From NCBI RefSeq assembly GCF_004340905.1, contig NZ_SLXD01000004.1, positions 248,001-312,000 of the forward strand: 64,000 bases of DNA, in the 5' to 3' direction. The notes under the pieces were generated by a model. That model was given only the letters and a program-made list of their open reading frames with translations. It did no database searches and had not been told where the DNA came from. The DNA comes from Rubrivivax gelatinosus (GTDB lineage: Bacteria > Pseudomonadota > Gammaproteobacteria > Burkholderiales > Burkholderiaceae_C). Positions within the stretch are counted from its first letter, which is position 1, and every line of letters starts with the position of its first letter. The position numbers were made by a program, and so were the translations under genes. Positions 1-64,000 of this stretch are shown piece by piece.

Positions 1-515
1 GCCATCGCCAGGTAGATCGCCGAGAGACCGCAGACGATGCCCTCGAAGCCGGCGATCACGCCGATCGTCGCCGAGCCGCTGAAGTCGCGCGCCGCGAGCA
101 GCGCGAACAGCAGCGTCAGGCTGCCGAAGACGAACTGGATCGCGCGGTTGCTGCGCCAGGTGCCGACCCACATCCAGGCCGTGAACACGCCCCACATCAC
201 CAGGTACCAGCCCATGTAGCCTTCGGGCGTGGCGTCGGCCCAGCCGATCTTGGGCAGCACGATCAGCGCCACCAGCGAGAGCCAGAAGAAGCCGTAGCTG
301 ACGAAGGCGGTGAGGCCGAAGGTGTTGCCCTTGCGGAACTCCAGGATGCCCGCGAGGATCTGCGCGGCGCCGCCGTAGCACAGGCCCATGGCGAGCACCA
401 TGGCGCTCATCGGGAAGAATCCTGCGTTGTGGATGTTGAGCAGGACGGTGGTCATGCCGAACCCCATCAGGCCGAGCGGCGCAGGGTTGGCGAAATGATC
501 GGTGGAAGCTGACAT
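1..515 (-). CDS. satP: Acetate/succinate transporter, GPR1/FUN34/YaaH (SatP) family, 3'-truncated by window edge
   Basis: The start codon is at 515 and reads leftwards off the window, so 171 codons of the N-terminal part are visible. Residues 10-23 carry the family signature NPAPLGLMGFGMTT at the start of the first membrane helix, followed by four to five further hydrophobic helices with small-residue packing. The family (E. coli SatP/YaaH, yeast Ato) moves acetate or succinate with protons across the inner membrane. The full protein is normally about 190-210 residues, so only the last helix is missing. A perfect 12-bp palindrome lies 45 bases upstream of the start and may be its operator. 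The family is clear; the exact substrate is inferred. Confidence 0.9.
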   Translation of the reverse strand, partial: MSASTDHFANPAPLGLMGFGMTTVLLNIHNAGFFPMSAMVLAMGLCYGGAAQILAGILEFRKGNTFGLTAFVSYGFFWLSLVALIVLPKIGWADATPEGYMGWYLVMWGVFTAWMWVGTWRSNRAIQFVFGSLTLLFALLAARDFSGSATIGVIAGFEGIVCGLSAIYLAM

Positions 516-834
516 GCGAGCCCTCGCGGAGGCTGGATAAAAAGGCTCGCGACTGTATCAGGGTATACCCTAAATTCTGATATCCGATGGTTTTTCTGTG
601 GATTTCCGCGGGAATTAACGGGATATTCGATGGCGTGATCGCCGGTGCCGCTCGGTGGCCTGGTGCTTCATTCGAATTTTTGCAATCGAGGCGTCGAGAC
701 GAGCGAACGCCAGGCCCCTGCGGCGCGCCCAGAATCGTCGCTGTACCGAAAGCGCCCTCGGTGACGCCGCCCCAGGTGGCGTGTGCAAACCGATCGAACG
801 GCGCCACCGGCCCGACTTCCTACAGGACTGCACG
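516..834. other. Intergenic region between satP and azoR
   Basis: The two flanking genes are divergent, so both promoters should lie in these 319 bases. The first 90 bases next to satP are AT-richer and contain a perfect palindrome (560-571). Open frames across the region are GC-driven shadows without family resemblance. No RNA gene is seen. Confidence 0.5.
560..571. promoter_or_regulatory. Perfect 12-bp palindrome, putative operator upstream of satP
   Basis: AGGGTATACCCT is fully self-complementary. It sits 45-56 bases upstream of the satP start in the AT-rich promoter zone, a position suited to a dimeric repressor or activator. The cognate regulator is not identifiable from this window. 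Confidence 0.4.
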
Positions 835-1434
835 ATGAAGATCCTCCAGATCAATGCCAGCGCCCGCCGCGAAGGCGCCAACTCGACCCGCGTCGCCCAG
901 GACATCGTCGCCCGCCTGCGCGCCGAGCATCCCGATGCCGAGCTGACCGTTCGCGACCTCGCCGCCGACCCGCTGCCGGTGCTCGACGAAGCCGCACTCG
1001 CGGCGCTGTTCACCCCGGCGGCGATGCGCACGCCGGAGCAGGCCGCGCGTGTGGCCGTCGCCGACGCCGCGGTGGCCGAGCTGCAGGCCCACGACCTCAT
1101 CGTGCTCGGCGTGCCGATGTACAACTTCGGCGTGCCGGTGCAGTTCAAGAACTGGATCGACGCCGTGGCCCGCGCCGGCCTCACCTTCCGCTACACCGCC
1201 AACGGCCCCGAGGGCCTGGTGACGGGCAAGAAGGTCATCGTCGGCCTGGCGCGCGGCGGCATCTACCGCGACACGCCGGCGGACTCGCAGGTGCCCTACC
1301 TGAAGTCGGTGCTCGGTTTCCTCGGCATGACCGACCTGCGTTTCGTCTACGCCGAAGGCCTGAACATGGGCCCCGAGGCCGCGGCGCGCGGCTTCGATCA
1401 GGCGCAAGCCGACATCGCGGCCGCCCTGGCATGA
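835..1434 (+). CDS. azoR: FMN-dependent NADH-azoreductase (flavodoxin-like fold)
   Basis: This 199-residue protein has the usual AzoR length. The N-terminal strand [10 protein letters not shown] is followed by the phosphate-binding loop (residues 8-18), and residues 95-101 (MYNFGVP) form the flavin-contacting loop typical of AzoR and formerly annotated as ACP phosphodiesterase. The enzyme is a cytosolic flavoprotein that reduces quinones and azo compounds with NADH. The ATG at 835 was chosen over an in-frame ATG at 655, because homology starts exactly here and the extra 60 residues are low-complexity Arg-rich translation of the promoter. Its role is probably in quinone or electrophile stress. 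Confidence 0.92.
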
Positions 1435-1480
1435 TCGTCCGCGGCGGCGGCTGCCGCCGCAGACTTTCACCGAGGACCCC

Positions 1481-1981
1481 GTGACGATCGCCTTGCCCGC
1501 CCACGAACTGCAGATGACGGTGCTGATGACACCGGACACCGCCAACTTCTCGGGCAAGGTGCACGGCGGGGTCATCCTGCGCCACCTCGACCAGGTGGCC
1601 TACGCCTGTGCCGCGCGCTACGCCGGGCGCTACGTCGTCACGCTGAGCGTCGACCAGGTGATGTTCCGCCAGCCGATCCAGGTCGGCGAGCTGGTCACCT
1701 TCCTCGCCTCGGTCAACCACACCGGGCGCTCGTCGATGGAGATCGGCATCAAGGTGCTGGCCGAGGACATCCGCGCCGGCGTCGTGCGCCACGTCAACAG
1801 CTGCTTCTTCACGATGGTCGCGGTCGACGACGGTGGCCAGCCGGTGGCCGTGCCGGCGCTGGAGCCGCGCACGCCCGACCAGAAGCGCCGCCACGCCGCC
1901 GCCGAGATGCGCCGCGCGATGCGCCGCGAGATGGAGGCCAAGGCCGCCGCGATCCACGAGGCGCACGCGCGCGGCGAGTGA
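1481..1981 (+). CDS. Acyl-CoA thioesterase, hotdog fold (YciA-like)
   Basis: The 166-residue product has the core hotdog signature at residues 22-41 (ANFSGKVHGGVILRHLDQVA), with the conserved N...G..HGG and the Asp of the long helix, as in YciA/BACH-type acyl-CoA hydrolases. These cytosolic enzymes hydrolyse acyl-CoA to free acid and CoA. The start is GTG at 1481, preceded by a GAGGA ribosome-binding site. The last 40 residues are an unusual Ala/Arg/Glu-rich charged helix that extends past the fold. The gene lies 46 bases after azoR and is convergent with the CysB-like gene; a perfect GC palindrome separates the two stop codons. Confidence 0.88.
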   Translation: MTIALPAHELQMTVLMTPDTANFSGKVHGGVILRHLDQVAYACAARYAGRYVVTLSVDQVMFRQPIQVGELVTFLASVNHTGRSSMEIGIKVLAEDIRAGVVRHVNSCFFTMVAVDDGGQPVAVPALEPRTPDQKRRHAAAEMRRAMRREMEAKAAAIHEAHARGE

Positions 1982-1999
1982 GCGCCGCCGCGGCGGCGC
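1982..1999. terminator. 18-bp perfect GC palindrome between convergent genes
   Basis: GCGCCGCCG followed directly by CGGCGGCGC fills the whole gap between the thioesterase stop and the regulator stop. It could fold as a strong hairpin on either strand and act bidirectionally. There is no T-tract, so intrinsic termination is uncertain. Confidence 0.4.
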
Positions 2000-3016
2000 T
2001 CAGCCGCCGGCCACGGCGTCGGCCGGTGCACGCCAGGGGCTGGGCGGCGGCGGCTCGGGCGAGAGCTCCAGCGGCTGGCCGTGCGGCGTGGCCAGCGCGC
2101 GGTCGACCAGCGCGCGCGACAGCGGCGAGGCGAAGGTCTGGATGAAGTCGTAGGCGTAGTCGCGCAGGTAGCTGCCGCGGCGCACCGCCAGCCGCGTCGT
2201 GTTCACCTCGAACAGATGGCGCACGTCGATCGCGTGCAGGCCGTGGTCGCGCGCCGGGTCGTAGGCGATGGAGGCGACGATGCCCACGCCCAGGCCGAGC
2301 TCGACGTAGGTCTTCACGGCGTCGGCGTCCATCGCCGCGAGCACGATCTCGCGCTCCAGGTGCTCGCGCTCGAAGGCCTCGTCGATGTGGCGCCGGCCGG
2401 TGTAGCCGGGTTCGTAGGTCACCAGCGGGAACTGCGCCAGGCGCTCCAGCGTCAGGCGCTCGCCGCGCCGGTCCTCGTCGGCCAGCGGATGCGTCTGCGG
2501 CACGACGACCACGTGGCTCCAGCGGTAGCAGGGCAGGGCGACGAGCTCGTCGAAGTCGGCCAGCGCCTCGGTGGCCACGCCGATGTCGGCCTCGCCGTCG
2601 ATCAGCCAGCGCGCGATCTGGCGCGGCGAACCCTGGTTCAGGTGCAGCGTGACCTGTGGGTTGGCGGCGAGGAAGTCGCGCACCACCGGCGGCAGCGCGT
2701 AACGCGCCTGCGAGTGCGTCGCCGCCACCGTCAGCGTGCCGCTGCCGGCACGCGCGAAGTCGGCGCCGGCGCGCTTCAGGTTGTCGGCCTCGGCGAGCAG
2801 GCGCTCGATGATCGGCAGCGCCACCTTGCCGGGTTCGGTGAGCCCGGTCAGGCGCTTGCCGACCCGCACGAAGAGGTCGACGCCGAGTTCGTCCTCGAGC
2901 TCGCGGACCTGGCGGCTGACACCCGGCTGCGAGGTGTGCAGCACCTCGGCGACCGAGGTGAGGTTGAAGCGTTGCCGGACGGCTTCGCGGGCGGCGCGCA
3001 GTTGCTGGAAGTTCAC
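2000..3016 (-). CDS. cysB: LysR-family transcriptional regulator, CysB-like
   Basis: The 338-residue protein begins with a winged helix-turn-helix (residues 1-60, including TSVAEVLHTSQPGVSRQVRE), followed by the effector-binding domain with CysB-typical stretches around ATHSQARY, NQGSPRQIA and YEPGYTGR. CysB-type regulators activate sulfate or sulfonate assimilation genes in response to acetylserine. The GTG at 3016 (VNFQQLRAAR) was chosen because homology begins there; an in-frame ATG at 3190 adds 58 residues read from the flagellin promoter region. The gene is divergent from flagellin. Cbl or another CysB paralogue is possible. The C-terminal 25 residues are Pro-rich and variable. Confidence 0.87.
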   Translation of the reverse strand: MNFQQLRAAREAVRQRFNLTSVAEVLHTSQPGVSRQVRELEDELGVDLFVRVGKRLTGLTEPGKVALPIIERLLAEADNLKRAGADFARAGSGTLTVAATHSQARYALPPVVRDFLAANPQVTLHLNQGSPRQIARWLIDGEADIGVATEALADFDELVALPCYRWSHVVVVPQTHPLADEDRRGERLTLERLAQFPLVTYEPGYTGRRHIDEAFEREHLEREIVLAAMDADAVKTYVELGLGVGIVASIAYDPARDHGLHAIDVRHLFEVNTTRLAVRRGSYLRDYAYDFIQTFASPLSRALVDRALATPHGQPLELSPEPPPPSPWRAPADAVAGG

Positions 3017-3207
3017 GCCGGCGATGTTGGCGGCGCAGCTTGCGCGCACGAACGAATCGATTCGCCGACCCTCATGCGCTGGCCGCATATGGACGGGTGC
3101 CTGGGCCGGTGCCTGCCGGCGGTTTAAGAAATTCCGCGCGCCGTCGCCCTGTGTGGACGAGACCGAGGCGCAACGTTCTCGGACCACCACCCCACCGGAG
3201 CACCGTC

Positions 3208-4101
3208 ATGCTGAGCCTTCACACCAACGCCGCCTCCCTGTCCACGCAGAACTCCGTCGGCAACACCCAGCGTTCGCTGTCCTCGTCGATGAGCAAGCTG
3301 GGCACCGGCTACCGCGTCAATTCCGCGATGGACGACGCCGCCGGCCTGCAGATCGCCACCCGCCTGGACGCCCAGACGCGCGGCATGGCCGTCGCCCAGA
3401 AGAACACCCAGAACGGCATCTCGATGATGCAGACCGCCGAAGGCGCGCTGAGCGAGGTGACCTCGATCGTCCAGCGCATGAAGGACCTGGCCACCGAGTC
3501 GGCCACGGCCTCGACCTCGGAAGACGACCGCACCGCGCTGCAGTCCGAGTACGACGCGCTGGGCACCGAACTCGGCAACATCCTGAAGAACACCTCGTTC
3601 GGCGGCGCCAAGCTGTTCAGCGACGGCACGACGACCGACGGCACGGGCGGCCTGCTCGACGCGACCGAGCTGACCTTCCAGATCGGCGCCTCCTCGGGCG
3701 AGACGATGAAGGTCGACACCCAGACCGGCCTGGGCGCGCTGGCCACCGCGCTGGACGCGATCAGCTCCAACTACGCCGCCAGCGGCACCGCCGGCACCGA
3801 GCTCGGCACGACCGACCCGGCGACGGCCAACGGCATGATCGACAAGCTCGAGGACGCGCTCGACGCCATCGGCACCTACCGTTCGACGCTGGGCGCGGCC
3901 TCCAACCGCCTCGACCACGTCTACAACAACCTGGCGAACATGAGCACCAACACCTCGGCCGCCAAGAGCCGGATCATGGACGTCGACTACGCCAGCGAGA
4001 CGGCCAACATGACCTCGCAGCAGCTGCTGCTGCAGGCCGGCACCTCGATGCTCAAGCAAAGCGGCAGCATGTCGCAGCTGGCCCTGTCGCTGCTCAGCTG
4101 A
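3208..4101 (+). CDS. lafA: Flagellin (lateral-type LafA/FliC)
   Basis: The 297-residue protein has the conserved N-terminal D0/D1 helices (LSLHTNAASLSTQNSV, then GYRVNSAMDDAAGLQIA) and the C-terminal D1/D0 (ASNRLDHVYNNLANMSTN, then SMLKQSGSMSQLALSLL). The central D2/D3 region is very short and Thr/Ser/Gly-rich, giving a compact flagellin like those of lateral systems. It is secreted unfolded through the flagellar export gate and polymerises into the filament. The ATG at 3208 follows a CCGGAG element. It stands alone ahead of a GT41 glycosyltransferase, a setting that suggests O-glycosylation of its Ser/Thr-rich surface. I could not find a convincing sigma-28 promoter with standard spacing upstream. 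Confidence 0.95.
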   Translation: MLSLHTNAASLSTQNSVGNTQRSLSSSMSKLGTGYRVNSAMDDAAGLQIATRLDAQTRGMAVAQKNTQNGISMMQTAEGALSEVTSIVQRMKDLATESATASTSEDDRTALQSEYDALGTELGNILKNTSFGGAKLFSDGTTTDGTGGLLDATELTFQIGASSGETMKVDTQTGLGALATALDAISSNYAASGTAGTELGTTDPATANGMIDKLEDALDAIGTYRSTLGAASNRLDHVYNNLANMSTNTSAAKSRIMDVDYASETANMTSQQLLLQAGTSMLKQSGSMSQLALSLLS

Positions 4102-4223
4102 TCCCCCGGACGCGGCGCATCGGCGCCGCGCGGCGCGGGCCAGATCCGCGCCCCCCAGGCCGACCGGCGAGCGCCGGCCGGCCTTCGTGCCGTGTGCAGC
4201 GGCAGCCGAGCGAGGAAGACACG

Positions 4224-6140
4224 ATGGGAAGTCCGGCAGTGCAGGCCCGCAGCGGGCGCGATTCGTCCTGGCAGGCCGGGGTGGCCGCCGCCGAGCGTGG
4301 GCGCTGGGATGAAGCCGAGCGTGCGTTCCAGCGCGTGCTGCGCACCGAGCCGCGAGCGTCCGAGGTCTGGCTGGCGCTGTCGCGCGCGCGGCTGCACCTG
4401 GGGCGGGCGGAGGCGGCCGCCGCCGACGCGCGCCGCGCCCTGGAGCTGCAGCCTTCCGTGCTCGGCGGCCTGCAGCTCGCCGCCTGCCTGGGCCGGCTGC
4501 ACCGCCATGCCGAGCTCGCCCAGGCGCTGCAGCCGCTGGCCGAGCGCCTGCCGCCTTCGGCCGATCTGCTGTCGGCGCTGGGCGGCGCGCTGCTGCTGGC
4601 CGATCGCCCGCAGGAAGCGCTGCAGCCGCTGATCCGCGCCAACACGATGCGCATCGACGACGCGCTGTCGCACTACCGCCTGGGGCTGGTGTTGAAGCGC
4701 CTGGGCGCCGAGGCCCAGGCGGCGATCTGCTTTCGCACCGCGCTGGCCGTCGACCGCGAGCGTGCGGTGGCGCCGCTGGTGCTGCCGCTGCTGGTGCACT
4801 CGGCGCAGCAGAGCTGCGACTGGAGCGAGCTGGACAGCGACGCCGCGGCGCTGCTGGCGCTGGTCGAGCGTGGCGGTGTCGCCGATGCCGGCCAGGTCTC
4901 GCCGTTCACGCTGCTGCCGCTGGCCAGCACGCGCGCGCAGCAGCGCCGCGCCGGCGAGCTGAGCCTCGCCCACCAGCTGCGCGGCCTGCGCCCGGTGCTG
5001 CCGCCGCCGGGGCGCCGCCGCGAGGGCCGGGTGCGCGTGGGCTACCTGTCCAACGACTTGCACGACCACGCCACCGCGGCGCTGATCGTCGGCCTGCTCG
5101 AACATCACGACCGCGAGCGTTTCGAGGTCTTCGTCTACGACCACGGCCCCGGCGGCGCCGGCGCGCTGCGCCGGCGCGTGCTGGCGGCCTGCGAACACAT
5201 CGTCGACGTCGGTTCTATGGACGACGCCGCCGCCGCGCGCCGCATGCGCGCCGACGGCCTGGACATCGGCATCGACCTGAAGGGCCACACCAAGGGCTCG
5301 CGCATGGCGGTGTTCGCGCAGCGACCGGCGCCGGTGCAGCTGTCCTTCCTGGGTTATCCGGCGAGCACCGGTGCCGACTTCCTCGACTACGTGATCGGCG
5401 ACACCGTCGTCACGCCGCTGGCCCACGCTGCCGACTACAGCGAGTGCATCGCCCAGATGCCGCACAGCTACCAGCCCAACGACGACCGGCGCGTGCTGCC
5501 GCCGGCGCCGTCGCGCGCCGCGCTCGGCCTGCCCGAAGAGGCGACCGTGCTGTGCTGCTTCAACCAGAGCTACAAGATCACGCCCGAGCTGGTGTCGCTG
5601 TGGGCGCGCATCCTCGGCGAACTGCCCGGCGCCGTGCTCTGGCTGCTGGCCTGGAACCCCGACGGCCAGCGCCGGCTGCAGGCCGAGCTGGAGGCGCGCG
5701 GCGTCGCGCCGGGGCGCGTCGTCTTCGCCGCGCGCCTGCCCGTCGAGCAGCATCTGGCGCGGCTGCGCTGCGCCGACCTGTTCCTCGACACCTGGCCCTG
5801 CAACGCGCACACCACCGCCAGCGAGGCCCTGTGGGCCGCGGTGCCGGTGCTCACCGTGCCCGGCGAGACCTTCGCCTCGCGCGTGGCCGCCAGCCTGGTG
5901 GCCGCCTGCGGCCTGCCCGAGCTGGCCTGCGCCGACGCCGAGGCCTACGTGCGCAGCGCCGTCGAACTCGGCCGCTCGCCCGAACGCCTGCAGGCCCTGC
6001 GCCGCCATCTGGACGAGCAGCGCCCGCTTCTGCCCTTGTTCGACACGCAGCGCTACACGCGCGACTTCGAGGCGCTGCTGCTGCGCATGCACGAGCGCCG
6101 GCTGCAGGGCCTGGCCCCGGCGGCGCTGCCCGCGGCCTGA
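4224..6140 (+). CDS. TPR-repeat O-linked N-acetylglucosaminyltransferase-like protein (GT41)
   Basis: The 638-residue protein has TPR-type helical repeats over roughly residues 10-220 and a C-terminal GT41 (OGT/SPINDLY) catalytic region from about 270. Diagnostic OGT blocks are [47 protein letters not shown] and [19 protein letters not shown], the last lining the UDP-sugar site. Bacterial members next to flagellin genes modify flagellin Ser/Thr. The gene begins 122 bases after flagellin, with a GAGGAAGA ribosome-binding site before ATG 4224. A flagellin substrate is inferred from adjacency; the enzyme could instead use another protein acceptor. Confidence 0.88.
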
Positions 6141-6154
6141 GGAGCACGCCGACG

Positions 6155-7348
6155 GTGCTCAAGGAGATCGCGGTCGCCGATCTGCGGATCGGCATGTTCG
6201 TGCACAAGATCTGCGGCTCGTGGATCGAACACCCGTTCTGGCGCACGCGTTTCGCGCTGCGCGAGGCGCAGGACCTGGACAAGCTGCGCGCCAGCGGTGT
6301 CGAACGCGTGCTGATCGACCTGGAGCGCGGCGTCGACGTGCTGCCGGCGCTGGTGCCGGTCGACGAGCCGCTGCCCGACGCCGCGCCCGAGCCGGCGCCG
6401 CAGCCCGAGCCGCCGCGCGTCGGCCGCAGCTACGTGCAGGCCGCGGCGCTGTGCCGGCGCAGCCTGGCGCCGCTGCGCTCGCTGCACGACAGCGTGCGCC
6501 TGGGGCGCGCGGTGGCCACCGAAGCCTGCGAGCACCTGGTCGACGAGATCGTCGATTCGGTCGAGTACGAGCCGACGCTGCTCGTCGCCGTCGCCCGGCT
6601 CAAGGCCGCCGACGAGTACCTGTACCTGCACGCGCTGGCGGTGTCGGCGCTGATGGTGGCGCTGGCGCGCCAGATGGGGATGGCGACGCCGCAGCTGCGC
6701 GAGGCCGCGCTCGCCGGGCTGCTGCTGGACATCGGCAAGGCACGGCTGCCGGCCGAGCTGCTGACGCGCCCGGCGCGGCTGCAGGGCGACGAGCTGGCGC
6801 TGATGCGCCGCCACGCCGAGATCGGCCATGCGCTGCTCGCGCGCCTGGAGGGCGTGCCGGCTTGCGTGCTCGACGCCGTGCGCCACCACCACGAGCGCCT
6901 GGACGGCAGCGGCTACCCCGACCGGCTGCGCGGCGAGGCCATCCCGGCCTTCGCGCGCATGGCCGCGGTCTGCGACGCCTATGACGCCGTGACCTCGCGC
7001 CGCCCCTATCGCGCGCCCTGGGACCCGGGGCTGGCGATGCGCCATCTGGCGCAGTCGCCGCGCGAGTTCGACGCCGTCGTCGTGCAGCACTTCGTCAAGG
7101 CGGTCGGCATCTACCCGACCGGCACGCTGCTGCGGCTGAAGTCCGAGCGCCTGGCCGTCGTCATCGGCCGCGGCGGCTCGCTGCTGACGCCGCGGGTGCG
7201 GGTCTTCTACTCGGTGGCCGAACGCCATGCCATCGAGCCCTTCGAGCTCGACCTGTCCGACCCGCGCTGCGACGACGCGGTGGCCGGCATCGAGCCGCCG
7301 GAGGCCTGGCGTTTCACGGGGCTGGAGCAGCTCTGGCTGCGTGGGTGA
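6155..7348 (+). CDS. HD-GYP domain protein with N-terminal DUF3391, degenerate HD motif
   Basis: The 397-residue protein starts at GTG 6155, 14 bases after the glycosyltransferase, with GGAG upstream. The N-terminal DUF3391 (residues 1-60; [21 protein letters not shown]) precedes a Pro-rich linker and an HD-GYP domain (about 145-340). The GYP triad (253-255) and the downstream [12 protein letters not shown] block are intact, and so is H220. The HD doublet expected at 191-192 reads Leu-Asp (LLLDIGK), so one metal-binding histidine is missing. HD-GYP proteins hydrolyse cyclic di-GMP; this one may be impaired or act as a sensor. Its position beside flagellin suggests control of motility or glycosylation. 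Confidence 0.88.
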
Positions 7349-7368
7349 TCGGCGTTTGGCGGGCAGGC

Positions 7369-7483
7369 GGCTCTAGCGCTGCTGCTCGCGGACGGGCTCT
7401 GCCTTGCTTCGTTCGTGAACTTTGGCTGTGAGGGAAGGCCGGCGTGCTGGGGCCGCAGCGAGCCACGGTCGCCGGGTGGCCGG
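7369..7483 (+). repeat. Direct repeat copy A1 (about 115 bp)
   Basis: Matches 9420-9532 in the same orientation over about 115 bases with scattered substitutions and one short indel, for example GCTGCTGCTCGCGGACG and GGCTGTGAGGGAAGGC versus GGCTGTGATGGAAGGC. The two copies bracket the cassette/IS110 insert, so recombination between them would excise it. Confidence 0.8.
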
Positions 7484-7552
7484 TTCCGTTCATGTCCCCC
7501 GGCCCGGCAAGCCGGGCCTCCTCCTAATACTTCACTCCTCCGGCCACCCGGC
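7471..7552. repeat. Structured repeat B1 with nested inverted repeats
   Basis: The outer 13-bp perfect inverted repeat is at 7471-7483 and 7540-7552. Inside it, 7488-7500 and 7519-7535 are conserved flanks around an 8-bp perfect stem (7501-7508 / 7511-7518, loop AA). The 7488-7535 core recurs inverted at 9349-9397 with identical flanks but a different, still fully paired stem, indicating selection or amplification of the hairpin form. The next 23 bases (7541-7563) recur directly at 9257-9279 with one mismatch. Confidence 0.75.
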
Positions 7553-7664
7553 GCCCGCGGCAGGGCGGTACTGGGGCTGTTCGCTCGGGGGTGGTGGGCC
7601 TCCCCCCGAAGACGGGCGGTGGGCTTGGCGGCGGACGCGGGGCGGCTCAGAATCATCTGTAACC

Positions 7665-7689
7665 GACGCCGCTTTCGGCGTCATTTTTA
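7665..7689 (+). terminator. Rho-independent terminator
   Basis: A 7-bp perfect stem (GACGCCG at 7665-7671, loop CTTT, CGGCGTC at 7676-7682) is followed by ATTTTTA. It lies 317 bases downstream of the HD-GYP stop and just ahead of the integron-like site, so it would insulate the cassettes from flagellar read-through. Confidence 0.65.
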
Positions 7690-7763
7690 CGCCTGCACCG
7701 CGGGTCGCTCGGCGACGGAAATCTCAAGCGCGACAAGAACTTGAGCCTTCGTCCGAGGTGCTT

Positions 7764-7824
7764 GTTACGCGAGCGTTGGATTTGTTATGCGGCGTCTGGT
7801 TGCTGCATATAACAACAGTTAGGC
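7764..7824 (+). other. Integron attI-like recombination site
   Basis: GTTACGC (7764-7770) and GTTATGC (7784-7790) lie exactly 20 bases apart and act as candidate integrase-binding direct repeats. They are followed 34 bases later by the core site GTTAGGC (7818-7824), preceded by ATAACAACA. This spacing closely resembles class 1 attI (two weak direct-repeat sites, then a simple site ending in GTTRRRY). Unlike an attC, no complementary GCCTAAC box lies upstream. A fixed cassette follows directly. The identity as attI rather than a decayed attC is inferred. Confidence 0.6.
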
Positions 7825-8267
7825 CATCACCTTGCCACGCTGTCGTTTTCTTCGGGTTCCCTCTCAAACTTATCAATCACCAGTTCCAAAATGAATTCAA
7901 AAATCTCGTATGCATTGCTTCTCCTTTTGACCGGTTGTGCTTCAACCGGAATCATGAAGGCCGGCGAAGATCGATTCCTTGTATCCAAGACGAGCCTCCA
8001 GGTAGGGTTTGGCGCGCCAACCGCTGTTTACGCGGAAATCACCCAAGAGGCAGAAGCGTTTTGCAAAAATCAGAGCAAAGAGATGGATGTAGTCCGCACC
8101 GACATCCAGCATCCGGCACTAGGCAAGCCTGGCTCAGCCACGCTAGAGTTCCGTTGCAAGCAAAAGTCGCAGTAAGCACATCGTCTCACTGTGCCTTCGC
8201 TCCATAGCCTAACTGGTCTTTGCACACGGACGCCCATGCTTTGCATGGTCGCCGGTGAAATTGGGCG
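7819..8267 (+). mobile_element. Integron gene cassette 1 (lipoprotein ORF plus attC)
   Basis: The segment runs from the G/TTAGGC crossover at the attI-like core to the G/TTAGGC crossover of the attC at 8207-8273, about 449 bases, a normal cassette size. It holds one ORF in the orientation of cassette insertion with only a short leader. Base composition is visibly more AT-rich than the surrounding flagellar genes, consistent with horizontal acquisition. Confidence 0.75.
7891..8175 (+). CDS. Small hypothetical lipoprotein (cassette-encoded)
   Basis: The 94-residue product has a type II signal peptide: Lys near the N-terminus, hydrophobic ALLLLLTGC, lipidation Cys at 16 with Ala next. That predicts a lipoprotein, and no Asp retention signal follows the Cys. 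The mature part is hydrophilic, with two further Cys residues (in AEAFCKNQ and EFRCKQK) that could form a disulfide. I do not recognise the family with certainty; small secreted lipoproteins of this layout are frequent in integron cassettes. The A/T-rich codon use (AAA, ATT, GAA) contrasts sharply with its neighbours and supports transfer. The ATG lies 66 bases after the recombination core. Confidence 0.75.
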   Translation: MNSKISYALLLLLTGCASTGIMKAGEDRFLVSKTSLQVGFGAPTAVYAEITQEAEAFCKNQSKEMDVVRTDIQHPALGKPGSATLEFRCKQKSQ

Positions 8268-8273
8268 TTAGGC
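8207..8273 (+). repeat. Integron attC site (59-base element)
   Basis: The 67-bp imperfect palindrome is bounded by GCCTAAC (8207-8213) and GTTAGGC (8267-8273), exactly complementary R boxes matching the RYYYAAC...GTTRRRY consensus. The interior folds into a long imperfect hairpin with the apex CCATGC-TTT-GCATGG (8233-8247). It lies 31 bases after the cassette 1 stop and 9 bases before the cassette 2 start, the standard position. Confidence 0.88.
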
Positions 8274-8282
8274 CTCATACAA

Positions 8283-8756
8283 ATGACCGTCGCTCTACGT
8301 CTGCGCATTGAACACGATACCGATGGCACAGCCGAGCTATTCGTTGAGCTTCAACACAGATCCTATGCCGGTACAGGTTCCGCGTGGTTCGATGCAGAGC
8401 AACTGGCCGAAATTGGAAGGCGCCTTGCTACAACGTACCCGTTGAAGCGAGAGCATCCCATCGAGCTCAGTGGAGGCTACTGGAGTCGAAGCGGTAGCAC
8501 CATCGATCAACTACACGTCGGGTTCAAGTTCTATCCAATCGGCGGCACTGGCACCATCGGTGTTCATGTCCAGCTGGCTACAGACCGCCAAGCTGACGAG
8601 CGCCCCGAAAGCCAATGCAAAGTCGCGGCCGAGATCAAGACGAACTACGAGGAACTTCGGCGCTTCGGCCTGGCGTTGAGTTCTCTCGCGGAGGGCTCAA
8701 CATCACTTGCCGAGCTTCGCGCCGATGAGGCCTCTCAAGAAACTCCTCCCAAGTGA
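8283..8756 (+). CDS. Hypothetical protein of integron cassette 2
   Basis: This 157-residue soluble protein has no signal peptide or membrane segment. It begins 9 bases after the attC R box, as is typical for cassette ORFs. The central region (HVGFKFYPIGGTGTIGVHVQ) is beta-rich with a Gly-Thr-Gly turn, followed by a helical C-terminus (NYEELRRFGLALSSLAEG). I recall similar proteins only as uncharacterised cassette products and assign no function. Codon use is less GC-biased than in the flagellar genes. Its own attC is absent: IS110-family transposase sequence begins within about 20 bases of the stop codon. Confidence 0.72.
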   Translation: MTVALRLRIEHDTDGTAELFVELQHRSYAGTGSAWFDAEQLAEIGRRLATTYPLKREHPIELSGGYWSRSGSTIDQLHVGFKFYPIGGTGTIGVHVQLATDRQADERPESQCKVAAEIKTNYEELRRFGLALSSLAEGSTSLAELRADEASQETPPK

Positions 8757-8775
8757 TTGATGCAGGCGGAGTTTT

Positions 8776-9172
8776 CTAGGCGGTGGCTGAGTCAGGCGTG
8801 ACCGGAACGAGCGACATGCCGAGCCGCTGCGCCTTGCGCTGCAGGTTGTGCAGCACACGCTGGCGGTATCGCTCCTCGTAGTAGGCCTGACCTTGATCGG
8901 GTGTACTCCTGGCCCTTGCTCAGCAGGCTGTAGATCAGCCGGGCGAGTTTGTGTGCGGCCGCCGTGACGGCTTTGGCCTTATCCATGCGGGCACACAGCC
9001 GCCGGTAGTACGCGCCCAGCGCCGACTGGCTGGTGCGCAGCGCCGCAGCAGCCAGCCGCAGCGCTTGGGCGGCGCGGTTGGCCGTAGGGTGGGTCCTGCC
9101 GCTCATGACCTTGCCGCCGGTGATCTTGGTGCCCGGGCACAGGCCCATCCAGGATGCGACTTCCCCTTTCCA
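8776..9172 (-). pseudogene. IS110-family transposase, 3' fragment with frameshift
   Basis: Reading leftwards from 9172, the frame gives WKGEVASWMGLCPGTKITGG and continues to KLARLIYSLLSKGQEYT, the C-terminal Transposase_20 region of IS110/IS1111 elements, including the conserved Ser-Trp and GLCPG. One extra base in a GGG run (8899-8901) breaks the frame; removing it restores DQGQAYYEERYRQRVL through to a TAG at 8776-8778. The N-terminal DEDD half is missing, so the element cannot move. IS1111-group members are known to insert in attC sites, and this fragment lies exactly where the attC of cassette 2 should be. Confidence 0.82.
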
Positions 9173-9348
9173 GCGTCGGATTGCTGACTTGCACCTTCAA
9201 TCCTGACGTCTCGACGTCGTGCTGGGTTGTGGGAAGTCCCTTCGTATTCCCTCCACCGGCCACCCGACGCCCGCGGCAGCCACCGGCGGTGGCGTGCGCG
9301 TGGTGTGCCACCAAAGCCTCGGAGCCGGACGTCGGGGCGTGTCCCGGA

Positions 9349-9397
9349 GTGAAGTATTAGGAGGAGGGCGGGCGCAGCCCGCCCGGGGGACATGAAC
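9349..9397 (-). repeat. Structured repeat B2, inverted copy of B1
   Basis: The reverse complement reproduces the B1 flanks (GTTCATGTCCCCC and CCTCCTCCTAATACTTCAC). The stem here is GGGCGGGC / GCCCGCCC (9366-9373 / 9377-9384, loop GCA), whereas B1 has GGCCCGGC / GCCGGGCC, so pairing is preserved despite sequence change. Confidence 0.75.
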
Positions 9398-9419
9398 GCA
9401 GGGACACGCCCCGGCGGCC

Positions 9420-9532
9420 GGCTCTTGCGCTGCTGCTCGCGGACGTGCTGCCTTGCTTGGTTCGTGAGCTTTGGCTGTGATGGAAGGCTGGCGTGCGGAG
9501 GCCTCAGCGAGCCACGGCCGCCGGGCGGCAGG
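9420..9532 (+). repeat. Direct repeat copy A2
   Basis: Same-orientation copy of 7369-7483. It ends about 87 bases before the FliK-like gene and flanks the integron/IS insert on the right. Confidence 0.8.
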
Positions 9533-9618
9533 AGACGCCGCAAGGGGTTTAAGCCGCATAGCCGGCAGGTCGCCCTCAATCGGTGCGCGGGGCAGACCCG
9601 CAGCTTGCAGAGGTGGAT

Positions 9619-10509
9619 ATGTCCTGGTCCCGGCTGAGCGCCGTCGCTCCGATCGTTTTCGACGCCGCCGCCGCGAGGGGCCGCGAAGCGCCGGCTGCTG
9701 CTGCGGCGCTGGCCGGCGCGCTGACGCCGCCGTTGCCCACGGCCGCCGCCGCGCCGTCCGTGCAGCCGGCCATCGTCGAGCTGCCTCCGGGTGTCGCCGT
9801 CGGCGACGTGCTGAGCTTCGAGGTCGTCGAGACCGGCGCGCGGCTGCGCCTGGCCGCACGCGGCGCGGCCGGCGCGGCGACGCCGCCGGGCTGGCAGCTC
9901 GACCCGCTGGCGCTGCGCCAGGTGCGTGGTGCCGCGCCCGACGACGCCGCGGCGCTGGCCGTGGCCTGGCGCGCCGGCATCTCGCAGCGCCTGCGTGTCG
10001 CCGCCGGCGAGCCCGGCGCGCTGGCCGCGCCGCAGACGCCGCTGCCGCCCTGGCCGGCGTCGTGGCTGGGGCTGCCGCTGGCGCTGACGATCCCGCTGCC
10101 CGACGACGGCGAAGAGGCAGCACCGCCGCCGCCGGGGCTGCGGCGCGCGCCGGCGCTGCTGCTCGTCGTCGACCTGCCGCGGCTGGGGCGTGTCGCGGCG
10201 CATCTGCAGCTGGGTGTGGGCGGGCTGTGGCTGGGCCTGGCCTGCGTGCGCCGCGAGACGCTGCCGGCACTCAAGCGTCTGCTGCCGGCGCTGGCCACGG
10301 GTTTGCGCGACGCCGGCCTGGCGCTGCTGCGCTGCCGCGTGCAGGTCGGCAGCCTGGCCGCCGGCGCGGTGCCGCTGGGCGTGCTGCCGGTGGGCTCGCT
10401 GCTGCCGCCGTCGCTGTTCGCCGCCGCGACCGAGGTCGTGCTGGCGCTGGTGCAGGCCGATGCCGGGGGAGACGACGGCGTGGACCGCCTTACCCGAGCG
10501 TCCCGATGA
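9619..10509 (+). CDS. FliK-like protein with hook-length-control C-terminal fold
   Basis: The 296-residue protein starts at ATG 9619 behind AGAGGTGG. The N-terminal half is Ala/Pro-rich and low in complexity. Residues in the last 110 (DLPRLGRVAAHLQLG..LWLGLACVRRE..PALKRLLPALATGLRDAGL) resemble the FliK C-terminal Flg_hook domain, which signals substrate switching to FlhB. It lies tail-to-tail with flhA, with a 20-base overlap of the ends, so it is not in the flhA operon. A separate, more canonical FliK is encoded at 25288. It may be a second export-specificity factor. The family call is by pattern only. Confidence 0.5.
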   Translation: MSWSRLSAVAPIVFDAAAARGREAPAAAAALAGALTPPLPTAAAAPSVQPAIVELPPGVAVGDVLSFEVVETGARLRLAARGAAGAATPPGWQLDPLALRQVRGAAPDDAAALAVAWRAGISQRLRVAAGEPGALAAPQTPLPPWPASWLGLPLALTIPLPDDGEEAAPPPPGLRRAPALLLVVDLPRLGRVAAHLQLGVGGLWLGLACVRRETLPALKRLLPALATGLRDAGLALLRCRVQVGSLAAGAVPLGVLPVGSLLPPSLFAAATEVVLALVQADAGGDDGVDRLTRASR

Positions 10510-12589
10510 CGCTGACCTCGCGCGACTCCGGGATCTCGTTGTACGACAGCACCGCCAGCCCCGGCGCGAACAGCCGCGCGTAACGCGCCAGCAGCGGCCG
10601 GATCTGCGGCATCACCAGCAGCACCGGGGCGGCGGCGAGCTGCTTCATCTGCTCCAGCACCATCGGCATGTGCGTCTGCAGCTGCGACAGCAGCTGGGGG
10701 TCGACCGGGAAGTTGTCCAGCGCGACCTTGGCGCCGCCCTGGCGCGCGCTGTTCAGCGCGCCCAGCAGCAGGTTCTCCAGCTCGGCGCCGAGGCTGAAGG
10801 CGCGCATCGTCGGCCCCGGGCCGGCGATGGTGTTGACGATCTGGCGGCGCAGCGTGCAGCGCACCTCGGCGGCCAGCAGCACCGGGTCCTTGGTCGTCTC
10901 GGCGTTCTCCAGCAGCGTCGTGGCGATCGGCACGATGTCCTTGATCGACACGTTCTCGGCCAGCAGCAGGCGCAGCACCTTCAGCAGCTGGCTGTGCGTG
11001 TAGGCCTTGTCCAGCGCCGCGGCGAGCTTCGGCGCCAGCGCGCCGCAGCGTTCGACCAGCGCCGGCACGTCCTCGTGGCGCAGCAGCTCGCCGAGATGCT
11101 CGCGCACGAGCTTGGAGACGTGCGTGGCGACGACGCCCGCGGGCTCGACGACCTGGTAGCCCAGCCCCAGCGCGTGCGCCTTGTGCTGCGGCTCGATCCA
11201 GGTCACCGGCAGCTGGTAGGCCGGCTCGATGCCGGGCACGCCGTCGAGCTCACCGTAGGTCTGCGGCGAGGGCAGGGCCATCAGCCGGTCGGGGAAGACC
11301 TCGGCCATCGCGATCGGCGTGCCGCCCAGCAGCACCGCGTACTGCGTCGGCCGCAGCGACAGGTCGTCGCGTGCGCCCAGGCGCGGCAGCACCAGGCCGA
11401 GCTGCTCGCTCATCGTCTGGCGCACGCCCTTGAGCCGCTTGGCCAGCGGCGCGCCCTGCGCCGGATCGACGAGCGCCGCCAGGCGGTAGCCCACGGTCAC
11501 CGCCACCGGCTCGACGACCGGCAGCGAAGGCCAGTCGATCTCGGCCTCGCGTTCGGCGACCAGCGCCTGCTCGACGGCCTTGGTGGTGTCGTCGGCCGGG
11601 GCCACCACCGGGCGGCGCGCCATGCGCCAGGCGACGAAACCCAGCACCGCGGCGAAGCCGACGAAGGTCGGCCAGGGCATGCCGGGGATCGCGGCCAGCG
11701 CCAGCATCACGCCGGCGGCGCCGTAGAGCACCGGCGGCGAGGCCAGCAGCTGGCGGCCGATCTGCTGCTCGACGTCGCCCGAGTCGCTGACGCGGGTGAC
11801 GATGATCGCCGCCGCCGCCGACAGCAGCAGCGCCGGGATCTGGGCCACGAGGCCGTCGCCGATCGTCAGCAGCGCGTAGGTGCGGAAGGCCTCGCCCAGC
11901 GGCAGGCCGTGCATCCAGGCGCCGATCGCGACGCCGCCGATCATGTTGATCAGCAGGATCAGGATGCCGGCGATGGCGTCGCCGCGCACGAACTTCGACG
12001 CGCCGTCCATCGCGCCGTAGAAGTCGGCCTCGGAGCCGACCTCGCGCCGCCGCGCCTGCGCCTTCTCCTGGTTGATCAGGCCGGCGTTCAGGTCGGCGTC
12101 GATCGCCATCTGCTTGCCCGGCAGCGCGTCCAGCGTGAACCGTGCCGAGACCTCGGAGATGCGCTCGGCGCCCTTCGTCACGACGACGAAGTTGATGATC
12201 ATCAGGATCACGAAGACGACGATGCCGACGACGAAGTTGCCGCCGATGACGACGTTGCCGAAGCTCTCGATGACGCGGCCGGCGGCGTGCGTGCCCTCGT
12301 GGCCGTTGAGCAGCACGACGCGGGTGGACGCGACGTTGAGCGTCAGCCGCATCAGCGTCGTCGTCAGGATGATGGTCGGGAAGACCGCGAAGTCCAGCGG
12401 CCGCTGCGTCGTCACCGCGACCAGCACGACGATCACCGCGAGCACGATGTTGAACGTGAACAGCACGTCCAGCAGCAGCGGCGGCAGCGGCAGCACGACC
12501 ATCGCCAGGATGGCCAGCAGGAAGACCGGGGCGGCGAGGCGGTTGCGCTTGAGCGCGGCCAGCAGGGTCTGGGTGGGGGTGGTGCTCAT
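10490..12589 (-). CDS. flhA: Flagellar export gate protein FlhA (LfhA)
   Basis: At 699 residues this is full length. The N-terminal third has about eight membrane helices, and the FHIPEP-family signature is at residues 149-167 (ARFTLDALPGKQMAIDADL). The C-terminal cytoplasmic domain docks chaperone-substrate complexes. FlhA is the energy-transducing core of the inner-membrane type III export gate. Its ATG overlaps the flhB stop (ATGA, 12586-12589), indicating translational coupling in the fliMNPQR-flhBA operon, of which it is the last gene. Confidence 0.97.
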   Translation of the reverse strand: MSTTPTQTLLAALKRNRLAAPVFLLAILAMVVLPLPPLLLDVLFTFNIVLAVIVVLVAVTTQRPLDFAVFPTIILTTTLMRLTLNVASTRVVLLNGHEGTHAAGRVIESFGNVVIGGNFVVGIVVFVILMIINFVVVTKGAERISEVSARFTLDALPGKQMAIDADLNAGLINQEKAQARRREVGSEADFYGAMDGASKFVRGDAIAGILILLINMIGGVAIGAWMHGLPLGEAFRTYALLTIGDGLVAQIPALLLSAAAAIIVTRVSDSGDVEQQIGRQLLASPPVLYGAAGVMLALAAIPGMPWPTFVGFAAVLGFVAWRMARRPVVAPADDTTKAVEQALVAEREAEIDWPSLPVVEPVAVTVGYRLAALVDPAQGAPLAKRLKGVRQTMSEQLGLVLPRLGARDDLSLRPTQYAVLLGGTPIAMAEVFPDRLMALPSPQTYGELDGVPGIEPAYQLPVTWIEPQHKAHALGLGYQVVEPAGVVATHVSKLVREHLGELLRHEDVPALVERCGALAPKLAAALDKAYTHSQLLKVLRLLLAENVSIKDIVPIATTLLENAETTKDPVLLAAEVRCTLRRQIVNTIAGPGPTMRAFSLGAELENLLLGALNSARQGGAKVALDNFPVDPQLLSQLQTHMPMVLEQMKQLAAAPVLLVMPQIRPLLARYARLFAPGLAVLSYNEIPESREVSVIGTLG

Positions 12590-13725
12590 CGGGGCGGGTT
12601 CTCGGCCAGGTGCGCGGGCACCGGCAGGTCGTCGGGCAGTTCGGGGCGGCGCGCGCGGCGGCCGTCGCGGAAGGCCTGCAGCTGCATCACGTAGCCCAGC
12701 ACCAGCGCCACGGCGCGGTACAGCGCCGCCGGCACCTGCTGGTTGACCTGGCTGGTGTGGTAGATCGCGCGGGCCAGCGGCGGCGCCTCGACGACCTGCA
12801 CGCCGTGCTCGGCGGCGACGCGGCGGATGTACAGCGCCATCTCGTCGACGCCCTTGGCGACGACGAAGGGCGCCTGCGCGCGGCGTTCGTCGTATTTCAG
12901 CGCCACGGCGTAGTGCTCGGGGTTGACGATCACCGCGTCGGCGCCGGGCACGGCCTTCCTGACGCCGCGCTGGGCCATCTGGCGCTGCAGCTGGCGGATG
13001 CGCTGGCGCACCTCGGGGCGGCCTTCGGTGGTCTTGTGCTCTTCCTTGACCTCTTGCTTGCTCATGCGCTGCTGGCGGCGAAAGAGGAAGGTCTGCAGCG
13101 GCAGGTCGATGAGCGCGAAGAGCACGAACACCGCGACCATCGCCAGGATGCCGCCGCGTGCCAGCGCCAGGCCGTCGGCGAGCGCGCGGTCCAGCGTCAT
13201 GCCCTGCAGCCGCAGGTAGTCCTGAGGCGCGCTGCTGGCCACGTGCCAGAGCACGGCCACCAGCGCCAGCGTCTTCAGCAGCGAGCCGGCGAACTCGGCC
13301 CAGTGGCGCGCGCCGAACAGCCGGCCCAGGTTGCTTGCCGGGTTCAGGCGCTCGGGCTTGGGCTCCAGGTTCTTCGTGCTCGCCACCCAGCCGCCGGGCA
13401 TCAGGCCGGCCGCCACGGCCAGCAGCGGCACGGCCAGCAGCGGCAGCACCATCTTCAGCAGCAGCAGGACGGAGGTGCTGAACAGCGTGGACCAGGTCTC
13501 GGCGAGCGCGGCGTCACCGTCCAGCGGCACGAAGGCGGCGCCGAACAGCAGGCGGAAGTCGGCCAGGTAACCCGGCAGCAGCATCACGAAGACCTGCAGC
13601 CCGACGACGATGCCGGCGGCCGTCGCCCAGTCGCGCGAGCGCGGCACCTGGCCCTGCTCGCGCGCCTTGCGCAGCTTCTGCGGCGTGGCCTTCTCGGTCT
13701 TGTCGCCGGTGCTGTTGTCAGCCAT
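12586..13725 (-). CDS. flhB: Flagellar export switch protein FlhB (LfhB)
   Basis: The 379-residue protein has the N-terminal ATPQKLRKAREQGQVPRS motif, four membrane helices and a cytoplasmic domain with the autocleavage site. That site reads N268-P269-E270-H271 instead of the usual NPTH. Asn and Pro, the cleaved pair, are intact and followed by YAVALKYD, so self-cleavage is still expected. FlhB changes export specificity from rod/hook to filament subunits when FliK signals completion. The start overlaps the end of fliR by 8 bases. Confidence 0.96.
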   Translation of the reverse strand: MADNSTGDKTEKATPQKLRKAREQGQVPRSRDWATAAGIVVGLQVFVMLLPGYLADFRLLFGAAFVPLDGDAALAETWSTLFSTSVLLLLKMVLPLLAVPLLAVAAGLMPGGWVASTKNLEPKPERLNPASNLGRLFGARHWAEFAGSLLKTLALVAVLWHVASSAPQDYLRLQGMTLDRALADGLALARGGILAMVAVFVLFALIDLPLQTFLFRRQQRMSKQEVKEEHKTTEGRPEVRQRIRQLQRQMAQRGVRKAVPGADAVIVNPEHYAVALKYDERRAQAPFVVAKGVDEMALYIRRVAAEHGVQVVEAPPLARAIYHTSQVNQQVPAALYRAVALVLGYVMQLQAFRDGRRARRPELPDDLPVPAHLAENPPR

Positions 13726-14497
13726 GGCGCGTCCTCAGGCCGTGTTCGATCAGGTCGAGCACACGCTGCATCATCGCCAGGTAGTGCTCGGGCAGGTGGC
13801 GCACCAGCGCCACCAGCATCAAGAGGCCGAAGCAGGTGACGACGGCGAAACCCAGCGAGTACAGGTTCAGCGCCGGCGAGACGCGGTTGAGCAGCCCCAG
13901 GCCGATCTGCACCACCAGCGCCGACAGCACCAGCGGCAGCGCCAGCAGCATCGCCGCCGAGAACACCCAGGCCACGGCCAGCGGCAGCGCCTGCAGCGAC
14001 AGCCCGGCGAGCCCGCCGCCCACCGGCCAGGCCTTGAAGCTGGCGCCGGCGACCCCGGCGACGACGAGGTGGCCGTCGACGGCGAAGAACACCAGGATGC
14101 CCAGCACCTGCAGCAGGCTGGAGACGACGTCGGAGGACTCGCCGTTCATCGGGTCGTTCATCACCGCCATCGACAGCCCGATCTGCGACGAGGCCAGGAA
14201 GCCCAGCGTGCCCAGCACGGCGTTGACGAGGTGGAAGGCCAGGCCCAGCACCAGGCCGATCAGCGCCTGTTCGACGGTGGCGGCGACGCCGGCCAGCGAG
14301 AACGGGTCTATCGGCTGCGCCGGCTGCGCGATGGGCAGCAGCACGACGGCCAGCACCAGCGCGAGCAGCACGCGCAGCGTCACCGGCAGCATCGCGTCGC
14401 CGAGGATCGCGGTGGCCGCCAGGAAGGCGAGCACGCGGCAGAAGGGCCACCACAGCTGGCCGATCAGTCCCAGCCACTGGCCGTAGATCGCTTCCAT
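13718..14497 (-). CDS. fliR: Flagellar export protein FliR (LfiR)
   Basis: The 259-residue polytopic protein has about six hydrophobic helices. Typical FliR segments are FLAATAILGDAMLPVTLRVL near the N-terminus and a central NDPMNGESSDVVSSLLQ stretch. It assembles with FliP5-FliQ4 into the helical core of the export gate. It lies 5 bases after fliQ and overlaps flhB. Confidence 0.95.
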   Translation of the reverse strand: MEAIYGQWLGLIGQLWWPFCRVLAFLAATAILGDAMLPVTLRVLLALVLAVVLLPIAQPAQPIDPFSLAGVAATVEQALIGLVLGLAFHLVNAVLGTLGFLASSQIGLSMAVMNDPMNGESSDVVSSLLQVLGILVFFAVDGHLVVAGVAGASFKAWPVGGGLAGLSLQALPLAVAWVFSAAMLLALPLVLSALVVQIGLGLLNRVSPALNLYSLGFAVVTCFGLLMLVALVRHLPEHYLAMMQRVLDLIEHGLRTRHG

Positions 14498-14502
14498 CGC
14501 CG

Positions 14503-14775
14503 TCAGCCCACGAGCGTCGCCGCGCGCTGGAACACCGAGATGCAGAAGTCCATCATCGAGCCGACCAGCCAGCGCCCGGCCAGCGCGACGACGAGCAGCG
14601 TCGCCAGCAGCCGCGGCAGGAAGCTCAGCGTCTGCTCGTTGATCTGCGTGGCGGCCTGGAACAGCGCCACCAGCAGCCCGACCAGCAGCCCGGGCACGAC
14701 CAGCACCGCCACCATGCGCGTCACCAGGCCCAGCGCCTCGCTGACGAGGTCGGCGGCGATCTCCGGGGTCATCAT
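14503..14775 (-). CDS. fliQ: Flagellar export protein FliQ (LfiQ)
   Basis: The 90-residue protein has two hydrophobic hairpin helices separated by the conserved ALFQAATQINEQTLSFLPRL loop, diagnostic for FliQ/SctS. It wraps around FliP in the export gate. The size is exactly that of the family. It sits 11 bases after fliP in a tight operon. Confidence 0.96.
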   Translation of the reverse strand: MMTPEIAADLVSEALGLVTRMVAVLVVPGLLVGLLVALFQAATQINEQTLSFLPRLLATLLVVALAGRWLVGSMMDFCISVFQRAATLVG

Positions 14776-14786
14776 CGCCGCGGCCC

Positions 14787-15560
14787 CTAGAACTTCTGCA
14801 CGCTGGTGACCAGCGTGTCCACGGTCAGCGTCCAGCCGTCGACGAGCACGAACAGCAGCAGCTTCAGCGGCAGCGAGATGACCAGCGGCGACAGCATCAT
14901 CATGCCCATCGCCATCAGCAGCGAGGCCACGACGAGGTCGATGACCAGGAAGGGGATGAACAGCATGCAGCCGATCTGGAACGCGGTCTTCAGCTCGCTG
15001 AGCACGAAGGCCGCGAGCTTGACGGTGAAGGCGTGCTCCTCGGGCTTGGCCACCGGCGGCTCGCCGGCCAGCCGCGAGATCTGCGCCAGCGCGGTCTTGC
15101 TGGTCTGGGCGAGCATGAAGGCCGAGATCGGCTTCTCGGCGCGTTCCAGCGCCTCGCTCATCACGATGCGCTCCTCGTCGTAGGGCACGAGGGCGTCGGT
15201 CCAGACGCGCTCGCCCACCGGGCGCATCACCAGGCAGGTGAGGATCAGCGCGACGCCGGTGATGATGCGGTTGGGCAGCCCCTGCTGCAGCCCCAGCGCC
15301 TGGCGCAGCAGCGCCAGCACGATGACGAAGCGCGTGAAGCTGGTCATCATCAGCACGAGCGCGGGCAGCAGGCCCAGCAGCGTCATCAGGATGACGATCT
15401 GGGTCTTCACCGTGAAGTCGGTGGTCGCGCCGCGCGTCGTCGTGCTGAGGACGGGCACGCCGTTGGCGGCCAGCGCCGAGGCGCCGGCCACCAGCAGCCC
15501 GGCGGCCAGCGCCCAGCGCGCCGCACGCGTCCAGCGCGGGGTGCCCGGGGCGAGACTCAT
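14787..15560 (-). CDS. fliP: Flagellar export protein FliP (LfiP)
   Basis: The 257-residue protein has an N-terminal cleavable-type signal sequence ending near ASALAANG and membrane segments including LLGLLPALVLMMTSFTRFVI and RQALGLQQGLPNRIITGVAL, typical of FliP. It forms the pentameric channel at the centre of the export gate. No fliO gene precedes it, as in other lateral systems. The ATG overlaps the fliN stop codon. Confidence 0.96.
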   Translation of the reverse strand: MSLAPGTPRWTRAARWALAAGLLVAGASALAANGVPVLSTTTRGATTDFTVKTQIVILMTLLGLLPALVLMMTSFTRFVIVLALLRQALGLQQGLPNRIITGVALILTCLVMRPVGERVWTDALVPYDEERIVMSEALERAEKPISAFMLAQTSKTALAQISRLAGEPPVAKPEEHAFTVKLAAFVLSELKTAFQIGCMLFIPFLVIDLVVASLLMAMGMMMLSPLVISLPLKLLLFVLVDGWTLTVDTLVTSVQKF

Positions 15561-15898
15561 GCCTCGGGCAGCCCGAGGTCCAGGTCCGAGACCTCGACGA
15601 CCTTCAGCCCGTACTTGTCGCCGGTGACGACGACCTCGGCACGGCCGACGGTCGTGCCGTTGACCTTGATCGTCAGCGGCTCGCCGGCCAGCGTGTCCAG
15701 CGGCACGACGCTGTCGGGGCGGATGCGGCTCAGGTCGTCCAGCGAGATGCGCGCCGAGCCGACTTCCAGCGTCAGCGTCACCGGGATCTTGCGCATCAGC
15801 TGCGCCAGCTTGCGCCGCGGCCCGGGCGCCTCGGGCACCACTTCGGCGGTGTCCAGGTCCAGCGTGTCCAGCGGGTCGAGTTGGATCGGTTCGCTCAT
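15557..15898 (-). CDS. fliN: Flagellar motor switch protein FliN (LfiN)
   Basis: The 113-residue protein is acidic at the N-terminus and then forms a single SpoA domain (residues 35-105: LMRKIPVTLTLEVGSARI, GEPLTIKVNGTTVGRAEVVV, YGLKVVEV). FliN is the lower C-ring component that also binds FliH to dock the export ATPase. The ATG at 15898 lies 11 bases after the fliM stop. In-frame upstream extensions to 16534 are fliM shadow sequence. Confidence 0.94.
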   Translation of the reverse strand: MSEPIQLDPLDTLDLDTAEVVPEAPGPRRKLAQLMRKIPVTLTLEVGSARISLDDLSRIRPDSVVPLDTLAGEPLTIKVNGTTVGRAEVVVTGDKYGLKVVEVSDLDLGLPEA

Positions 15899-15909
15899 CG
15901 TCGTGGCTT

Positions 15910-16740
15910 TCAATCGGAGTCGGAGAAACAGGTGAGGCACAGCCGGCCGTCGTGTTCGGCGACGCGGGCCTTGAACAGGCGCAGGCCGTCGACCAGGGCG
16001 TCGGCTTCGCCCAGCGTGATCGGGAGCACGTCGCCGACCTTCAGCGCGGCGACGTCGGACAGCGGCAGCTGCTTCTCGAGCAGCTGCGCGACGAGGCGGA
16101 ACTCGAGCCGCGTGGCCAGCGGCGCGACGGTGGCCTGGGCGCTGGAGGGCAGGCGCTCGGTGGCCAGCCGGGTCCACAGCCGCTCCAGCCACGAGGGCGC
16201 GAGCGCGATGCGCAGCCGCGCGGGTTCGGCCATGCCGGCTTCGACGACCGTCGCGTCCAGCACCCAGGTGCCGCGTGCCGGCGCGGCGGCCGCAACGCCG
16301 CCGGCGGGCGCCGCCACCGTGGCCGGCTCGGGCGCCAGCCCGGCTTCCAGCCGGCGGGCGGCCAGGCCGGCCCAGGTCGCGCCCAGCTGGGCCGCCAGCC
16401 GTTCCTCGGTCGTCGTGGCCATCGTGTCCTCGGCCGGCGCCTCGGTGCCGAAGCGCCTGGCCATCAGCGCCAGCAGCAGCCGGCGGTCGGCGCCGCAGAC
16501 CAGGCTGCCGCGCTCGAGCGTGTAGGCGTGCCATCCGCTGCCCTCGGCCTCGTGCTCCAGGCGCGCGAGCGAGGCGCCCCGCACCTCGAAGCCGGCGCGG
16601 TGGCGCTGGTTGACCTGGCGCCTGAGCCAGCCGGCGAGGTCGGCCTGCCAGCGCCGCGCGAAGGCGTCGAGCAGGTGCACGGGGCGCCCGAGCGAGGTCG
16701 GGTCGATCGGACGGTGAGACGGAGCGGCGGTTGCGGTCAT
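15910..16740 (-). CDS. fliM: Flagellar motor switch protein FliM, short lateral type (LfiM)
   Basis: The 276-residue start at ATG 16740 (MTATAAPSHRPIDPTSLGRP) was preferred over ATG 16800, whose extra 20 residues look like leader translation. The C-terminal 75 residues form a SpoA domain (LPLSDVAALKVGDVLPITLG). The middle region has an N..HRAGFEV..ASLARLEHEAE pattern, as in lateral/type III switch proteins. The N-terminal CheY-binding LSQ.EIDALL motif of primary FliM is not present, and the protein is about 50 residues shorter than polar FliM. It is the first gene of the fliMNPQR-flhBA operon. The family is supported by weak homology plus synteny. Confidence 0.82.
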   Translation of the reverse strand: MTATAAPSHRPIDPTSLGRPVHLLDAFARRWQADLAGWLRRQVNQRHRAGFEVRGASLARLEHEAEGSGWHAYTLERGSLVCGADRRLLLALMARRFGTEAPAEDTMATTTEERLAAQLGATWAGLAARRLEAGLAPEPATVAAPAGGVAAAAPARGTWVLDATVVEAGMAEPARLRIALAPSWLERLWTRLATERLPSSAQATVAPLATRLEFRLVAQLLEKQLPLSDVAALKVGDVLPITLGEADALVDGLRLFKARVAEHDGRLCLTCFSDSD

Positions 16741-17544
16741 TGAGATCCTGGGCGACGTCGAGGCAATTCTAGAAACGTCATCGCGGACCGGGCTCGACAA
16801 TTGAACCGGAAGTCGGCCGCTTTCTTGAATTACTCACGCTGCGCTCTCATCGACCGTCGCGTGCGGATGTTGAGTTCTTTCTCCCGTCTTTTCCAGCTGA
16901 CGATCCCGATCGAAAGAAAACGCGCCATTCGCGCAAAATGTCGGTCACGCCAGCGATGTCATATGTATCAACGCGCGGTTTCAATTCGATCATATTGCCG
17001 GCGGGTTGCGGATCTTCGAGCGAATTAGTTCACGTGAGCGAACATCTGCGAGCGTTACTTCATGCAACCGGCGGACGCATCCATTAGCATGGTCCGCATC
17101 AGGGCACACCCGTGCGAAAGCCGGGGTCGCAAAGCTTCCGGCCTACCCGTCCCCCGAAGAGGGACGCAGGGCAGCGGGGCCGCCGGGCGAAGCCGCCTCG
17201 TCACACCTCCTTCCCCGGGGTGTGCTCGGCTTGGTCCGTCCGTGGCGCGGTGCGCCATGGAGACCTCCTGCGACCGCGCGTGGCGTGCCATTGCATGACT
17301 GCGCCGATGTCCACACCACCGCCATCCCTCGTCGATCCACCTGCCTCGCGTGGCATGCCTGGCGCTGCGCGCCGGCATCGTGATGGCCACGGAAGATGCG
17401 GGTTTGACGGCTCAAAACAGGCCAGTTCATTCGCTCTCGAATCTCGTCGGCCGTTAGCATCGGCTGCAATTCAGGTGTTTTCAGAGTCGTCGAGCATTCG
17501 TTTTGATCGGCGGCTTCGCGGTGTAAGAAATCTGTAATGCGCGA

Positions 17545-17577
17545 AGGACTTCAGGATTCCTGAAGTCCTGCCGATAA
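17545..17577 (+). promoter_or_regulatory. 25-bp inverted repeat fused to sigma-28-like -10 box upstream of fliE
   Basis: A 12-bp perfect inverted repeat with a 1-base centre (AGGACTTCAGGA at 17545-17556 and its complement at 17558-17569) is followed immediately by GCCGATAA (17570-17577), identical to the sigma-28 -10 consensus. The octamer at the -35 distance (17551-17558, TCAGGATT) matches 5 of 8 consensus positions and lies inside the repeat. A repressor bound here would cover the -35 element. The start of fliE is 112 bases downstream. Confidence 0.55.
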
Positions 17578-17610
17578 GCGCACATCCCCGTTCTTTTGCA
17601 TGAATGAGGT

Positions 17611-17672
17611 CCATGCGGCCAAGGCTGCCGCATGGTCAAAAATAACGTCAGATGCCGGCAGCGGAGCCGGCA
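17611..17672 (+). promoter_or_regulatory. Two hairpins in the fliE leader
   Basis: CCATGCGGC (17611-17619) pairs perfectly with 17627-17635 around a 7-base loop. TGCCGGC (17653-17659) pairs perfectly with GCCGGCA (17666-17672) around a 6-base loop. They lie between the putative promoter and the fliE ribosome-binding site (AAAGGGAG), so they could be operators or structured leader RNA. Confidence 0.45.
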
Positions 17673-17688
17673 AACAAAGGGAGTACGG

Positions 17689-18030
17689 ATGTCCCAGATG
17701 TTGTTGTCGGTGCTGGCCCAGGCGCAGCGCATCGCCGGCAGCGGCGACGAGCTCGCCGCCGGCGTCGGCATCGCCCCCGCTCTCGAGGTCGGGGCCGAGG
17801 GTGGCGGCGCGGCGGGCTTCGCCTCGAGCCTCAAGGACGTCATCCATGCCGTCGACGCCCAGGCCCACGCCGCCTCGGAGCAGCTCGCCGCGGTCGACTC
17901 CGGCCGTTCCAGCGACCTCGTCGGCGCGATGCTCGCCAGCCAGCAGGCCGACCTGTCGTTCTCGATGCTGCTGCAGGTGCGCAACAAGGTGGCCGGCGCG
18001 GTCGACGAGCTGATCAAGCTGCAGCTCTGA
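17689..18030 (+). CDS. fliE: Flagellar hook-basal body protein FliE (LfiE)
   Basis: The 113-residue protein, starting at ATG 17689 behind AAAGGGAG, has the FliE C-terminal pattern (VDSGRSSDLVGAMLASQQADLS followed by FSMLLQVRNKVAGAVDELIK). FliE joins the MS ring to the proximal rod. An upstream ATG (17632) would add 19 basic residues read from the hairpin leader and was rejected. It is the first gene of the fliEFGHIJ operon. Confidence 0.93.
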   Translation: MSQMLLSVLAQAQRIAGSGDELAAGVGIAPALEVGAEGGGAAGFASSLKDVIHAVDAQAHAASEQLAAVDSGRSSDLVGAMLASQQADLSFSMLLQVRNKVAGAVDELIKLQL

Positions 18031-18040
18031 GGACGACGCC

Positions 18041-19708
18041 GTGGCCAACCTGATCGCCTCCACCCTGCGTCCCGCGCTCGCCCGGCTGCGTGCCGGCGGC
18101 CTGCCGGCGCTGCCCGCCGGCCTGCTGCGTGGCCTGACGCCGCTGCTGCTGGCTGCCGCCGCGGTCACCGCGCTGCTGCTGGCCTTCCAGTGGCGCGACC
18201 AGTCCAGCTACAAGCCGCTGTTCGGCGCCCGCGAGAAGGTGGCCGCCGCCGACATGATGGCCGTGCTCGACGCCGAGCACGTGCCCTACCGCGTGCACCC
18301 CGACAGCGGCCAGGTGCTGGTGCCCGAGGCCGAGCTGGGCCGCGTGCGCATGCTGCTGGCGGCCAAGGGGGTCACCGCGCGGCTGCCCGCCGGCCTGGAG
18401 CTGATGGACCGCGACGACCCGCTGGGCGTCAGCCAGTTCGTGCAGGACGTGCGTTTTCGCCGCGGCCTCGAAGGCGAGCTGGCGCAGAGCATCATGACGA
18501 TGGATGCGGTCGAGGCCGCGCGTGTCCACCTGGCGATCGCGCGCAGCTCGTCCTTCGTCACCGCCGCCGACGACCGCAGCTCGGCCTCGGTCGTCGTCAC
18601 CACCCGGCCGGGCCGCACGCTCAACGCCGAGCAGATCGCCGCGACGATCAAGCTCGTCGCCGGCAGCGTCGCCAACCTCGACGCCTCGCGCGTGAGCGTC
18701 GTCGACCAGGCCGGCAACCTGCTGTCCGCGCGTGTCGACCTGGAGGACGGCCTCGAAGGCCTGGCCTCCGGCGGCATGGACGCGCGCCACCGCTACGAGG
18801 CCGACACGCGCCGCGGCGTCGACGACCTGCTGGGCCCGGTGCTCGGCGCCGGCAACTACCGCGTCAGCGTCACCGCCGAGGTCGACAACGACCGCGTGCA
18901 GGAGACGCGCGAGGTCTACGGTGCCGACCCCAAGGTCACCAGCGAGGCGCTGCGCCAGGAGATGGACCGCCAGGGCCTGGCGCTGGGCGTGCCCGGTTCG
19001 CTGAGCAACCGCCCGGTGGCGGTGGCCGCCGCGGCCTCGGGTGCCGATGCCGCCGGCCAGGCGCAGCGCAACGCCAGCACGCGCCAGTACGCCTACGACC
19101 GCAACATCACGCAGATCAAGCGCAGCCGCGGCCGGCTCGAACGCCTGAACGTCGCCGTCGTGCTCGCCAGCGCTGCCGCGCCCGGCGGTGCCGGCGCCTG
19201 GACACCGCAGCAGATCGCCGACGTCGAACGCACCCTGGCCAGCGGTCTGGGCATCAGCCAGCAACGCGGTGACCGCCTCGTCGTCTCGGCGATGCCGTTC
19301 CCGGCGCCGCCGGCGCCGACGCCCTGGTACGGCGAACGCAATCTCTGGGTGGACGTCGGCGGCTGGCTGCTGTACGCGGTGGGCGGCCTGCTGCTGTTCT
19401 TCGGCGTCGTGCGTCCCGGCATGCGCCTGCTGCAGCAGCGTGCCGGCGCCGCGCCCACGCCGCTGGTGCCGCTGGACGGCACCGGCCCCGACCTCGGCGC
19501 CGCCGCGGCGCTGGCCGGCTCCGGGGCCATGGCCGCGCTGCCCGGGCGTTCGCCGGTGGCGCCGCTGCTCGCCAACTACGACCTGCCGCCGCCGGGTTCC
19601 GCCGTCGACGTGCTGGTCGATCACCTGAAGGTGCTCGCCTCCAAGGAGCCCGAGCGCGTCGCCGAGGTCGTCAAACAGTGGGTTCAGAAGCATGACCGAG
19701 CCGAGTAA
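18041..19708 (+). CDS. fliF: Flagellar MS-ring protein FliF (LfiF)
   Basis: The 555-residue protein, with GTG start at 18041, has an N-terminal membrane helix (about residues 30-47), a periplasmic ring-building region with YscJ/FliF-type blocks (YKPLFGAREKVAAADMMAVL, DPLGVSQFVQDVRFRRGLEG), a second membrane helix (about 440-460) and a cytoplasmic C-terminus that binds FliG. It nucleates basal-body assembly. The length is typical. Its 3' end overlaps fliG by 17 bases. Confidence 0.97.
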   Translation: MANLIASTLRPALARLRAGGLPALPAGLLRGLTPLLLAAAAVTALLLAFQWRDQSSYKPLFGAREKVAAADMMAVLDAEHVPYRVHPDSGQVLVPEAELGRVRMLLAAKGVTARLPAGLELMDRDDPLGVSQFVQDVRFRRGLEGELAQSIMTMDAVEAARVHLAIARSSSFVTAADDRSSASVVVTTRPGRTLNAEQIAATIKLVAGSVANLDASRVSVVDQAGNLLSARVDLEDGLEGLASGGMDARHRYEADTRRGVDDLLGPVLGAGNYRVSVTAEVDNDRVQETREVYGADPKVTSEALRQEMDRQGLALGVPGSLSNRPVAVAAAASGADAAGQAQRNASTRQYAYDRNITQIKRSRGRLERLNVAVVLASAAAPGGAGAWTPQQIADVERTLASGLGISQQRGDRLVVSAMPFPAPPAPTPWYGERNLWVDVGGWLLYAVGGLLLFFGVVRPGMRLLQQRAGAAPTPLVPLDGTGPDLGAAAALAGSGAMAALPGRSPVAPLLANYDLPPPGSAVDVLVDHLKVLASKEPERVAEVVKQWVQKHDRAE

Positions 19709-20720
19709 CGCCGTCGCCGATGCGTCGGTCGCGCCGCCGACGCCGATCGAACGCGCCGCCATCGTGCTGCTGAGCATGGGCGAGGAGCCCGCCGCGGCGG
19801 TGCTGCGCTGCCTGTCGCGCGAGGAGCTGCTCGAGGTCACGCAGGTGATGTCGCGCCTGAGCGGCATCAAGGTCGAGACCGTGCGCCTGTCGCTGCAGCA
19901 CTTCTTCGACGACTACCGCGAGCAAAGCGGGGTGCACGGCGCGTCGCGCTCGTACCTGCAGCGTTCGCTGGACCTGGCGCTGGGCCGCGAGGTCGCCGGC
20001 AGCGTGCTCGACACGCTCTACGGCGACGCGATCCGGCCGAAGATGGCGCGCCTGCAATGGGCCGCGCCGCGCTGGCTGGCCGACCAGATCGCCCACGAGC
20101 ACGTGCGCATGCAGGCCGTGTTCCTGGCCTTCCTGCCGTCGGCGCTGGCCGGCCAGGTGGTCGAGGCGCTGCCGGCCGAGGGCCGCGACCGCGTGCTGCT
20201 CAACGTCGCGAGGCTCAAGGAGATCGACCGCGAGCTGCTGGCCGACCTGGACGCCCTGGTCGAACGCTGCCTGGCGAGCTTCAGCACCCAGGCCACCGCC
20301 GTCGAGGGCCTGCGCCAGGCCGCCGAGATCCTGAACCGCCTGCCCGGCGAGCGCCAGACGCTGGTCGAGCAGCTGCGCGCGCACGATCCCGGCGTCGTCG
20401 CCGAGATGGAGGTCAGCCTCTACGACTTCGGCATCCTGGCGCGCCAGACCGAGGCCAACATCACCCGCATCATCGAGGCCGTGCCGCTGGAGCAGTGGGC
20501 CGTGGCGCTCAAGGGCGCCGAGCCCGCGGTGCGCGACGCCGTGCTGCAGTCGATGCCGCGCCGCCAGGCCCAGGCCTTCGAGGACACGATGCGCCGCAGC
20601 GGCCCGGTGCCGCTGTCGCGTGTCGAGCAGACGCGCCAGCAGATCATGGCGCAGGTGAAGGCGCTCGCCGAGGCCGGCGAGATCGAGGTCCAGCTCTTCG
20701 CCGAGGCCGTCGTCGAATGA
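19692..20720 (+). CDS. fliG: Flagellar motor switch protein FliG (LfiG)
   Basis: The 342-residue protein has the three armadillo-like FliG domains: the N-terminal FliF-binding part (ERAAIVLLSMGEEPAAAVLR), the middle domain, and the C-terminal torque domain with charged residues in the DTMRRSGPVPLSRVEQTRQQ region. FliG transmits stator force and sets rotation sense. It overlaps fliF upstream and fliH downstream (ATGA at 20717-20720). Confidence 0.97.
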   Translation: MTEPSNAVADASVAPPTPIERAAIVLLSMGEEPAAAVLRCLSREELLEVTQVMSRLSGIKVETVRLSLQHFFDDYREQSGVHGASRSYLQRSLDLALGREVAGSVLDTLYGDAIRPKMARLQWAAPRWLADQIAHEHVRMQAVFLAFLPSALAGQVVEALPAEGRDRVLLNVARLKEIDRELLADLDALVERCLASFSTQATAVEGLRQAAEILNRLPGERQTLVEQLRAHDPGVVAEMEVSLYDFGILARQTEANITRIIEAVPLEQWAVALKGAEPAVRDAVLQSMPRRQAQAFEDTMRRSGPVPLSRVEQTRQQIMAQVKALAEAGEIEVQLFAEAVVE

Positions 20721-21430
20721 GCAGGACCCGGCCCTACCGCTTCCCGCCGCTGGCGGGCCTGAGTGCCGGCACGGCGCTGCCGGCCGTCGCCGGGGCCGAC
20801 GCCCAGGCGGCCGCGGCACGCGGTTACGCCGAAGGCCAGCAGCGCGGCTGGCGCGAGGGCTACGACGCCGGCGCCGCCCAGGGCCGCGAGGACGGCTGGG
20901 CCGCCGGGCTGGCGCAGGCCAACGAACAGGCCGAAGCCGAGCTGCGCCGGCGCGTCCAGGAGCGCCTGGCCGAGAGCGCGCGCCCGCTGGAGGCGGCGCT
21001 CGCGGCGCTGCAGAGCGCGCAGGCCGAGGCCCAGGCGGCGATGCGGCGCGAGCTCGTCGACCTCGTCGGCCGTGTCGCGCGCCAGGTCGTGCGCTGCGAA
21101 CTGGCGCTGCAGCCGCAGCAGATCCTCAAGCTCGTCGACGAAACGCTGGCGACGATGCCGCCGCCGCACGAGACGGTGGACGTGCGACTGAACCCCGAGG
21201 ACCTGCGCCGCATCGAGGAGATCGACTCCGAGGCCACCAGCCGCTGGCAGCTGCTGGCCGACCCGCGGCTGGCGCCCGGCGAATGCCGCGTGCGCAGCGG
21301 CCGGCGCGAAGCCGACGCCGGCTGCCGTCAGCGCCTGGACGCGGTGATGGAGCAGGTCGGCGCGCAGCTGCTGGAAGCGCCGGCCGAGCCGGTCGCCCAG
21401 GCTCCGGCCGTCGAGGAGGCCGGCGCATGA
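20717..21430 (+). CDS. fliH: Flagellar export ATPase regulator FliH (LfiH)
   Basis: The 237-residue protein has the Gly-repeat segment typical of FliH (ARGYAEGQQRGWREGYDAG and following), then a long helical/coiled stretch and a C-terminal domain homologous to the V-ATPase peripheral stalk. FliH dimers hold FliI and tether it to FliN. The ATG at 20717 overlaps the fliG stop; a much longer upstream frame is fliG shadow. Confidence 0.93.
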   Translation: MSRTRPYRFPPLAGLSAGTALPAVAGADAQAAAARGYAEGQQRGWREGYDAGAAQGREDGWAAGLAQANEQAEAELRRRVQERLAESARPLEAALAALQSAQAEAQAAMRRELVDLVGRVARQVVRCELALQPQQILKLVDETLATMPPPHETVDVRLNPEDLRRIEEIDSEATSRWQLLADPRLAPGECRVRSGRREADAGCRQRLDAVMEQVGAQLLEAPAEPVAQAPAVEEAGA

Positions 21431-22737
21431 TCGGCCGCGCCCTGAAGAGCGTTCGCCTGGCCGAGGTGCCGGTGGCCACGCCCACCGGGCGCCTGGTCGG
21501 CGCCAGCGGGCTGCTGCTGGAGAGTGTCGGCTGCGCCTTGCGCACCGGCCACCGCTGCAGCATCGAGACCGTCGGCGGCGAGTGGATCGACGCCCAGGTC
21601 GTGGGTTTTCGCGACGAGGTCAGCTACCTGATGCCGTTCCGGCCCGCGACCGGGCTGTGCACCGGCGCACGCGTGCTGCCCGGCGCCGAGGACACGACGC
21701 AGCTGATCGGCCCGTCGTGGCTGGGCCGCATCGTCGACGGCCTGGGCGAGCCGGTGGACGGCCGCGGCCGGCTCGGCGGCGAGCACGTGCTGGCGGCGCA
21801 CCCGCCGCGCATCAATCCGCTCAAGCGCCGCCCGGTCGACGCGCCGCTGGACGTCGGCGTGCGTGCGATCAACGGCGTGCTGACGCTCGGCAAGGGCCAG
21901 CGCGTGGGCCTGATGGCCGGCTCGGGCGTGGGCAAGAGCGTGCTGCTGGGCCTCATCACGCGCCAGACGGTGGCCGACGTCGTCGTCGTCGGGCTGATCG
22001 GCGAACGCGGCCGCGAGGTGCGCGAGTTCATCGACCTGTCGCTCGGCGAGGCCGGGCTGCGCCGCGCGGTGGTCGTCGTCGCGCCGGCCGACGAGTCGCC
22101 GCTGATGCGGCTGCGCGCCACCGAGCTGTGCCACACGATCGCCGCGCACTTCCGCGACCAGGGCCAGGACGTGCTGCTGCTCGTGGACTCGCTGACGCGC
22201 TACGCGATGGCGCGGCGCGAGGTCGCGCTGGCGCTGGGCGAGCCGCCGGCCACGCGCGGCTACCCGCCGTCGGTCTTCGGGCGCCTGCCGCAGCTCGTCG
22301 AGAGCGCCGGCAACGGCGAGAACCCGGCCGGCAGCATGAGCGCCATCTACACCGTGCTCGCCGAGGGCGACGACCAGCAGGACCCGGTCGTCGACACCGC
22401 GCGCGCCATCCTCGACGGCCACATCGTGCTGTCGCGCGAGCTGGCCGAACGCGGCCACTACCCGGCGATCGACATCGCCCAGTCGATCAGCCGCTGCATG
22501 GGCCTGGTCACCAGCCACGCCCACCAGGCCGCGGCGCGCCAGTTGAAGGCCATGGCCGCGCGCCACGCCCAGGTGCGCGACCTGCTGCCGCTGGGCGCCT
22601 ACGTGCCCGGCGCCGACCCCGCCACCGACCGCGCGGTGCAGACCTATCCGCGCATCGAGGCCTATCTGCAGCAGGGCACGCGTGAAGCCGCCCCGCTGGC
22701 CGACAGCGTGCAACGTCTCGAGGAGCTGACCCGATGA
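21427..22737 (+). CDS. fliI: Flagellum-specific export ATPase FliI (LfiI)
   Basis: The 436-residue protein has a Walker A motif (GLMAGSGVGKSVLLG), Walker B (DVLLLVDSLTRYAMARREVA) and the FliI/SctN signature GEPPATRGYPPSVFGRLPQL. The hexameric ATPase unfolds and detaches chaperones at the export gate. ATG 21427 overlaps the fliH stop (ATGA), as does its own stop with fliJ. Confidence 0.97.
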   Translation: MIGRALKSVRLAEVPVATPTGRLVGASGLLLESVGCALRTGHRCSIETVGGEWIDAQVVGFRDEVSYLMPFRPATGLCTGARVLPGAEDTTQLIGPSWLGRIVDGLGEPVDGRGRLGGEHVLAAHPPRINPLKRRPVDAPLDVGVRAINGVLTLGKGQRVGLMAGSGVGKSVLLGLITRQTVADVVVVGLIGERGREVREFIDLSLGEAGLRRAVVVVAPADESPLMRLRATELCHTIAAHFRDQGQDVLLLVDSLTRYAMARREVALALGEPPATRGYPPSVFGRLPQLVESAGNGENPAGSMSAIYTVLAEGDDQQDPVVDTARAILDGHIVLSRELAERGHYPAIDIAQSISRCMGLVTSHAHQAAARQLKAMAARHAQVRDLLPLGAYVPGADPATDRAVQTYPRIEAYLQQGTREAAPLADSVQRLEELTR

Positions 22738-23171
22738 ACCGTGCCCAGGCTTCGTTGCAGGCCGTGCGCCGGCTGGCCGAGCTGCGCGCTCGCGACGCCG
22801 AGCGGCTGCAGACCGAACTCGCCGAACGCCAGGCGCAGCGCCGCCGCCAGGCCGAGGCCGTCGAGCGGCTGGGCGCCTTGTGCGCCGGCGTCGGCGCCAG
22901 CGCCGTGCAGGCCGTGGCGCTGGCCGCCAACTGCGCCGCCTACAAGGAGTCGCTGATCGAGCTGGGCCGGCGCCAGCAGGACGTGCTGGCGCGCCACGAC
23001 GCCGATGTCGACGCCGCCCGCCTGGCGCTGATCGCCGCCTCGACGCGCCGCATGGCGCTGGAGCAGGCCGTCGACGGCCGCCAGCAGCGCCTGGACCGCG
23101 ACGCCGCCGGGCGCGAGCAGAAGCGCCAGGACGACATCGCCACCCAGGTCTGGCTGCGGGGGCAGCGATGA
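22734..23171 (+). CDS. fliJ: Flagellar export chaperone FliJ (LfiJ)
   Basis: The 145-residue protein is almost entirely a charged two-helix coiled coil (ELRARDAERLQTELAERQAQ and EQAVDGRQQRLDRDAAGREQ), the architecture of FliJ/SctO, which forms the stalk inside the FliI ring. Sequence is poorly conserved across the family. The call rests on length, coiled-coil character and position directly after fliI with an ATGA overlap. Confidence 0.85.
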   Translation: MNRAQASLQAVRRLAELRARDAERLQTELAERQAQRRRQAEAVERLGALCAGVGASAVQAVALAANCAAYKESLIELGRRQQDVLARHDADVDAARLALIAASTRRMALEQAVDGRQQRLDRDAAGREQKRQDDIATQVWLRGQR

Positions 23172-23248
23172 ACACGCCGCTTCAGGAAGCGCGCGCCGCG
23201 GTCGCCTTGTCCTCTGGAACAAGGGCCTGACGCCCGGGAGCCGCGACC

Positions 23249-24592
23249 ATGTCCACCACGATCGACCCGACCACGATGGCCACCCAGCTGGCCACCGCCT
23301 ACACGCAGAACGCGTACACGCTGCTGTCCACGCAGAGCACGGCCGCGCAGACGACCTCGGCCGCGCTGAGCAAGCTGAAGACCGCGCTGACGACCTTCGA
23401 CAGCGCGCTGTCCTCGCTGTCGACGTCCAAGGGCGTCAAGGTGCTGTCGGCGAGCTTCGACGACACCACCTACGCCAGCGCCACGGCGACCAACAAGGCC
23501 GCCGCCGGCACCTACTCGTTCTTCGTCGAGCAGATCGCCACCAGGCACCAGACCAGCTTCGCCGCGCTGCCCTCCGCCGCCGCCGCGAGCGCCGGCACGC
23601 TGGGCCTGACGATCGGCGGCTCCAGCTTCGACGTCGACCTGGGCGCCGCCGACAGCGACGGCGACGGCGCGGTCAGCGCCGCCGAGATCGCGCGCGCGGT
23701 CAACGCCAGCGGCGACAACGACGGCCGCATCGTCGCCAGCGTGCTCACCGTCAACGGCGCCAGCACGCTGGTGCTGACCGCCGCCGAGACCGGCGCCGAC
23801 GGCGCGATCACGCTGGACACCAGCGGCGTCGGCGACAGCGCGCTGGCCGGCGCGCTGGGCACCGAGAAGCTGCTGGTGCAGGGCCGCGACGCCGTCGTCT
23901 GGCTCGGCGAGCAGGGCAGCGGCGTCAAGGTCCAGCAGGCCAGCAACACCTTCACCGGCATCACCGGCGTCACCGTCAGCCTGAGCAAGGCGATGGACAG
24001 CGGCGACACCCCGGTGACGCTGACCGTGGCCGACGACCTCAGCGCCACGGCCGACAAGATCAAGAGCTTCGTCAGCGCCTACAACACGCTGGAGAGCCTG
24101 CTCGACAGCCTGACGGCCAACGCCGACGCCAGCAGCGGCAGCGCCGCCGCCGCCTTCGCCAGCGACTCCGGCGTGCTCGCGCTGAAGAGCCGCCTGGGCA
24201 CGCTGGCGCGCCAGAGCATCGGCGGCGTGCGCCTGGCCGACTACGGCGTGTCGATCGCACGCGACGGCCAGATGTCGCTGGACAACGACAAGCTCGAGAC
24301 GGGGCTGGAGACCAACCCCGACGGCCTGAGCGCGCTGTTCGGCAGCGCCCGCACCGGCTCGACCAGCGGCGTGCTCGGGACCATGGCCGAACTGGCGCGC
24401 AGCTGGAAGTCGGCCGACGGCCTGATCGCCAACCGCCAGGCCTCGGTCGAGCGCACGCAAAAGAGCATCAGCACGCGCCAGACGGCGCTCGATGCGCGCT
24501 ACGAGAGCCTCTACCAGATCTACCTGAAGCAGTTCAGCAAGCTGCAGGAGCTGCAGAGCTCGATCAGCAACACGACCAGTCTCTTCGACTGA
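23249..24592 (+). CDS. lafB: Filament cap protein FliD (LafB)
   Basis: The 447-residue protein has the FliD N-terminal block (ATQLATAYTQNAYTLLSTQS), a central Ala/Asp/Thr-rich domain with an EF-hand-like DSDGDGAVSAAEIA stretch (about residues 131-145) and the conserved C-terminal heptad region (AYNTLESLLDSLT, then RQTALDARYESLYQIYLKQF). It caps the filament and inserts flagellin. It starts 77 bases after fliJ behind CGGGAG and opens the lafBCDEFSTU-order block. Confidence 0.93.
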   Translation: MSTTIDPTTMATQLATAYTQNAYTLLSTQSTAAQTTSAALSKLKTALTTFDSALSSLSTSKGVKVLSASFDDTTYASATATNKAAAGTYSFFVEQIATRHQTSFAALPSAAAASAGTLGLTIGGSSFDVDLGAADSDGDGAVSAAEIARAVNASGDNDGRIVASVLTVNGASTLVLTAAETGADGAITLDTSGVGDSALAGALGTEKLLVQGRDAVVWLGEQGSGVKVQQASNTFTGITGVTVSLSKAMDSGDTPVTLTVADDLSATADKIKSFVSAYNTLESLLDSLTANADASSGSAAAAFASDSGVLALKSRLGTLARQSIGGVRLADYGVSIARDGQMSLDNDKLETGLETNPDGLSALFGSARTGSTSGVLGTMAELARSWKSADGLIANRQASVERTQKSISTRQTALDARYESLYQIYLKQFSKLQELQSSISNTTSLFD

Positions 24593-24615
24593 GCGCCCAT
24601 CCGGAAGACCCGCCC

Positions 24616-25002
24616 GTGATCCAAGACGCCTACCACAGCTACCACGCCGTCGACCTCGGGGCCCGCACCGCGCAGGCCTCGCCGGTGCAGCTCGTGCTGA
24701 TCCTCACCGACGGCCTGATCGAGGAGCTGGCGCGCGCCCGCGCCCACATCGTCGCGCGCCGCTACGAGGCCAAGGCGCAGAGCCTGGACAAGTGCGTCGC
24801 CATCCTCAACGGGCTGTCCAGCGCGCTCGACCTGGAGCAGGGCGGCGAAGTGGTGCAGAACCTCGAACGCCTGTACGACTTCTGCGCGCGCCAGCTCTAC
24901 AAGGCCGGGCAGCAGCTCGAACCCGGCCACGTCGACGAGGTCACCGCGCTGCTGCAGACGCTTCGCAACGGCTGGCAGGGCCTGCAGGCGCGCCATGGCT
25001 GA
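24616..25002 (+). CDS. lafC: Flagellin export chaperone FliS (LafC)
   Basis: The 128-residue all-helical protein, with GTG start at 24616, carries the FliS hallmark regions: ASPVQLVLILTDGLIEELARA near the N-terminus and YEAKAQSLDKCVAILNGLSS. FliS binds the C-terminus of flagellin and prevents premature polymerisation. The 3' end overlaps fliT by 8 bases. Confidence 0.94.
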   Translation: MIQDAYHSYHAVDLGARTAQASPVQLVLILTDGLIEELARARAHIVARRYEAKAQSLDKCVAILNGLSSALDLEQGGEVVQNLERLYDFCARQLYKAGQQLEPGHVDEVTALLQTLRNGWQGLQARHG

Positions 25003-25291
25003 GGCGCAGGCGATGGACCGTCTGGGCGCGGCGCTGCGCCAGGCCGCCGAACGCGGCGACTGGGACGCGCTGGCCGCCGCCGACGCCGCCACGGCGGCGC
25101 TGCTGCGCGAGCGCCAGGCCCGCGGCGCGGAGGCCGGCGACGCCGCCGCGCTGGCCCGGCTGCGCGCCGCGCACGCCCATGCGCAGCGCCGCTGCGCCGA
25201 GGCCGCTGCCGACGCCGGCCGGCGCCTGCTCGAACTCTCCCGCCGGCAGGACGCCGTGCGTGGCTACGCCGCCGCCGGGGAGGGCGCATGA
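24995..25291 (+). CDS. lafD: FliT-like flagellar chaperone (LafD)
   Basis: This 98-residue, Ala/Arg-rich, wholly helical protein has the size and helical layout of FliT, the chaperone of the cap protein FliD. Sequence conservation is too weak for a call on motif alone; the assignment rests on overlap with fliS upstream and fliK downstream and on the conserved lateral gene order lafB-C-D-E. Confidence 0.68.
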   Translation: MAEAQAMDRLGAALRQAAERGDWDALAAADAATAALLRERQARGAEAGDAAALARLRAAHAHAQRRCAEAAADAGRRLLELSRRQDAVRGYAAAGEGA

Positions 25292-26418
25292 TCGCCGACA
25301 CCCTGCCGTCCACGCCGACACGCGCTGCAGGCGACGCCCCGGTGCGCCCGGCCGCCGCGCCGGTGCCCGCGGCGCCAGCAGCCCCGGCCAGCGTGCCGCT
25401 GCCGGCCTGGAACGATGCCGTGCTGGCCGCGGCGCTGCTGGCGCCGGCCGCCCCGGCCGCCACCGCCGATACGCCGGCCCTTCCCGACGGCGACCAGACC
25501 GCTGCCGGCGACACGACCGAGGCTGACGCGCCGGCCGACTGGCCCGGCGCGCTGCAGGTCGACGTGCTGGCGACGCTGTGGCGTGCGGTGCAGGCGCCCG
25601 AGGCGGCCGCCGTCGCCGCCGGAGCCCAGGCGGGCGCCACGGTCGACGCTGACGGCAGCCCGCCGGTCGGCGCCGCCGGCGCCGCCGGCGCCGCCGGCGC
25701 AGCGATGGCGACCTCGCCGACGCTGCCCGCGCCGCTGCCCCTGGCCACCGCCGTGGCGGCGCCTGCGACTCCGGCCGAGCCGGCCGCGCCGGGCGTGCCG
25801 GCCGCCCAGGCGACGCCCACGCTGCCCGAAGCCGTGCGCACGATGCCGGCGGCGACGCCGGCTGCGCTGGCGGCCGAGTCCATGCCTGCCGACGATCCGG
25901 CGCCGTCTACGGCCCCGACCCCGGCCGGCAGCGCCGCGGCCGAGCTGCCGGGGGCCGCCCGCACGCCGGCGGCCACCGACGCCGCCCCGGCGCTGAAGCT
26001 GCCCGCCGCGCGCGACGCCTGGAACCAGCCGCTGGTGCAGGCGCTGGGGGACCGCCTGCGGCTGCAGCTCGGCCAGGGTGTCGAGCAGGCGACGATCCGC
26101 CTCGATCCGCCCGAACTGGGCTCGATCGAGATCGTCGTGCGCCGCGAGGCCGGCGCCGTGCACGTGCAGCTCAGCGCCAGCCACCCCGACGTGCAGCGCC
26201 AGCTGCAGCAGCTCGGCGAGCCGCTGCGCCAGGAACTCGCGCAGCGCCAGGGCGCCGAGGCGAGTGTCGAGGTCGCGCGCCATGGTGCCGACGCCGACGG
26301 CCGCGGCACGCGCGAGCAGGAGCAGGAGCAGGCCGAGGCCGAGGTCGGCCGGGCACTGGCCGAAGCCGGCGACGACGCCGCCGCCCCGTTCACCTTCCCG
26401 ACCCGGACCGCCGCATGA
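25288..26418 (+). CDS. lafE: Hook-length control protein FliK (LafE)
   Basis: The 376-residue protein has a long Ala/Pro-rich N-terminal ruler region (about residues 1-230, with an Ala-Gly repeat) and the C-terminal Flg_hook domain (WNQPLVQALGDRLRLQLGQG, then ATIRLDPPELGSIEIVVRRE). FliK measures hook length and triggers the FlhB switch. Overlaps of 4 bases with fliT and fliL show operon coupling. Confidence 0.9.
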   Translation: MIADTLPSTPTRAAGDAPVRPAAAPVPAAPAAPASVPLPAWNDAVLAAALLAPAAPAATADTPALPDGDQTAAGDTTEADAPADWPGALQVDVLATLWRAVQAPEAAAVAAGAQAGATVDADGSPPVGAAGAAGAAGAAMATSPTLPAPLPLATAVAAPATPAEPAAPGVPAAQATPTLPEAVRTMPAATPAALAAESMPADDPAPSTAPTPAGSAAAELPGAARTPAATDAAPALKLPAARDAWNQPLVQALGDRLRLQLGQGVEQATIRLDPPELGSIEIVVRREAGAVHVQLSASHPDVQRQLQQLGEPLRQELAQRQGAEASVEVARHGADADGRGTREQEQEQAEAEVGRALAEAGDDAAAPFTFPTRTAA

Positions 26419-26867
26419 AGAAGTCCCTCGTCATCGCGCTGGCCGCTGCCGGTGCCGTGCTGATCGCCGCCGGCGGCGGCGCCTGGTGGTGGCATTCGCG
26501 CCAGGCCCCGGCCCCGGCCGACGGCAGCGCCGCGCCGGCGCCGCGCCACGACGTCGAGTACCGCTACGTCACGCTGGACAAGACCATCGTGATGCTGCGC
26601 CCCGACACCGGCGGCAACCACTATCTCGCGCTCGACCTGGTGTTCAAGACGCCGGTGAAGAAGGAGCGCGAGACCAAGGATCACCTGCCGCTGCTGCGCA
26701 CCATCGTCGTCAAGGCGATGTCGGCGCACACGATGGAAAGCGCCAACAAGCTGGGCATCGAGGACTTCACGCGCGAGATCAACGACGCCTTCCGCAAGAG
26801 CTACGCCGCCGAGCAGGCCGAGCCGCCGTTCGACGAGGCGCTGATCGCCAAGCTGATCATCGAATGA
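26415..26867 (+). CDS. lafF: Flagellar basal body-associated protein FliL (LafF)
   Basis: The 150-residue protein has a single N-terminal membrane helix (about residues 5-27), a short linker and a periplasmic domain with FliL-like features (YVTLDKTIVMLRPD, DHLPLLRTIVVKAMSAHTME). FliL rings surround the stator and increase torque. ATG overlaps on both sides. Confidence 0.9.
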   Translation: MKKSLVIALAAAGAVLIAAGGGAWWWHSRQAPAPADGSAAPAPRHDVEYRYVTLDKTIVMLRPDTGGNHYLALDLVFKTPVKKERETKDHLPLLRTIVVKAMSAHTMESANKLGIEDFTREINDAFRKSYAAEQAEPPFDEALIAKLIIE

Positions 26868-27586
26868 GCGCGCTGCCCCAACTCCGCTACGACGCGTACG
26901 GCGAGCCGCCCGCGGCCGCCGGCGCGCTCGACGAGCAGCGCCTGCTGCTGGCGCACGCGGCCATCGTCAAGCGCGTGGTGCGCCAGTTGCACGCCCAGGT
27001 CGGCGGCGTGATGGGCCGCGAGGACATGGAGCAGGTCGGCCTGATGGGCCTGCTGGAGGCGCTGCGCCGCTACGGCCCGCCCGACGAACGTTTCCCGGCC
27101 TTCGCCGCGGCGCGGGTGCGTGGCGCGGTGCTCGACGAGCTGCGCCGCCAGGACTGGCGCCCGCGCAGCGTGCGCCAGGAGAGCCACCGCGTGCGCGACG
27201 GCGTGCGCGAGCTGCGCCGCCGCCTGGGCCGCGAGCCCAGCGACACCGAGGTCGCCGCGGCGCTGGGGCTGACGCTGCAGGCGCTGCAGGAGGCGCAGCG
27301 CGCCGAGAACGCCGAGGAGCTGGCGAGCTTCGACGAACTCGTCGCCGAGATGGCCGAGATCCCGTCGGACCAGCGTTCGCCCGAGGACGCCTACGTCGCG
27401 CGGCGCAGCCTGGAGCAGGCGCTGCGCTGCCTGGACGAGCGCGAGCAGCGGGTCGTGCAGCTGTACTACGAGTTCGACCTCGGCCTGCGCGAGATCGCCG
27501 CGGTGCTCGGCCTGACCGAGGCGCGCGTGTGCCAGATCAACAAGGGGGCGCTGCGGAAGATGAAGGTCTTCCTGCAGGGCGCCTGA
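26864..27586 (+). CDS. lafS: Lateral flagellar sigma factor, sigma-28 family (LafS/FliA)
   Basis: The 240-residue protein has sigma region 2 (HAAIVKRVVRQLHAQVGG, EDMEQVGLMGLLEALRRYGP), region 3 and a region 4 helix-turn-helix (GLREIAAVLGLTEARVCQIN). It directs RNA polymerase to class III flagellar promoters (flagellin, motor). ATG 26864 overlaps the fliL stop; upstream in-frame extensions are fliK/fliL shadow. Finding a dedicated sigma factor inside the structural operon is characteristic of lateral systems. Its likely anti-sigma partner FlgM is encoded at 29534. Confidence 0.94.
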   Translation: MSALPQLRYDAYGEPPAAAGALDEQRLLLAHAAIVKRVVRQLHAQVGGVMGREDMEQVGLMGLLEALRRYGPPDERFPAFAAARVRGAVLDELRRQDWRPRSVRQESHRVRDGVRELRRRLGREPSDTEVAAALGLTLQALQEAQRAENAEELASFDELVAEMAEIPSDQRSPEDAYVARRSLEQALRCLDEREQRVVQLYYEFDLGLREIAAVLGLTEARVCQINKGALRKMKVFLQGA

Positions 27587-27601
27587 CAACGAAGGACCGC
27601 C

Positions 27602-28522
27602 ATGCAATCGATCGTCGGCGTCATCATCATCCTCGGCTGCGTGTTCGGCGGCTTCATGCTGCACGGCGGGCGCTTCGAGGTCATCTGGCAGCCGGTGGAG
27701 CTGCTGATCATCGTCGGCGCCGGCGTCGGTGCGATCGTGCTCGGCAACCAGCGCCATGTGCTGGCCGAGATGTGGCTGCAGCTGCGCAAGGTGATGCTGC
27801 GCAAGAAGCAGGGCGACGAGTTCCACCGCCAGCTGCTGCTGCTGCTGTACGAGCTGCTGCAGACCGCCGCCGGCGGCCTGAAGGCGCTGGACGCGCACGT
27901 CGAGGCACCGCAGGAGAGCGAGCTCTTCAAGCGCTACCCGCTGGTGCTGCACGAGCCCAAGCTGCTGCACTTCATCGTCGACAACTTCCGCCTGATGGCG
28001 ATGGGCAAGATCAACGCCCACGAGCTCGAGGGCGTGCTCGACCAGGAGCTCGAGGCGATCCACGAGGAGCTGTCGCAGCCGGCGCGCTCGCTGGCCAAGA
28101 TCGGCGAGGCGATGCCGGGCTTCGGCATCCTGGCCGCGGTGCTGGGCATCGTGATGGCGATGAACGTCGTCGCCGACGGCGCCTCGACCGGCGAGATCGC
28201 GGTGCGCGTGGCCTCGGCGATGGTCGGCACCTTCATCGGCATCTTCTTCTGCTACGGCGTGCTCGACCCGATCAGCAACATGATGAAGCAGCTGGTCGAC
28301 GAGGAGCTGAGCGCGCTGGAGTCGGTGAAGGTGGTGCTGGTCACGCACGTCTCGGGCAAGCCGCCGCTGCTGGCCATCGATGCCGGCCGCCGCCTGGTGC
28401 AGCTCAACGCCAAGCCCAGCTTCGCGCGTCTGGAAGGCTGGATCGACAAGATGCAGGACGCCGGTGACCCCGACGCCGTGCCGCAACGCCGTGCGGGGGA
28501 CAAACGTGCCCAGCAAGCTTGA
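27602..28522 (+). CDS. lafT: Flagellar stator protein MotA (LafT)
   Basis: The 306-residue protein has four membrane helices, a large cytoplasmic loop between helices 2 and 3 (about residues 55-170) and the conserved third-helix block MPGFGILAAVLGIVMAMNVV, with the functional Pro. It pairs with MotB around the rod to convert ion flow into torque. The sequence resembles proton-type MotA more than PomA, but coupling ion is an inference. Confidence 0.95.
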   Translation: MQSIVGVIIILGCVFGGFMLHGGRFEVIWQPVELLIIVGAGVGAIVLGNQRHVLAEMWLQLRKVMLRKKQGDEFHRQLLLLLYELLQTAAGGLKALDAHVEAPQESELFKRYPLVLHEPKLLHFIVDNFRLMAMGKINAHELEGVLDQELEAIHEELSQPARSLAKIGEAMPGFGILAAVLGIVMAMNVVADGASTGEIAVRVASAMVGTFIGIFFCYGVLDPISNMMKQLVDEELSALESVKVVLVTHVSGKPPLLAIDAGRRLVQLNAKPSFARLEGWIDKMQDAGDPDAVPQRRAGDKRAQQA

Positions 28523-29492
28523 AGCCCTGGCCGCCAAGGGCGGCGGCCACGGCGAGACCATCGTCAAGCGTGCCTCGCGCAAGGGGCACGAGGGCGGCCA
28601 CGGCGGCGCCTGGAAGGTCGCGTTCGCCGACTTCTGCCTCGCGCTGCTGTGCCTGTTCCTCGTGCTCTGGCTGCTGGCCGCACGCGACAAGGAGAAGGCC
28701 GAGGACGCGCTGCGCGCCAGCGGCGCCGGGCTGCTGGCCGACGGTGCCGGCGCACGCCCGGTGGGCATCGGCGACCGGCCCTCGGGCAGCCTGATCGACC
28801 GCACGCCGGTGCCCTGGCAGAGCAGCGCCGAGCGGCGCAGCCAGGAGCCGGGCGACGAGGAGCCGCTGATCGGCAAGACGCGCCTGGAGTCGCCCGAAGA
28901 CCTGCGCGAGCTGCAGCAGGTGCTGGCCAGGCTGGGCGAGAAGGCCGGGCTGTCGAACAACCTGCAGAGCGTCATCACGCCGGCCGGGCTGCGCATCCTG
29001 CTGCACGACACCGAGCGCCTGGGCCTGTTCGAGCTCGGCAGCGCGCGCCCCGGCGCGCGGCTGCAGCAGCTGCTGCGCGACATGGGGCCGTTGTTCGCGC
29101 AGCTGGACAACCAGCTGCTGATCATCGGCCACACCGACGCCGTGCCCTATTCCGGCGACGGCCTGGGCTCGCTGTCCAACTGGGGCCTGTCCAGCGGCCG
29201 GGCGATGGCCGCGCGCACCTGGCTGCGCATCGGCGGCATGCCCGACCGCAGCGTGCTGCAGGTCGTCGGCATGGCCGACAGCGCGCCGCTGGAGCCCGAA
29301 CAGCCGCGTGCCGCGGTCAACCGCCGCATCGAGATGCTGCTGCTGACCGCCGCCCAGGCGAAAGCGATCGAGACCATGTTCGGCGCCCCCGTCTCGCGCG
29401 TGCCGCTGACCGAAGGCTCGGACGCCGCCGGCGGCCCGGCCGAGAACTCGCTGCTGCGCCAGCTGCTGCCGGCGCGGCTGGGCGCGCGCTGA
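28506..29492 (+). CDS. lafU: Flagellar stator protein MotB (LafU)
   Basis: The 328-residue protein begins at GTG 28506 (behind GGGGGA), inside the last 17 bases of motA. A single membrane helix (about residues 37-58) carries the ion-carrying Asp at 42 (FADFCLALLCLF). The periplasmic OmpA-like domain (LLIIGHTDAVPYSGDG, LSSGRAMAARTWL, NRRIEMLLL) anchors it to peptidoglycan. The ATG at 28380 in the same frame is motA shadow. Confidence 0.94.
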   Translation: MPSKLEALAAKGGGHGETIVKRASRKGHEGGHGGAWKVAFADFCLALLCLFLVLWLLAARDKEKAEDALRASGAGLLADGAGARPVGIGDRPSGSLIDRTPVPWQSSAERRSQEPGDEEPLIGKTRLESPEDLRELQQVLARLGEKAGLSNNLQSVITPAGLRILLHDTERLGLFELGSARPGARLQQLLRDMGPLFAQLDNQLLIIGHTDAVPYSGDGLGSLSNWGLSSGRAMAARTWLRIGGMPDRSVLQVVGMADSAPLEPEQPRAAVNRRIEMLLLTAAQAKAIETMFGAPVSRVPLTEGSDAAGGPAENSLLRQLLPARLGAR

Positions 29493-29533
29493 ACCGGACC
29501 CCGGCGATGAGAACCAGAACGAGAGGAAGCACC

Positions 29534-29827
29534 ATGAGGATCGTCAGCAACGGCGCCGGCCCGGTGGCCGCCACCACCGCCCCCGGCGCCAGCGAACGCG
29601 TCGAGACCACGACCGCCGCCGCGCCGGCCGCCGCGGCCGTCGTCGCCCCGGCCGCGGCGCTGGAGTCCGCCGTGCTCAAGCCGGCCGCCGCGGCGCTGGC
29701 GGCGATGCCCGAGATCGACGAGGCGCGGGTCGCCGAGCTGCGCGACGCGATCGCCCGCGGCGAGATCGGCTTCGACGCCTCCAAGCTCGCCGGCCTCATC
29801 CTGCGTTACCACGGGGGCCGCGGGTGA
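29534..29827 (+). CDS. flgM: Anti-sigma-28 factor FlgM (LfgM)
   Basis: The 97-residue protein has a disordered Ala/Thr-rich N-terminal half and a C-terminal sigma-binding region (EARVAELRDAIARGEIGFDA, then SKLAGLILRY), matching FlgM. It holds the sigma factor until export through the finished hook. ATG 29534 (MRIVSN) is preferred, with GAGAGGAAG upstream; ATG 29507 is an alternative. The stop overlaps the flgN start (GTGA). Confidence 0.88.
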   Translation: MRIVSNGAGPVAATTAPGASERVETTTAAAPAAAAVVAPAAALESAVLKPAAAALAAMPEIDEARVAELRDAIARGEIGFDASKLAGLILRYHGGRG

Positions 29828-30249
29828 ACCGTCGCGAGGCCTACCGCCGCCTGCTGGCCGGCATCAGCGCCGACCTGGGCGCCTACGCCGGGCTCGCGGA
29901 GCTGCTGGAAAAGCAGTTCCACGCGCTGCTGGCGCATGACGCCAAGACGCTGCAGGCGCTGGGCGAACGCATCGAGGCCCTGGTCGCCGACCTGGACCTG
30001 CGCCGCAGCGAACGCGTGGAGCTGGTCGCCGCACTCGGCGCCGGCGACGTGCCGCGGCCGGTCGAGCGTGTGCTCGAACCGCTGCCGGCGGCCACGCGCG
30101 AAGCCACGCTGCAGGCCTGGCGCACGCTCGAGACGCGGCTGCACGTCTGCCAGCGCAAGAACACACGCAACTGCGAGCTGCTGATGGGCCAGCACGCGCG
30201 CCTGGTGCAGGCCAACGGCGGGGAGTCGGACACCTATGCTCCGCGCTGA
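29824..30249 (+). CDS. flgN: FlgK/FlgL export chaperone FlgN (LfgN)
   Basis: The 141-residue helical protein has the FlgN pattern: an N-terminal coiled region (YAGLAELLEKQFHALLAHDA, KTLQALGERIEALVADLDLR) and a C-terminal segment ending CQRKNTRNCELLMGQHARL. It escorts the hook-filament junction proteins. GTG start at 29824 overlaps flgM; its end overlaps the next gene by 14 bases. Confidence 0.87.
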   Translation: MNRREAYRRLLAGISADLGAYAGLAELLEKQFHALLAHDAKTLQALGERIEALVADLDLRRSERVELVAALGAGDVPRPVERVLEPLPAATREATLQAWRTLETRLHVCQRKNTRNCELLMGQHARLVQANGGESDTYAPR

Positions 30250-30949
30250 CGCCTTCTTCGCCACCCCGGCCAGCCCGGCCCTGCCGTCGGGCGTCGCGCC
30301 GGCCGGCGGCGCCGCGCCGTCGGCCGAGTTCCGCACGCTGCACGAGGAGATCGTGCGTTACGTGCGCGACGGCGAAGGCGCCGGCCTCGAACCGATGGCC
30401 GGCGGCGCCGCGACCACCCTGGGGGCCGAGGCGCGTGCGCTGCTGCTGCGCAGCGGCGGCGACGCCGGCGCGACCGACGACGGCGCCGACGCCGAGCAGC
30501 GCCGGCGTTTCGTCGAGCAGGTCGCGCCGCTGGCGCGTGAAGCCGGCGCGCGCCTGGGTGTCGCGCCCGAGATCCTGACGGCGCAGGCGGCGCTGGAGTC
30601 CGGCTGGGGCCAGCGGCCGCTGCGCGGGGCCGACGGCAGCGACAGCCACAACCTCTTCGGCATCAAGGCCGGCACCGGCTACGGCGGCGAGCGCATCGCC
30701 GCGGCGACCACCGAGGTCGGCGCGCAGGGCGCCTACGCCACGGTCGAGAGCTTCCGCCGTTACGACAGTGCCGCCGAGTCGTTCCGCGACGTCACGCGGC
30801 TGCTGCAGACCCCGCGCTACCGCGCCGTGCAGGGCACCGGCAGCGACGTCGGCGCCTACGCCGCCGGCCTGGTGCAGGGCGGCTACGCCACCGATCCACG
30901 CTACGCCGACAAGCTGCAGGCCGTCGTGCGCAGCCTGCCGCGGCCTTAA
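30236..30949 (+). CDS. FlgJ-type peptidoglycan glucosaminidase (muramidase half only)
   Basis: The 237-residue protein consists of a short linker and a C-terminal GH73 glucosaminidase domain: residues from about 90 (APLAREAGARLGVAPEILTA, QAALESGWGQRPLRG with the catalytic Glu, HNLFGIKAGTGYGG, YATDPRYADKL) match the FlgJ C-terminal half. The FlgJ N-terminal rod-cap domain is lacking; that part is encoded separately at 37655. The enzyme opens the peptidoglycan for the rod. There is no obvious signal peptide, consistent with export through the flagellar gate. It overlaps flgN and is convergent with flgA. Confidence 0.9.
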   Translation: MLRADAFFATPASPALPSGVAPAGGAAPSAEFRTLHEEIVRYVRDGEGAGLEPMAGGAATTLGAEARALLLRSGGDAGATDDGADAEQRRRFVEQVAPLAREAGARLGVAPEILTAQAALESGWGQRPLRGADGSDSHNLFGIKAGTGYGGERIAAATTEVGAQGAYATVESFRRYDSAAESFRDVTRLLQTPRYRAVQGTGSDVGAYAAGLVQGGYATDPRYADKLQAVVRSLPRP

Positions 30950-31656
30950 CGGGGGGACGACAGCATGGACTCCGGCTCCACCTGCCCCGCCTCGACGACG
31001 CGCGCGCGGATCACCGTGCCGTTGCCCGTGTTGCGCACGCGGATCGTCTGCCCGCGCCGGCCGGCCTCCAGCGCCTGCCCGGGCACGACGACCTCGACCG
31101 CGTCGCGCCGGGCGCGGATCTGCACCGCCTCGCCGCGGCGCACGAGCAGCGGCTCGTCGAGCAGCCGTGCCGTCAGCATCTGGCCGGCGCCGATCGAGCG
31201 CCGCGCGACGCGGCCCACCGCGTCCTCGGCCGCGGCCAGCGGCGGTGGCGAGCCGGCGACGGCATGCCGTTGGAGCACGACGTCGTCTTCGGCGAGCACG
31301 CGCCCGGCGGGCAAGGCCGCGGCCGCCACCGGCACCTCGGCGCTGAGCCGTGCGCGCACCATGAAGGCGCGCGTGGAGCCGTCGGCGCAGCGCAGCTCGA
31401 AGCGCATGCGCGTCGGGTTCGTGGTCTCCGCCGCCCTGACCTCGGGCTGCGCGCAGCGCGCCGCCGCGCCGCTGCCGGCGGCCCGCACGTCCAGCGACAC
31501 CTGCGGCTCGCGCCAGCCCTCGCGCTCGGCCTGCTGCAGCAGCAGCTCGCGCGCCGCCTCGGCGACGCGGGCCTCGTCTTTCGGCGGCTCGGCCGCCAGC
31601 GCGCCCAGCGCGCAGCAACCGATCAACACCGTATTCGTTACGCGGAGGACATGCAT
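30946..31656 (-). CDS. flgA: P-ring assembly chaperone FlgA (LfgA)
   Basis: The 236-residue protein has a signal peptide (MHVLRVTNTVLIGCCALGAL, cleavage near AA|EPP) and a C-terminal SAF/ChapFlgA domain (GRVLAEDDVVLQRHAV, GQMLTARLLDEPLLVRRGE, GNGTVIRARVVEAG). It assists FlgI assembly in the periplasm. Start at 31656 overlaps the start of the divergent flgB (31655) by two bases; GTG 31629 would leave a very short signal. It is the only flg gene on the minus strand. Confidence 0.9.
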   Translation of the reverse strand: MHVLRVTNTVLIGCCALGALAAEPPKDEARVAEAARELLLQQAEREGWREPQVSLDVRAAGSGAAARCAQPEVRAAETTNPTRMRFELRCADGSTRAFMVRARLSAEVPVAAAALPAGRVLAEDDVVLQRHAVAGSPPPLAAAEDAVGRVARRSIGAGQMLTARLLDEPLLVRRGEAVQIRARRDAVEVVVPGQALEAGRRGQTIRVRNTGNGTVIRARVVEAGQVEPESMLSSPR

Positions 31657-32014
31657 GGCAATCGATTTCACGAAGGCGCTCGGGGTGCACCCGCAGGCGC
31701 TGGCCCTGCGGGCCCGGCGCACCGAGGTGCTGGCCTCGAACATCGCCAACGAGAGCACCCCGGGATTCCAGGCGCGCGACATCGACTTCGCGCAGGCGCT
31801 CTCGCAGGCCACGGGCGAGGCCGGCGGCCCGGCATTAGACACCGACGGCGCGCTGCAGTACCGCGTGCCCTACCACGCACGCCTGGACGGCGGCACCGTC
31901 GAACTCGGTGTCGAGCAGGCCGCGTTCTCGCAGAACGTCTCGGACTTCCAGACCAGCCTGACGTTCGTGAACATGAAACTCAGAGGCCTCGCGAAGGCCA
32001 TCGAGGGGCAGTGA
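31655..32014 (+). CDS. flgB: Flagellar proximal rod protein FlgB (LfgB)
   Basis: The 119-residue protein has the rod signature RARRTEVLASNIANESTPGF near residue 20 and the C-terminal helix (NVSDFQTSLTFVNMKLRGL). A GCGGAGGA ribosome-binding site precedes ATG 31655 but lies within the flgA reading frame. First gene of flgBCDEFGHIJKL; its stop overlaps flgC (TGATG). Confidence 0.96.
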   Translation: MAIDFTKALGVHPQALALRARRTEVLASNIANESTPGFQARDIDFAQALSQATGEAGGPALDTDGALQYRVPYHARLDGGTVELGVEQAAFSQNVSDFQTSLTFVNMKLRGLAKAIEGQ

Positions 32015-32430
32015 TGAGCTTTCGTCAGATCAGCGAGATCGCCGGCTCGGCGATGGCGGCGCAGACCGTGCGCCTGAACACCATCGCCAGCAACCTGGCC
32101 AACGCCCAGTCGGCCGCCGGTACCGAGGCCGAGGCCTACCACGCGCGCAAGCCGGTGTTCGCCGCGCTGGCCGCGCGCGGCGGCGACGGCAACGGCATGC
32201 GCGTGCAGGTGCTCGACGTGGTGCAGAGCACCGAGCCGCTGCGCAAGGTCCACGAACCCGACAACCCGCTCGCCGACGAGGAAGGCATGGTCTATTACCC
32301 GAACGTCAGCCCGGTCGCCGAGATGACCGACATGATGGCCGCGTCGCGCGCCTTCGAGACCAACGTCGAAGTCATGACGCGCGTGCGCGGCATGCAGCAG
32401 TCGCTGCTGCGCATGGGCAAGGAGGGCTGA
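32014..32430 (+). CDS. flgC: Flagellar proximal rod protein FlgC (LfgC)
   Basis: The 138-residue protein has the N-terminal SAMAAQTVRLNTIASNLANA rod motif, a middle EGMVYYPNVSPVAEMTDMMA block and the C-terminal helix. It forms part of the proximal rod. Start overlaps flgB. Confidence 0.96.
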   Translation: MSFRQISEIAGSAMAAQTVRLNTIASNLANAQSAAGTEAEAYHARKPVFAALAARGGDGNGMRVQVLDVVQSTEPLRKVHEPDNPLADEEGMVYYPNVSPVAEMTDMMAASRAFETNVEVMTRVRGMQQSLLRMGKEG

Positions 32431-32434
32431 CGCG

Positions 32435-33103
32435 ATGAGCAGCCTCTACACCCAGGCGGCGGCGAACGCCGCGTCCAGCGGCTCGTCGAACTCGATCTCG
32501 TCCAACGGCACGTCCTCGGACATGTTCACCTCGCTGCTGGTGGCGCAGATCCAGTACCAGAACCCGCTGGAGCCCACCGACGCGAGCGAGTTCGTCACCC
32601 AGCTGACGCAGCTCAGCCAGATGGAGTCGCTGCAGACGCTGAGCACCCAGGCCAGCGCCACCGCCGGGCTGATCACCGGGCTGCAGGCGCTGGGCTTCGG
32701 CGGCCTGGTCGGCAGCCAGGTCGGCGTCAGCACCGACAGCCTCACGCTGGACGGCCAGAGCACGGTGTCCGGCCGCTTCACGCTGGACGCCACCAGCACC
32801 GGCACGAAGCTGGTGCTGACCAACGACGCCGGCAAGCAGTACACGGTCGACCTCGGCAAGCGTGCCGCCGGCGAAGTCGAGTTCACGCTCGACCCGGCCG
32901 CCGCCGGCCTGCCGGCGGGCCACTACACGGTCGCCGTGACCGCCAGCACCGGCGAGAAGCCGACGCTGGAGGTCGACGGCACGCTGAACTCGGTGCGCCT
33001 GTCTGCCAGCGGCTCGCTGCTGCTGGACGTCGAGGGTGTCGGCGAGGTCGACCCCGATGCCGTCACCACCTTCACCGGCCGCAACGCCGCCACCGCCATC
33101 TGA
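32435..33103 (+). CDS. flgD: Hook capping protein FlgD (LfgD)
   Basis: The 222-residue protein has the conserved N-terminal region (SSDMFTSLLVAQIQYQNPLE, ASEFVTQLTQLSQMESLQTL) and C-terminal FlgD tudor/Ig-like domains. It scaffolds hook polymerisation and is discarded. It begins 4 bases after flgC. Confidence 0.96.
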   Translation: MSSLYTQAAANAASSGSSNSISSNGTSSDMFTSLLVAQIQYQNPLEPTDASEFVTQLTQLSQMESLQTLSTQASATAGLITGLQALGFGGLVGSQVGVSTDSLTLDGQSTVSGRFTLDATSTGTKLVLTNDAGKQYTVDLGKRAAGEVEFTLDPAAAGLPAGHYTVAVTASTGEKPTLEVDGTLNSVRLSASGSLLLDVEGVGEVDPDAVTTFTGRNAATAI

Positions 33104-33119
33104 AACCCGGGAGAACACC

Positions 33120-34304
33120 ATGAGCTTCACGATCGCCCTGTCCGGCATCTCTGCCGTCACCTCCGGCCTCGACGTCATCAGCAACAACATCGCCAACGCC
33201 GGCACCGTGGGCTACAAGTCCTCGCGCGCCAACTACAGCTCGATCTACGCCGGCAGCCAGGCCGTCGGCGCGACGATGAGCTCGACGACGCAGAGCATCT
33301 GGAACGGCGGCAGCGCCACCGCCACCGGCGGCGCGATGGACGTCGCCCTGTCGGGCCGCGGCTTCTTCACCTCCAAGGACGCCAGCGGCGAGCTGGTCTT
33401 CAGCCGCGTGGGCATGTTCAGCGTCGACAAGCAGGGCTACGTGCTCGACAGCGTCGGCCGCCGCGCGCAGGGTTTCGCCGCCACCGACGACGGCACGCTG
33501 GGCGCGATGGGCGACCTGAAGGTGCCCAACGGCCAGATCGCCGCCGCCGCGACGAGCAAGCTGTCCTACGTCGGCAACATGTCGGCCGACTGGACGACGC
33601 CGACCGTCACGCCTTTCGACGCCAGCGACTCGCTGAGCTTCAACGGCTCCAACGTGACCATCGTGCACGACTCGCTGGGCACCGAGCACACGCTGACCCA
33701 GTACTTCGTGCAGGGCAGCGGCTCGAGCGTCGAGGTGCACTACGCGCTCGACGGCACGACGCTGGGCACGACGCAGACCCTGTCCTTCGACTCCAAGGGC
33801 CAGCTCACCGCGCCGACCGGCACCGTGGCGCTGAACCTGGGCACGCCCACCGGCGCCGACGCGCTGAGCGTGGCCGTCGACTACGCCGGCACCACGCGTT
33901 TCGCCGGCGACGCGACGACGACCTACAACAACGCCGACGGCTACGCCTCGGGCACGCTGGTGGGCACCTCGATCGACGCCAGCGGCGCCGTCCTCGCCAA
34001 GTACAGCAACGGCCAGTCCCAGATGGTCGGCACGCTGGCCATCGCGACCCTGCCCAACGAGCAGGCGCTGACGGCCATCAGCGACACCAGCTGGACCGCC
34101 AACGACGGCACCGGCGCGCCGCTGTTCTTCGCCGCCGGCGTCGGCATGGCCGGCACGCTGACCACCGGCATGGTCGAGCAGTCCAACGTCGACATGACCG
34201 GCGAGCTGGTCTCGCTGATGTCCTCGCAGCGCAACTACCAGGCCAACAGCAAGGTCCTCTCGGCCGAGAACGAGATGATGCAGTCGCTGATGCAGGCGCT
34301 GTGA
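33120..34304 (+). CDS. flgE: Flagellar hook protein FlgE (LfgE)
   Basis: The 394-residue protein, ATG 33120 after CCGGGAGA, has N-terminal rod/hook motif (SGLDVISNNIANAGTVGYKS), central hook domains and the C-terminal VDMTGELVSLMSSQRNYQAN helix region. It polymerises into the hook. Residues upstream in the frame are flgD shadow. Confidence 0.96.
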   Translation: MSFTIALSGISAVTSGLDVISNNIANAGTVGYKSSRANYSSIYAGSQAVGATMSSTTQSIWNGGSATATGGAMDVALSGRGFFTSKDASGELVFSRVGMFSVDKQGYVLDSVGRRAQGFAATDDGTLGAMGDLKVPNGQIAAAATSKLSYVGNMSADWTTPTVTPFDASDSLSFNGSNVTIVHDSLGTEHTLTQYFVQGSGSSVEVHYALDGTTLGTTQTLSFDSKGQLTAPTGTVALNLGTPTGADALSVAVDYAGTTRFAGDATTTYNNADGYASGTLVGTSIDASGAVLAKYSNGQSQMVGTLAIATLPNEQALTAISDTSWTANDGTGAPLFFAAGVGMAGTLTTGMVEQSNVDMTGELVSLMSSQRNYQANSKVLSAENEMMQSLMQAL

Positions 34305-34323
34305 CGGCGGCGGGCACGACGAC

Positions 34324-35046
34324 ATGGATGCGCTGATCTACACGCTGATGAGCGGCGCCGAACGTGCGCTGCGCTCGCAGCAGATCCACGCCAACAACCT
34401 GGCCAACGCCGCCACCGACGGCTTTCGCGCCGACCTCGAGGCCGCCGAGGCGCAGACCGTGCAGGGCTACGGCTACGACGCGCGCCTGGTGACCGAGCTC
34501 GGCGACACCGTCGTGTCCTCGCGTTCGGGCCCGCTGCGCGAGACCGGCCGCGACCTGGACGTGGCGGTGCAGGGCGGCTACCTCGCGGTGCGCGCCGGCG
34601 ACGGCGAGGCCTACACGCGCGCCGGCGCGCTGCAGCTCGGCGCCGACCGCACGCTGCAGTTGAACGGCCGCGCCGTGCTCGGCGACGGCGGCCCGATCGT
34701 GCTGCCCGAGTACGAGCGCCTGGCCATCGGCGTCGACGGCAGCGTCATGGTGCAGGCCGCCGGCGAGACGGAGATGCAGGTCGTCGACCGGCTCAAGCTC
34801 GTCGCGCCCGACCCGGCGGCGGTGAAGAAGAACGCCGACGGCCTGATCGTCGCCCGCGACGGCCGCCCGCTCGAGGCCTCCGATGCCGCCAGCGTGCGCG
34901 CCGGCCACCTCGAGGGCAGCAACGTCTCGGCCGTCGAGGAGATGGTCGCGACGCTGTCGCTGAACCGCGACTTCGAGATCCAGATGAAGTTCTACAAGGC
35001 CGCCGACGACATGGTCCAGGCCGGCAACCGCCTCGTGCGCGAATGA
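34324..35046 (+). CDS. flgF: Flagellar proximal rod protein FlgF (LfgF)
   Basis: The 240-residue protein has QQIHANNLANAATDGFRADL at the N-terminus and GSNVSAVEEMVATLSLNRDF at the C-terminus, the FlgF/FlgG-type pattern. FlgF is the proximal rod component; its position between flgE and flgG fixes the identity. Confidence 0.95.
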   Translation: MDALIYTLMSGAERALRSQQIHANNLANAATDGFRADLEAAEAQTVQGYGYDARLVTELGDTVVSSRSGPLRETGRDLDVAVQGGYLAVRAGDGEAYTRAGALQLGADRTLQLNGRAVLGDGGPIVLPEYERLAIGVDGSVMVQAAGETEMQVVDRLKLVAPDPAAVKKNADGLIVARDGRPLEASDAASVRAGHLEGSNVSAVEEMVATLSLNRDFEIQMKFYKAADDMVQAGNRLVRE

Positions 35047-35065
35047 CCCACGAAAGGATGACCCG

Positions 35066-35854
35066 ATGAACCCCGCGATGTGGATCAGCAAGACCGGCGT
35101 GCAGGCGCAGGACGCCAAGCTGCAGGCGATCGCCAACAACCTCGCCAACGTCAACACCGTCGGCTTCAAGCGCGACCGCGTGCTGTTCGAGGACCTGTTC
35201 TACCAGGTCGAGCAGACCCCGGGCGCGCAGCGCAGCGACGGCACGACCTCGCCCACCGGCACGCTGCTGGGCAACGGCACGCGCATCCTCGGCACGCAGA
35301 AGGTGTTCACGACCGGCAACCTGCAGACCACCAGCCAGGCGCTGGACCTGGCCATCGTCGGCAACGGCTTCCTGCAGGTCGAGATGCCCGACGGCAGCAC
35401 CGGCTACACGCGCTCCGGCCAGCTGCAGCTCAACGCCGACGGCCGCCTCGTCACCGCCCAGGGCCTGGCCATCGTGCCCGAGATCACGGTGCCGGCCGGC
35501 GCCACCGAGATCACGATCAGCGAGAGCGGCCTGGTCTCGGCCACCGTCTCGGGCTCGACGACGCCGCAGGAGCTGGGCCAGCTGCAGACCGCCGGCTTCG
35601 TCAACCCGGCCGGGCTGCGCGCCACCGGCGAGAACCTGTTCACCGAGACCGCCGCCAGCGGCACGCCGACCGTCGGCAACCCCGGCAGCGACGGCCTGGG
35701 CAAGCTGCGCCAGGGCTCGCTGGAGGCCTCCAACGTCCAGGTGGTCGAGGAGATGGTCGAGCTGATCGCCGCGCAGCGCAGCTACGAGATGAACACCAAG
35801 GTGCTGTCGGCGGCCGACAACATGCTGCAGACCCTGGCGCAGGCGGCACGATGA
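35066..35854 (+). CDS. flgG: Flagellar distal rod protein FlgG (LfgG)
   Basis: The 262-residue protein has AMWISKTGVQAQDAKLQAIA then NNLANVNTVGFKRDRVLFED, and the C-terminal ASNVQVVEEMVELIAAQRSY. It builds the distal rod. Length is standard. The stop overlaps the flgH start (ATGA). Confidence 0.97.
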   Translation: MNPAMWISKTGVQAQDAKLQAIANNLANVNTVGFKRDRVLFEDLFYQVEQTPGAQRSDGTTSPTGTLLGNGTRILGTQKVFTTGNLQTTSQALDLAIVGNGFLQVEMPDGSTGYTRSGQLQLNADGRLVTAQGLAIVPEITVPAGATEITISESGLVSATVSGSTTPQELGQLQTAGFVNPAGLRATGENLFTETAASGTPTVGNPGSDGLGKLRQGSLEASNVQVVEEMVELIAAQRSYEMNTKVLSAADNMLQTLAQAAR

Positions 35855-36504
35855 GGGCCGCCGCCGCCGTCGTGTTCGCCGCCGCGCTGGCCGGCTGCGC
35901 CGCGATCTCGCCGCCGCAGGCGCCGCTGGTGCCGGCCGGCGACCCGATGCCCGCGCCGGTGCGCGCGCGCGGCCAGGCCGGCGGCCTGTTCGTCGCCGAC
36001 GCCGCCTGGACGCTGCACAGCGACACGCGTGCCTTCCGTGTCGGCGACGTGCTGACTGTCGCGCTGGACGAGACGACGCAGGCGAGCAAGAAGTCCGACA
36101 CCCAGTTCGCCAAGGACAGCAGCGTGTCGCTGTCGCCGCTGGTCATCGGCGGCAAGGCGCAGAAGACCGGCGTCGATCTCGACGCCCAGCGTTCGTTCCA
36201 GGGCGGCGCCACCAGCACCCAGCAGAACGCGCTGTCGGGCTCGATCACCGTCGTCGTGCACGAGGTGCTGCCCAACGGCCTGCTGCGCGTGTCGGGCGAG
36301 AAGTCGCTGTACCTGAACCAGGGCGAGGAGTTCGTGCGCCTGGCCGGCTACGTGCGCGCCGGCGACATCGACGCCGACAACCGCGTGTCCTCGCAGCGCG
36401 TGGCCAACGCGCGCATCGTCTATTCGGGCCGCGGCACGCTGGCCGACGCCGGCAGCGCCGGCTGGCTGACGCGTTTCTTCAACAGCCCCTGGATGCCTTT
36501 CTGA
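35851..36504 (+). CDS. flgH: Flagellar L-ring lipoprotein FlgH (LfgH)
   Basis: The 217-residue protein has a lipoprotein signal (FAAALAGC, lipidation Cys near residue 16) and FlgH blocks GDVLTVALDETTQASKKSDT and SGSITVVVHEVLPNGLLRVS. It forms the outer-membrane bushing. ATG 35851 overlaps flgG. Confidence 0.96.
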   Translation: MRAAAAVVFAAALAGCAAISPPQAPLVPAGDPMPAPVRARGQAGGLFVADAAWTLHSDTRAFRVGDVLTVALDETTQASKKSDTQFAKDSSVSLSPLVIGGKAQKTGVDLDAQRSFQGGATSTQQNALSGSITVVVHEVLPNGLLRVSGEKSLYLNQGEEFVRLAGYVRAGDIDADNRVSSQRVANARIVYSGRGTLADAGSAGWLTRFFNSPWMPF

Positions 36505-36506
36505 CC

Positions 36507-37643
36507 ATGAAACAACGCCTTCTCGCCGCCGTGCTGCTGGCCGCCGCCACCGTCGCCGGCGCCGCGCCGCGTGCGCCCCAGGCCGCGCCGGCGCCGGTCA
36601 CCCGCCCGCTGCAGGGCCTGGTGCATGTCGAGGGCGTGCGCGAGAACCAGCTCGTCGGCTACGGCCTCGTCGTCGGCCTCAACGGCTCGGGCGACAGCAC
36701 CCAGGTCAAGGCCGCCGGGCAGTCGGTGAGCAACGTGCTCAAGCAGTTCGGCGTCAAGCTGCCCGAACGCACCGAGAGCAAGTCCAAGAACGTCGCCACG
36801 GTGATGGTCAGCGCGGTCTTCCCGCCGGGCTACCGCAAGGGCCAGCCGATCGACGTCACCGTGTCCTCGCTGGGCGACGCCAAGAGCCTGCGCGGCGGCA
36901 CGCTGCTGCTGACGCCGCTGCGCGGCGCCGACGGCGAGGTCTACGCACTGGCCCAGGGCAACCTGGTCGTCGGCGGCGTCAGTGCCGCCGGCGCCAGCGG
37001 CTCCAGCGTCACCATCAACACGCCGACCTCGGGCCGTGTGCCCAACGGCGCCACCGTCGAGCGCGAGATCGAGACCGACTTCGACGCCCGTCCCGAGGTC
37101 CGGCTGAGCCTGAAGCGGCCCAACTTCGAGACCGCGACGCACATCGTCGAGGCCATCCGCCAGCGCTGGGGCCCGATCGCCACCACGCGCGACGGCACCA
37201 GCGTCGAGGTCGCGGCGCCGGCCGACCCGACCGAACGCGTGGCCTTCGTCGCCGCGCTCGGCCGCCTGCCGGTCGAGGTGGGTGGCGACGCGCCCAAGGT
37301 CGTCTTCAACTCGCGCACCGGCACCGTCGTCATCGCCGAGGGCGTGCGCGTGCGGCCGGCGGCGGTGTCGCACGGCGCGCTGCGCGTGGTCATCTCCGAG
37401 ATGCCGCAGGTCAGCCAGCCCGAGCCCTTCTCCCGCCGCGGCGACACCGCCGTCGTGCCGCGCAGCGACGTGCAGGTCGAACAGCAGGGCGCCGGGCGCA
37501 TGTTCCGCTGGCCGCCGTCGACCAGCCTGCAGACCATCGTCGACGTCATCAACGCCACCGGCGCCACGCCCGACGACGTGATGGCCATCCTGCAGGCGCT
37601 GGACGAGGCCGGCGCCATCGACGGCGAGCTCGTCGTCATCTGA
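36507..37643 (+). CDS. flgI: Flagellar P-ring protein FlgI (LfgI)
   Basis: The 378-residue protein has a Sec signal peptide (cleavage near AGA|APRAP) and the conserved FlgI blocks GVRENQLVGYGLVVGLNGSG, VKAAGQSVSNVLKQFGVKLP and a C-terminal MAILQALDEAGAIDGELVVI end. It forms the periplasmic ring with FlgA help. Two bases separate it from flgH. Confidence 0.97.
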   Translation: MKQRLLAAVLLAAATVAGAAPRAPQAAPAPVTRPLQGLVHVEGVRENQLVGYGLVVGLNGSGDSTQVKAAGQSVSNVLKQFGVKLPERTESKSKNVATVMVSAVFPPGYRKGQPIDVTVSSLGDAKSLRGGTLLLTPLRGADGEVYALAQGNLVVGGVSAAGASGSSVTINTPTSGRVPNGATVEREIETDFDARPEVRLSLKRPNFETATHIVEAIRQRWGPIATTRDGTSVEVAAPADPTERVAFVAALGRLPVEVGGDAPKVVFNSRTGTVVIAEGVRVRPAAVSHGALRVVISEMPQVSQPEPFSRRGDTAVVPRSDVQVEQQGAGRMFRWPPSTSLQTIVDVINATGATPDDVMAILQALDEAGAIDGELVVI

Positions 37644-37654
37644 AGGGGACGCGT

Positions 37655-38065
37655 TTGACACCGATCGCCGCACCGAACACCGTCGCCGCGTCGCGCGACG
37701 CCAGCTCCAGCGAGCCCGCGCCCGCGCCGGCCCTGGACGAGGCCACGCGTGCACGCGCCGAGAAGGCCGCCGTGCAGTTCGAGGGCTACATGATCGCGGA
37801 GATGCTCAAGCAGGCGCGCAGCGGCCTGCGCGAGCTCTCCGACGACGAGGGCCGCAGCCGCACGCACGACGAGATGCAGGACGTCGCCGACCGCGCGGTG
37901 GCCGACGCGCTGGCCGCCAGCCGCGCCTTCGGCATCGCCGACGCGGTGCTGCGCCAGGTGCTGCCGCCCGCAGCGCCCGCGGCGCTTAAGCCGGCGGCCG
38001 CCGCCGTCGCCCAGGGTGCAGGAGAGGGCGCGCCGTCGCGCGGCCCGCAACGAGACATCCGATGA
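37655..38065 (+). CDS. flgJ: Rod-binding/cap protein FlgJ, N-terminal domain only (LfgJ)
   Basis: The 136-residue protein, with a TTG start at 37655 behind AAGGGGA, has the Rod-binding domain (AAVQFEGYMIAEMLKQARSG, DEMQDVADRAVADALAASRA). The glucosaminidase half found in fused FlgJ is absent here and lies 7 kb upstream at 30236. It caps and directs rod assembly. Stop overlaps the flgK start. Confidence 0.92.
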   Translation: MTPIAAPNTVAASRDASSSEPAPAPALDEATRARAEKAAVQFEGYMIAEMLKQARSGLRELSDDEGRSRTHDEMQDVADRAVADALAASRAFGIADAVLRQVLPPAAPAALKPAAAAVAQGAGEGAPSRGPQRDIR

Positions 38066-39426
38066 GCATCATCAGCATCGCGCTCACCGGCGCCCAGGCG
38101 GCGCAGGTCGCGCTGTCCACCGTCAGCCAGAACGTCGCCAACGCCGCGACCGACGGCTACACGCGCCAGAGCACGCTGCTCGCCTCGCTGGGCTCGTCGC
38201 GCAGCGGCGTGTCCGCCGGGGAGGGCGTCAAGGTCAGCTCGCTGCAGCGCTTCAGCGACGGCTACAAGAACCTGCAGCTGTGGCAGGCGGCGTCCGAACT
38301 GGGCCGGCGCGAGTCGGCCCAGCCCTATCTGACGCAGCTCGAACGCATCGTCGGCGACGACGACAGCGGCATCGGCGCCGGCCTGGACGAGCTGTTCGCC
38401 GCCTTCAACGCCGCCAGCGTCGAGCCGACCTCGACGCCGCTGCGCCAGCAGGTCATCAGCGCCGCCGACGCGCTGTCGCAGCGCTTCGTCAGCCTGCAGC
38501 AGTCGCTGGCCAACCAGCGCTCGGCGATCATGCAGCAGCGCGACGCCCTGGCCACCGAGGCCACGACGCTGGCCACCGCGGTGGCCGACCTGAACCGCCA
38601 GATCACCGCCGCCCAGGCCACCGGCGGCAGTGCCTCGACGCTGCTCGACGAGCGCGACCGCAAGATCGACGCGCTGGCCTCGATCGCCTCGATCCAGGTC
38701 GTCGAGCAGAACGACGGTTCGCTCAACGTCACGCTGCGCAACGGCATGCCGCTGGTCGTCGGCACGCGCGCCGCGACGCTGACCATGAACCCCGGCACGA
38801 CGCCGACGCTGCAGGTCGACTTCGCCAGCCAGTCCTACAGCGTCGCCAGCGGCGTGCTCGGCGGCGAGCTCGGCGGCCTGGGCAGCTACCTGGAGGAGGT
38901 GCTCGAGCCGATGAGCGCCAGCGTCGCCGAACTCGCCTCCAGCGTCGCGACCTCGGTCAACGGCCTGCTGGCCGGCGGCTACGACCTCGACGGCAACGCC
39001 GGCGCGCCGCTGTTCGTCTTCGACAGCGCGACCAACCGGCTGTCGGTCAACGGCGCGCTGAGCGCGCGCCAGCTCGCCTTCTCGTCGGACGCGGCCAAGC
39101 CCGGCAACAGCGACGTGCTGCAGCAGCTGATCGCGCTGCCCACGCAGAGCGTCACGCTGCCGCTGCTGGGTTCGGTGCAGCTCAGCGACGCCTGGTCGCA
39201 GCTGGTCGGCGACCTGGGCAGCCGCAGCGCGCAGAACCAGGCGGCGCTGAAGACCGCCGAGACCGTGCGCGACCAGGCCGAGCAGAACTGGAAGTCCACC
39301 GCCGGCGTCAACCAGGACGAGGAGGCCGCCAGCCTCATCCAGTTCCAGCAGATGTACCAGGCCAACATGAAGGTCATCGCGGTGGCCAACGAGCTGTTCG
39401 ACAGCACCCTGCAGATGTTCGGCTGA
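38062..39426 (+). CDS. flgK: Hook-filament junction protein FlgK (LfgK)
   Basis: The 454-residue protein has the N-terminal VALSTVSQNVANAATDGYTR motif and C-terminal NQDEEAASLIQFQQMYQANM block typical of FlgK (HAP1). It joins hook to filament together with FlgL. The ATG at 38062 overlaps flgJ. Confidence 0.96.
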   Translation: MSIISIALTGAQAAQVALSTVSQNVANAATDGYTRQSTLLASLGSSRSGVSAGEGVKVSSLQRFSDGYKNLQLWQAASELGRRESAQPYLTQLERIVGDDDSGIGAGLDELFAAFNAASVEPTSTPLRQQVISAADALSQRFVSLQQSLANQRSAIMQQRDALATEATTLATAVADLNRQITAAQATGGSASTLLDERDRKIDALASIASIQVVEQNDGSLNVTLRNGMPLVVGTRAATLTMNPGTTPTLQVDFASQSYSVASGVLGGELGGLGSYLEEVLEPMSASVAELASSVATSVNGLLAGGYDLDGNAGAPLFVFDSATNRLSVNGALSARQLAFSSDAAKPGNSDVLQQLIALPTQSVTLPLLGSVQLSDAWSQLVGDLGSRSAQNQAALKTAETVRDQAEQNWKSTAGVNQDEEAASLIQFQQMYQANMKVIAVANELFDSTLQMFG

Positions 39427-39443
39427 GCACACGAGGAACGACG

Positions 39444-40352
39444 ATGCGCATCTCCAGCACCCAGTACCACGGCACGATGACGCGTGCGCTGCAGCACGCC
39501 AACTCGCAGGTCGGCGACCTGCTGTCGCGCATCGCCAGCGGCAATCGCCTGGCCGTGCCCTCCGACGACCCGGTGGCCGCGGTGCGGCTGTCGCGCCTGT
39601 CGCGCGAGCAGGCGGCGATCGAGCAGTACAGCGACAACATCGGCGCGCTGCGCTCGCGGCTGCAGCAGAACGAGGCCCTGCTCGACTCGATGAGCGAGGA
39701 CCTGCTGAACGCGCGCGACCTGCTGGTCTGGGCGGCCGACGGCACCAACACGCCCGACGACGTCGAGTCGATGGCCAGCTCGCTGGCCTCGCTGCGCGAC
39801 AGCCTGCTCTACAGCGCCAACAGCCGCGACCAGGAAGGGCGCTATCTGTTCTCGGGCACGCTGAGCAGCACCGCGCCGGTGGCCTACGACGCCAGCCAGC
39901 CCGCCGGCAGCCGCTACAGCTGGGCCGGCAATGACGAGACGCAGTGGGTCGTCGTCGGCAACGGCGTGCGCCAGCCGGCCAACGTCTCGCTGACGACGAT
40001 GGCCACCCTGCTCAACCAGCTGGACCTGGCGGCGGAGACGGCCGCCGGCGCGCCCACGGTCAGCGACCCGGCGGTGCGTGCGGTGTTCGCCGACGCGCTG
40101 GACGCCGTCGACGTCGAGCTGGCCGACGTCGGCCAGCTGATCGCGCGCCAGGGCGGCGTGCAGAACCTGCTGACGACGCTGGAAGGCAACCACGACAGCG
40201 TCAGCCTGGCCAACGACGAGGCCGCGCTGACCTACGGCGCGCTGGACTACAGCGACGCCGCGGTGCGCCTGGAGTCGTACAAGACCGCGCTGGAGGCGAC
40301 GCAGAAGTCCTATGCCAAGGTGGCGGGGCTGTCGCTGTTCGACGTGATCTGA
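39444..40352 (+). CDS. flgL: Hook-filament junction protein FlgL (LfgL)
   Basis: The 302-residue protein has the flagellin-like N-terminus of FlgL (ISSTQYHGTMTRALQHANSQ, LLSRIASGNRLAVPSDDPVA) and C-terminal coiled region ending AKVAGLSLFDVI. It is HAP3 at the hook-filament junction. Start 39444 follows GAGGAACG; the frame upstream is flgK shadow. Confidence 0.95.
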   Translation: MRISSTQYHGTMTRALQHANSQVGDLLSRIASGNRLAVPSDDPVAAVRLSRLSREQAAIEQYSDNIGALRSRLQQNEALLDSMSEDLLNARDLLVWAADGTNTPDDVESMASSLASLRDSLLYSANSRDQEGRYLFSGTLSSTAPVAYDASQPAGSRYSWAGNDETQWVVVGNGVRQPANVSLTTMATLLNQLDLAAETAAGAPTVSDPAVRAVFADALDAVDVELADVGQLIARQGGVQNLLTTLEGNHDSVSLANDEAALTYGALDYSDAAVRLESYKTALEATQKSYAKVAGLSLFDVI

Positions 40353-40371
40353 CGGCCGGGACAGCGCGCCC

Positions 40372-41427
40372 GTGCAGGTCGGCAACCCCATTCCCGGCGT
40401 CCAGGCCACGCGCGGCGCCCGCCGCGACGAGGCTTCGGGCAGCGCGGCGGCGCCCGGCGCGGCCGCGTCCGCCGCCGAGCAGGCCAGGCGCACCGAGGCA
40501 TCGTCGGCCAGCGAGCGCCAGGCGGCCCCGCTGCGCGCCGCCCGCCAGCGCGAACAGGGCCTGTCCAACACCACCGTGGCGGGCGCCCAGCGCACGCTGA
40601 ACTACCTCGACGAGCTGCAGCAGCGCCTGAAGTCGCTGCAGGAGCGGCTCGCGCGTCGTGTCGCCGACGGCCAGTCCCAGGCCGGCGCGGCCGGCGGCGA
40701 CGACGAGGGCCTGCTGGAATCGCTGCGCGCCTCGCTCGAGACCTGGCAGGCGCGGCGCGAGGCGACCTCGGGTTATCTCGACGACACGCTGCGTTTCGAC
40801 GCCGATGGCCAGTCGCGCGTGCGTTTTCGCATGCGCGGCATGAGCAGCGCCTCGCTCGACGGCGGGCGTACCGAGACGCTGTCGTTCCAGGCCCGTGGCT
40901 CGCGCCGCACGATGAGCGTCGTGCTGCCCGAAGGCGGTGGCGCCGAGGCGGCCGTGCGCCAGCTCGACCGCACGCTGGCGCCGGCCGGCGTGCGTGCTTC
41001 GCTGGACGCGGCCGGCGAGCCGGTCTTCAGCGTCGCCGAGAACCGCTGGGCCGGCCTGCAGAGTTCGCTGAGCGTGGCCGGCGGCGGCATCCGCTTCCCC
41101 GCGGGCCAGGCGCAGCCGGTGCGGCTGCAGCGCCAGGAGGCGCTGGACCCGGCGCAATGGGGTGTCGGCGAGGCCGACCAGGCACGGCGCACGCTGCGCG
41201 AGGTGAGCCAGGCGCTCGAACGCGTGCAGCGTGTGGCCGAGTCGCTGCGCCGGCTGCTGGCCAGCGAAGCCTCGGCCGGTGCTCAGGACGCCGACTGGGC
41301 GGCAGGCTTCGTGGGTGACCTCAGCCTCACGCTCAACAGCGCGAGCTACGAGACCTATGTCGCCATCGCCCCGGCGCTGGGCGGCATCAGCCGCAGCCGG
41401 GTCGTCGAACTGTTGAGTCTGGGTTGA
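40372..41427 (+). CDS. Uncharacterised flagellar-locus protein at the LafW position
   Basis: The 351-residue protein, GTG start 40372, begins 19 bases after flgL and ends the flagellar locus. The first 70 residues are Ala/Arg-rich and disordered; helical segments follow (residues 68-90 and about 265-305, AQRTLNYLDELQQRLKSLQE and RRTLREVSQALERVQRVAES) around a beta-rich centre. I see no signal peptide or membrane helix. In Flag-2 loci lafW, a putative hook-associated protein, follows lfgL, so a junction or secreted role is plausible by synteny. I cannot confirm homology by eye. Confidence 0.6.
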   Translation: MQVGNPIPGVQATRGARRDEASGSAAAPGAAASAAEQARRTEASSASERQAAPLRAARQREQGLSNTTVAGAQRTLNYLDELQQRLKSLQERLARRVADGQSQAGAAGGDDEGLLESLRASLETWQARREATSGYLDDTLRFDADGQSRVRFRMRGMSSASLDGGRTETLSFQARGSRRTMSVVLPEGGGAEAAVRQLDRTLAPAGVRASLDAAGEPVFSVAENRWAGLQSSLSVAGGGIRFPAGQAQPVRLQRQEALDPAQWGVGEADQARRTLREVSQALERVQRVAESLRRLLASEASAGAQDADWAAGFVGDLSLTLNSASYETYVAIAPALGGISRSRVVELLSLG

Positions 41428-41560
41428 TCGGCGAGGTTTTTAATACTCTGTGGTTATAAGCAGAGTCTGATTGATTCGTTGTGCGTCTGCGCGGCTTGGG
41501 CGAGCATCACGCTCCCGAAGAAGCCGGACACCGGCTCCACGAGCTGAGGACGACACGACG

Positions 41561-42871
41561 ATGAGCGAACAGAACCCGCGCGCCCACTGGCGCTTCGAGA
41601 CCCTGTCGGTGCACGGCGGCTACAGCCCCGACCCGACGACCAAGGCGGTCGCGGTGCCGATCTACCAGACGGTGGCCTACGCCTTCGACAGCGCGCAGCA
41701 CGGTGCCGACCTGTTCGACCTGAAGGTGCCGGGCAACATCTACACCCGCATCATGAATCCGACGACCGACGTGCTCGAGCAGCGCGTCGCGGCGCTCGAA
41801 GGCGGCATCGCCGCGCTCGCGCTGGCGTCGGGGCAGGCGGCGGTCACCTACGCGATCCAGACCATCACCGAGGCCGGCGACAACATCGTCGCCTCGAGCG
41901 CGCTCTACGGCGGCACCTACAACCTGCTGGCGCACACGCTGCCGCAGTTCGGCGTCACGACCCGTTTTGCCGACGCCAGCGACCCGGCCAGCTTCGAACC
42001 GCTGATCGACGCCAGGACCAAGGCGATCTTCGTCGAGTCGATCGGCAACCCGGCCGGCAACGTCACCGACGTCGCCGCGATCGCCGCGATCGCGCACCGC
42101 CACGGCGTGCCGCTGATCGTCGACAACACGGTGCCCAGCCCCTATCTGTTCCGCCCGATCGAACACGGCGCGGACATCGTCGTGCAGTCGCTCACCAAGT
42201 ACCTGGGCGGCCACGGCACCAGCCTGGGCGGCGCGATCATCGACTCGGGCAAGTTCCCCTGGGCCGAGCACAAGGAACGGTTCCCGCGCCTGAACACGCC
42301 CGACGTCAGCTACCACGGCGTCGTCTACACCGAGGCGCTGGGCGCGGCGGCCTACATCGGCCGCGCGCGCGTCGTGCCGCTGCGCAACACCGGCGCCGCG
42401 ATCTCGCCGTTCAACGCCTTCCAGATCCTCACCGGCATCGAGACGCTGGCGCTGCGCATGGAGCGCATCAGCGACAACGCGCTGGCGGTGGCCCGGCACC
42501 TGAAGCAGCACCCCAAGGTGGCCTGGGTCAACTACGCCGGCCTCGAAGGCCACCCCAGCCACGCGCTGATCCGCAAGCACTACGGCGGCCGCGCTTCTGG
42601 CCTGCTGACCTTCGGCCTGAAGGGCGAGCCCGGCCAGGGGCGCGAGAACGGCGCCCGTTTCCTCGATGCGCTGCAGCTGTTCACGCGCCTCGTCAACATC
42701 GGCGACGTGCGCTCGCTGGCCACGCACCCGGCGTCGACGACGCACCGCCAGCTCGCGCCCGAGGAACTGGCCAAGGCCGGCGTCACCGAGGACACGGTGC
42801 GGCTGTCGGTCGGCATCGAACACATCGCCGACCTGCTGGCCGATCTGGACCAGGCGCTGGCCGCGGTCTGA
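41561..42871 (+). CDS. metY: O-acetylhomoserine sulfhydrylase (PLP-dependent)
   Basis: The 436-residue protein, ATG 41561 behind TGAGGA, is a Cys/Met-metabolism PLP enzyme of type I fold. Key blocks are TLSVHGGYSPDPTTKAVAVP, YTRIMNPTTDVLEQRVAALE, the PLP-Lys loop VVQSLTKYLGGHGTS and a C-terminal VRLSVGIEHIADLLADLDQA. It makes homocysteine from O-acetylhomoserine and sulfide. The length (over 420) favours MetY over MetZ. In the 133-base leader, ACTCTG (41445-41450) and CAGAGT (41461-41466) form a 6-bp inverted repeat of unknown role; I saw no recognisable riboswitch. Confidence 0.93.
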   Translation: MSEQNPRAHWRFETLSVHGGYSPDPTTKAVAVPIYQTVAYAFDSAQHGADLFDLKVPGNIYTRIMNPTTDVLEQRVAALEGGIAALALASGQAAVTYAIQTITEAGDNIVASSALYGGTYNLLAHTLPQFGVTTRFADASDPASFEPLIDARTKAIFVESIGNPAGNVTDVAAIAAIAHRHGVPLIVDNTVPSPYLFRPIEHGADIVVQSLTKYLGGHGTSLGGAIIDSGKFPWAEHKERFPRLNTPDVSYHGVVYTEALGAAAYIGRARVVPLRNTGAAISPFNAFQILTGIETLALRMERISDNALAVARHLKQHPKVAWVNYAGLEGHPSHALIRKHYGGRASGLLTFGLKGEPGQGRENGARFLDALQLFTRLVNIGDVRSLATHPASTTHRQLAPEELAKAGVTEDTVRLSVGIEHIADLLADLDQALAAV

Positions 42872-42882
42872 GCGACGGGTGC

Positions 42883-43058
42883 CCGGGTCTTCACTCCCTC
42901 TCCCGCTTGCGGGAGAGGGTAGGGGTGAGGGCTTGCCGCGAACCACCACCTTCACCCCAGCCCTCTCCCGCACGTGGGAGAGGGGGCCAACGAGACAAAC
43001 CGGGTTCCCGGGTCTTCACTCTCTCTCCCGCTCGCGGGAGAGAGAGCCAACGAGGCAA
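42883..43058. repeat. Triple REP-like hairpin array
   Basis: Three near-identical hairpins lie in the gap between metY and the Bug gene: 42896-42919 (11-bp stem, loop TT), 42961-42984 (9-bp stem) and 43021-43044 (11-bp stem, loop TC), all built on CTCTCCCGC/GCGGGAGAG. The first and third share the 5' lead CCCGGGTCTTCACTC; the second and third share the 3' tail GCCAACGAGRCAAAC. The tail of the third copy supplies the leader of the next gene. Confidence 0.85.
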
Positions 43059-43060
43059 AC

Positions 43061-44038
43061 ATGACCCAGCGTCGCCAGATCCTCCAGTGGGCCGCCGCCG
43101 CCGCGCTGCCCGCGTTCGGCAGCACCCAGGCCCAGAACAGCGCCTTCCCGGCCAAGCCGGTGCGTTTTCTCGTCGGCAATACCGCCGGCAGCGGTGCCGA
43201 CGTCGCCATCCGCATCGTCGCGCGCCAGCTGCAGGACGACTGGCGCCAGCCGGTGACGGTCGAGAACCGCACCGGCGCCGGCGGCCTGGTCGCCGCCGAA
43301 GCCACGGCGCGCTCGGACGCCGACGGCCACACGCTGTCGCTGTCGCAGGAAGGCGCGATCACGATCGCCCCGGCGCTGCAGGGCAAGCTCTCTTTCGACC
43401 CGCTGAAGGAGCTGGCGCCGGTGGTGCACCTGGCCGACAGCGACTACGTGCTCGTCGTCAACGCCGCCACCGGCTGGCGCACGATAGCCGAGATGGTCGC
43501 CGCAGCGAAGAAACGCCCCGGCGCCTACAGCTACGCCTCGGCCGGCGTCGGCTCGCTGCACCACCTGGCCTTCGAGCTGCTGAAGATCGAACGCGACTTC
43601 TTCTTCGTGCACATCCCCTACCGCGGCGGCTCGCAGGCGGTGGCCGATGTCGCCTCGGGCCAGGCGCAGGCGATGTGGGTCTCGGTGACCGCGGCGCTGC
43701 CGCACATCCAGTCGGGCCGGCTGCACGCGCTGGCGATCGGCGGCGCGCAGCGCAGCCCGCTGCTGCCGGCGGTGCCCACCGCCCAGGAGTCGATCCCGGG
43801 CTTCCGCGTCACGAGCTGGTTCGCGCTGTTCGCGCCGGTGCGCACGCCGGCGCCGGTGGTCGAGCGCATCGCCCGCGACGCCAGCGCCACGCTGCGCCAG
43901 CCGGCGGTGCTGGAAGCGCTGCGCAAGCAGGGCATCACGCCGGTCGGCGGCACGCCGGCCCAGCTGGCGCAACTGGTGCGGCGCGACTACGAGCGTTACG
44001 CCCGGCTGTCCGACCGCGTGAAGCTGGCCAGCGACTGA
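43061..44038 (+). CDS. Bug/TctC-type periplasmic substrate-binding protein
   Basis: The 325-residue protein has a signal peptide (QRRQILQWAAAAALPAFGST) and the tripartite tricarboxylate transporter receptor fold: FLVGNTAGSGADVAIRIVAR, VENRTGAGGLVAAEATARSD, FVHIPYRGGSQAVADVASGQ. Such proteins bind carboxylates in the periplasm. The TctAB membrane partners are not adjacent, an orphan state usual for Burkholderiales Bug genes. Ligand is unknown. The ATG follows the last REP-like hairpin by 16 bases. Confidence 0.92.
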   Translation: MTQRRQILQWAAAAALPAFGSTQAQNSAFPAKPVRFLVGNTAGSGADVAIRIVARQLQDDWRQPVTVENRTGAGGLVAAEATARSDADGHTLSLSQEGAITIAPALQGKLSFDPLKELAPVVHLADSDYVLVVNAATGWRTIAEMVAAAKKRPGAYSYASAGVGSLHHLAFELLKIERDFFFVHIPYRGGSQAVADVASGQAQAMWVSVTAALPHIQSGRLHALAIGGAQRSPLLPAVPTAQESIPGFRVTSWFALFAPVRTPAPVVERIARDASATLRQPAVLEALRKQGITPVGGTPAQLAQLVRRDYERYARLSDRVKLASD

Positions 44039-44351
44039 AGCCGGCCCGCTGCGGCCGGCGCGCTCGGCCACCAGACGGTGGCCGTGAGCGCGAGCACCGC
44101 GAGCGCGGCACGGCGGATGTCGGCGTCGATCACCGGCGCCAGCTCGCCGCCGGCCGCACGCGCGCAGCCGATTGCCGGCCTCACGAGGCGGGTGCAGGGC
44201 GGATGGCGGGGCTGGAGGGCGGCAAACGGCATGGTGTCACCTGTGGGGCGTATGCCGCCACGATAGGGCGCAGGGCCGGGTGCCGCCACGAATCAAAGCT
44301 CGCTTGCATATGCGGCCGCCGCAGGCTGCCGGCCGGAGCCGGCAGCCGATG
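44039..44351. other. Convergent intergenic region (313 bases)
   Basis: It lies between the Bug gene stop and the desulfurase stop. A 97-codon minus-strand frame (43996-44289) overlaps the Bug gene and lacks any recognisable pattern. The only clear element is the hairpin at 44324-44347. Confidence 0.45.
44324..44347 (-). terminator. Hairpin immediately after the desulfurase gene
   Basis: A 10-bp perfect stem (GGCTGCCGGC at 44324-44333 and GCCGGCAGCC at 44338-44347) with loop CGGA starts 4 bases after the minus-strand stop codon. No T-run follows on that strand, so it may act as a 3' end stabiliser or a rho-assisted terminator. Confidence 0.5.
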
Positions 44352-46127
44352 TCAGCCCTGCCGCCCGGCCACCGGCCGCGCCGCGGCCAGGCGATGCAGC
44401 ACCGTGACCAGCAGGTCGATCTCCTCGCAGGTGTTGTAGAAGGCCAGCGAGGGCCGCACCGTGGTTTCCAGCCCGAAGCGGCGCAGGATCGGCTGGGCGC
44501 AGTGGTGGCCGGTGCGCACCGCGATGCCTTCACGGTTGAGTGCCTGGCCGACCTCGTCGGTCGAGTAGCCCGCAAGCACGAAGGACAGCACGCTGGCCTT
44601 GTCGCGCGCGGTGCCGATCGGCCGCAGCCCCGGCACCTCGGCCAGACGGCCGGTGGCGTACTCGAGCAGCCCGTGTTCGTACTGCGCGATGTTCTCGATG
44701 CCGATGCGCTCGACGTACTCCAGCGCCGCGCCCAGGCCCACCGCGTCGGCGATGTTGCCGGTGCCGGCTTCGAAACGCGCCGGCGGCGGCTGGTAGACGA
44801 CACGCTGGAAGCTGACGTCGGCGATCATGTTGCCGCCGCCCTGCCACGGCGCCAGATCCTCCAGCACTTCGCGCCGGCCATGGAGCACGCCGATGCCGGT
44901 GGGCCCGAAGACCTTGTGGCCGGAGAAGACGAAGAAGTCGGCGCCGAGCGCCTGCACGTCGACCTTCAGGTGCGAGACCGACTGCGCGCCGTCGACCAGC
45001 GTGCGGATGCCCGCGCGGCGCGCGATGGCCACGATCTCGGCCACGGGCACGACGGTGCCCAGTGCGTTGGAGACCTGGGTGACGGCGACGATCCTCGTGC
45101 GCTCGTTGAGCAGGCGCTGGTACTCGTCGAGCCGGACCTGGCCGCTGTCGTCGACCGGGATCACGCGCAGCGTGGCGCCGCGTTCGTCGGCCAGGCGCTT
45201 CCAGGGCACGATGTTGGCGTGGTGCTCCAGGTGCGAGACGACGATCTCGTCGCCAGCGCCCACGTGGCGGCAGCCCCAGGCCGCGGCGACCAGGTTGATG
45301 GCCTCGGTGGCGCCGCGCACGAAGACGATCTCCCCGGTCGACGCGGCGCCGATGAAGCGGCGCACCGTCTCGCGCGCGTGTTCGTAGGCGTCGGTGGCGC
45401 GTGCCGCCAGCGTGTGCGCGGCGCGGTGGATGTTCGAGTTCTCATGGGTGTAGAAGTGCGCGAGGCGGTCGATGACGGCCTGCGGCTTCTGCGTCGTCGC
45501 GGCGTTGTCCAGCCAGACCAGCGGCCGGCCGCTGACACGTTCGGCCAGCAGCGGGAAGTCGCGCCGCACGGCATGCACGTCCAGCGGCGGGGCGGCCTCG
45601 GCGAAGGGCGGGCGACGCTCGGCGGCGGCCTCGGGAACGAAGTAGAAGCGCGGTGTCGCCGCCGCCGCCGCCACCACCGCCGCGGGCGGCGGCGGGGCGG
45701 CGTGCGGCACGCCCAGCGCCTGCGCTTCGGCGAACAGGAAGGGCGAGGCCTGCGGCACGGCCAGCAGATGGCTGCCGAGGCGGCCGTCGCAGGCCGGCGC
45801 GGTGGCGAACAAGGTCTCCGGCACGCCGTTGCCGGCCGGCGCATGCGGCACGCGGGCCGGCCACGAAGCGCCGAGATTGGCCGCGCTCTGCGGCGACGTC
45901 GGCAGCAGGTGGGCGCCGGGCGGCGGGCCGCCGGGAATGGCCGCCGGCGTCGACGGGCCGAAGCTGCCGGGCGGCAGCGTCAGCCCGGCCGGGTGCAGCT
46001 TCTCGGGCAACGGCACGCCGCCGGTGGCCGGCCGGTGGCTGAAGAACTCGTTGGCCAGGCGCGCCAGCTGCGCCGGGTCGGGCAGGCCGGGCGGCAGCGC
46101 GGCGGCCGGGATTTCGGGGGTCGTCAT
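44352..46127 (-). CDS. Encapsulin-associated cysteine desulfurase (SufS-like) with long disordered N-terminus
   Basis: The 591-residue protein has a Pro/Ala-rich extension of about 180 residues, then a SufS-type class V aminotransferase fold: VWLDNAATTQKPQAVIDRLA, PLP-Lys loop FFVFSGHKVFGPTGIG and the persulfide Cys in RTGHHCAQPILRRFG. The extension includes short conserved-looking islands (LPDPAQLARLANEFFS; TPRFYFVPEA), as in the cargo-targeting domain of family 2A encapsulin desulfurases. Ordinary SufS is about 410 residues, so the extension is diagnostic. It follows the shell gene by 10 bases in one operon and should be packaged in the capsid lumen, mobilising sulfur from cysteine. Confidence 0.93.
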   Translation of the reverse strand: MTTPEIPAAALPPGLPDPAQLARLANEFFSHRPATGGVPLPEKLHPAGLTLPPGSFGPSTPAAIPGGPPPGAHLLPTSPQSAANLGASWPARVPHAPAGNGVPETLFATAPACDGRLGSHLLAVPQASPFLFAEAQALGVPHAAPPPPAAVVAAAAATPRFYFVPEAAAERRPPFAEAAPPLDVHAVRRDFPLLAERVSGRPLVWLDNAATTQKPQAVIDRLAHFYTHENSNIHRAAHTLAARATDAYEHARETVRRFIGAASTGEIVFVRGATEAINLVAAAWGCRHVGAGDEIVVSHLEHHANIVPWKRLADERGATLRVIPVDDSGQVRLDEYQRLLNERTRIVAVTQVSNALGTVVPVAEIVAIARRAGIRTLVDGAQSVSHLKVDVQALGADFFVFSGHKVFGPTGIGVLHGRREVLEDLAPWQGGGNMIADVSFQRVVYQPPPARFEAGTGNIADAVGLGAALEYVERIGIENIAQYEHGLLEYATGRLAEVPGLRPIGTARDKASVLSFVLAGYSTDEVGQALNREGIAVRTGHHCAQPILRRFGLETTVRPSLAFYNTCEEIDLLVTVLHRLAAARPVAGRQG

Positions 46128-46137
46128 CGGCGCCGGC

Positions 46138-47067
46138 TCAGCGGTAGTTCACCGGGTAGTCGTGGTACCTGCCGACCTCGACGTCATCCAGCACCGCCAG
46201 CGCGTCCTCGGTCTGCACTGCCAGCGAGCAGTACAGCGAGACCAGGTAGGACGCGATCGCGTTGCGGCTGATGCCCATGAAGCGCACCGACAGACCCGGG
46301 CTCTGTTCACCCGGCAGCCCCGGCTGGTACAGGCCGACGACGCCCTGGCGCTTGTCGCCGACACGCAGCAGCAGCACCTTGGTCTTGCCGTCGGCCACCG
46401 GCAGCTTGTCGCTGGGCACCAGCGGGATGCCGCGCCAGGTGAGGAACTGGCTGCCGAACAGGCTGACGGTCGGCGGCGGCACGCCGCGGCGCGTGCATTC
46501 GCGCCCGAAGGCGGCGATCGCCAGCGGGTGCGTCAGGAAGAAGGCGGGCTCCTTCCAGACCTTGGCCAGCAGCTCGTCGAAGTCGTCGGGCGTCGGTGCG
46601 CCGGCGAGCGGGACCACCACCTGGTCGGGGTGCACGCTGGCGAGCAGGCCGTAGTCGGGATTGTTGATGAGCTCGCTTTCCTGCTTCTCCTTGATCGTCT
46701 CGATCGTCAGGCGCAGCTGTTCCTTGATCTGGTCGTGCGGGCTGCTGTAGAGGTCGGAGACCCGGGTGTGCACGTCCAGCACGGTGCTGACGGCGTTCAG
46801 GAAGTACTCGCGCGGCTGGGTCTCGTAGTCGACGAAGGTGGTCGGCAGCTCGGACTCGTCGCGCCGGGCGCACAGCACCTGCACGTCCTGCGGGTTGCGC
46901 ACCTGGTTCAGGCGGTAGATGCCGGCTTCGACCGGCACCCACTGCAGCAGCTGGGTCAGCCAGCGCGGGCTGATGGTCGCCAGGGTCGGCGCGGTCTTGG
47001 TGGCGTTGGCAAGCTGGCGGGCGGCGCTGTCGCCGAGAGCCAGTTGCACGGGCGCGGTATCGGCCAT
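46138..47067 (-). CDS. Family 2A encapsulin shell protein (SrpI-like)
   Basis: The 309-residue protein, ATG 47067, has an N-terminal arm (ALGDSAARQLANATKTAPTL) and HK97-type capsid blocks: TFVDYETQPREYFLNAVSTV, RVSDLYSSPHDQIKEQLRLT, WKEPAFFLTHPLAIAAFGRE and QGVVGLYQPGLPGEQSPGLS, all characteristic of cyanobacterial SrpI and relatives. It self-assembles into a nanocompartment (T=1 in studied members). An in-frame ATG at 47202 adds 45 residues of promoter translation and was rejected. It is divergent from the beta-lactamase across 133 bases. Confidence 0.95.
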   Translation of the reverse strand: MADTAPVQLALGDSAARQLANATKTAPTLATISPRWLTQLLQWVPVEAGIYRLNQVRNPQDVQVLCARRDESELPTTFVDYETQPREYFLNAVSTVLDVHTRVSDLYSSPHDQIKEQLRLTIETIKEKQESELINNPDYGLLASVHPDQVVVPLAGAPTPDDFDELLAKVWKEPAFFLTHPLAIAAFGRECTRRGVPPPTVSLFGSQFLTWRGIPLVPSDKLPVADGKTKVLLLRVGDKRQGVVGLYQPGLPGEQSPGLSVRFMGISRNAIASYLVSLYCSLAVQTEDALAVLDDVEVGRYHDYPVNYR

Positions 47068-47200
47068 GGAAAACGTGTCCTTGTCGGGTTGGATCGCCGC
47101 CGCAGTCTCGGCAAGCGCGCCGCGGGGCGGCAACCGGCCATAGGCGGCGATCGCCTCGCGCCACGAGCCAGCGCAAGGCGCAGCCCGGCAGAATCGCCAC

Positions 47201-48070
47201 ATGAACCGACGCTCGTTGCACGCCTGGGCCGCGCTCGCGCTGGCCGTCGCCGGCTGCCCGGCTGCCGCACTCGACGCCGGCGACGCCGACGCCTTCGGCG
47301 CGATCGAACGTTCGGTCGCCGGGCGGCTGGGCGTCTGGGCCTACGACCTGGAGACCGGCCGCAGCCTGGGCCACCGCCAGGACGAACGTTTCCCGATGTG
47401 CAGCAGCTTCAAGTGGCTGCTGGCCGCGGCAGTGCTGGCCCGTGTGGACCGCGGCCAGGAGCGGCTGGAGCGCCGCATCGTCTTCGGCCGCGAGGCCTTG
47501 CTGGAGTACGCCCCGGCCACCTCGCACCGCGCCGGCGGTGCCGGCATGACGCTGGCCGAGCTCTGCGAGGCCGCGGTGACGCTGAGCGACAACACCGCGG
47601 CCAACCTGCTGCTCGACACGCTGGGCGGCCCGGCCGGGCTGACGGCCTGGGTGCGCACGCTGGGCGACCGCAGGACACGCCTGGACCGCCGCGAACCCGA
47701 TCTCAACGAAGCCCGCCCCGGCGACGAGCGCGACACGACGACGCCGGCGGCGATGGTGCTGGCGCTGCGCCAGACGCTGTTCGGCGGCGGCCTGTCGCGC
47801 CGCGGCGCCGACCTGCTGCTGCAGTGGATGACGGCCTCGACCACCGGCCTGAAGCGTCTGCGCGCCGGCTTCCCGGCCGACTGGCGCGTCGCCGACAAGA
47901 CCGGCACCGGCGGCGAGGGCACGACCAACGACGTCGCCGTCGTCTGGGCTCCGGGCCGGGCGCCGCTGCTGCTGGCGGCCTATCTGACCGAGAGCCCGGC
48001 GGCGATCGAGGCGCGCGAGGCGGCGCTGGCGCGCGTGGCGGCGAGGGTGAAGCTGGGGCTGCTGGGCTGA
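47201..48070 (+). CDS. bla: Class A beta-lactamase
   Basis: The 289-residue protein has a signal peptide (HAWAALALAVAGCPAAA) and all class A motifs: S-x-x-K as SSFK, SDN (VTLSDNTAANLL), the omega-loop Glu in EPDLNEA and KTG as DKTGTGG. It hydrolyses penicillins or cephalosporins in the periplasm. A Cys directly before the SSFK Ser (MCSSFK), as seen in some carbapenemase-like subgroups, is visible, but a second matching Cys was not located, so spectrum cannot be inferred. No ampR neighbour is present. Confidence 0.94.
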   Translation: MNRRSLHAWAALALAVAGCPAAALDAGDADAFGAIERSVAGRLGVWAYDLETGRSLGHRQDERFPMCSSFKWLLAAAVLARVDRGQERLERRIVFGREALLEYAPATSHRAGGAGMTLAELCEAAVTLSDNTAANLLLDTLGGPAGLTAWVRTLGDRRTRLDRREPDLNEARPGDERDTTTPAAMVLALRQTLFGGGLSRRGADLLLQWMTASTTGLKRLRAGFPADWRVADKTGTGGEGTTNDVAVVWAPGRAPLLLAAYLTESPAAIEAREAALARVAARVKLGLLG

Positions 48071-48097
48071 GGGCCCGGCCCCTCGCGCCGCAGCTGC

Positions 48098-48559
48098 CTA
48101 GGGCCGGTTGAGGATCTGCGCGCCCGGCCCCTTGGCGCCGAGCGCGTCGCCGGGGTTGCGCAGCGGGCAATCCTCCAGCGACAGGCAGCCGCAGCCGATG
48201 CACTGGTCCAGTTCGTCGCGCAGCCGGGTCAGCTTCTGGATGCGCTGGTCCAGATCGACGCGCCATTCCGAGGCCAGCGTCTTCCACTGGCCTGCCGTCA
48301 GCTTGCTGCCCGGCGGGTAGCGGCGCAGCGCCTCGCGGATCTCCTCCAGCGGGATGCCGGTGCGCTGCGCCACCTTGATGATCGCGATGTAGCGCAGCAG
48401 CACCGGCGCGTAGCGGCGCTGGTTGCCTTCGGTGCGCACGCTGCTGATCAGCCCCTTGGACTCGTAGAAGTGGATCGTCGAGACCGCCACGCCGCTGCGC
48501 CTGGCGATGACGCCGACCGACAACAGCGCGGTCGAACCTTCCGCAATCTCCTGCGTCAT
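48098..48559 (-). CDS. soxR: Redox-sensing MerR-family regulator SoxR
   Basis: The 153-residue protein has an N-terminal MerR helix-turn-helix ([20 protein letters not shown]), a dimerisation helix and the [2Fe-2S] cluster motif [12 protein letters not shown] with four Cys, as in SoxR. Oxidation by redox-cycling drugs activates it. ATG 48559 is preferred to ATG 48574, because the latter would fall inside the operator. The gene is divergent from an RND efflux operon, with its operator 10 bases upstream of the start, indicating control of both directions. Confidence 0.96.
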
Positions 48560-48564
48560 GCCTC

Positions 48565-48595
48565 TTGACCTCAAGTTAAGTTGAGGTTTTAGAGT
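48565..48595 (+). promoter_or_regulatory. SoxR operator within a 19-bp-spacer promoter
   Basis: CCTCAAGTTAAGTTGAGG (48569-48586) matches the SoxR box, an 18-bp near-perfect palindrome. It overlaps a promoter with -35 TTGACC (48565-48570) and -10 TAGAGT (48590-48595) separated by 19 bases, the over-long spacing that MerR-type activators correct by DNA distortion. It points towards the efflux genes. Confidence 0.9.
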
Positions 48596-48677
48596 CTATC
48601 GCGTCCGGTCCGGTTTCAAAACAGCAGTCTCGGTTTGGGTCCCGGCAAGGCAAATCCTCATGTCTTCGGGAGCCAGC

Positions 48678-49817
48678 ATGGACGCCCCGTCCACCCCCGT
48701 CGCGCCGCGTGCGCGTCCCTCTTGGCGGTCGCTCGCCATCGCCGCCGTCCTCGTCGCCGCCGTCGCCGCCGCGCTCTGGGCCTGGCGCGGCAGCCGTGCC
48801 TCCGGCGGCGGCTACCAGCCGCCGGCGGCGATCGACGTCGTCGCGCTGCCGCTGCGCCCGGAGCCCGCCGCGGACCAGCTGCAGGCGCTGGGCGAGCTGC
48901 GCGCCGTGCGCCAGGTGAGCCTGGCCAGCGAAGCCGCCGGCCGCGTCGTCGCCATCGGCTTCGTCGCCGGCCAGTCGGTGCGTGCCGGCGCGGCGCTGCT
49001 CGACCTCGACGACAGCAGCGAGCAGGCCGACCTGCTCGCCGCCCAGGCCGCCGCGCAGTTCGCGCGCCAGCAGTGGCAGCGTGCCGCCGAACTGGCGTCG
49101 ACCGGCGCCGTGGCGCGCGAGCTGCTGGAGCAGCGCCGCGCCGAGTTCGACCAGGCCGCCGCGCAGGTGCAGCAGCTGCAGGCGCGCATCCGCAAGCTGC
49201 ACCTGCGCGCACCTTTCGCCGGCGTGCTCGGCCTGCGCCAGGTGGACCCGGGCCAGTACCTCCAGGCCGGCGAGCGCATCGTCACGCTGACCGACCTGGA
49301 CGCGCTGTACGTCAACTTCGACCTGCCGCAGCAGGCGCTGCCGCGGCTGCGCATCGGCCAGCGTGTCCAGGTGCGCGGCGACGCGCCCGGCGCCGCACCG
49401 GTGCTGGCGCGCATCAGCGCGATCGAGCCGCAGGTCGGGCGCGACACGCGCAACGCCAGCGTCCAGGCCGAGCTCGCCAATCCGGGGCGGGCTTTGCGGC
49501 CGGGCATGTCGGTCGCGGTCGTGGTCGAGCTGCCGCCCCAGCCCGACGCGCTGCTGGTCCCGGCGACGGCGGTGCTGACATCGGCGACGGGCGACGCCGC
49601 GGTCGTCGTGCGCGCGCTCGACGCCCAGGCCCTGGGCACGGCGGAGATCGTGCCGATCCGGCTCGGGCGGCGCGTCGGCGAGCGTGTGCTGGTCGAGCAC
49701 GGCCTGCGCGCCGGCGACCTCGTCGTCAGCGAAGGCCAGCTGCGCATCCGGCCCGGCGCGCGTGTGCACGTCGTGCCGGCGGCTGGGGCGTCCGCGCCCG
49801 CCGGGAGCGCACGATGA
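48678..49817 (+). CDS. RND efflux membrane-fusion (periplasmic adaptor) protein
   Basis: The 379-residue protein has one N-terminal membrane helix, a lipoyl half-motif (VSLASEAAGRVVAIGFVAGQ), an alpha-helical hairpin (about residues 120-170) and beta-barrel domains (LRAPFAGVLGLRQVDPGQYL). It links the pump to the outer-membrane channel, like MexH. ATG 48678 is chosen for its GGGAG site 5 bases upstream; ATG 48660 is an alternative six codons earlier. First gene of the SoxR-driven operon; stop overlaps the pump start. Confidence 0.93.
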   Translation: MDAPSTPVAPRARPSWRSLAIAAVLVAAVAAALWAWRGSRASGGGYQPPAAIDVVALPLRPEPAADQLQALGELRAVRQVSLASEAAGRVVAIGFVAGQSVRAGAALLDLDDSSEQADLLAAQAAAQFARQQWQRAAELASTGAVARELLEQRRAEFDQAAAQVQQLQARIRKLHLRAPFAGVLGLRQVDPGQYLQAGERIVTLTDLDALYVNFDLPQQALPRLRIGQRVQVRGDAPGAAPVLARISAIEPQVGRDTRNASVQAELANPGRALRPGMSVAVVVELPPQPDALLVPATAVLTSATGDAAVVVRALDAQALGTAEIVPIRLGRRVGERVLVEHGLRAGDLVVSEGQLRIRPGARVHVVPAAGASAPAGSAR

Positions 49818-52800
49818 GCTTCACCGACCTCTTCATCCGCCGGCCCATCCTGTCGCTGACGCTGAGCCTGCTGATCCTGCTGTGCGGCACGGCCGCGCTG
49901 TTCGCGCTGCCGATGCGCCAGTACCCGAAGATGGAGAGCGCCACCATCGTCGTCGAGACGCGCTACCCCGGCGCGACGCAGGAGGTGATGCAGGGCTTCG
50001 TGACGACGCCGATCGCCCAGGCCATCGCCACCGCCAACGGCATCGAGTACCTCAGCTCCACCTCGACCACCGGCAGCAGCCAGATCAAGGCCAAGCTGGT
50101 GCTGAACGCGAACGCCGACCGCGCGATGACCGAGATCCTGGCCAAGGTGCAGCAGGTGAAGTACCGGCTGCCCGAGGGCGCGTTCGACCCGGTCATCGAG
50201 AAGATCACCGACGGCGTCTCCGCGGTCCAGTACCTGGCTTTCGTCGGCGACCAGCAGAGCATCGCCCAGATCACCGACTTCGTCGCCCGCGTCGCGCAGC
50301 CGCTGATCAACGCCGTGCCCGGCGTCGCCTCGACCGAGCTGCACGGCGGCCGGACCTACGCGATGCGGCTGTGGGTCGACCCGCTCAGGCTCGCCGCGCG
50401 CGGCCTGAGCGCCAGCGAGCTCGTTGCCGCGCTGCGCGCCAACAACGTGCAGGCCGCGCCCGGCGCGCTGCGCGGCGAGCAGACGCTGATGCCGATCACC
50501 GCCGCCACCGACCTGCGCAGCGTGCAGGCCTTCCGCGAGATGGTGCTCAAGCGCGGCGAGCACGGCGTCGTGCACCTGGCCGACGTCGCCACGGTCGAGC
50601 TCGGCGGCGACAACGAAGACAGCAGCTTCCTGAACGACGGCCGGCAGGCGGTCTCGCTGTCGGTGTCGCCGACGCCCGACGGCAACCCGCTGACCATCGT
50701 CGCCGGCGTCAACGCGCTGCTGCCCGAGCTGCAGCGCGCGGCACCGCCGGGGCTGGAGGTCGTCAACTCCTTCGACACCGCGCGTTTCGTGCACGCCTCC
50801 ATCGACGAGGTCGTGCGCACGCTGGTCGAGGCCATCGTCATCGTCGTGCTCGCGATCTTCCTGTTCCTGGGCTCGCTGCGCGCCGTCGTCATCCCGATCG
50901 TCACGATCCCGCTGTCGCTGGTGGGCACGGCGGCGCTGATGCTGGTCTGCGGCTTCTCGCTGAACCTGCTGACGCTGCTGGCGATGGTGCTGGCCATCGG
51001 GCTCGTGGTCGACGACGCCATCGTCGTCGTCGAGAACATCCACCGCCATATCGAGGAAGGGCTGTCGCCGGCGCGCGCGGCGCTGGTCGGCGCGCGCGAG
51101 ATCGTCACGCCGGTGATCGCGATGACGATCACGCTGGCCGCCGTCTACGCACCGATCGGCCTGATGGGCGGGCTCACCGGCGCGCTGTTCCGCGAGTTCG
51201 CGTTCACGCTCGCCGGCTCGGTGCTCGTCTCCGGCCACGTCGCGCTGACGCTGTCGCCGATGATGAGCAGCTACCTGCTGGGCGCGCGCGTGGCCGACGG
51301 GCGCCTGGCGCGGCGCGTCGAGCAGACGATGCAGGGCCTGGCGCGGCGCTACGGCCGCCTGCTCGAGCACACGCTGCGGGCGCGCGCCGCGGTGCTGCTG
51401 GTCTGCGTCGCGGTGCTGGTGGGCATCGCCGTGCTCTTTGCCGGCGTCAAGCGCGAGCTGGCGCCGCGCGAGGACCAGGGCTACGTTTTCGTCCAGACCA
51501 AGGCGCCGCAGTACGCCAACCTCGCCTACACCGAACGTTTCGCGCGCCAGGTCCAGGGTTTCTTCGGCGCGCTGCCCGACTACGCCGGCAGCTTCCTCGT
51601 CAACGGTGCCGGCAGCCAGAACATCGGCTTCGGCGGCGTCGTGCTGACGCCCTGGGACGCGCGCCGGCAGAGCGCCGACCAGGTGCAGAACACGCTCAAC
51701 GCGCATGCCCCGGGCATCACCGGCGTCTCGCTGACGGCTTTCCAGCCGGCGCCGCTGCCGGCCGGCAGCGGCGGGCTGCCGGTGCAGATGGTGCTGCGCT
51801 CGCCCGACGACTTCGGCGCGCTCTACCGCACGATGGAGGAGATCAAGGACGCGGCCCGCGCCAGCGGCCTGTTCGCCTTCGTCGAGAGCGACCTCGCGTT
51901 CGACAGCCCGCAGCTGCGGCTGTCGGTCGACGCCGCCAAGGCCGGCGAGATGGGGGTGTCGATGAGCGCCATCGCCGACACGCTGGCGACGCTGGTCGGC
52001 GAGAGCACGGTCAACCGCTTCAACTGGTTCGACCGCTCCTACGACGTCATCGCCCAGGTGCCGCGCGCGCAGCGCAGCGCGCCCGACGACCTGGGCGGCT
52101 ACTACCTGCGCGCGCAGTCGGGGGCGCTGGTGCCGCTGGCCACGCTGGTCCAGGCGCACGCCGCGCCGGCACCGAACCGGCTGCCGCAGTTCAACCAGAT
52201 GAACGCCGCGACGCTGTCGGGCGTGCTGCTGCCGGGCGTGACGATGGGTCAGGCCGTCGAGTACCTGCAGCAGCTGCCGCTGCCCGCCGGCGCGCGTGTC
52301 GACTGGCTCTCCGACAGCCGCCAGTACGTCAACGAAGGCCATCGCCTGACGGTCTCGTTCGCCGCCGCGCTGGTGGTGATCTTCCTCGTGCTGGCGGCGC
52401 AGTTCGAGAGCCTGCGCGACCCGCTGGTGATCCTGGTGACGGTGCCGCTGGCGGTCTGCGGCGCGCTGGCGCCGCTGTGGCTGGGTTACGCCACCTTGAA
52501 CATCTACACCCAGATCGGGCTTGTGACGCTGATCGGGCTGATCTCCAAACACGGCATCCTGATGGTCTCGTTCGCCAACGACATCCAGCGCCGCGAGGGT
52601 CTGCCGCCGGCGCAGGCCATCCAGCGTGCGGCCGAGATCCGCATGCGGCCGGTGCTGATGACGACGGCGGCGATGGTCGTCGGCCTGGTGCCGCTGCTGT
52701 TCGCCAGCGGCGCCGGTGCCGGCAGCCGCTTCGCCATCGGCATCGTCGTCGTCTGCGGCATGACGATCGGCACGCTGTTCACGCTGTTCGTGCTGCCCAC

Positions 52801-52888
52801 CGTCTACAGCCTGCTGGCGCGTGACCACCACGCCGAGGCCGGCGGTGCGCGCTCGCGCGAACTGGCGCAGGAGGCCGGTCATGCGTGA
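49814..52888 (+). CDS. RND-family multidrug efflux transporter (HAE-1 type)
   Basis: The 1024-residue protein has twelve membrane helices in two halves, an FTDLFIRRPILSLTLSLLIL start and the proton-relay Asp pair in helix 4 (LAIGLVVDDAIVVVENI). The loops between helices 1-2 and 7-8 are large porter domains. A SoxR-dependent pump with this order resembles MexI of Pseudomonas, which exports phenazines and other redox-active compounds. The substrate here is inferred only from the SoxR promoter. Confidence 0.96.
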   Translation: MSFTDLFIRRPILSLTLSLLILLCGTAALFALPMRQYPKMESATIVVETRYPGATQEVMQGFVTTPIAQAIATANGIEYLSSTSTTGSSQIKAKLVLNANADRAMTEILAKVQQVKYRLPEGAFDPVIEKITDGVSAVQYLAFVGDQQSIAQITDFVARVAQPLINAVPGVASTELHGGRTYAMRLWVDPLRLAARGLSASELVAALRANNVQAAPGALRGEQTLMPITAATDLRSVQAFREMVLKRGEHGVVHLADVATVELGGDNEDSSFLNDGRQAVSLSVSPTPDGNPLTIVAGVNALLPELQRAAPPGLEVVNSFDTARFVHASIDEVVRTLVEAIVIVVLAIFLFLGSLRAVVIPIVTIPLSLVGTAALMLVCGFSLNLLTLLAMVLAIGLVVDDAIVVVENIHRHIEEGLSPARAALVGAREIVTPVIAMTITLAAVYAPIGLMGGLTGALFREFAFTLAGSVLVSGHVALTLSPMMSSYLLGARVADGRLARRVEQTMQGLARRYGRLLEHTLRARAAVLLVCVAVLVGIAVLFAGVKRELAPREDQGYVFVQTKAPQYANLAYTERFARQVQGFFGALPDYAGSFLVNGAGSQNIGFGGVVLTPWDARRQSADQVQNTLNAHAPGITGVSLTAFQPAPLPAGSGGLPVQMVLRSPDDFGALYRTMEEIKDAARASGLFAFVESDLAFDSPQLRLSVDAAKAGEMGVSMSAIADTLATLVGESTVNRFNWFDRSYDVIAQVPRAQRSAPDDLGGYYLRAQSGALVPLATLVQAHAAPAPNRLPQFNQMNAATLSGVLLPGVTMGQAVEYLQQLPLPAGARVDWLSDSRQYVNEGHRLTVSFAAALVVIFLVLAAQFESLRDPLVILVTVPLAVCGALAPLWLGYATLNIYTQIGLVTLIGLISKHGILMVSFANDIQRREGLPPAQAIQRAAEIRMRPVLMTTAAMVVGLVPLLFASGAGAGSRFAIGIVVVCGMTIGTLFTLFVLPTVYSLLARDHHAEAGGARSRELAQEAGHA

Positions 52889-54284
52889 GGCCCGCCTGCT
52901 GCCGGCCGTGCTGGCACCTGTGCTGCTGGCCGCCTGTGCCGCCGGCCCGCAGCACCTGGCGCCGCCGTGGCCGGCCGGCGCCACCGGCACTTTCGCTGCG
53001 GCAGGGGCGACGGCCAGCGCCGAGCCGCTGCCCGATCGCTGGTGGCGGCTGTACCAGGACCCGGTGCTCGACGCGCTGGTGCAGCAAGCCTTCGCCGCCA
53101 ACACCGACCTGCGCGTGGCCGCTGCCCGTCTGGAGCGCGAGCGTGCGGTGCTCGCCGAGGCGCAGACCGCGCGCCTGCCGGCGACGCGGCTGGAGGCCGC
53201 ACGCACCGACGGCGACAGCAGCTCGTCCACCGGCAGCGGCTCCGCCCTGGCGCAGCGCCAATGGACGACGACGGCCGTCGTGGCGCTCAGCTGGGAGCTC
53301 GATCTGGGCGGCCGCGTGCGCCGTCTGGTCGAAGCCGCGAACGCCGATGCCCAGGCTCTGGCGGCGGCGCGCGACGGCGTGCGGGTCGCCGTCGCCGCCG
53401 ACGTCACGCGCCAGTACGTGCTCGCCTGCACGCTGGCCGAGTCGCTGGTGGCGGCGCAGGCCGCCGTCGACGTCGCCCGCCAGGCCCTGGAGCTGAGCGC
53501 CCGGCGCGAACGTGCCGGCGCCGCGTCGCGGCTGGAACTCGAACGTGCCGGCGCGCTCCTCGCCAACGCCGAGGCCGCACTGCCGCCGCTGCAGGCGCGC
53601 CGGCACAACACGCTGGCCGCGCTGGCGGTGCTGCTGGGCGCAGCGCCGACCGAGGTACCGCCGGCCGCGGCGGCCTGCGAGCGTGCGCCCGCGCTGGCGG
53701 CGCCGATCCCGGCCGCCGACGGTGCCGCCTTGCTGCGGCGGCGGCCTGACGTGCACGAGGCCGAACGCCGGCTGGCGGCGGACACGGCCCGCATCGGCGT
53801 CGCCACGGCCGAGCTCTATCCGCGCATCGAGTTCGGCGCCGCCGGCAGCCATCTGCAGACGGCGGGTTCGAACGGCGACGGCTGGAGCGTCGGCGTCGGC
53901 CCGCTGCTGTCCTGGAGCTTTCCGCAGCTGGGCGCGGCGCGCGCGCGCGTCAGGCAGTCCGAGGCGCAGGCCCGGGCCTCGCTGGCCGCCTTCGACGGCA
54001 GCGTGCTGAACGCGCTGCGCGAAACCGAGCAGGCGCTGGCCAGCCTGGCCGCCGAGCAGCAGCACCAGGACCGGCTGGCCGAAGCCGAGCGGCGCTCGGC
54101 CGCGGCCTACGAGCTGGCGCGCAGCCGCTACCGCGCCGGCAGCGTCTCGCAGCTGGAGCTGCTCGACGCCAGCCGCGAGCGCATCGCCGCGCAAAGCCTG
54201 CGGCTGGACTCGCTGCTCGCGCTGGCCTCTGCCCGCGTGGACGTCTTCCGCGCGCTCGGCGGCGGCTGGGACGTCGGCCCTTGA
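52881..54284 (+). CDS. Outer-membrane efflux channel lipoprotein (OprM/NodT family)
   Basis: The 467-residue protein, ATG 52881 overlapping the pump gene by 8 bases, has a lipoprotein signal (APVLLAACAAG) and the duplicated OEP repeat: PDRWWRLYQDPVLDALVQQA, NTDLRVAAARLERERAVLAE, RRRPDVHEAERRLAADTARI. It forms the trimeric exit duct of the RND system. An upstream ATG at 52821 lies within the pump gene and lacks a signal. Last gene of the SoxR operon. Confidence 0.95.
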   Translation: MREARLLPAVLAPVLLAACAAGPQHLAPPWPAGATGTFAAAGATASAEPLPDRWWRLYQDPVLDALVQQAFAANTDLRVAAARLERERAVLAEAQTARLPATRLEAARTDGDSSSSTGSGSALAQRQWTTTAVVALSWELDLGGRVRRLVEAANADAQALAAARDGVRVAVAADVTRQYVLACTLAESLVAAQAAVDVARQALELSARRERAGAASRLELERAGALLANAEAALPPLQARRHNTLAALAVLLGAAPTEVPPAAAACERAPALAAPIPAADGAALLRRRPDVHEAERRLAADTARIGVATAELYPRIEFGAAGSHLQTAGSNGDGWSVGVGPLLSWSFPQLGAARARVRQSEAQARASLAAFDGSVLNALRETEQALASLAAEQQHQDRLAEAERRSAAAYELARSRYRAGSVSQLELLDASRERIAAQSLRLDSLLALASARVDVFRALGGGWDVGP

Positions 54285-54397
54285 GCTGAGTCCTGTCGAG
54301 TCGACTGGCCGCTGCTGCCCGCCGTCGTGGTGGGCGCACGCGGCGCCACGCCCGCATCCATCCCATCCCATCCATCCCATCGGAGCCTGAACCCACC

Positions 54398-54991
54398 GTG
54401 CCGACATCCATCTCCCGCCTCTTCGCGACCCTGCGCCACACGCTGCTGCGGCCTTCCGTTCGTTATTCGCTGCTGACGCTGGTCGGCGCCGGCTTCGTCG
54501 CCGGCCTCGCTTTCGTCGGTGCCACGCATGTCGCCTTCGAGCTCACGAGTTCGCCGGACTTCTGCGCCAGCGCCTGCCACGAGATGAAGCAGGTCGCCGA
54601 CGAGTACCGGCAGACGCCGCACCACGACAGCCGCTCGGGCGTGCGCGCGCAATGCGCCGACTGCCACATCCCCAAACCGCTGGGCGCCAAGCTGGTGAAG
54701 AAGGTCGAGTCGGCCGGCGAGCTGTGGGCCAAGCTGAACGGCAGCATCGACACGCCGGAGAAGTTCGCCGCCCGGCGGCTCGAACTCGCGCAGCGCGAAT
54801 GGGCGCGCCTGAAGGCCAACGACTCACGCGAATGCCGCAGCTGCCACCACGCCGACGGCATGGCGGCCGACAAGCAGACGCCGCGTGCCCAGGCGATGCA
54901 CGCGCTGATCGGCGCCGAGGGCCGCACTTGCATCGATTGCCACAAAGGCATCGCCCACCGGCTGCCCGACGACATGCCCGAGGGCACCTGA
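54398..54991 (+). CDS. NapC/NirT-family tetraheme c-type cytochrome
   Basis: The 197-residue protein, GTG start 54398, has an N-terminal membrane anchor (about residues 24-46) and four heme sites: C56-ASA-C60-H61, C86-ADCH90, C146-RSCH150 and C178-IDCH182. The first has three residues between the Cys (CX3CH) instead of two. The family passes electrons from quinol to periplasmic reductases (nitrate, nitrite, TMAO). No reductase gene is adjacent except a diheme cytochrome, so the acceptor is unknown. About 70 bases of C/A-rich tandem CATCC repeats precede it. Confidence 0.9.
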   Translation: MPTSISRLFATLRHTLLRPSVRYSLLTLVGAGFVAGLAFVGATHVAFELTSSPDFCASACHEMKQVADEYRQTPHHDSRSGVRAQCADCHIPKPLGAKLVKKVESAGELWAKLNGSIDTPEKFAARRLELAQREWARLKANDSRECRSCHHADGMAADKQTPRAQAMHALIGAEGRTCIDCHKGIAHRLPDDMPEGT

Positions 54992-55061
54992 GTCCGTGTG
55001 CCGGGCGCCGTCGCCCTGTCTCCCCATTTCTTCAACCGGCTTGTTTCATGAAAGGAATCCC

Positions 55062-55850
55062 ATGCCGCCCTTGATCCGTTTCGCGTTCGCCCTGCCGTGG
55101 GCCGTCGGCGCCGCCGCCGCCCTGGCCGCGCCCGACTGGAGCCGCATCCCGGCACGCGAGATCACGGTCTTCCACCCCGGTGCCACCTCCGTCGAGTGGC
55201 TGGCCAGCGGCCACCCCGGTGCCAGCGTGCTCAAGTCCGGCCAGCCCTGCATCGTCTGCCACGAAACGAAGACGGGGCTGGACTACAACGCCAAACGCCT
55301 CGCGCCGCGCGAGCCGGACGTGCAGGCGATGCCGCGCACCGTCAGCTTCCCGGTCAGCGTGCAGGCCGCGCTCGACAAGCGAACGCTCAGCGTGCGCCTG
55401 GCGTTCAAGCCGCCGGCCGACGCGCCGCGGGGCCGCGACGCGGCCCACGAGCTGAAGGCGGCGCTCATGCTGCTCGACGACCAGGTGCCGCAGGCGGCGC
55501 AGGCGGGCTGCTGGGCCACCTGCCACCAGGACCTGCGCGGCATGCCCGGCGGTGACCCGAAGAAGGGCAAGTACGTCGCCGCCGGCCGCTTCGAGCTGCT
55601 GCAATGGACCAGCGGCAAACCCGCCGCGCAGCCGGCCGGCGTCAAGGTGGCGAGCACGCAGGAGGGCGGCAGGACCGTCGTCACCTTCTCGCGCCAGCTG
55701 GGTGGCGCCGCCGTCGCCGGGCGCAGCGTGCCGTTCGGCATCGCGATCCACGCCAACCATGCCGCCGGGCGCCTGCATTACGTCTCGCTCGGCTACCGGC
55801 TGGCCCTGGGCGACGGGGTTGCCGGCGAGGTGCAGGCGCTGGGCCGATGA
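55062..55850 (+). CDS. Periplasmic diheme c-type cytochrome, ethylbenzene-dehydrogenase-like heme domain
   Basis: The 262-residue protein has a signal peptide (LPWAVGAAAALAA|PDWS), one standard heme site C63-IVCH67 and a CX3CH site C150-WAT-C154-H155. The beta-rich region from about 95 to 260, with LSVRLAFKPPADAP and a late FGIAIHANHAAGRLHYVSL, resembles the heme-binding gamma-subunit fold of the ethylbenzene dehydrogenase/DMSO reductase family. It lies 70 bases after the tetraheme cytochrome, its likely electron donor. Confidence 0.78.
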   Translation: MPPLIRFAFALPWAVGAAAALAAPDWSRIPAREITVFHPGATSVEWLASGHPGASVLKSGQPCIVCHETKTGLDYNAKRLAPREPDVQAMPRTVSFPVSVQAALDKRTLSVRLAFKPPADAPRGRDAAHELKAALMLLDDQVPQAAQAGCWATCHQDLRGMPGGDPKKGKYVAAGRFELLQWTSGKPAAQPAGVKVASTQEGGRTVVTFSRQLGGAAVAGRSVPFGIAIHANHAAGRLHYVSLGYRLALGDGVAGEVQALGR

Positions 55851-56014
55851 ACCGCTGCCGGGGGGCGCCGGAGCCGGCCATCGCCGTCCTCGCGCGGCTG
55901 TAGCTGCGCACCGGTGGCGGCGCCGGTTTCCACCTGCTGTCTGGTGGCGCGGCCGGGCTGCGAGTCGTCGTCGCCGAACGGGACCCCGGCCGCGCCCAGG
56001 CGCTGAGCCGCCGC

Positions 56015-56965
56015 TCAGCGGCCGGCGGCGGGCATCAGCTCCGCCTCGTCCCCGGTCGGGTGCGGCGTGCCGTTGCGGTCCATGCGCACGACGCTGCGCC
56101 GCAGCGAGCGCACGCCGTCGCGGCCGATCTCCATGCGCAGCACCCAGCCGGTGTTGTTCTCGGGCTTGTCGAAGCCGTCGAAGACGAAGTTGCCCAGGCT
56201 GTAGACGATGGGCTTGCCGCGGTGGAACTCGACGTCCTGGACGACGTGCGGATGGGTGCCGACGACGGCGTCGGCGCCAGCGTCGATCATCAGCCGCGCC
56301 AGCGCGCGCTGGCGGTCGTTGGCCGTGGGCCGGCCTTCCTCGCCCCAGTGCATGAACGGGATCACCAGGTCGGCCATCGCCCGCGCGCGGCGGATGTCGA
56401 GCACGACCTGCTCGTCCTCGCTCCAGGCGACGCCGGGGTGGTCGTGGCCGGCTTCGAAATAACGCGGAAAGTACTCGTCGTAACCCAGCAGCGCGATGCG
56501 CAGCCCGCGGCGCTCGACGATCAGCGGCCGGTGCGCCTCGGCCAGATCGTGGCCGCCGCCGAAGTACGGCAGGCCGTTCGTGCGCAGCGCGCCCAGCATC
56601 TCGGCAAAAGCCTCGCGGCCGAAGTCGCCCGAGTGGTTGTTGGCCAGCGAGACGACGTCGACGCGGCGGCGCAGCAGCGCCAGCACACGCGGGTCGGCGC
56701 GGAAGGTCCAGGGTTTGTCGTCGGCCTTGCCGCCGCGGGCGACGACGCATTCCAGGTTGGCGATGCGCAGGTCGGCGCCGGCCAGCAGCCGCGCCGTCGG
56801 CGCGAACGGGTCGCCGCCGCGGCGCAGCAATCGCCCAGGGCCGTCGGCCAGCATCACGTCGCCGACGAAGACCAGGCTGACGCTGGGTTCCGATTGCGCA
56901 CGCGCGGCCCCGGCCGCGGCCCAGGCGCCGGCCAGCAGCGCGGCGGTGGCGTCGCGGCGCTTCAT
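56015..56965 (-). CDS. CapA-family metallophosphoesterase-like protein
   Basis: The 316-residue protein has a signal sequence (ATAALLAGAWAAAGAARAQS) and the CapA/PgsA fold: SLVFVGDVMLADGPGRLLRR, ADLRIANLECVVARGG, VVSLANNHSGDFGREAF, IPFMHWGEE and VVGTHPHVVQDVEFHRGKPI. CapA proteins act in capsule or poly-gamma-glutamate synthesis, but stand-alone members in proteobacteria are of unknown role. It is coupled (ATGA) to the small exported protein upstream. Confidence 0.9.
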   Translation of the reverse strand: MKRRDATAALLAGAWAAAGAARAQSEPSVSLVFVGDVMLADGPGRLLRRGGDPFAPTARLLAGADLRIANLECVVARGGKADDKPWTFRADPRVLALLRRRVDVVSLANNHSGDFGREAFAEMLGALRTNGLPYFGGGHDLAEAHRPLIVERRGLRIALLGYDEYFPRYFEAGHDHPGVAWSEDEQVVLDIRRARAMADLVIPFMHWGEEGRPTANDRQRALARLMIDAGADAVVGTHPHVVQDVEFHRGKPIVYSLGNFVFDGFDKPENNTGWVLRMEIGRDGVRSLRRSVVRMDRNGTPHPTGDEAELMPAAGR

Positions 56966-57426
56966 CGGGCGGCCTCCGTGCCCAGCGCGCAGCCGTAGAC
57001 CAGTTCGCGCCCCAGGCGCGAGGAGTAGACGTGGTTCCAGCCGGTCAGGCCGGGGATCGTGCTCGTCGCGGGGAAGGGCGGCCGCAAGACCACCTCGTGC
57101 ACCAGCACCGGCGCGTTCTCCACCGCCATGTCGTAGGTGTAGAGCGAGACCGAGTCGACGCGCTCGGGCGTGCCCAGCACCACGGCCTTGAAGCGGAAAC
57201 GCGTGCCGACGTCCTGCGCCGCCACCGTGTACGGGTCGGCGACCGGGCGGGCCTCGATCCGCATCGTCGTGCTGACATAGCGCAGTTCGCAGCGCAGCAG
57301 CGGCGCTTTGGCGGCCGACGGTGTCTGCGCCGCGGCACCTGCGAGGCCGGTGGCCGCCGCGATGCCGCACACCAGGCGTGCGATGGGGACGGCGTGGGCC
57401 GCGGGCGAGGGCGGGAACATCTGCAT
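56962..57426 (-). CDS. Small exported protein of unknown function
   Basis: The 154-residue protein, ATG 57426 (or 57420), has a signal peptide with cleavage near GAAA|QTPSA. The mature beta-rich domain (LLRCELRYVSTTMRIEARPV, GTRFRFKAVVLG, VDSVSLYTYDM) has two Cys that could form a disulfide. I do not recognise the family. It forms a two-gene operon with capA and is divergent from cydA. Confidence 0.75.
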   Translation of the reverse strand: MQMFPPSPAAHAVPIARLVCGIAAATGLAGAAAQTPSAAKAPLLRCELRYVSTTMRIEARPVADPYTVAAQDVGTRFRFKAVVLGTPERVDSVSLYTYDMAVENAPVLVHEVVLRPPFPATSTIPGLTGWNHVYSSRLGRELVYGCALGTEAAR

Positions 57427-57571
57427 GCCGGCGACTGTAAGGCGCGGCGCCGCCGCGGCGAAGCGCCCGCCGGCCCGGCCTGACCCTGCCGAAACGAGGG
57501 TTCTCCCGCTCCCGGGCAGCCTGTTCCGGCCACCGGCGCCACACTGGCCGCCTCGCCGCCGCCACCTGCCC

Positions 57572-58984
57572 ATGTTCGGATTGACCGCCCTTGAACTGGC
57601 CCGCATCCAGTTCGGTTTCACCGTCTCCTTCCACATCGTCTTCCCGGCCATCACGATCGGCCTGGCCAGCTACCTGGCCGTGCTGGAAGGGCTGTGGCTG
57701 TGGAAGAAGGACGTGGTCTACCGCGACCTGTACCACTTCTGGTCGAAGATCTTCGCCGTCAACTTCGCGATGGGCGTCGTCTCGGGGCTGGTGATGGCCT
57801 ACCAGTTCGGCACCAACTGGAGCTACTTCTCGTCCTTCGCCGGCTCGGTCACCGGGCCGCTGCTGGCCTACGAGGTGCTCACCGCCTTCTTCCTCGAAGC
57901 CGGTTTCCTCGGCGTCATGCTGTTCGGCTGGAACCGTGTCGGCCCCGGGCTGCACTTCGTGTCGACGATCATGGTCGCGCTGGGCACGCTGATCTCGGCG
58001 ACCTGGATCCTGGCCTCCAACAGCTGGATGCAGACGCCGCAGGGCCACGAGATCATCGACGGCGTGGTGGTGCCGGTGGACTGGCTGGCGGTGATCTTCA
58101 ACCCCTCGTTCCCGTACCGGCTGGCGCACATGACGGTGGCCGCGTTCCTGGCCACGGCGCTGTTCGTCGGCGCGTCGGCCGCCTGGCACCTGCGCCGCGG
58201 CCACGACAACGCCCGCGTGCGCACGATGTTCTCGATGGCGATGGGCATGCTGATGTTCGTCGCGCCGCTGCAGATCGCTGTCGGCGACCTGCACGGCCTG
58301 AACACGCTGGAGCACCAGCCGGCCAAGGTCGCGGCGATGGAAGGCCACTGGCGCAACGGCCCGCCTGGCGAAGGCGTGCCGCTGGTGCTGTTCGGCTGGC
58401 CCGACATGCAGGCCGAGGAGACGCTGTACCGCGTCGAGATCCCGCGCCTGGGCAGCCTGATCCTGACCCACAGCCTGGATGGCCAGTACCCCGGCCTGGC
58501 CGAGTTCGCGCCCGAGGACCGGCCCAACGCGACGATCGTCTTCTGGTCCTTCCGCGTGATGGTGGGGCTGGGCCTGCTGATGCTGCTGCTCGGCGCCTGG
58601 GCCGCCTGGCGGCGCTGGCGCGGCCGGCTCTACGAAGGCGGCGCCTTCCTGCGTTTCGCGACCTGGATGGGGCCGGCCGGCGTGATCGCCATCCTCGCCG
58701 GCTGGTTCACCACCGAGATCGGCCGCCAGCCCTGGATCGTCTACGGCGTGATGCGCACCGCCGACGCGGTGTCGCACCACTCGGCGCAGGTGATGGGCAC
58801 GACGCTGGCGGTGTTCGTCGTCATGTACTTCGCCGTCTTCGGCATCGGCCTGCGCTACATGCTCAAGCTGGTCGCCAAGGGGCCGCAGCCCGGCGAGGAC
58901 GAGAACCCGCCGCAGGACCCGGGCCAGGCGCCGCGCCCGGCGCGGCCCTTGTCCGCCGGCCCCGACCACGTCGACCCCGTCTGA
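57572..58984 (+). CDS. cydA: Cytochrome bd ubiquinol oxidase subunit I, cyanide-insensitive (short Q-loop) type
   Basis: The 470-residue protein has nine predicted membrane helices. Heme ligands lie in FGFTVSFHIVFPAITIG (His) and YRLAHMTVAAF (His), with the QO-site segment GWPDMQAEETLYRVEIPRLG. The Q-loop is short, giving a CioA-like size (about 470 versus 520 in E. coli CydA). It oxidises quinol and reduces oxygen without proton pumping. ATG 57572 chosen; an in-frame start at 57308 lies in the divergent promoter. Confidence 0.95.
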   Translation: MFGLTALELARIQFGFTVSFHIVFPAITIGLASYLAVLEGLWLWKKDVVYRDLYHFWSKIFAVNFAMGVVSGLVMAYQFGTNWSYFSSFAGSVTGPLLAYEVLTAFFLEAGFLGVMLFGWNRVGPGLHFVSTIMVALGTLISATWILASNSWMQTPQGHEIIDGVVVPVDWLAVIFNPSFPYRLAHMTVAAFLATALFVGASAAWHLRRGHDNARVRTMFSMAMGMLMFVAPLQIAVGDLHGLNTLEHQPAKVAAMEGHWRNGPPGEGVPLVLFGWPDMQAEETLYRVEIPRLGSLILTHSLDGQYPGLAEFAPEDRPNATIVFWSFRVMVGLGLLMLLLGAWAAWRRWRGRLYEGGAFLRFATWMGPAGVIAILAGWFTTEIGRQPWIVYGVMRTADAVSHHSAQVMGTTLAVFVVMYFAVFGIGLRYMLKLVAKGPQPGEDENPPQDPGQAPRPARPLSAGPDHVDPV

Positions 58985-58994
58985 GGAGCGCGCC

Positions 58995-60002
58995 ATGGAC
59001 ATCGACCTGCCGCTGCTGTGGTTCGGGGTCATCGGCTTCGGGCTGATGATGTACGTCGTGATGGACGGGTTCGACCTGGGCATCGGCATCCTCTTCCCGT
59101 TCGTGCGGGACCGCGAGGAACGCGACGTGATGGTCAACAGCGTCGCCCCGGTCTGGGACGGCAACGAGACCTGGCTGGTGCTCGGCGGCGCCGGGCTGAT
59201 GGCCGCGTTCCCGCTGGCCTACGGCGTGGTGCTGAGCGCGCTGTACCTGCCGCTGATGGCGATGCTGGCCGGGCTGATCTGGCGCGGCGTGGCTTTCGAG
59301 TTCCGCTTCAAGGCCGACGACGCGCACAAGCCCTTCTGGGACCACGCCTTCGCCTGGGGCTCCTACGTCGCGACCTTCTCGCAGGGCGTGGCGCTGGGCG
59401 CCTTCATCGGCGGTTTCGAGGTGAAGGACGGCGGCTACGCCGGCGGCGTCTTCGACTGGCTGACGCCGTTCAGCCTGTTCACCGGCGCGGCGCTGCTGGC
59501 GGCCTACGCGCTGCTGGCCGTCGGCTGGCTGGTGATGAAGACCGAGGGCGCGCTGCTGCAGCGCATGCGCGATCTGGGCCGGCCGGTGACCTGGGCGGTG
59601 CTGGCCGCGCTGGCGGTGGTCAGCCTGTGGACGCCGCTGGCGCACCCGGCGATCGCCGAACGCTGGTTCTCGCTGCCCGACCTGCTGTTCTTCCTGCCGG
59701 TGCCGGTGCTGGTGCTGCTGGTCACCTGGCAGTTGCTGCGTGCGCTGCGCCGCAGCCATTCGGCGCTGCCCTTCCTGCTGTCGCTGGCGATGCTGTTCCT
59801 GGGCTACAGCGGCCTGCTGATCAGCCTGTGGCCGAACATCATCCCGCCCGGCATCTCGATCTGGCAGGCGGCGGCGCCGCCGCAGAGCCTGGGCTTCGCG
59901 CTCGTCGGCGCGCTGGCGATCATCCCCTTCATCCTCGGCTACACCGCCTGGTCCTACTACGTGTTCCGCGGCAAGGTGAAGCTCGGCGAGGGCTACCACT
60001 GA
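58995..60002 (+). CDS. cydB: Cytochrome bd ubiquinol oxidase subunit II
   Basis: The 335-residue protein has about eight hydrophobic helices and CydB blocks FGLMMYVVMDGFDLGIGILF, NSVAPVWDGNETWLVLGGAG and FAWGSYVATFSQGVALGAFI. It forms the heterodimer with CydA. It begins 10 bases after cydA behind GAGGAGCG and its stop overlaps the DUF2474 start (TGATG). Confidence 0.96.
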   Translation: MDIDLPLLWFGVIGFGLMMYVVMDGFDLGIGILFPFVRDREERDVMVNSVAPVWDGNETWLVLGGAGLMAAFPLAYGVVLSALYLPLMAMLAGLIWRGVAFEFRFKADDAHKPFWDHAFAWGSYVATFSQGVALGAFIGGFEVKDGGYAGGVFDWLTPFSLFTGAALLAAYALLAVGWLVMKTEGALLQRMRDLGRPVTWAVLAALAVVSLWTPLAHPAIAERWFSLPDLLFFLPVPVLVLLVTWQLLRALRRSHSALPFLLSLAMLFLGYSGLLISLWPNIIPPGISIWQAAAPPQSLGFALVGALAIIPFILGYTAWSYYVFRGKVKLGEGYH

Positions 60003-60145
60003 TGGCCGCACCGGCAGGCCCGCGCCACCTCTGGCTGCGCCGGCTGGGCTGGCTGCTGCTGATCTGGGCCGCCAGCGTCGCCGCGCTGGGCGCGGTGGCG
60101 CTGGGCCTGCGCTGGGTGATGGGGCTGGCGGGCATGACGGCTTGA
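60002..60145 (+). CDS. DUF2474-type single-helix subunit of the bd oxidase operon
   Basis: The 47-residue protein has one membrane helix (RRLGWLLLIWAASVAALGAV) preceded by basic residues. DUF2474 proteins are found immediately after cioAB and are thought to be the counterpart of CydX, stabilising the oxidase. The start overlaps the cydB stop. Confidence 0.85.
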   Translation: MAAPAGPRHLWLRRLGWLLLIWAASVAALGAVALGLRWVMGLAGMTA

Positions 60146-60218
60146 GGAGCCTCGCGCCGGCAGGCAACGCCTGCGTGTTATGTTTCCCGGAGAACAAGCA
60201 GCGTCCGGGGAGGACACG

Positions 60219-60668
60219 ATGATTCGCCGCGCCATGCTCGCCGCCTGCGTTGCCACGATCGCCGGTTGTGCCAGCGCACCCACGCCCAAGAGCGCCGTTC
60301 CCGAACCCGTCGACCCGGCGACCGCTGTCACCCTGCACCTTTACCGGGCCGACACCGGTTACATCGGGGCGGCCGTCGATCAGTACGTGTATGTCGACGG
60401 CTTCCGTGTCGGGCGGCTGAACCGCCTGGAGTCCTTCGAGTTGAAGGTCGCCCCGGGAGAGCGCGAGGTCGTGATCCAGCCGCACACGCTGGGCATTCCC
60501 GACGGCAAGCAGGTCAAGCTCACCCTAAGGCCTCAGGCGAGGCAGGATGTGTACCTGCGTTATGCGCTCGGCGTTGCCGGCGTCTTCGCCATCGGCAAGA
60601 CCGCCGCCGTGAGCTTCGACGTGGCGCTTCAGGAGGTTTCCGAGGCCGACTGGGCCGCTCGCCGCTGA
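60219..60668 (+). CDS. Hypothetical lipoprotein (DUF2846-like)
   Basis: The 149-residue protein starts at ATG 60219 after GGGGAGGA and has a lipobox (VATIAGC, Cys about residue 17). The mature domain is beta-sandwich-like: LHLYRADTGYIGAAVDQYVY, VDGFRVGRLNRLESFELKVA, GEREVVIQP, similar to DUF2846 lipoproteins of unknown function. It follows the cyd operon by 73 bases with its own leader. Confidence 0.78.
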   Translation: MIRRAMLAACVATIAGCASAPTPKSAVPEPVDPATAVTLHLYRADTGYIGAAVDQYVYVDGFRVGRLNRLESFELKVAPGEREVVIQPHTLGIPDGKQVKLTLRPQARQDVYLRYALGVAGVFAIGKTAAVSFDVALQEVSEADWAARR

Positions 60669-60703
60669 GCACCGGCGCCTGCACGGCGCGATCGTCGTTC
60701 CTG

Positions 60704-61183
60704 TCAGCCGCCGCGGTCGTCGGCCGGCCTTTGCGCCATTCCCTGGGTCTTCAGCATCCGGTCGACCGCGGCCTGCAGGCGGGCCGCAAGGTCGAAGTCG
60801 CGCCGTTCCAGCGCGCCGTCGATGCCGCCGCGCGCCTTGGCGACGAAGTCGATGCGCTCGCCGTCGCTGGCCATGTCCACCGGCTCGCCGGTGGCCACCG
60901 AGATCTTCATCGTCATGCCGAGGAAGGGCGTGCTCTCGTCGAGGGACATCTTGCCGCCGCGGATCTGCTGGTTCATCCAGTCGAACAGATCCTGCCGCGT
61001 CATGCTCGTGAAGTCGGGGCGGTCCTCGTCGGCCGTTTGCGCGGCGGCCGGCGTCGTGGCCTGGGCGCCTGCCGCCGCGGCCAGCATCGAGGCGAACGAG
61101 GACGCCCCGCCGGCATTCGCCGCCGTGCTGCCGGTCGGCTGGGGGTGGGGCGGCGGCACGTTGTGGGCTGCGGGGATCTTCAT
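60704..61183 (-). CDS. Conserved hypothetical protein
   Basis: The 159-residue protein has a low-complexity N-terminal third (Ala/Thr/Pro-rich) and a well-structured centre (DFTSMTRQDLFDWMNQQIRG, GKMSLDESTPFLGMTMKISV). I recall similar central motifs in uncharacterised proteobacterial proteins. No signal peptide, no membrane helix. Convergent with the lipoprotein gene. Confidence 0.65.
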   Translation of the reverse strand: MKIPAAHNVPPPHPQPTGSTAANAGGASSFASMLAAAAGAQATTPAAAQTADEDRPDFTSMTRQDLFDWMNQQIRGGKMSLDESTPFLGMTMKISVATGEPVDMASDGERIDFVAKARGGIDGALERRDFDLAARLQAAVDRMLKTQGMAQRPADDRGG

Positions 61184-61264
61184 CGGAGCGCTCTCTGACC
61201 GGATGCACGCGAGTATGGACGCACCGGCGGGGTGTCCGGCGCGTGGGTCACGTGCCGCCGGCCC

Positions 61265-62701
61265 TCAGGCGGCCATGATCGTCACCGCCCGCGTGTTCAG
61301 GTAGGCCTCGACCGCCTCGGGCCCGCCTTCGGAGCCGTAGCCCGAGTCCTTGACGCCGCCGAAGGGCATTTCCGGCGTCGGCGTGGCCGGCTGGTTGACC
61401 CACAGCATGCCGGCCTCGATGCGCTGCGCCAGGCGGTGCGCGTTGCGGATCGAGCGTGTGTAGGCGTAGGCCGCCAGGCCGTAGGGCAGGCGGTTGGCTT
61501 CGGCGATCGCTTCGTCCAGCGTGTCGTAACCGCGCACCGCGGCCACCGGCCCGAAGGGCTCGTCGTTGAACACCGAGGCGTCCAGCGGCACGTCGGCCAG
61601 CACCGTCGGGGCGAAGAAGAAGCCTTCGCTGCCGACGCGCGTGCCGCCGGTGGCCACGCGTGCGCCGCGGGCGCGGGCGTCCTCCACGACCTGGGTCATC
61701 GCCTGCACGCGCCGGGCGTTGGCCAGCGGGCCCAGCGTGGTGGCGGCGTCCAGGCCGTTGCCCAGCTTCAGGCCCTGGGCGTGTGCGACCAGCGCGTCGA
61801 CAAAACGCGACTTGATGCTGTGGTGCACCAGGAAACGCGTCGGCGAGATGCAGACCTGGCCGGCATTGCGGAACTTGGCGGCACCGGCGGCCTTGACGGC
61901 CAGTTCGAGGTCGGCGTCTTCGGCGACGATCACCGGCGCGTGGCCGCCCAGCTCCATCGTCGCGCGCTTCATGTGCTGCCCGGCGAGCGCGGCGAGCTGC
62001 TTGCCGACCGGCGTCGAGCCGGTGAAGGTGATCTTGCGGATCACCGGATGCGCGATCAGGTAGCTCGAGATCTCGGCCGGGTCGCCGTACACCAGGCCGA
62101 CCACGCCCGGCGGGACGCCGGCGTCGACGAAGGCCTTGATCAGTGCCGCCGGCGAGGCCGGCGTCTCCTCGGCCGCCTTGACGAGGAAGGAGCAGCCGGC
62201 GGCCAGCGCCGCGCCGAGCTTGCGCACGACCTGGTTGATCGGGAAGTTCCAGGGCGTGAAGGCGGCGACCGGACCGACCGGGTCCTTGAGCACCAGCGAC
62301 TGCGCGTCCAGGTTGCGCGACGGCACGATGCGGCCGTAGACGCGGCGTCCTTCGTCGGCGAACCACTCCAGGATGTCGGCCGCGGCCAGGGTCTCGATGC
62401 GGGCCTCGGCCAGCGGCTTGCCCTGCTCCTGCGTCAGCAGCGGGGCGATCTCGTCGGCGCGTTCGCGCACCAGGGCGGCGGCCTTGCGCATCAGCGCGGC
62501 GCGTTCGTGCGCGGGCGTGAAGCGCCAGGTCTCGAAGCCTTCGCGCGCGGCCGCCAGCGCACGGTCCAGGTCTTCGATGCCGGCGTGCGCCACGCGCCCG
62601 ATCACCTGGCCGGTGGCGGGGTTGAGCACGTCGCGGGTCTTGCCGCCGGCGGCGTCCACCCAGGTGTTGGCGATCAGGAGTCGGGTGTCGGGATAGGACA
62701 T
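61265..62701 (-). CDS. NAD(P)-dependent aldehyde dehydrogenase, succinate-semialdehyde type
   Basis: The 478-residue protein is a complete [24 protein letters not shown], the nucleotide-binding [12 protein letters not shown], general-base Glu in TMELGGHAP and catalytic Cys in [14 protein letters not shown]. Overall pattern matches GabD-like enzymes. In operon order after the enolase-superfamily gene (3 bases gap), it may oxidise an aldehyde from sugar-acid catabolism rather than succinate semialdehyde. Confidence 0.92.
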
Positions 62702-62704
62702 GGT

Positions 62705-63919
62705 TCAGCTCAGGTTGACGAGAAAGCGGCGTGCGGCCCGCAGGTCGGGCTCGACGCCGAGGCCGGCAGTGTCGTCCAGCCGGACGGCGCCTGCTTCGAG
62801 CACGAACGGCGGCTGCGCGAGCAGCTCGCGCAAGGGGTTGGGGTTGGCGTCGACCTCGACCATGCCGGAGCCGCCGACGGCCGCCTTCAGATGCAGCGAA
62901 GCCGCGAGCCCGATGCCCGCGCCCAGCCAGTGAGGGCAGAAACACTTGCCGTGGCGCTGCGCCAGCCGCGCCACCTGCAGGCAGGCGCTCAAACCGCCCC
63001 ACTTGCCGACGTCGGGCTGGATGACCGACACGCCGTCGGCAGCGGCGAAGTCCTCGAAGCGGTCCAGCCCGGCCAGGTTCTCGCCACCGGCCAGCCGCAG
63101 CGGCTGGTCCTGCGCCAGCCGGCTCCAGTGCGCCAGCGGCGCGTCGGCGCGGATCGGCTCTTCCAGCCAGGCCAGCTCGTGGCCTGCCATGCGGTGGCCG
63201 GCGGCGACGGCTTGGTCCAGGCTCCAGGCCTGGTTGGCGTCGACCATCAGCAGGGCCTGCGGGCCGATGGCGGCACGCACCGCGGCTAGGTTGGCGTCGT
63301 CGCGTGCGGCACCGAAACCGACCTTCAGCTTGAAGGCGCGGTAGCCCTCGGCCTGGCGCTGCGCCGCCAGCCGCTGCGGGTCCGTGGGGTTCAGGCCCGA
63401 GGCGTAGACCGCCACCGGGCCGGGCCTTTGCAGCTCGGGCGCCAGCAGCTTGCACAGTGGCACGCCGCGCCGTCGCGCCAGCAGGTCCCAAATCGCGATG
63501 TCCAGGCCGGCGACGATCTGGGCCAGTGGGCCGGGCTCGCCGCACTGCAGCGCCAGCACCTCCAGCCGCCGGCTCACTTCGTCGAAGCAGGCCTGCGGCT
63601 GCGACCAGTGCCGGCCGCAGGCCAGCGCCGGCAGATAGGCCCGCGCCAGGCGCGCACGGTGCTCGGCACCGCCGCTGGGGAAGTTGCACCAGACCTCGCC
63701 CCAGCCGCTGGCCCCGTCGTCGCCGATGGCGCGGATCAGCAGCGCCGGCCGCTCGTGCATGACGCCGAACGAGGTCTGCACCGGCGGGTCGGCGGGCGCG
63801 CGAAAGAGCAGGACTTCGATCCGTTCCAGCCGCAGCGGCTCGCCGGGCGGCATGGCCATCGCGGGGCTGGTCGCGGCGCGGGCCTCGGCATCTGAGGGCA
63901 TGGGACTGGCTTTTTTCAT
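62705..63919 (-). CDS. Enolase-superfamily enzyme (mandelate racemase/muconate lactonizing type)
   Basis: The 404-residue protein has the N-terminal capping domain and a TIM barrel with the Lys site in AFKLKVGFG and metal ligands in LMVDANQAWSL (Asp), WLEEPIRADAP (Glu) and AGGENLAG (Glu). A late HWLGAGIGLAAS follows a candidate catalytic His. Likely an acid-sugar dehydratase or a lactonising enzyme; the substrate is not readable. ATG 63919 overlaps the preceding gene's stop (ATGA), supporting it despite a 20-residue Ala/Pro-rich lead. Confidence 0.88.
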   Translation of the reverse strand: MKKASPMPSDAEARAATSPAMAMPPGEPLRLERIEVLLFRAPADPPVQTSFGVMHERPALLIRAIGDDGASGWGEVWCNFPSGGAEHRARLARAYLPALACGRHWSQPQACFDEVSRRLEVLALQCGEPGPLAQIVAGLDIAIWDLLARRRGVPLCKLLAPELQRPGPVAVYASGLNPTDPQRLAAQRQAEGYRAFKLKVGFGAARDDANLAAVRAAIGPQALLMVDANQAWSLDQAVAAGHRMAGHELAWLEEPIRADAPLAHWSRLAQDQPLRLAGGENLAGLDRFEDFAAADGVSVIQPDVGKWGGLSACLQVARLAQRHGKCFCPHWLGAGIGLAASLHLKAAVGGSGMVEVDANPNPLRELLAQPPFVLEAGAVRLDDTAGLGVEPDLRAARRFLVNLS

Positions 63920-64000
63920 GGTCGATCCAGCGCGTGCAGCACCAGCGCCGCGCCGGTGCCCGACAGCAGCAGGGCGACGCCCAGGCGCAGCGCCGGTGCC
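63916..64000 (-). CDS. 3' end of a membrane protein gene, truncated by window edge
   Basis: The last 28 codons read LRLGVALLLSGTGAALVLHA followed by LDRP and stop. The hydrophobic stretch suggests a final membrane helix, probably a transporter subunit of the same catabolic operon. Stop overlaps the enolase-superfamily start. Too short to classify. Confidence 0.5.
   Translation of the reverse strand, partial: APALRLGVALLLSGTGAALVLHALDRP

Follow-up and report, generated by a model that had tools for sequence, protein, structure and literature searches.

The decision to deploy lateral flagella in dual-flagellated bacteria is known mainly from gammaproteobacteria of the LafK type. We analysed a stretch of 64,000 nucleotides from Rubrivivax gelatinosus (hereafter the window) which, as judged from its sequence, carries the complete genes for a Flag-2 flagellum, also termed lateral or Laf, in a betaproteobacterial background, and which raises the question of how such a system could be controlled without LafK. 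The original prediction held that the LafK paradigm could not account for this control and offered no mechanism; the first part stands, and we identified a candidate for the second. We consider it likely that the fliE-F-G-H-I-J operon of this locus is led by a c-di-GMP-I riboswitch instead of being served by LafK, with ligand binding, the direction of the switch, the expression platform and the extent of the operon being predicted features of this proposal.

The Flag-2 identity, first claimed from gene order, was confirmed by Pfam scans of the 50 predicted proteins (supplemented by NCBIfam; Table 1) and by trees of FlhA and LafS; the scans likewise recovered the described placement of the blocks, with lafA at the far left beside a GT41 gene and an HD-GYP-type gene, and the flg block after motAB. 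In an FlhA tree of 92 rows the 36 betaproteobacterial Flag-2 FlhAs form one clade, nested in a Flag-2 clade of 44 rows along with 8 gammaproteobacterial rows (support of 100 for both; SH-aLRT, quick search), and the primary FlhA of the same genome falls outside. This tree sampled every second gammaproteobacterial and every second betaproteobacterial primary row, with the genome's own primary sequence retained, and left out L129 and L130 (copies of included loci), an injectisome row and the long-branched L038; L165, L169 and L175, whose contigs equal in length those of L047, L057 and L044, were treated as their duplicates and likewise excluded. One row labelled as a gammaproteobacterial primary system (L115) is a Burkholderiaceae MAG, and a long branch, that of Endozoicomonas (L056), was flagged where the Flag-2 clade begins. 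The FlhA of the window is 58-60% identical to FlhA of Flag-2/Laf systems. Its sigma-28 factor, encoded in the order fliDSTKL-lafS-motAB, is of the lateral type, grouping with lateral LafS and split from FliA at a support of 100. Hence, both FlhA and the sigma factor group with gammaproteobacterial lateral systems rather than with primary Burkholderiales flagella. Among NCBIfam models, LafA scores best with LafA_2 (320 bits), followed by LafA_1 (241 bits), in either case under the cut-off of the model, and the protein is 45-48% identical to the lateral flagellins of E. coli and V. campbellii (48% to the latter). On contig C9 the genome also has a primary flagellar locus of its own, containing flhDC, flhF, flhG, fliO and cheYZ, which shows that the locus in the window is not the only one in the genome. 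The set in the window is presumed to serve as a lateral (surface) flagellum in R. gelatinosus.

Table 1. Features of the window, in order of position.
Feature	Position	Strand	Basis or remark
LysR-type regulator	2000..3049	-	Pfam LysR_substrate/HTH_1; left flank of flagellar block
lafA, lateral flagellin	3208..4101	+	Pfam Flagellin_N/C
TPR + GT41 glycosyltransferase	4281..6140	+	Pfam Glyco_transf_41
DUF3391 + HD-GYP-type protein	6155..7348	+	Pfam DUF3391, HD_5
second FliK-like ORF (weak)	9760..10509	+	Flg_hook under its cut-off; no NCBIfam match
flhA (lfhA)	10490..12589	-	FHIPEP; Flag-2 clade, support 100
flhB	12586..13725	-	Pfam
fliR	13718..14497	-	Pfam
fliQ	14503..14775	-	Pfam
fliP	14787..15560	-	Pfam
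fliN	15557..15898	-	Pfam
fliM, Flag-2 type	15910..16740	-	FliMN_C only; scanned from GTG 16680, in-frame ATG at 16740
-10-like element TAGCAT	17085..17090	+	8 nt before aptamer
c-di-GMP-I (GEMM-I) riboswitch aptamer	17093..17187	+ (fliE strand)	Rfam RF01051; putative leader of fliE operon
perfect 12-bp dyad AGGACTTCAGGA-T-TCCTGAAGTCCT	17545..17569	.	5' of fliE
fliE	17689..18030	+	Pfam; first structural gene 3' of riboswitch
fliF	18041..19708	+	Pfam
fliG	19692..20720	+	Pfam
fliH	20717..21430	+	Pfam
fliI	21427..22737	+	Pfam; 67% identical to E. coli Flag-2 FliI
fliJ	22734..23171	+	Pfam
fliD (lafB)	23249..24592	+	Pfam
fliS (lafC)	24616..25002	+	Pfam
fliT-like (lafD)	24995..25291	+	position only; no Pfam/NCBIfam match
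fliK (lafE)	25288..26418	+	Pfam
fliL (lafF)	26415..26867	+	Pfam
lafS, sigma-28	26864..27586	+	Pfam; tree
motA (lafT)	27602..28522	+	Pfam; 54% identical to E. coli Flag-2 MotA
motB (lafU)	28464..29492	+	Pfam
flgM, anti-sigma-28	29534..29827	+	Pfam
flgN	29824..30249	+	Pfam
separate muramidase (FlgJ C-terminal half, Glucosaminidase)	30236..30949	+	Pfam
flgA	30946..31782	-	Pfam; start as called runs into flgB, probable true start near 31650 (reading frames)
flgB	31655..32014	+	reading frames, absent from gene calls; 52% identical to E. coli Flag-2 FlgB
flgC, D, E, F, G, H, I + rod-binding half of flgJ	32011..38065	+	Pfam; rod-binding match under cut-off
flgK + flgL	38062..40352	+	Pfam
lafW-like hook-associated protein	40372..41427	+	27.8% identical to E. 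coli LafW, blastp E 1.8e-7 (weak); no Pfam/NCBIfam match

The E. coli Flag-2 locus shares with the window the orders flhAB-fliRQPNM / fliEFGHIJ and fliDSTKL-lafS-motAB, as well as a flgA divergent from flgB-L and followed by lafW. The FliM of the window lacks the N-terminal LSQDEVDALL motif that is present in the primary FliM, and scores 23.9 bits with the NCBIfam fliM_switch model against a cut-off of 219.6; the E. coli Flag-2 FliM likewise lacks the LSQDE(I/V)DALL motif. Less secure genes also keep their place: matches of 32-38% to the fliT-like ORF occur at the same position in 4 of 29 relatives' loci, and the lafW-like ORF sits 3' of flgL, with its matches adjoining flgL in Vibrio sp. HA2012 and Ralstonia. 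Relative to the E. coli and Vibrio systems, however, the blocks in the window are rearranged, lafA standing far left with its two neighbors, and both lafK and a recognizable lafZ are missing. For the transmembrane regulator LafZ the best tblastn match in the 64-kb window had an E-value of 0.66. The original prediction had further listed fliO, flhF/flhG and the chemotaxis genes as missing; they are indeed missing here, but their absence is no peculiarity, as the E. coli Flag-2 locus is also devoid of them.

The lack of LafK, in contrast, extends from the locus to the genome as a whole. A genome-wide search with E. coli LafK recovered 12 sigma-54 activators at E <= 1e-10, none of which is encoded on the contig of the window and all of which fall outside the LafK clade in a tree. 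LafK between fliM and fliE serves as a Flag-2 marker in Enterobacterales (PMC6993521). We found it in 8 of 8 gammaproteobacterial Flag-2 loci, where its position is the fliM-fliE gap, and in none of the 37 betaproteobacterial loci searched (34 distinct). Because no betaproteobacterial member searched has it, LafK marks the gammaproteobacterial subtype and not the whole Flag-2 clade. With no more than a single mismatch allowed among the six non-core positions, no sigma-54 site was found in the flagellar block of the window and one in 1 of 19 fliM-fliE gaps, leaving a sigma-54 promoter in this gap unsupported by the site scan. Upstream of lafA there is no consensus sigma-28 site with at most one mismatch per half, though LafS may use another consensus.

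The place that lafK takes in gammaproteobacterial Flag-2 loci is occupied in the window by an RNA element which went unseen in the original prediction. A covariance model search detected here one of the two RF01051 matches found in the 5.08-Mb genome, scoring 51.9 bits against a gathering score of 35. A survey of 399 genomes of the family identified a Flag-2 FlhA in 24, the present one included. In 23 loci the fliM-fliE gap is in view, and 19 of these (our locus and 18 others) have an RF01051 match there on the fliE strand (103 first-look candidates scored per genome, negatives rechecked); G542 lies outside this count, its contig ending before fliE, and has RF01051 matches on its other contigs. 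In the 19 aptamers standard pairs make up 98.8% of the 342 pair cells, no core column varies, and the covariation score exceeds all 500 shuffles (which do not correct for kinship) as well as slid controls, although two-sided changes are confined to 2 of the 18 pairs and the number of further pair types falls short of the mean of the shuffles. Alignment column 10, tentatively equated with Vc2 G20, where G rather than A would favor c-di-GMP over cGAMP, is G in 18 of the 19 and T in L157; a sequence check of this numbering failed to place C92. The RNA in the gap of this clade should sense c-di-GMP.

The four family loci lacking the aptamer belong to a single genus, and the one that was read, from Pseudorhodoferax, has a hybrid kinase and a BetR response regulator in the gap. 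Ten other betaproteobacterial loci are also without the aptamer, such that 14 of the 33 whose gap is in view carry no LafK and no riboswitch, and some other control must therefore exist. We lean towards regarding the fliM-fliE gap as an exchangeable control slot of Flag-2. Its occupant would be LafK in gammaproteobacteria, an RNA sensing c-di-GMP in a single betaproteobacterial clade, and a hybrid kinase with BetR in Pseudorhodoferax, whereas other betaproteobacteria have no LafK and no riboswitch. In the clade of the window the riboswitch would have taken over the role of LafK, such that c-di-GMP would directly gate the building of lateral flagella, with no need of sigma-54 or an activator protein.

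In the mechanism we propose, a housekeeping-type promoter would start the leader just before the aptamer; binding of c-di-GMP would refold the leader and alter transcription, or coupled translation, of the operon for the rod, MS ring, switch and export ATPase, which possibly continues through fliD to motB. A TACAGT sequence is found at the -10-like place in 12 of 18 relatives (12 of the 19 loci have it no more than 25 nt upstream), with a shuffle rate of 0.004 that pertains to TACAGT and not to the TAGCAT of the window. The export-gate genes flhA-flhB-fliRQPNM, running in the opposite direction, would lie outside the riboswitch leader; for these we draw a likeness to the fliM operon of V. parahaemolyticus, which is reportedly independent of LafK. 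The late genes (filament, motor and cap) would follow via LafS and FlgM. Most likely, high c-di-GMP would turn the operon off, with lateral flagella being made at low c-di-GMP.

The reverse polarity, in which lateral flagella are induced once contact with a surface has raised c-di-GMP, is possible, if on the unlikely side. It is compatible with the sequence, in which no expression platform was recognized: by eye we saw no terminator with a clear U-run 3' of the aptamer, and a candidate anti-aptamer pairing of GUGACC with the aptamer 3' strand, good in single folds, was no better than shuffles in the 19 leaders. However, motility and c-di-GMP are usually opposed. Furthermore, in the account of PMC6200980 the class I riboswitches of C. 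difficile are described as OFF switches ("all but one" in first analyses), including one before flgB.

A second alternative, which we consider unlikely, is that the riboswitch governs a separate short leader transcript or peptide, with fliE having its own downstream promoter under the FlhDC encoded with the primary system or some other regulator. The aptamer ends 413-664 nt before the chosen fliE start in the 19 loci, and 7 of these have a candidate small ORF starting with ATGAGC(A/G)AG 131-160 nt after the aptamer; with so long a leader and such an ORF, fliE may not be the direct target of the riboswitch. The presence of FlhDC in the genome and, in the window, the perfect dyad near fliE would also fit a separate leader. 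Against this, the small ORFs are dissimilar past their first residues except in near relatives, no coding ORF common to the 19 leaders was seen by eye, and both the strand of the aptamer and a similar distance to fliE are kept in all 19.

It is rather improbable that the lateral flagellum is an ordinary one under FlhDC and sigma-28, with the riboswitch a decaying relic in the R. gelatinosus genome. The aptamer of the window has the second lowest score of the 19 (the lowest, G509, has 51.1 bits), one of its pairs is broken, as in three others, and its leader departs from the 13-locus core group in the -10 element and downstream, where the window lacks the GTTGTG block that 13 of 19 loci have at 66-97 nt from the aptamer. 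Nevertheless, its score is well above the cut-off, the core is intact, and the window alone shows a double change from U-A to C-G in one pair. Finally, the idea that the locus merely duplicates the primary system of Burkholderiales can be dismissed, as no point was found in its favor, and FlhA, LafS (both by their trees), gene order and the LafA models contradict it (one match listing used here comprised the best 80 matches).

Lateral flagella in betaproteobacteria are not new in themselves, having been reported in 2018 in Burkholderia dolosa and others, with LafA homologues named in Duganella, Janthinobacterium, Roseateles (as "Roseatales"), Chromobacterium and others (PMC5773237). As in our genome, the putative lateral system of B. 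dolosa stands beside a primary one with flhDC; unlike in the window, its genes are in three regions, with lafA adjoining fliM in that paper's account, and a term search of its main text returned no occurrence of lafK, riboswitch or c-di-GMP. In C. difficile the class I riboswitch Cdi-1-3 precedes the flgB operon and turns it off, reportedly by transcript termination (PMC6200980 account). The parallel with the window is that an early flagellar operon has a class I aptamer in its leader, but C. difficile has a Gram-positive flagellum, whereas the present case concerns a secondary flagellum with the riboswitch at the place of the protein activator of its sister systems. Our literature search found no publication on a Flag-2 c-di-GMP riboswitch. 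If the proposal is correct, one cis element would tie c-di-GMP, the second messenger of the sessile/motile transition, to an entire secondary flagellum, and surface motility may be switched by it directly. In this little-studied betaproteobacterial group the observed distribution, with LafK missing, the riboswitch gained and lost, and a kinase inserted, opens the replacement of regulators to study with simple reporters.

In the HD-GYP-type protein the HD histidine is replaced (LLLDIGK) relative to the canonical motif, and HHE..D and GYP are kept; phosphodiesterase activity on c-di-GMP is doubtful because of this replacement. Near the other betaproteobacterial flhA genes (38 loci, 35 distinct; 29 stretches end at flhA, leaving the lafA side mostly outside view) we found no HD-GYP gene, and a GT41 gene only at L043 and L046. 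The TPR-GT41 protein probably glycosylates the flagellin. The primary flagellin genes also adjoin a GT41-like gene. As for the left flank, a homologue of the LysR-type regulator, 65% identical, lies one gene from the right-flank gene in one genome of the same genus.

The stretch between fliM and fliE in the flagellar block (hereafter the gap) spans 0.95 kb without a confident gene, and houses the sole match in the whole window at Rfam gathering thresholds, a c-di-GMP-I (GEMM-I) riboswitch (RF01051). This is also the location of LafK, the sigma-54 activator of the lateral flagellum, in seven gammaproteobacterial loci recovered by tblastn with E. coli LafK as query; the E. coli Flag-2 locus has an annotated sigma-54 activator gene in the same gap, which extends the pattern to all eight gammaproteobacterial loci. 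Comparable tblastn searches detected LafK in none of 37 other betaproteobacterial loci (34 distinct, the gap being fully visible in 32 of these). At E <= 1e-10, LafK matches 12 sigma-54 activators of the genome itself; the window's contig and the contig with the primary flagellar locus (C9) carry none of them, and all 12 fall outside the LafK clade, with full SH-aLRT support. Thus, the absence of lafK noted in the original prediction is borne out both for the locus and for the genome. The presence or absence of LafK requires a single change on the FlhA tree and, by this sequence comparison, its absence is a clade trait.

Features of the window locus and of the loci compared with it
Feature	Position	Strand	Basis or remark
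lafA			Pfam
flhA-flhB-fliR-Q-P-N-M		minus	Pfam
fliE to fliJ			Pfam
fliD-S-K-L-sigma28-motA-motB			Pfam
flgM, flgN, flgA, flgC to flgL			Pfam
flgB	31655-32014		added from reading frames
fliT			named by place, without family match
FlgJ, rod-binding half	37655		
FlgJ, separate glucosaminidase	30236		
lafW-like ORF, last of block	40372-41427		weak match to E. coli LafW, E 1.8e-7
RF01051 riboswitch in gap	17093-17187	plus	51.9 bits, cut-off 35
Perfect 12-bp dyad, one central base	17545-17569		about 120 nt 5' of fliE
DUF3391 HD-GYP protein	6155-7348		LD where HD dyad expected
Stretch without confident gene	7349-9759		2.4 kb
Aminotransferase class-V gene	44352-46127	minus	Pfam
SrpI-like type 2A encapsulin shell gene	46138-47067	minus	Pfam
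Second RF01051 copy of the genome	L131 10104-10190 (contig C21, G000:C21:12104-12190)	minus	66.9 bits
Pseudorhodoferax soli gap	L057 3442-5539		3 kb
C1 type III export locus	L009 (G000:C1:320000-339999)		FHIPEP, Bac_export_2, T3SS ATPase genes

Pfam searches of 50 predicted proteins likewise corroborated the claim that a betaproteobacterium has here a complete Flag-2 (Laf) set of genes. FlhA of the window shares 58-60% identity with its Flag-2/lateral counterparts in E. coli and Vibrio campbellii, 44-46% with FlhAs from plasmid records of Cupriavidus and Burkholderia glumae and 46% with the primary FlhA of its own genome. Among the best 80 matches in named GTDB genomes, FlhAs 64-77% identical to it occur in nine betaproteobacterial loci, from Rhodoferax, Roseateles, Chromobacterium, Massilia, Methylibium, Ralstonia, Pandoraea, Rugamonas and Pseudorhodoferax. 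In a 92-row FlhA tree (quick search, SH-aLRT support), 36 betaproteobacterial Flag-2 FlhAs form one clade within a 44-row Flag-2 clade that includes eight gammaproteobacterial rows, both with full support; their position as sister to the enterobacterial rows has a support of 89, and the genome's own primary FlhA groups with the betaproteobacterial primaries. A 37-row sigma-factor tree separates LafS, the lateral sigma-28, from its primary counterpart FliA with full support, and in it the betaproteobacterial LafS rows do not form one clade. On these phylogenetic grounds the window locus is Flag-2 by descent. The lateral set is the genome's second flagellar system: three FHIPEP loci are found in the genome (5.08 Mb, 36 contigs), namely that of the window, the C9 primary locus, which carries fliO, flhF, flhG, fliA, motAB-cheYZ, three flagellins and FlhD and FlhC exceeding their NCBIfam cut-offs, and one on contig C1, which from its export genes looks like an injectisome-like type III secretion system.

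The aptamer is present in the gap of 19 of the 23 loci from the same family with the gap in view, the window included. The 18 other family members emerged from a genome-wide search, set against gene maps, of 29 other betaproteobacterial Flag-2 genomes, including Roseateles terrae and Methylibium, both of which have an Rfam match to RF01051 at the corresponding position and in the orientation of fliE. The R. terrae copy lies at L044 5183-5286 (minus strand). The four family loci without it all belong to one genus (g226), including Pseudorhodoferax soli, whose gap encodes a hybrid histidine kinase and a BetR-receiver regulator instead of LafK or a riboswitch. No gap aptamer was found in the 10 other betaproteobacterial loci with the gap in view, comprising six of other families and those of Chromobacterium, Massilia, Pandoraea and Rugamonas. 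When a model derived from the 19 aptamers was run against 31 sources including eight gammaproteobacterial Flag-2 loci and the primary locus, it matched solely the window, Roseateles and Methylibium copies, the best score beyond these being 15.3 bits (E 1.1). Two changes are needed to place the riboswitch on the FlhA tree; most simply, it would have been gained once, at the base of a 27-row clade, and lost once, in Oxalobacteraceae. The genome's second copy of RF01051, on contig C21, lies about 90 nt 5' of a gene whose 984-aa product combines a subtilase domain with Ig-like repeats.

Across the 19 aptamers, standard pairs fill 98.8% of 342 pair cells, and the covariation score is above those of all 500 shuffles and of the slid controls. 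Changes on both sides are seen in just 2 of the 18 pairs, a number reached by 35 of the 500 shuffles, and further pair types fall below the shuffled mean; one pair is broken in four of the 19 rows, including the window, which alone shows a U-A to C-G double change. The hexamer TACAGT lies 8 nt 5' of the aptamer in 12 of the 19 loci (shuffle rate 0.004), and variants chosen by eye, namely TACATT, TAGCAT (that of the window) or TATCTT, lie 8-10 nt 5' of it in five more. This suggests a housekeeping promoter with a transcript starting with the aptamer; a search of the window's flagellar block for sigma-54 sites found none. A GTTGTG block, usually preceded by a GC-rich hairpin, lies 66-97 nt 3' of the aptamer in 13 of the 19 leaders and is missing from that of the window. 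A suspected anti-aptamer pairing in the leaders failed its control. The dyad preceding fliE in the window is a possible operator or hairpin. Seven leaders (L159, L160, L161, L162, L172, L173 and L177) have putative small ORFs 131-160 nt 3' of the aptamer, which start with ATGAGC(A/G)AG and show little conservation beyond the start.

The proposal of a mode of control other than the LafK scheme is upheld in that LafK is absent and a c-di-GMP-I riboswitch stands in its place. We propose that c-di-GMP would bind the leader aptamer and that the bound leader would lower expression of the fliE operon, the OFF direction following the analogy with Clostridioides difficile, where a class I c-di-GMP riboswitch before flgB is described as an OFF switch (PMC6200980). 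In V. parahaemolyticus LafK activates the lateral genes, the fliM operon reportedly being independent of it (PMC3930126); likewise, the riboswitch of the window faces fliE only. Lateral flagella of betaproteobacteria are already in print (PMC5773237), in a paper whose main text makes no mention of lafK, a riboswitch or c-di-GMP, and another describes Flag-2 architecture, with lafK, lafW and lafZ as markers (PMC6993521). No report of a riboswitch in a Flag-2 locus was found among the open-licence papers listed, as judged mostly by title and start of abstract. On comparative grounds the case is strong that an RNA responding to c-di-GMP exerts control here in the position of a protein activator, which would make the window locus a variant of the known lateral flagellum.

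FlgJ is in two parts in the window, and the E. coli Flag-2 locus too has a short rod-binding protein; no LafZ was found within the window. The LSQDEVDALL motif of FliM binds CheY. Sequence comparison shows that it is present in the genome's primary FliM and missing from that of the window and, likewise, from the E. coli Flag-2 FliM, so that this trait is not new here. As the locus also lacks che genes, its motor may not respond to CheY, or may be steered in another way. The HD-GYP-type protein may sense rather than cleave c-di-GMP. The stretch between its gene and the FliK-like ORF is low in GC (0.58 at 8001-9000), and contains inverted repeats as well as direct ones of 85 nt, which are 88% identical and separated by 2049 nt.

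The system is patchily distributed: at E <= 1e-200, 24 of 399 family genomes, representing 16 of 141 genera, have a Flag-2 FlhA, as do seven of 399 from the order, the window's own genome being counted in both. No full-length FlhA more than 49% identical to that of the window was found in 36 genomes of the same genus, several of them incomplete; partial matches of 57% and 65% span the N-terminal part, over which the primary FlhA of the genome also shows 54% and 65% identity. The 38-kb block is flanked by LysR and PLP-enzyme genes. One of six same-genus stretches fetched has homologues of both, likewise oriented and separated by just one other gene, consistent with an island inserted (or lost) at that site; the other five have no LysR match. 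Elsewhere in the window the encapsulin shell gene adjoins the aminotransferase class-V gene, the arrangement of a cysteine-desulfurase-loaded encapsulin.
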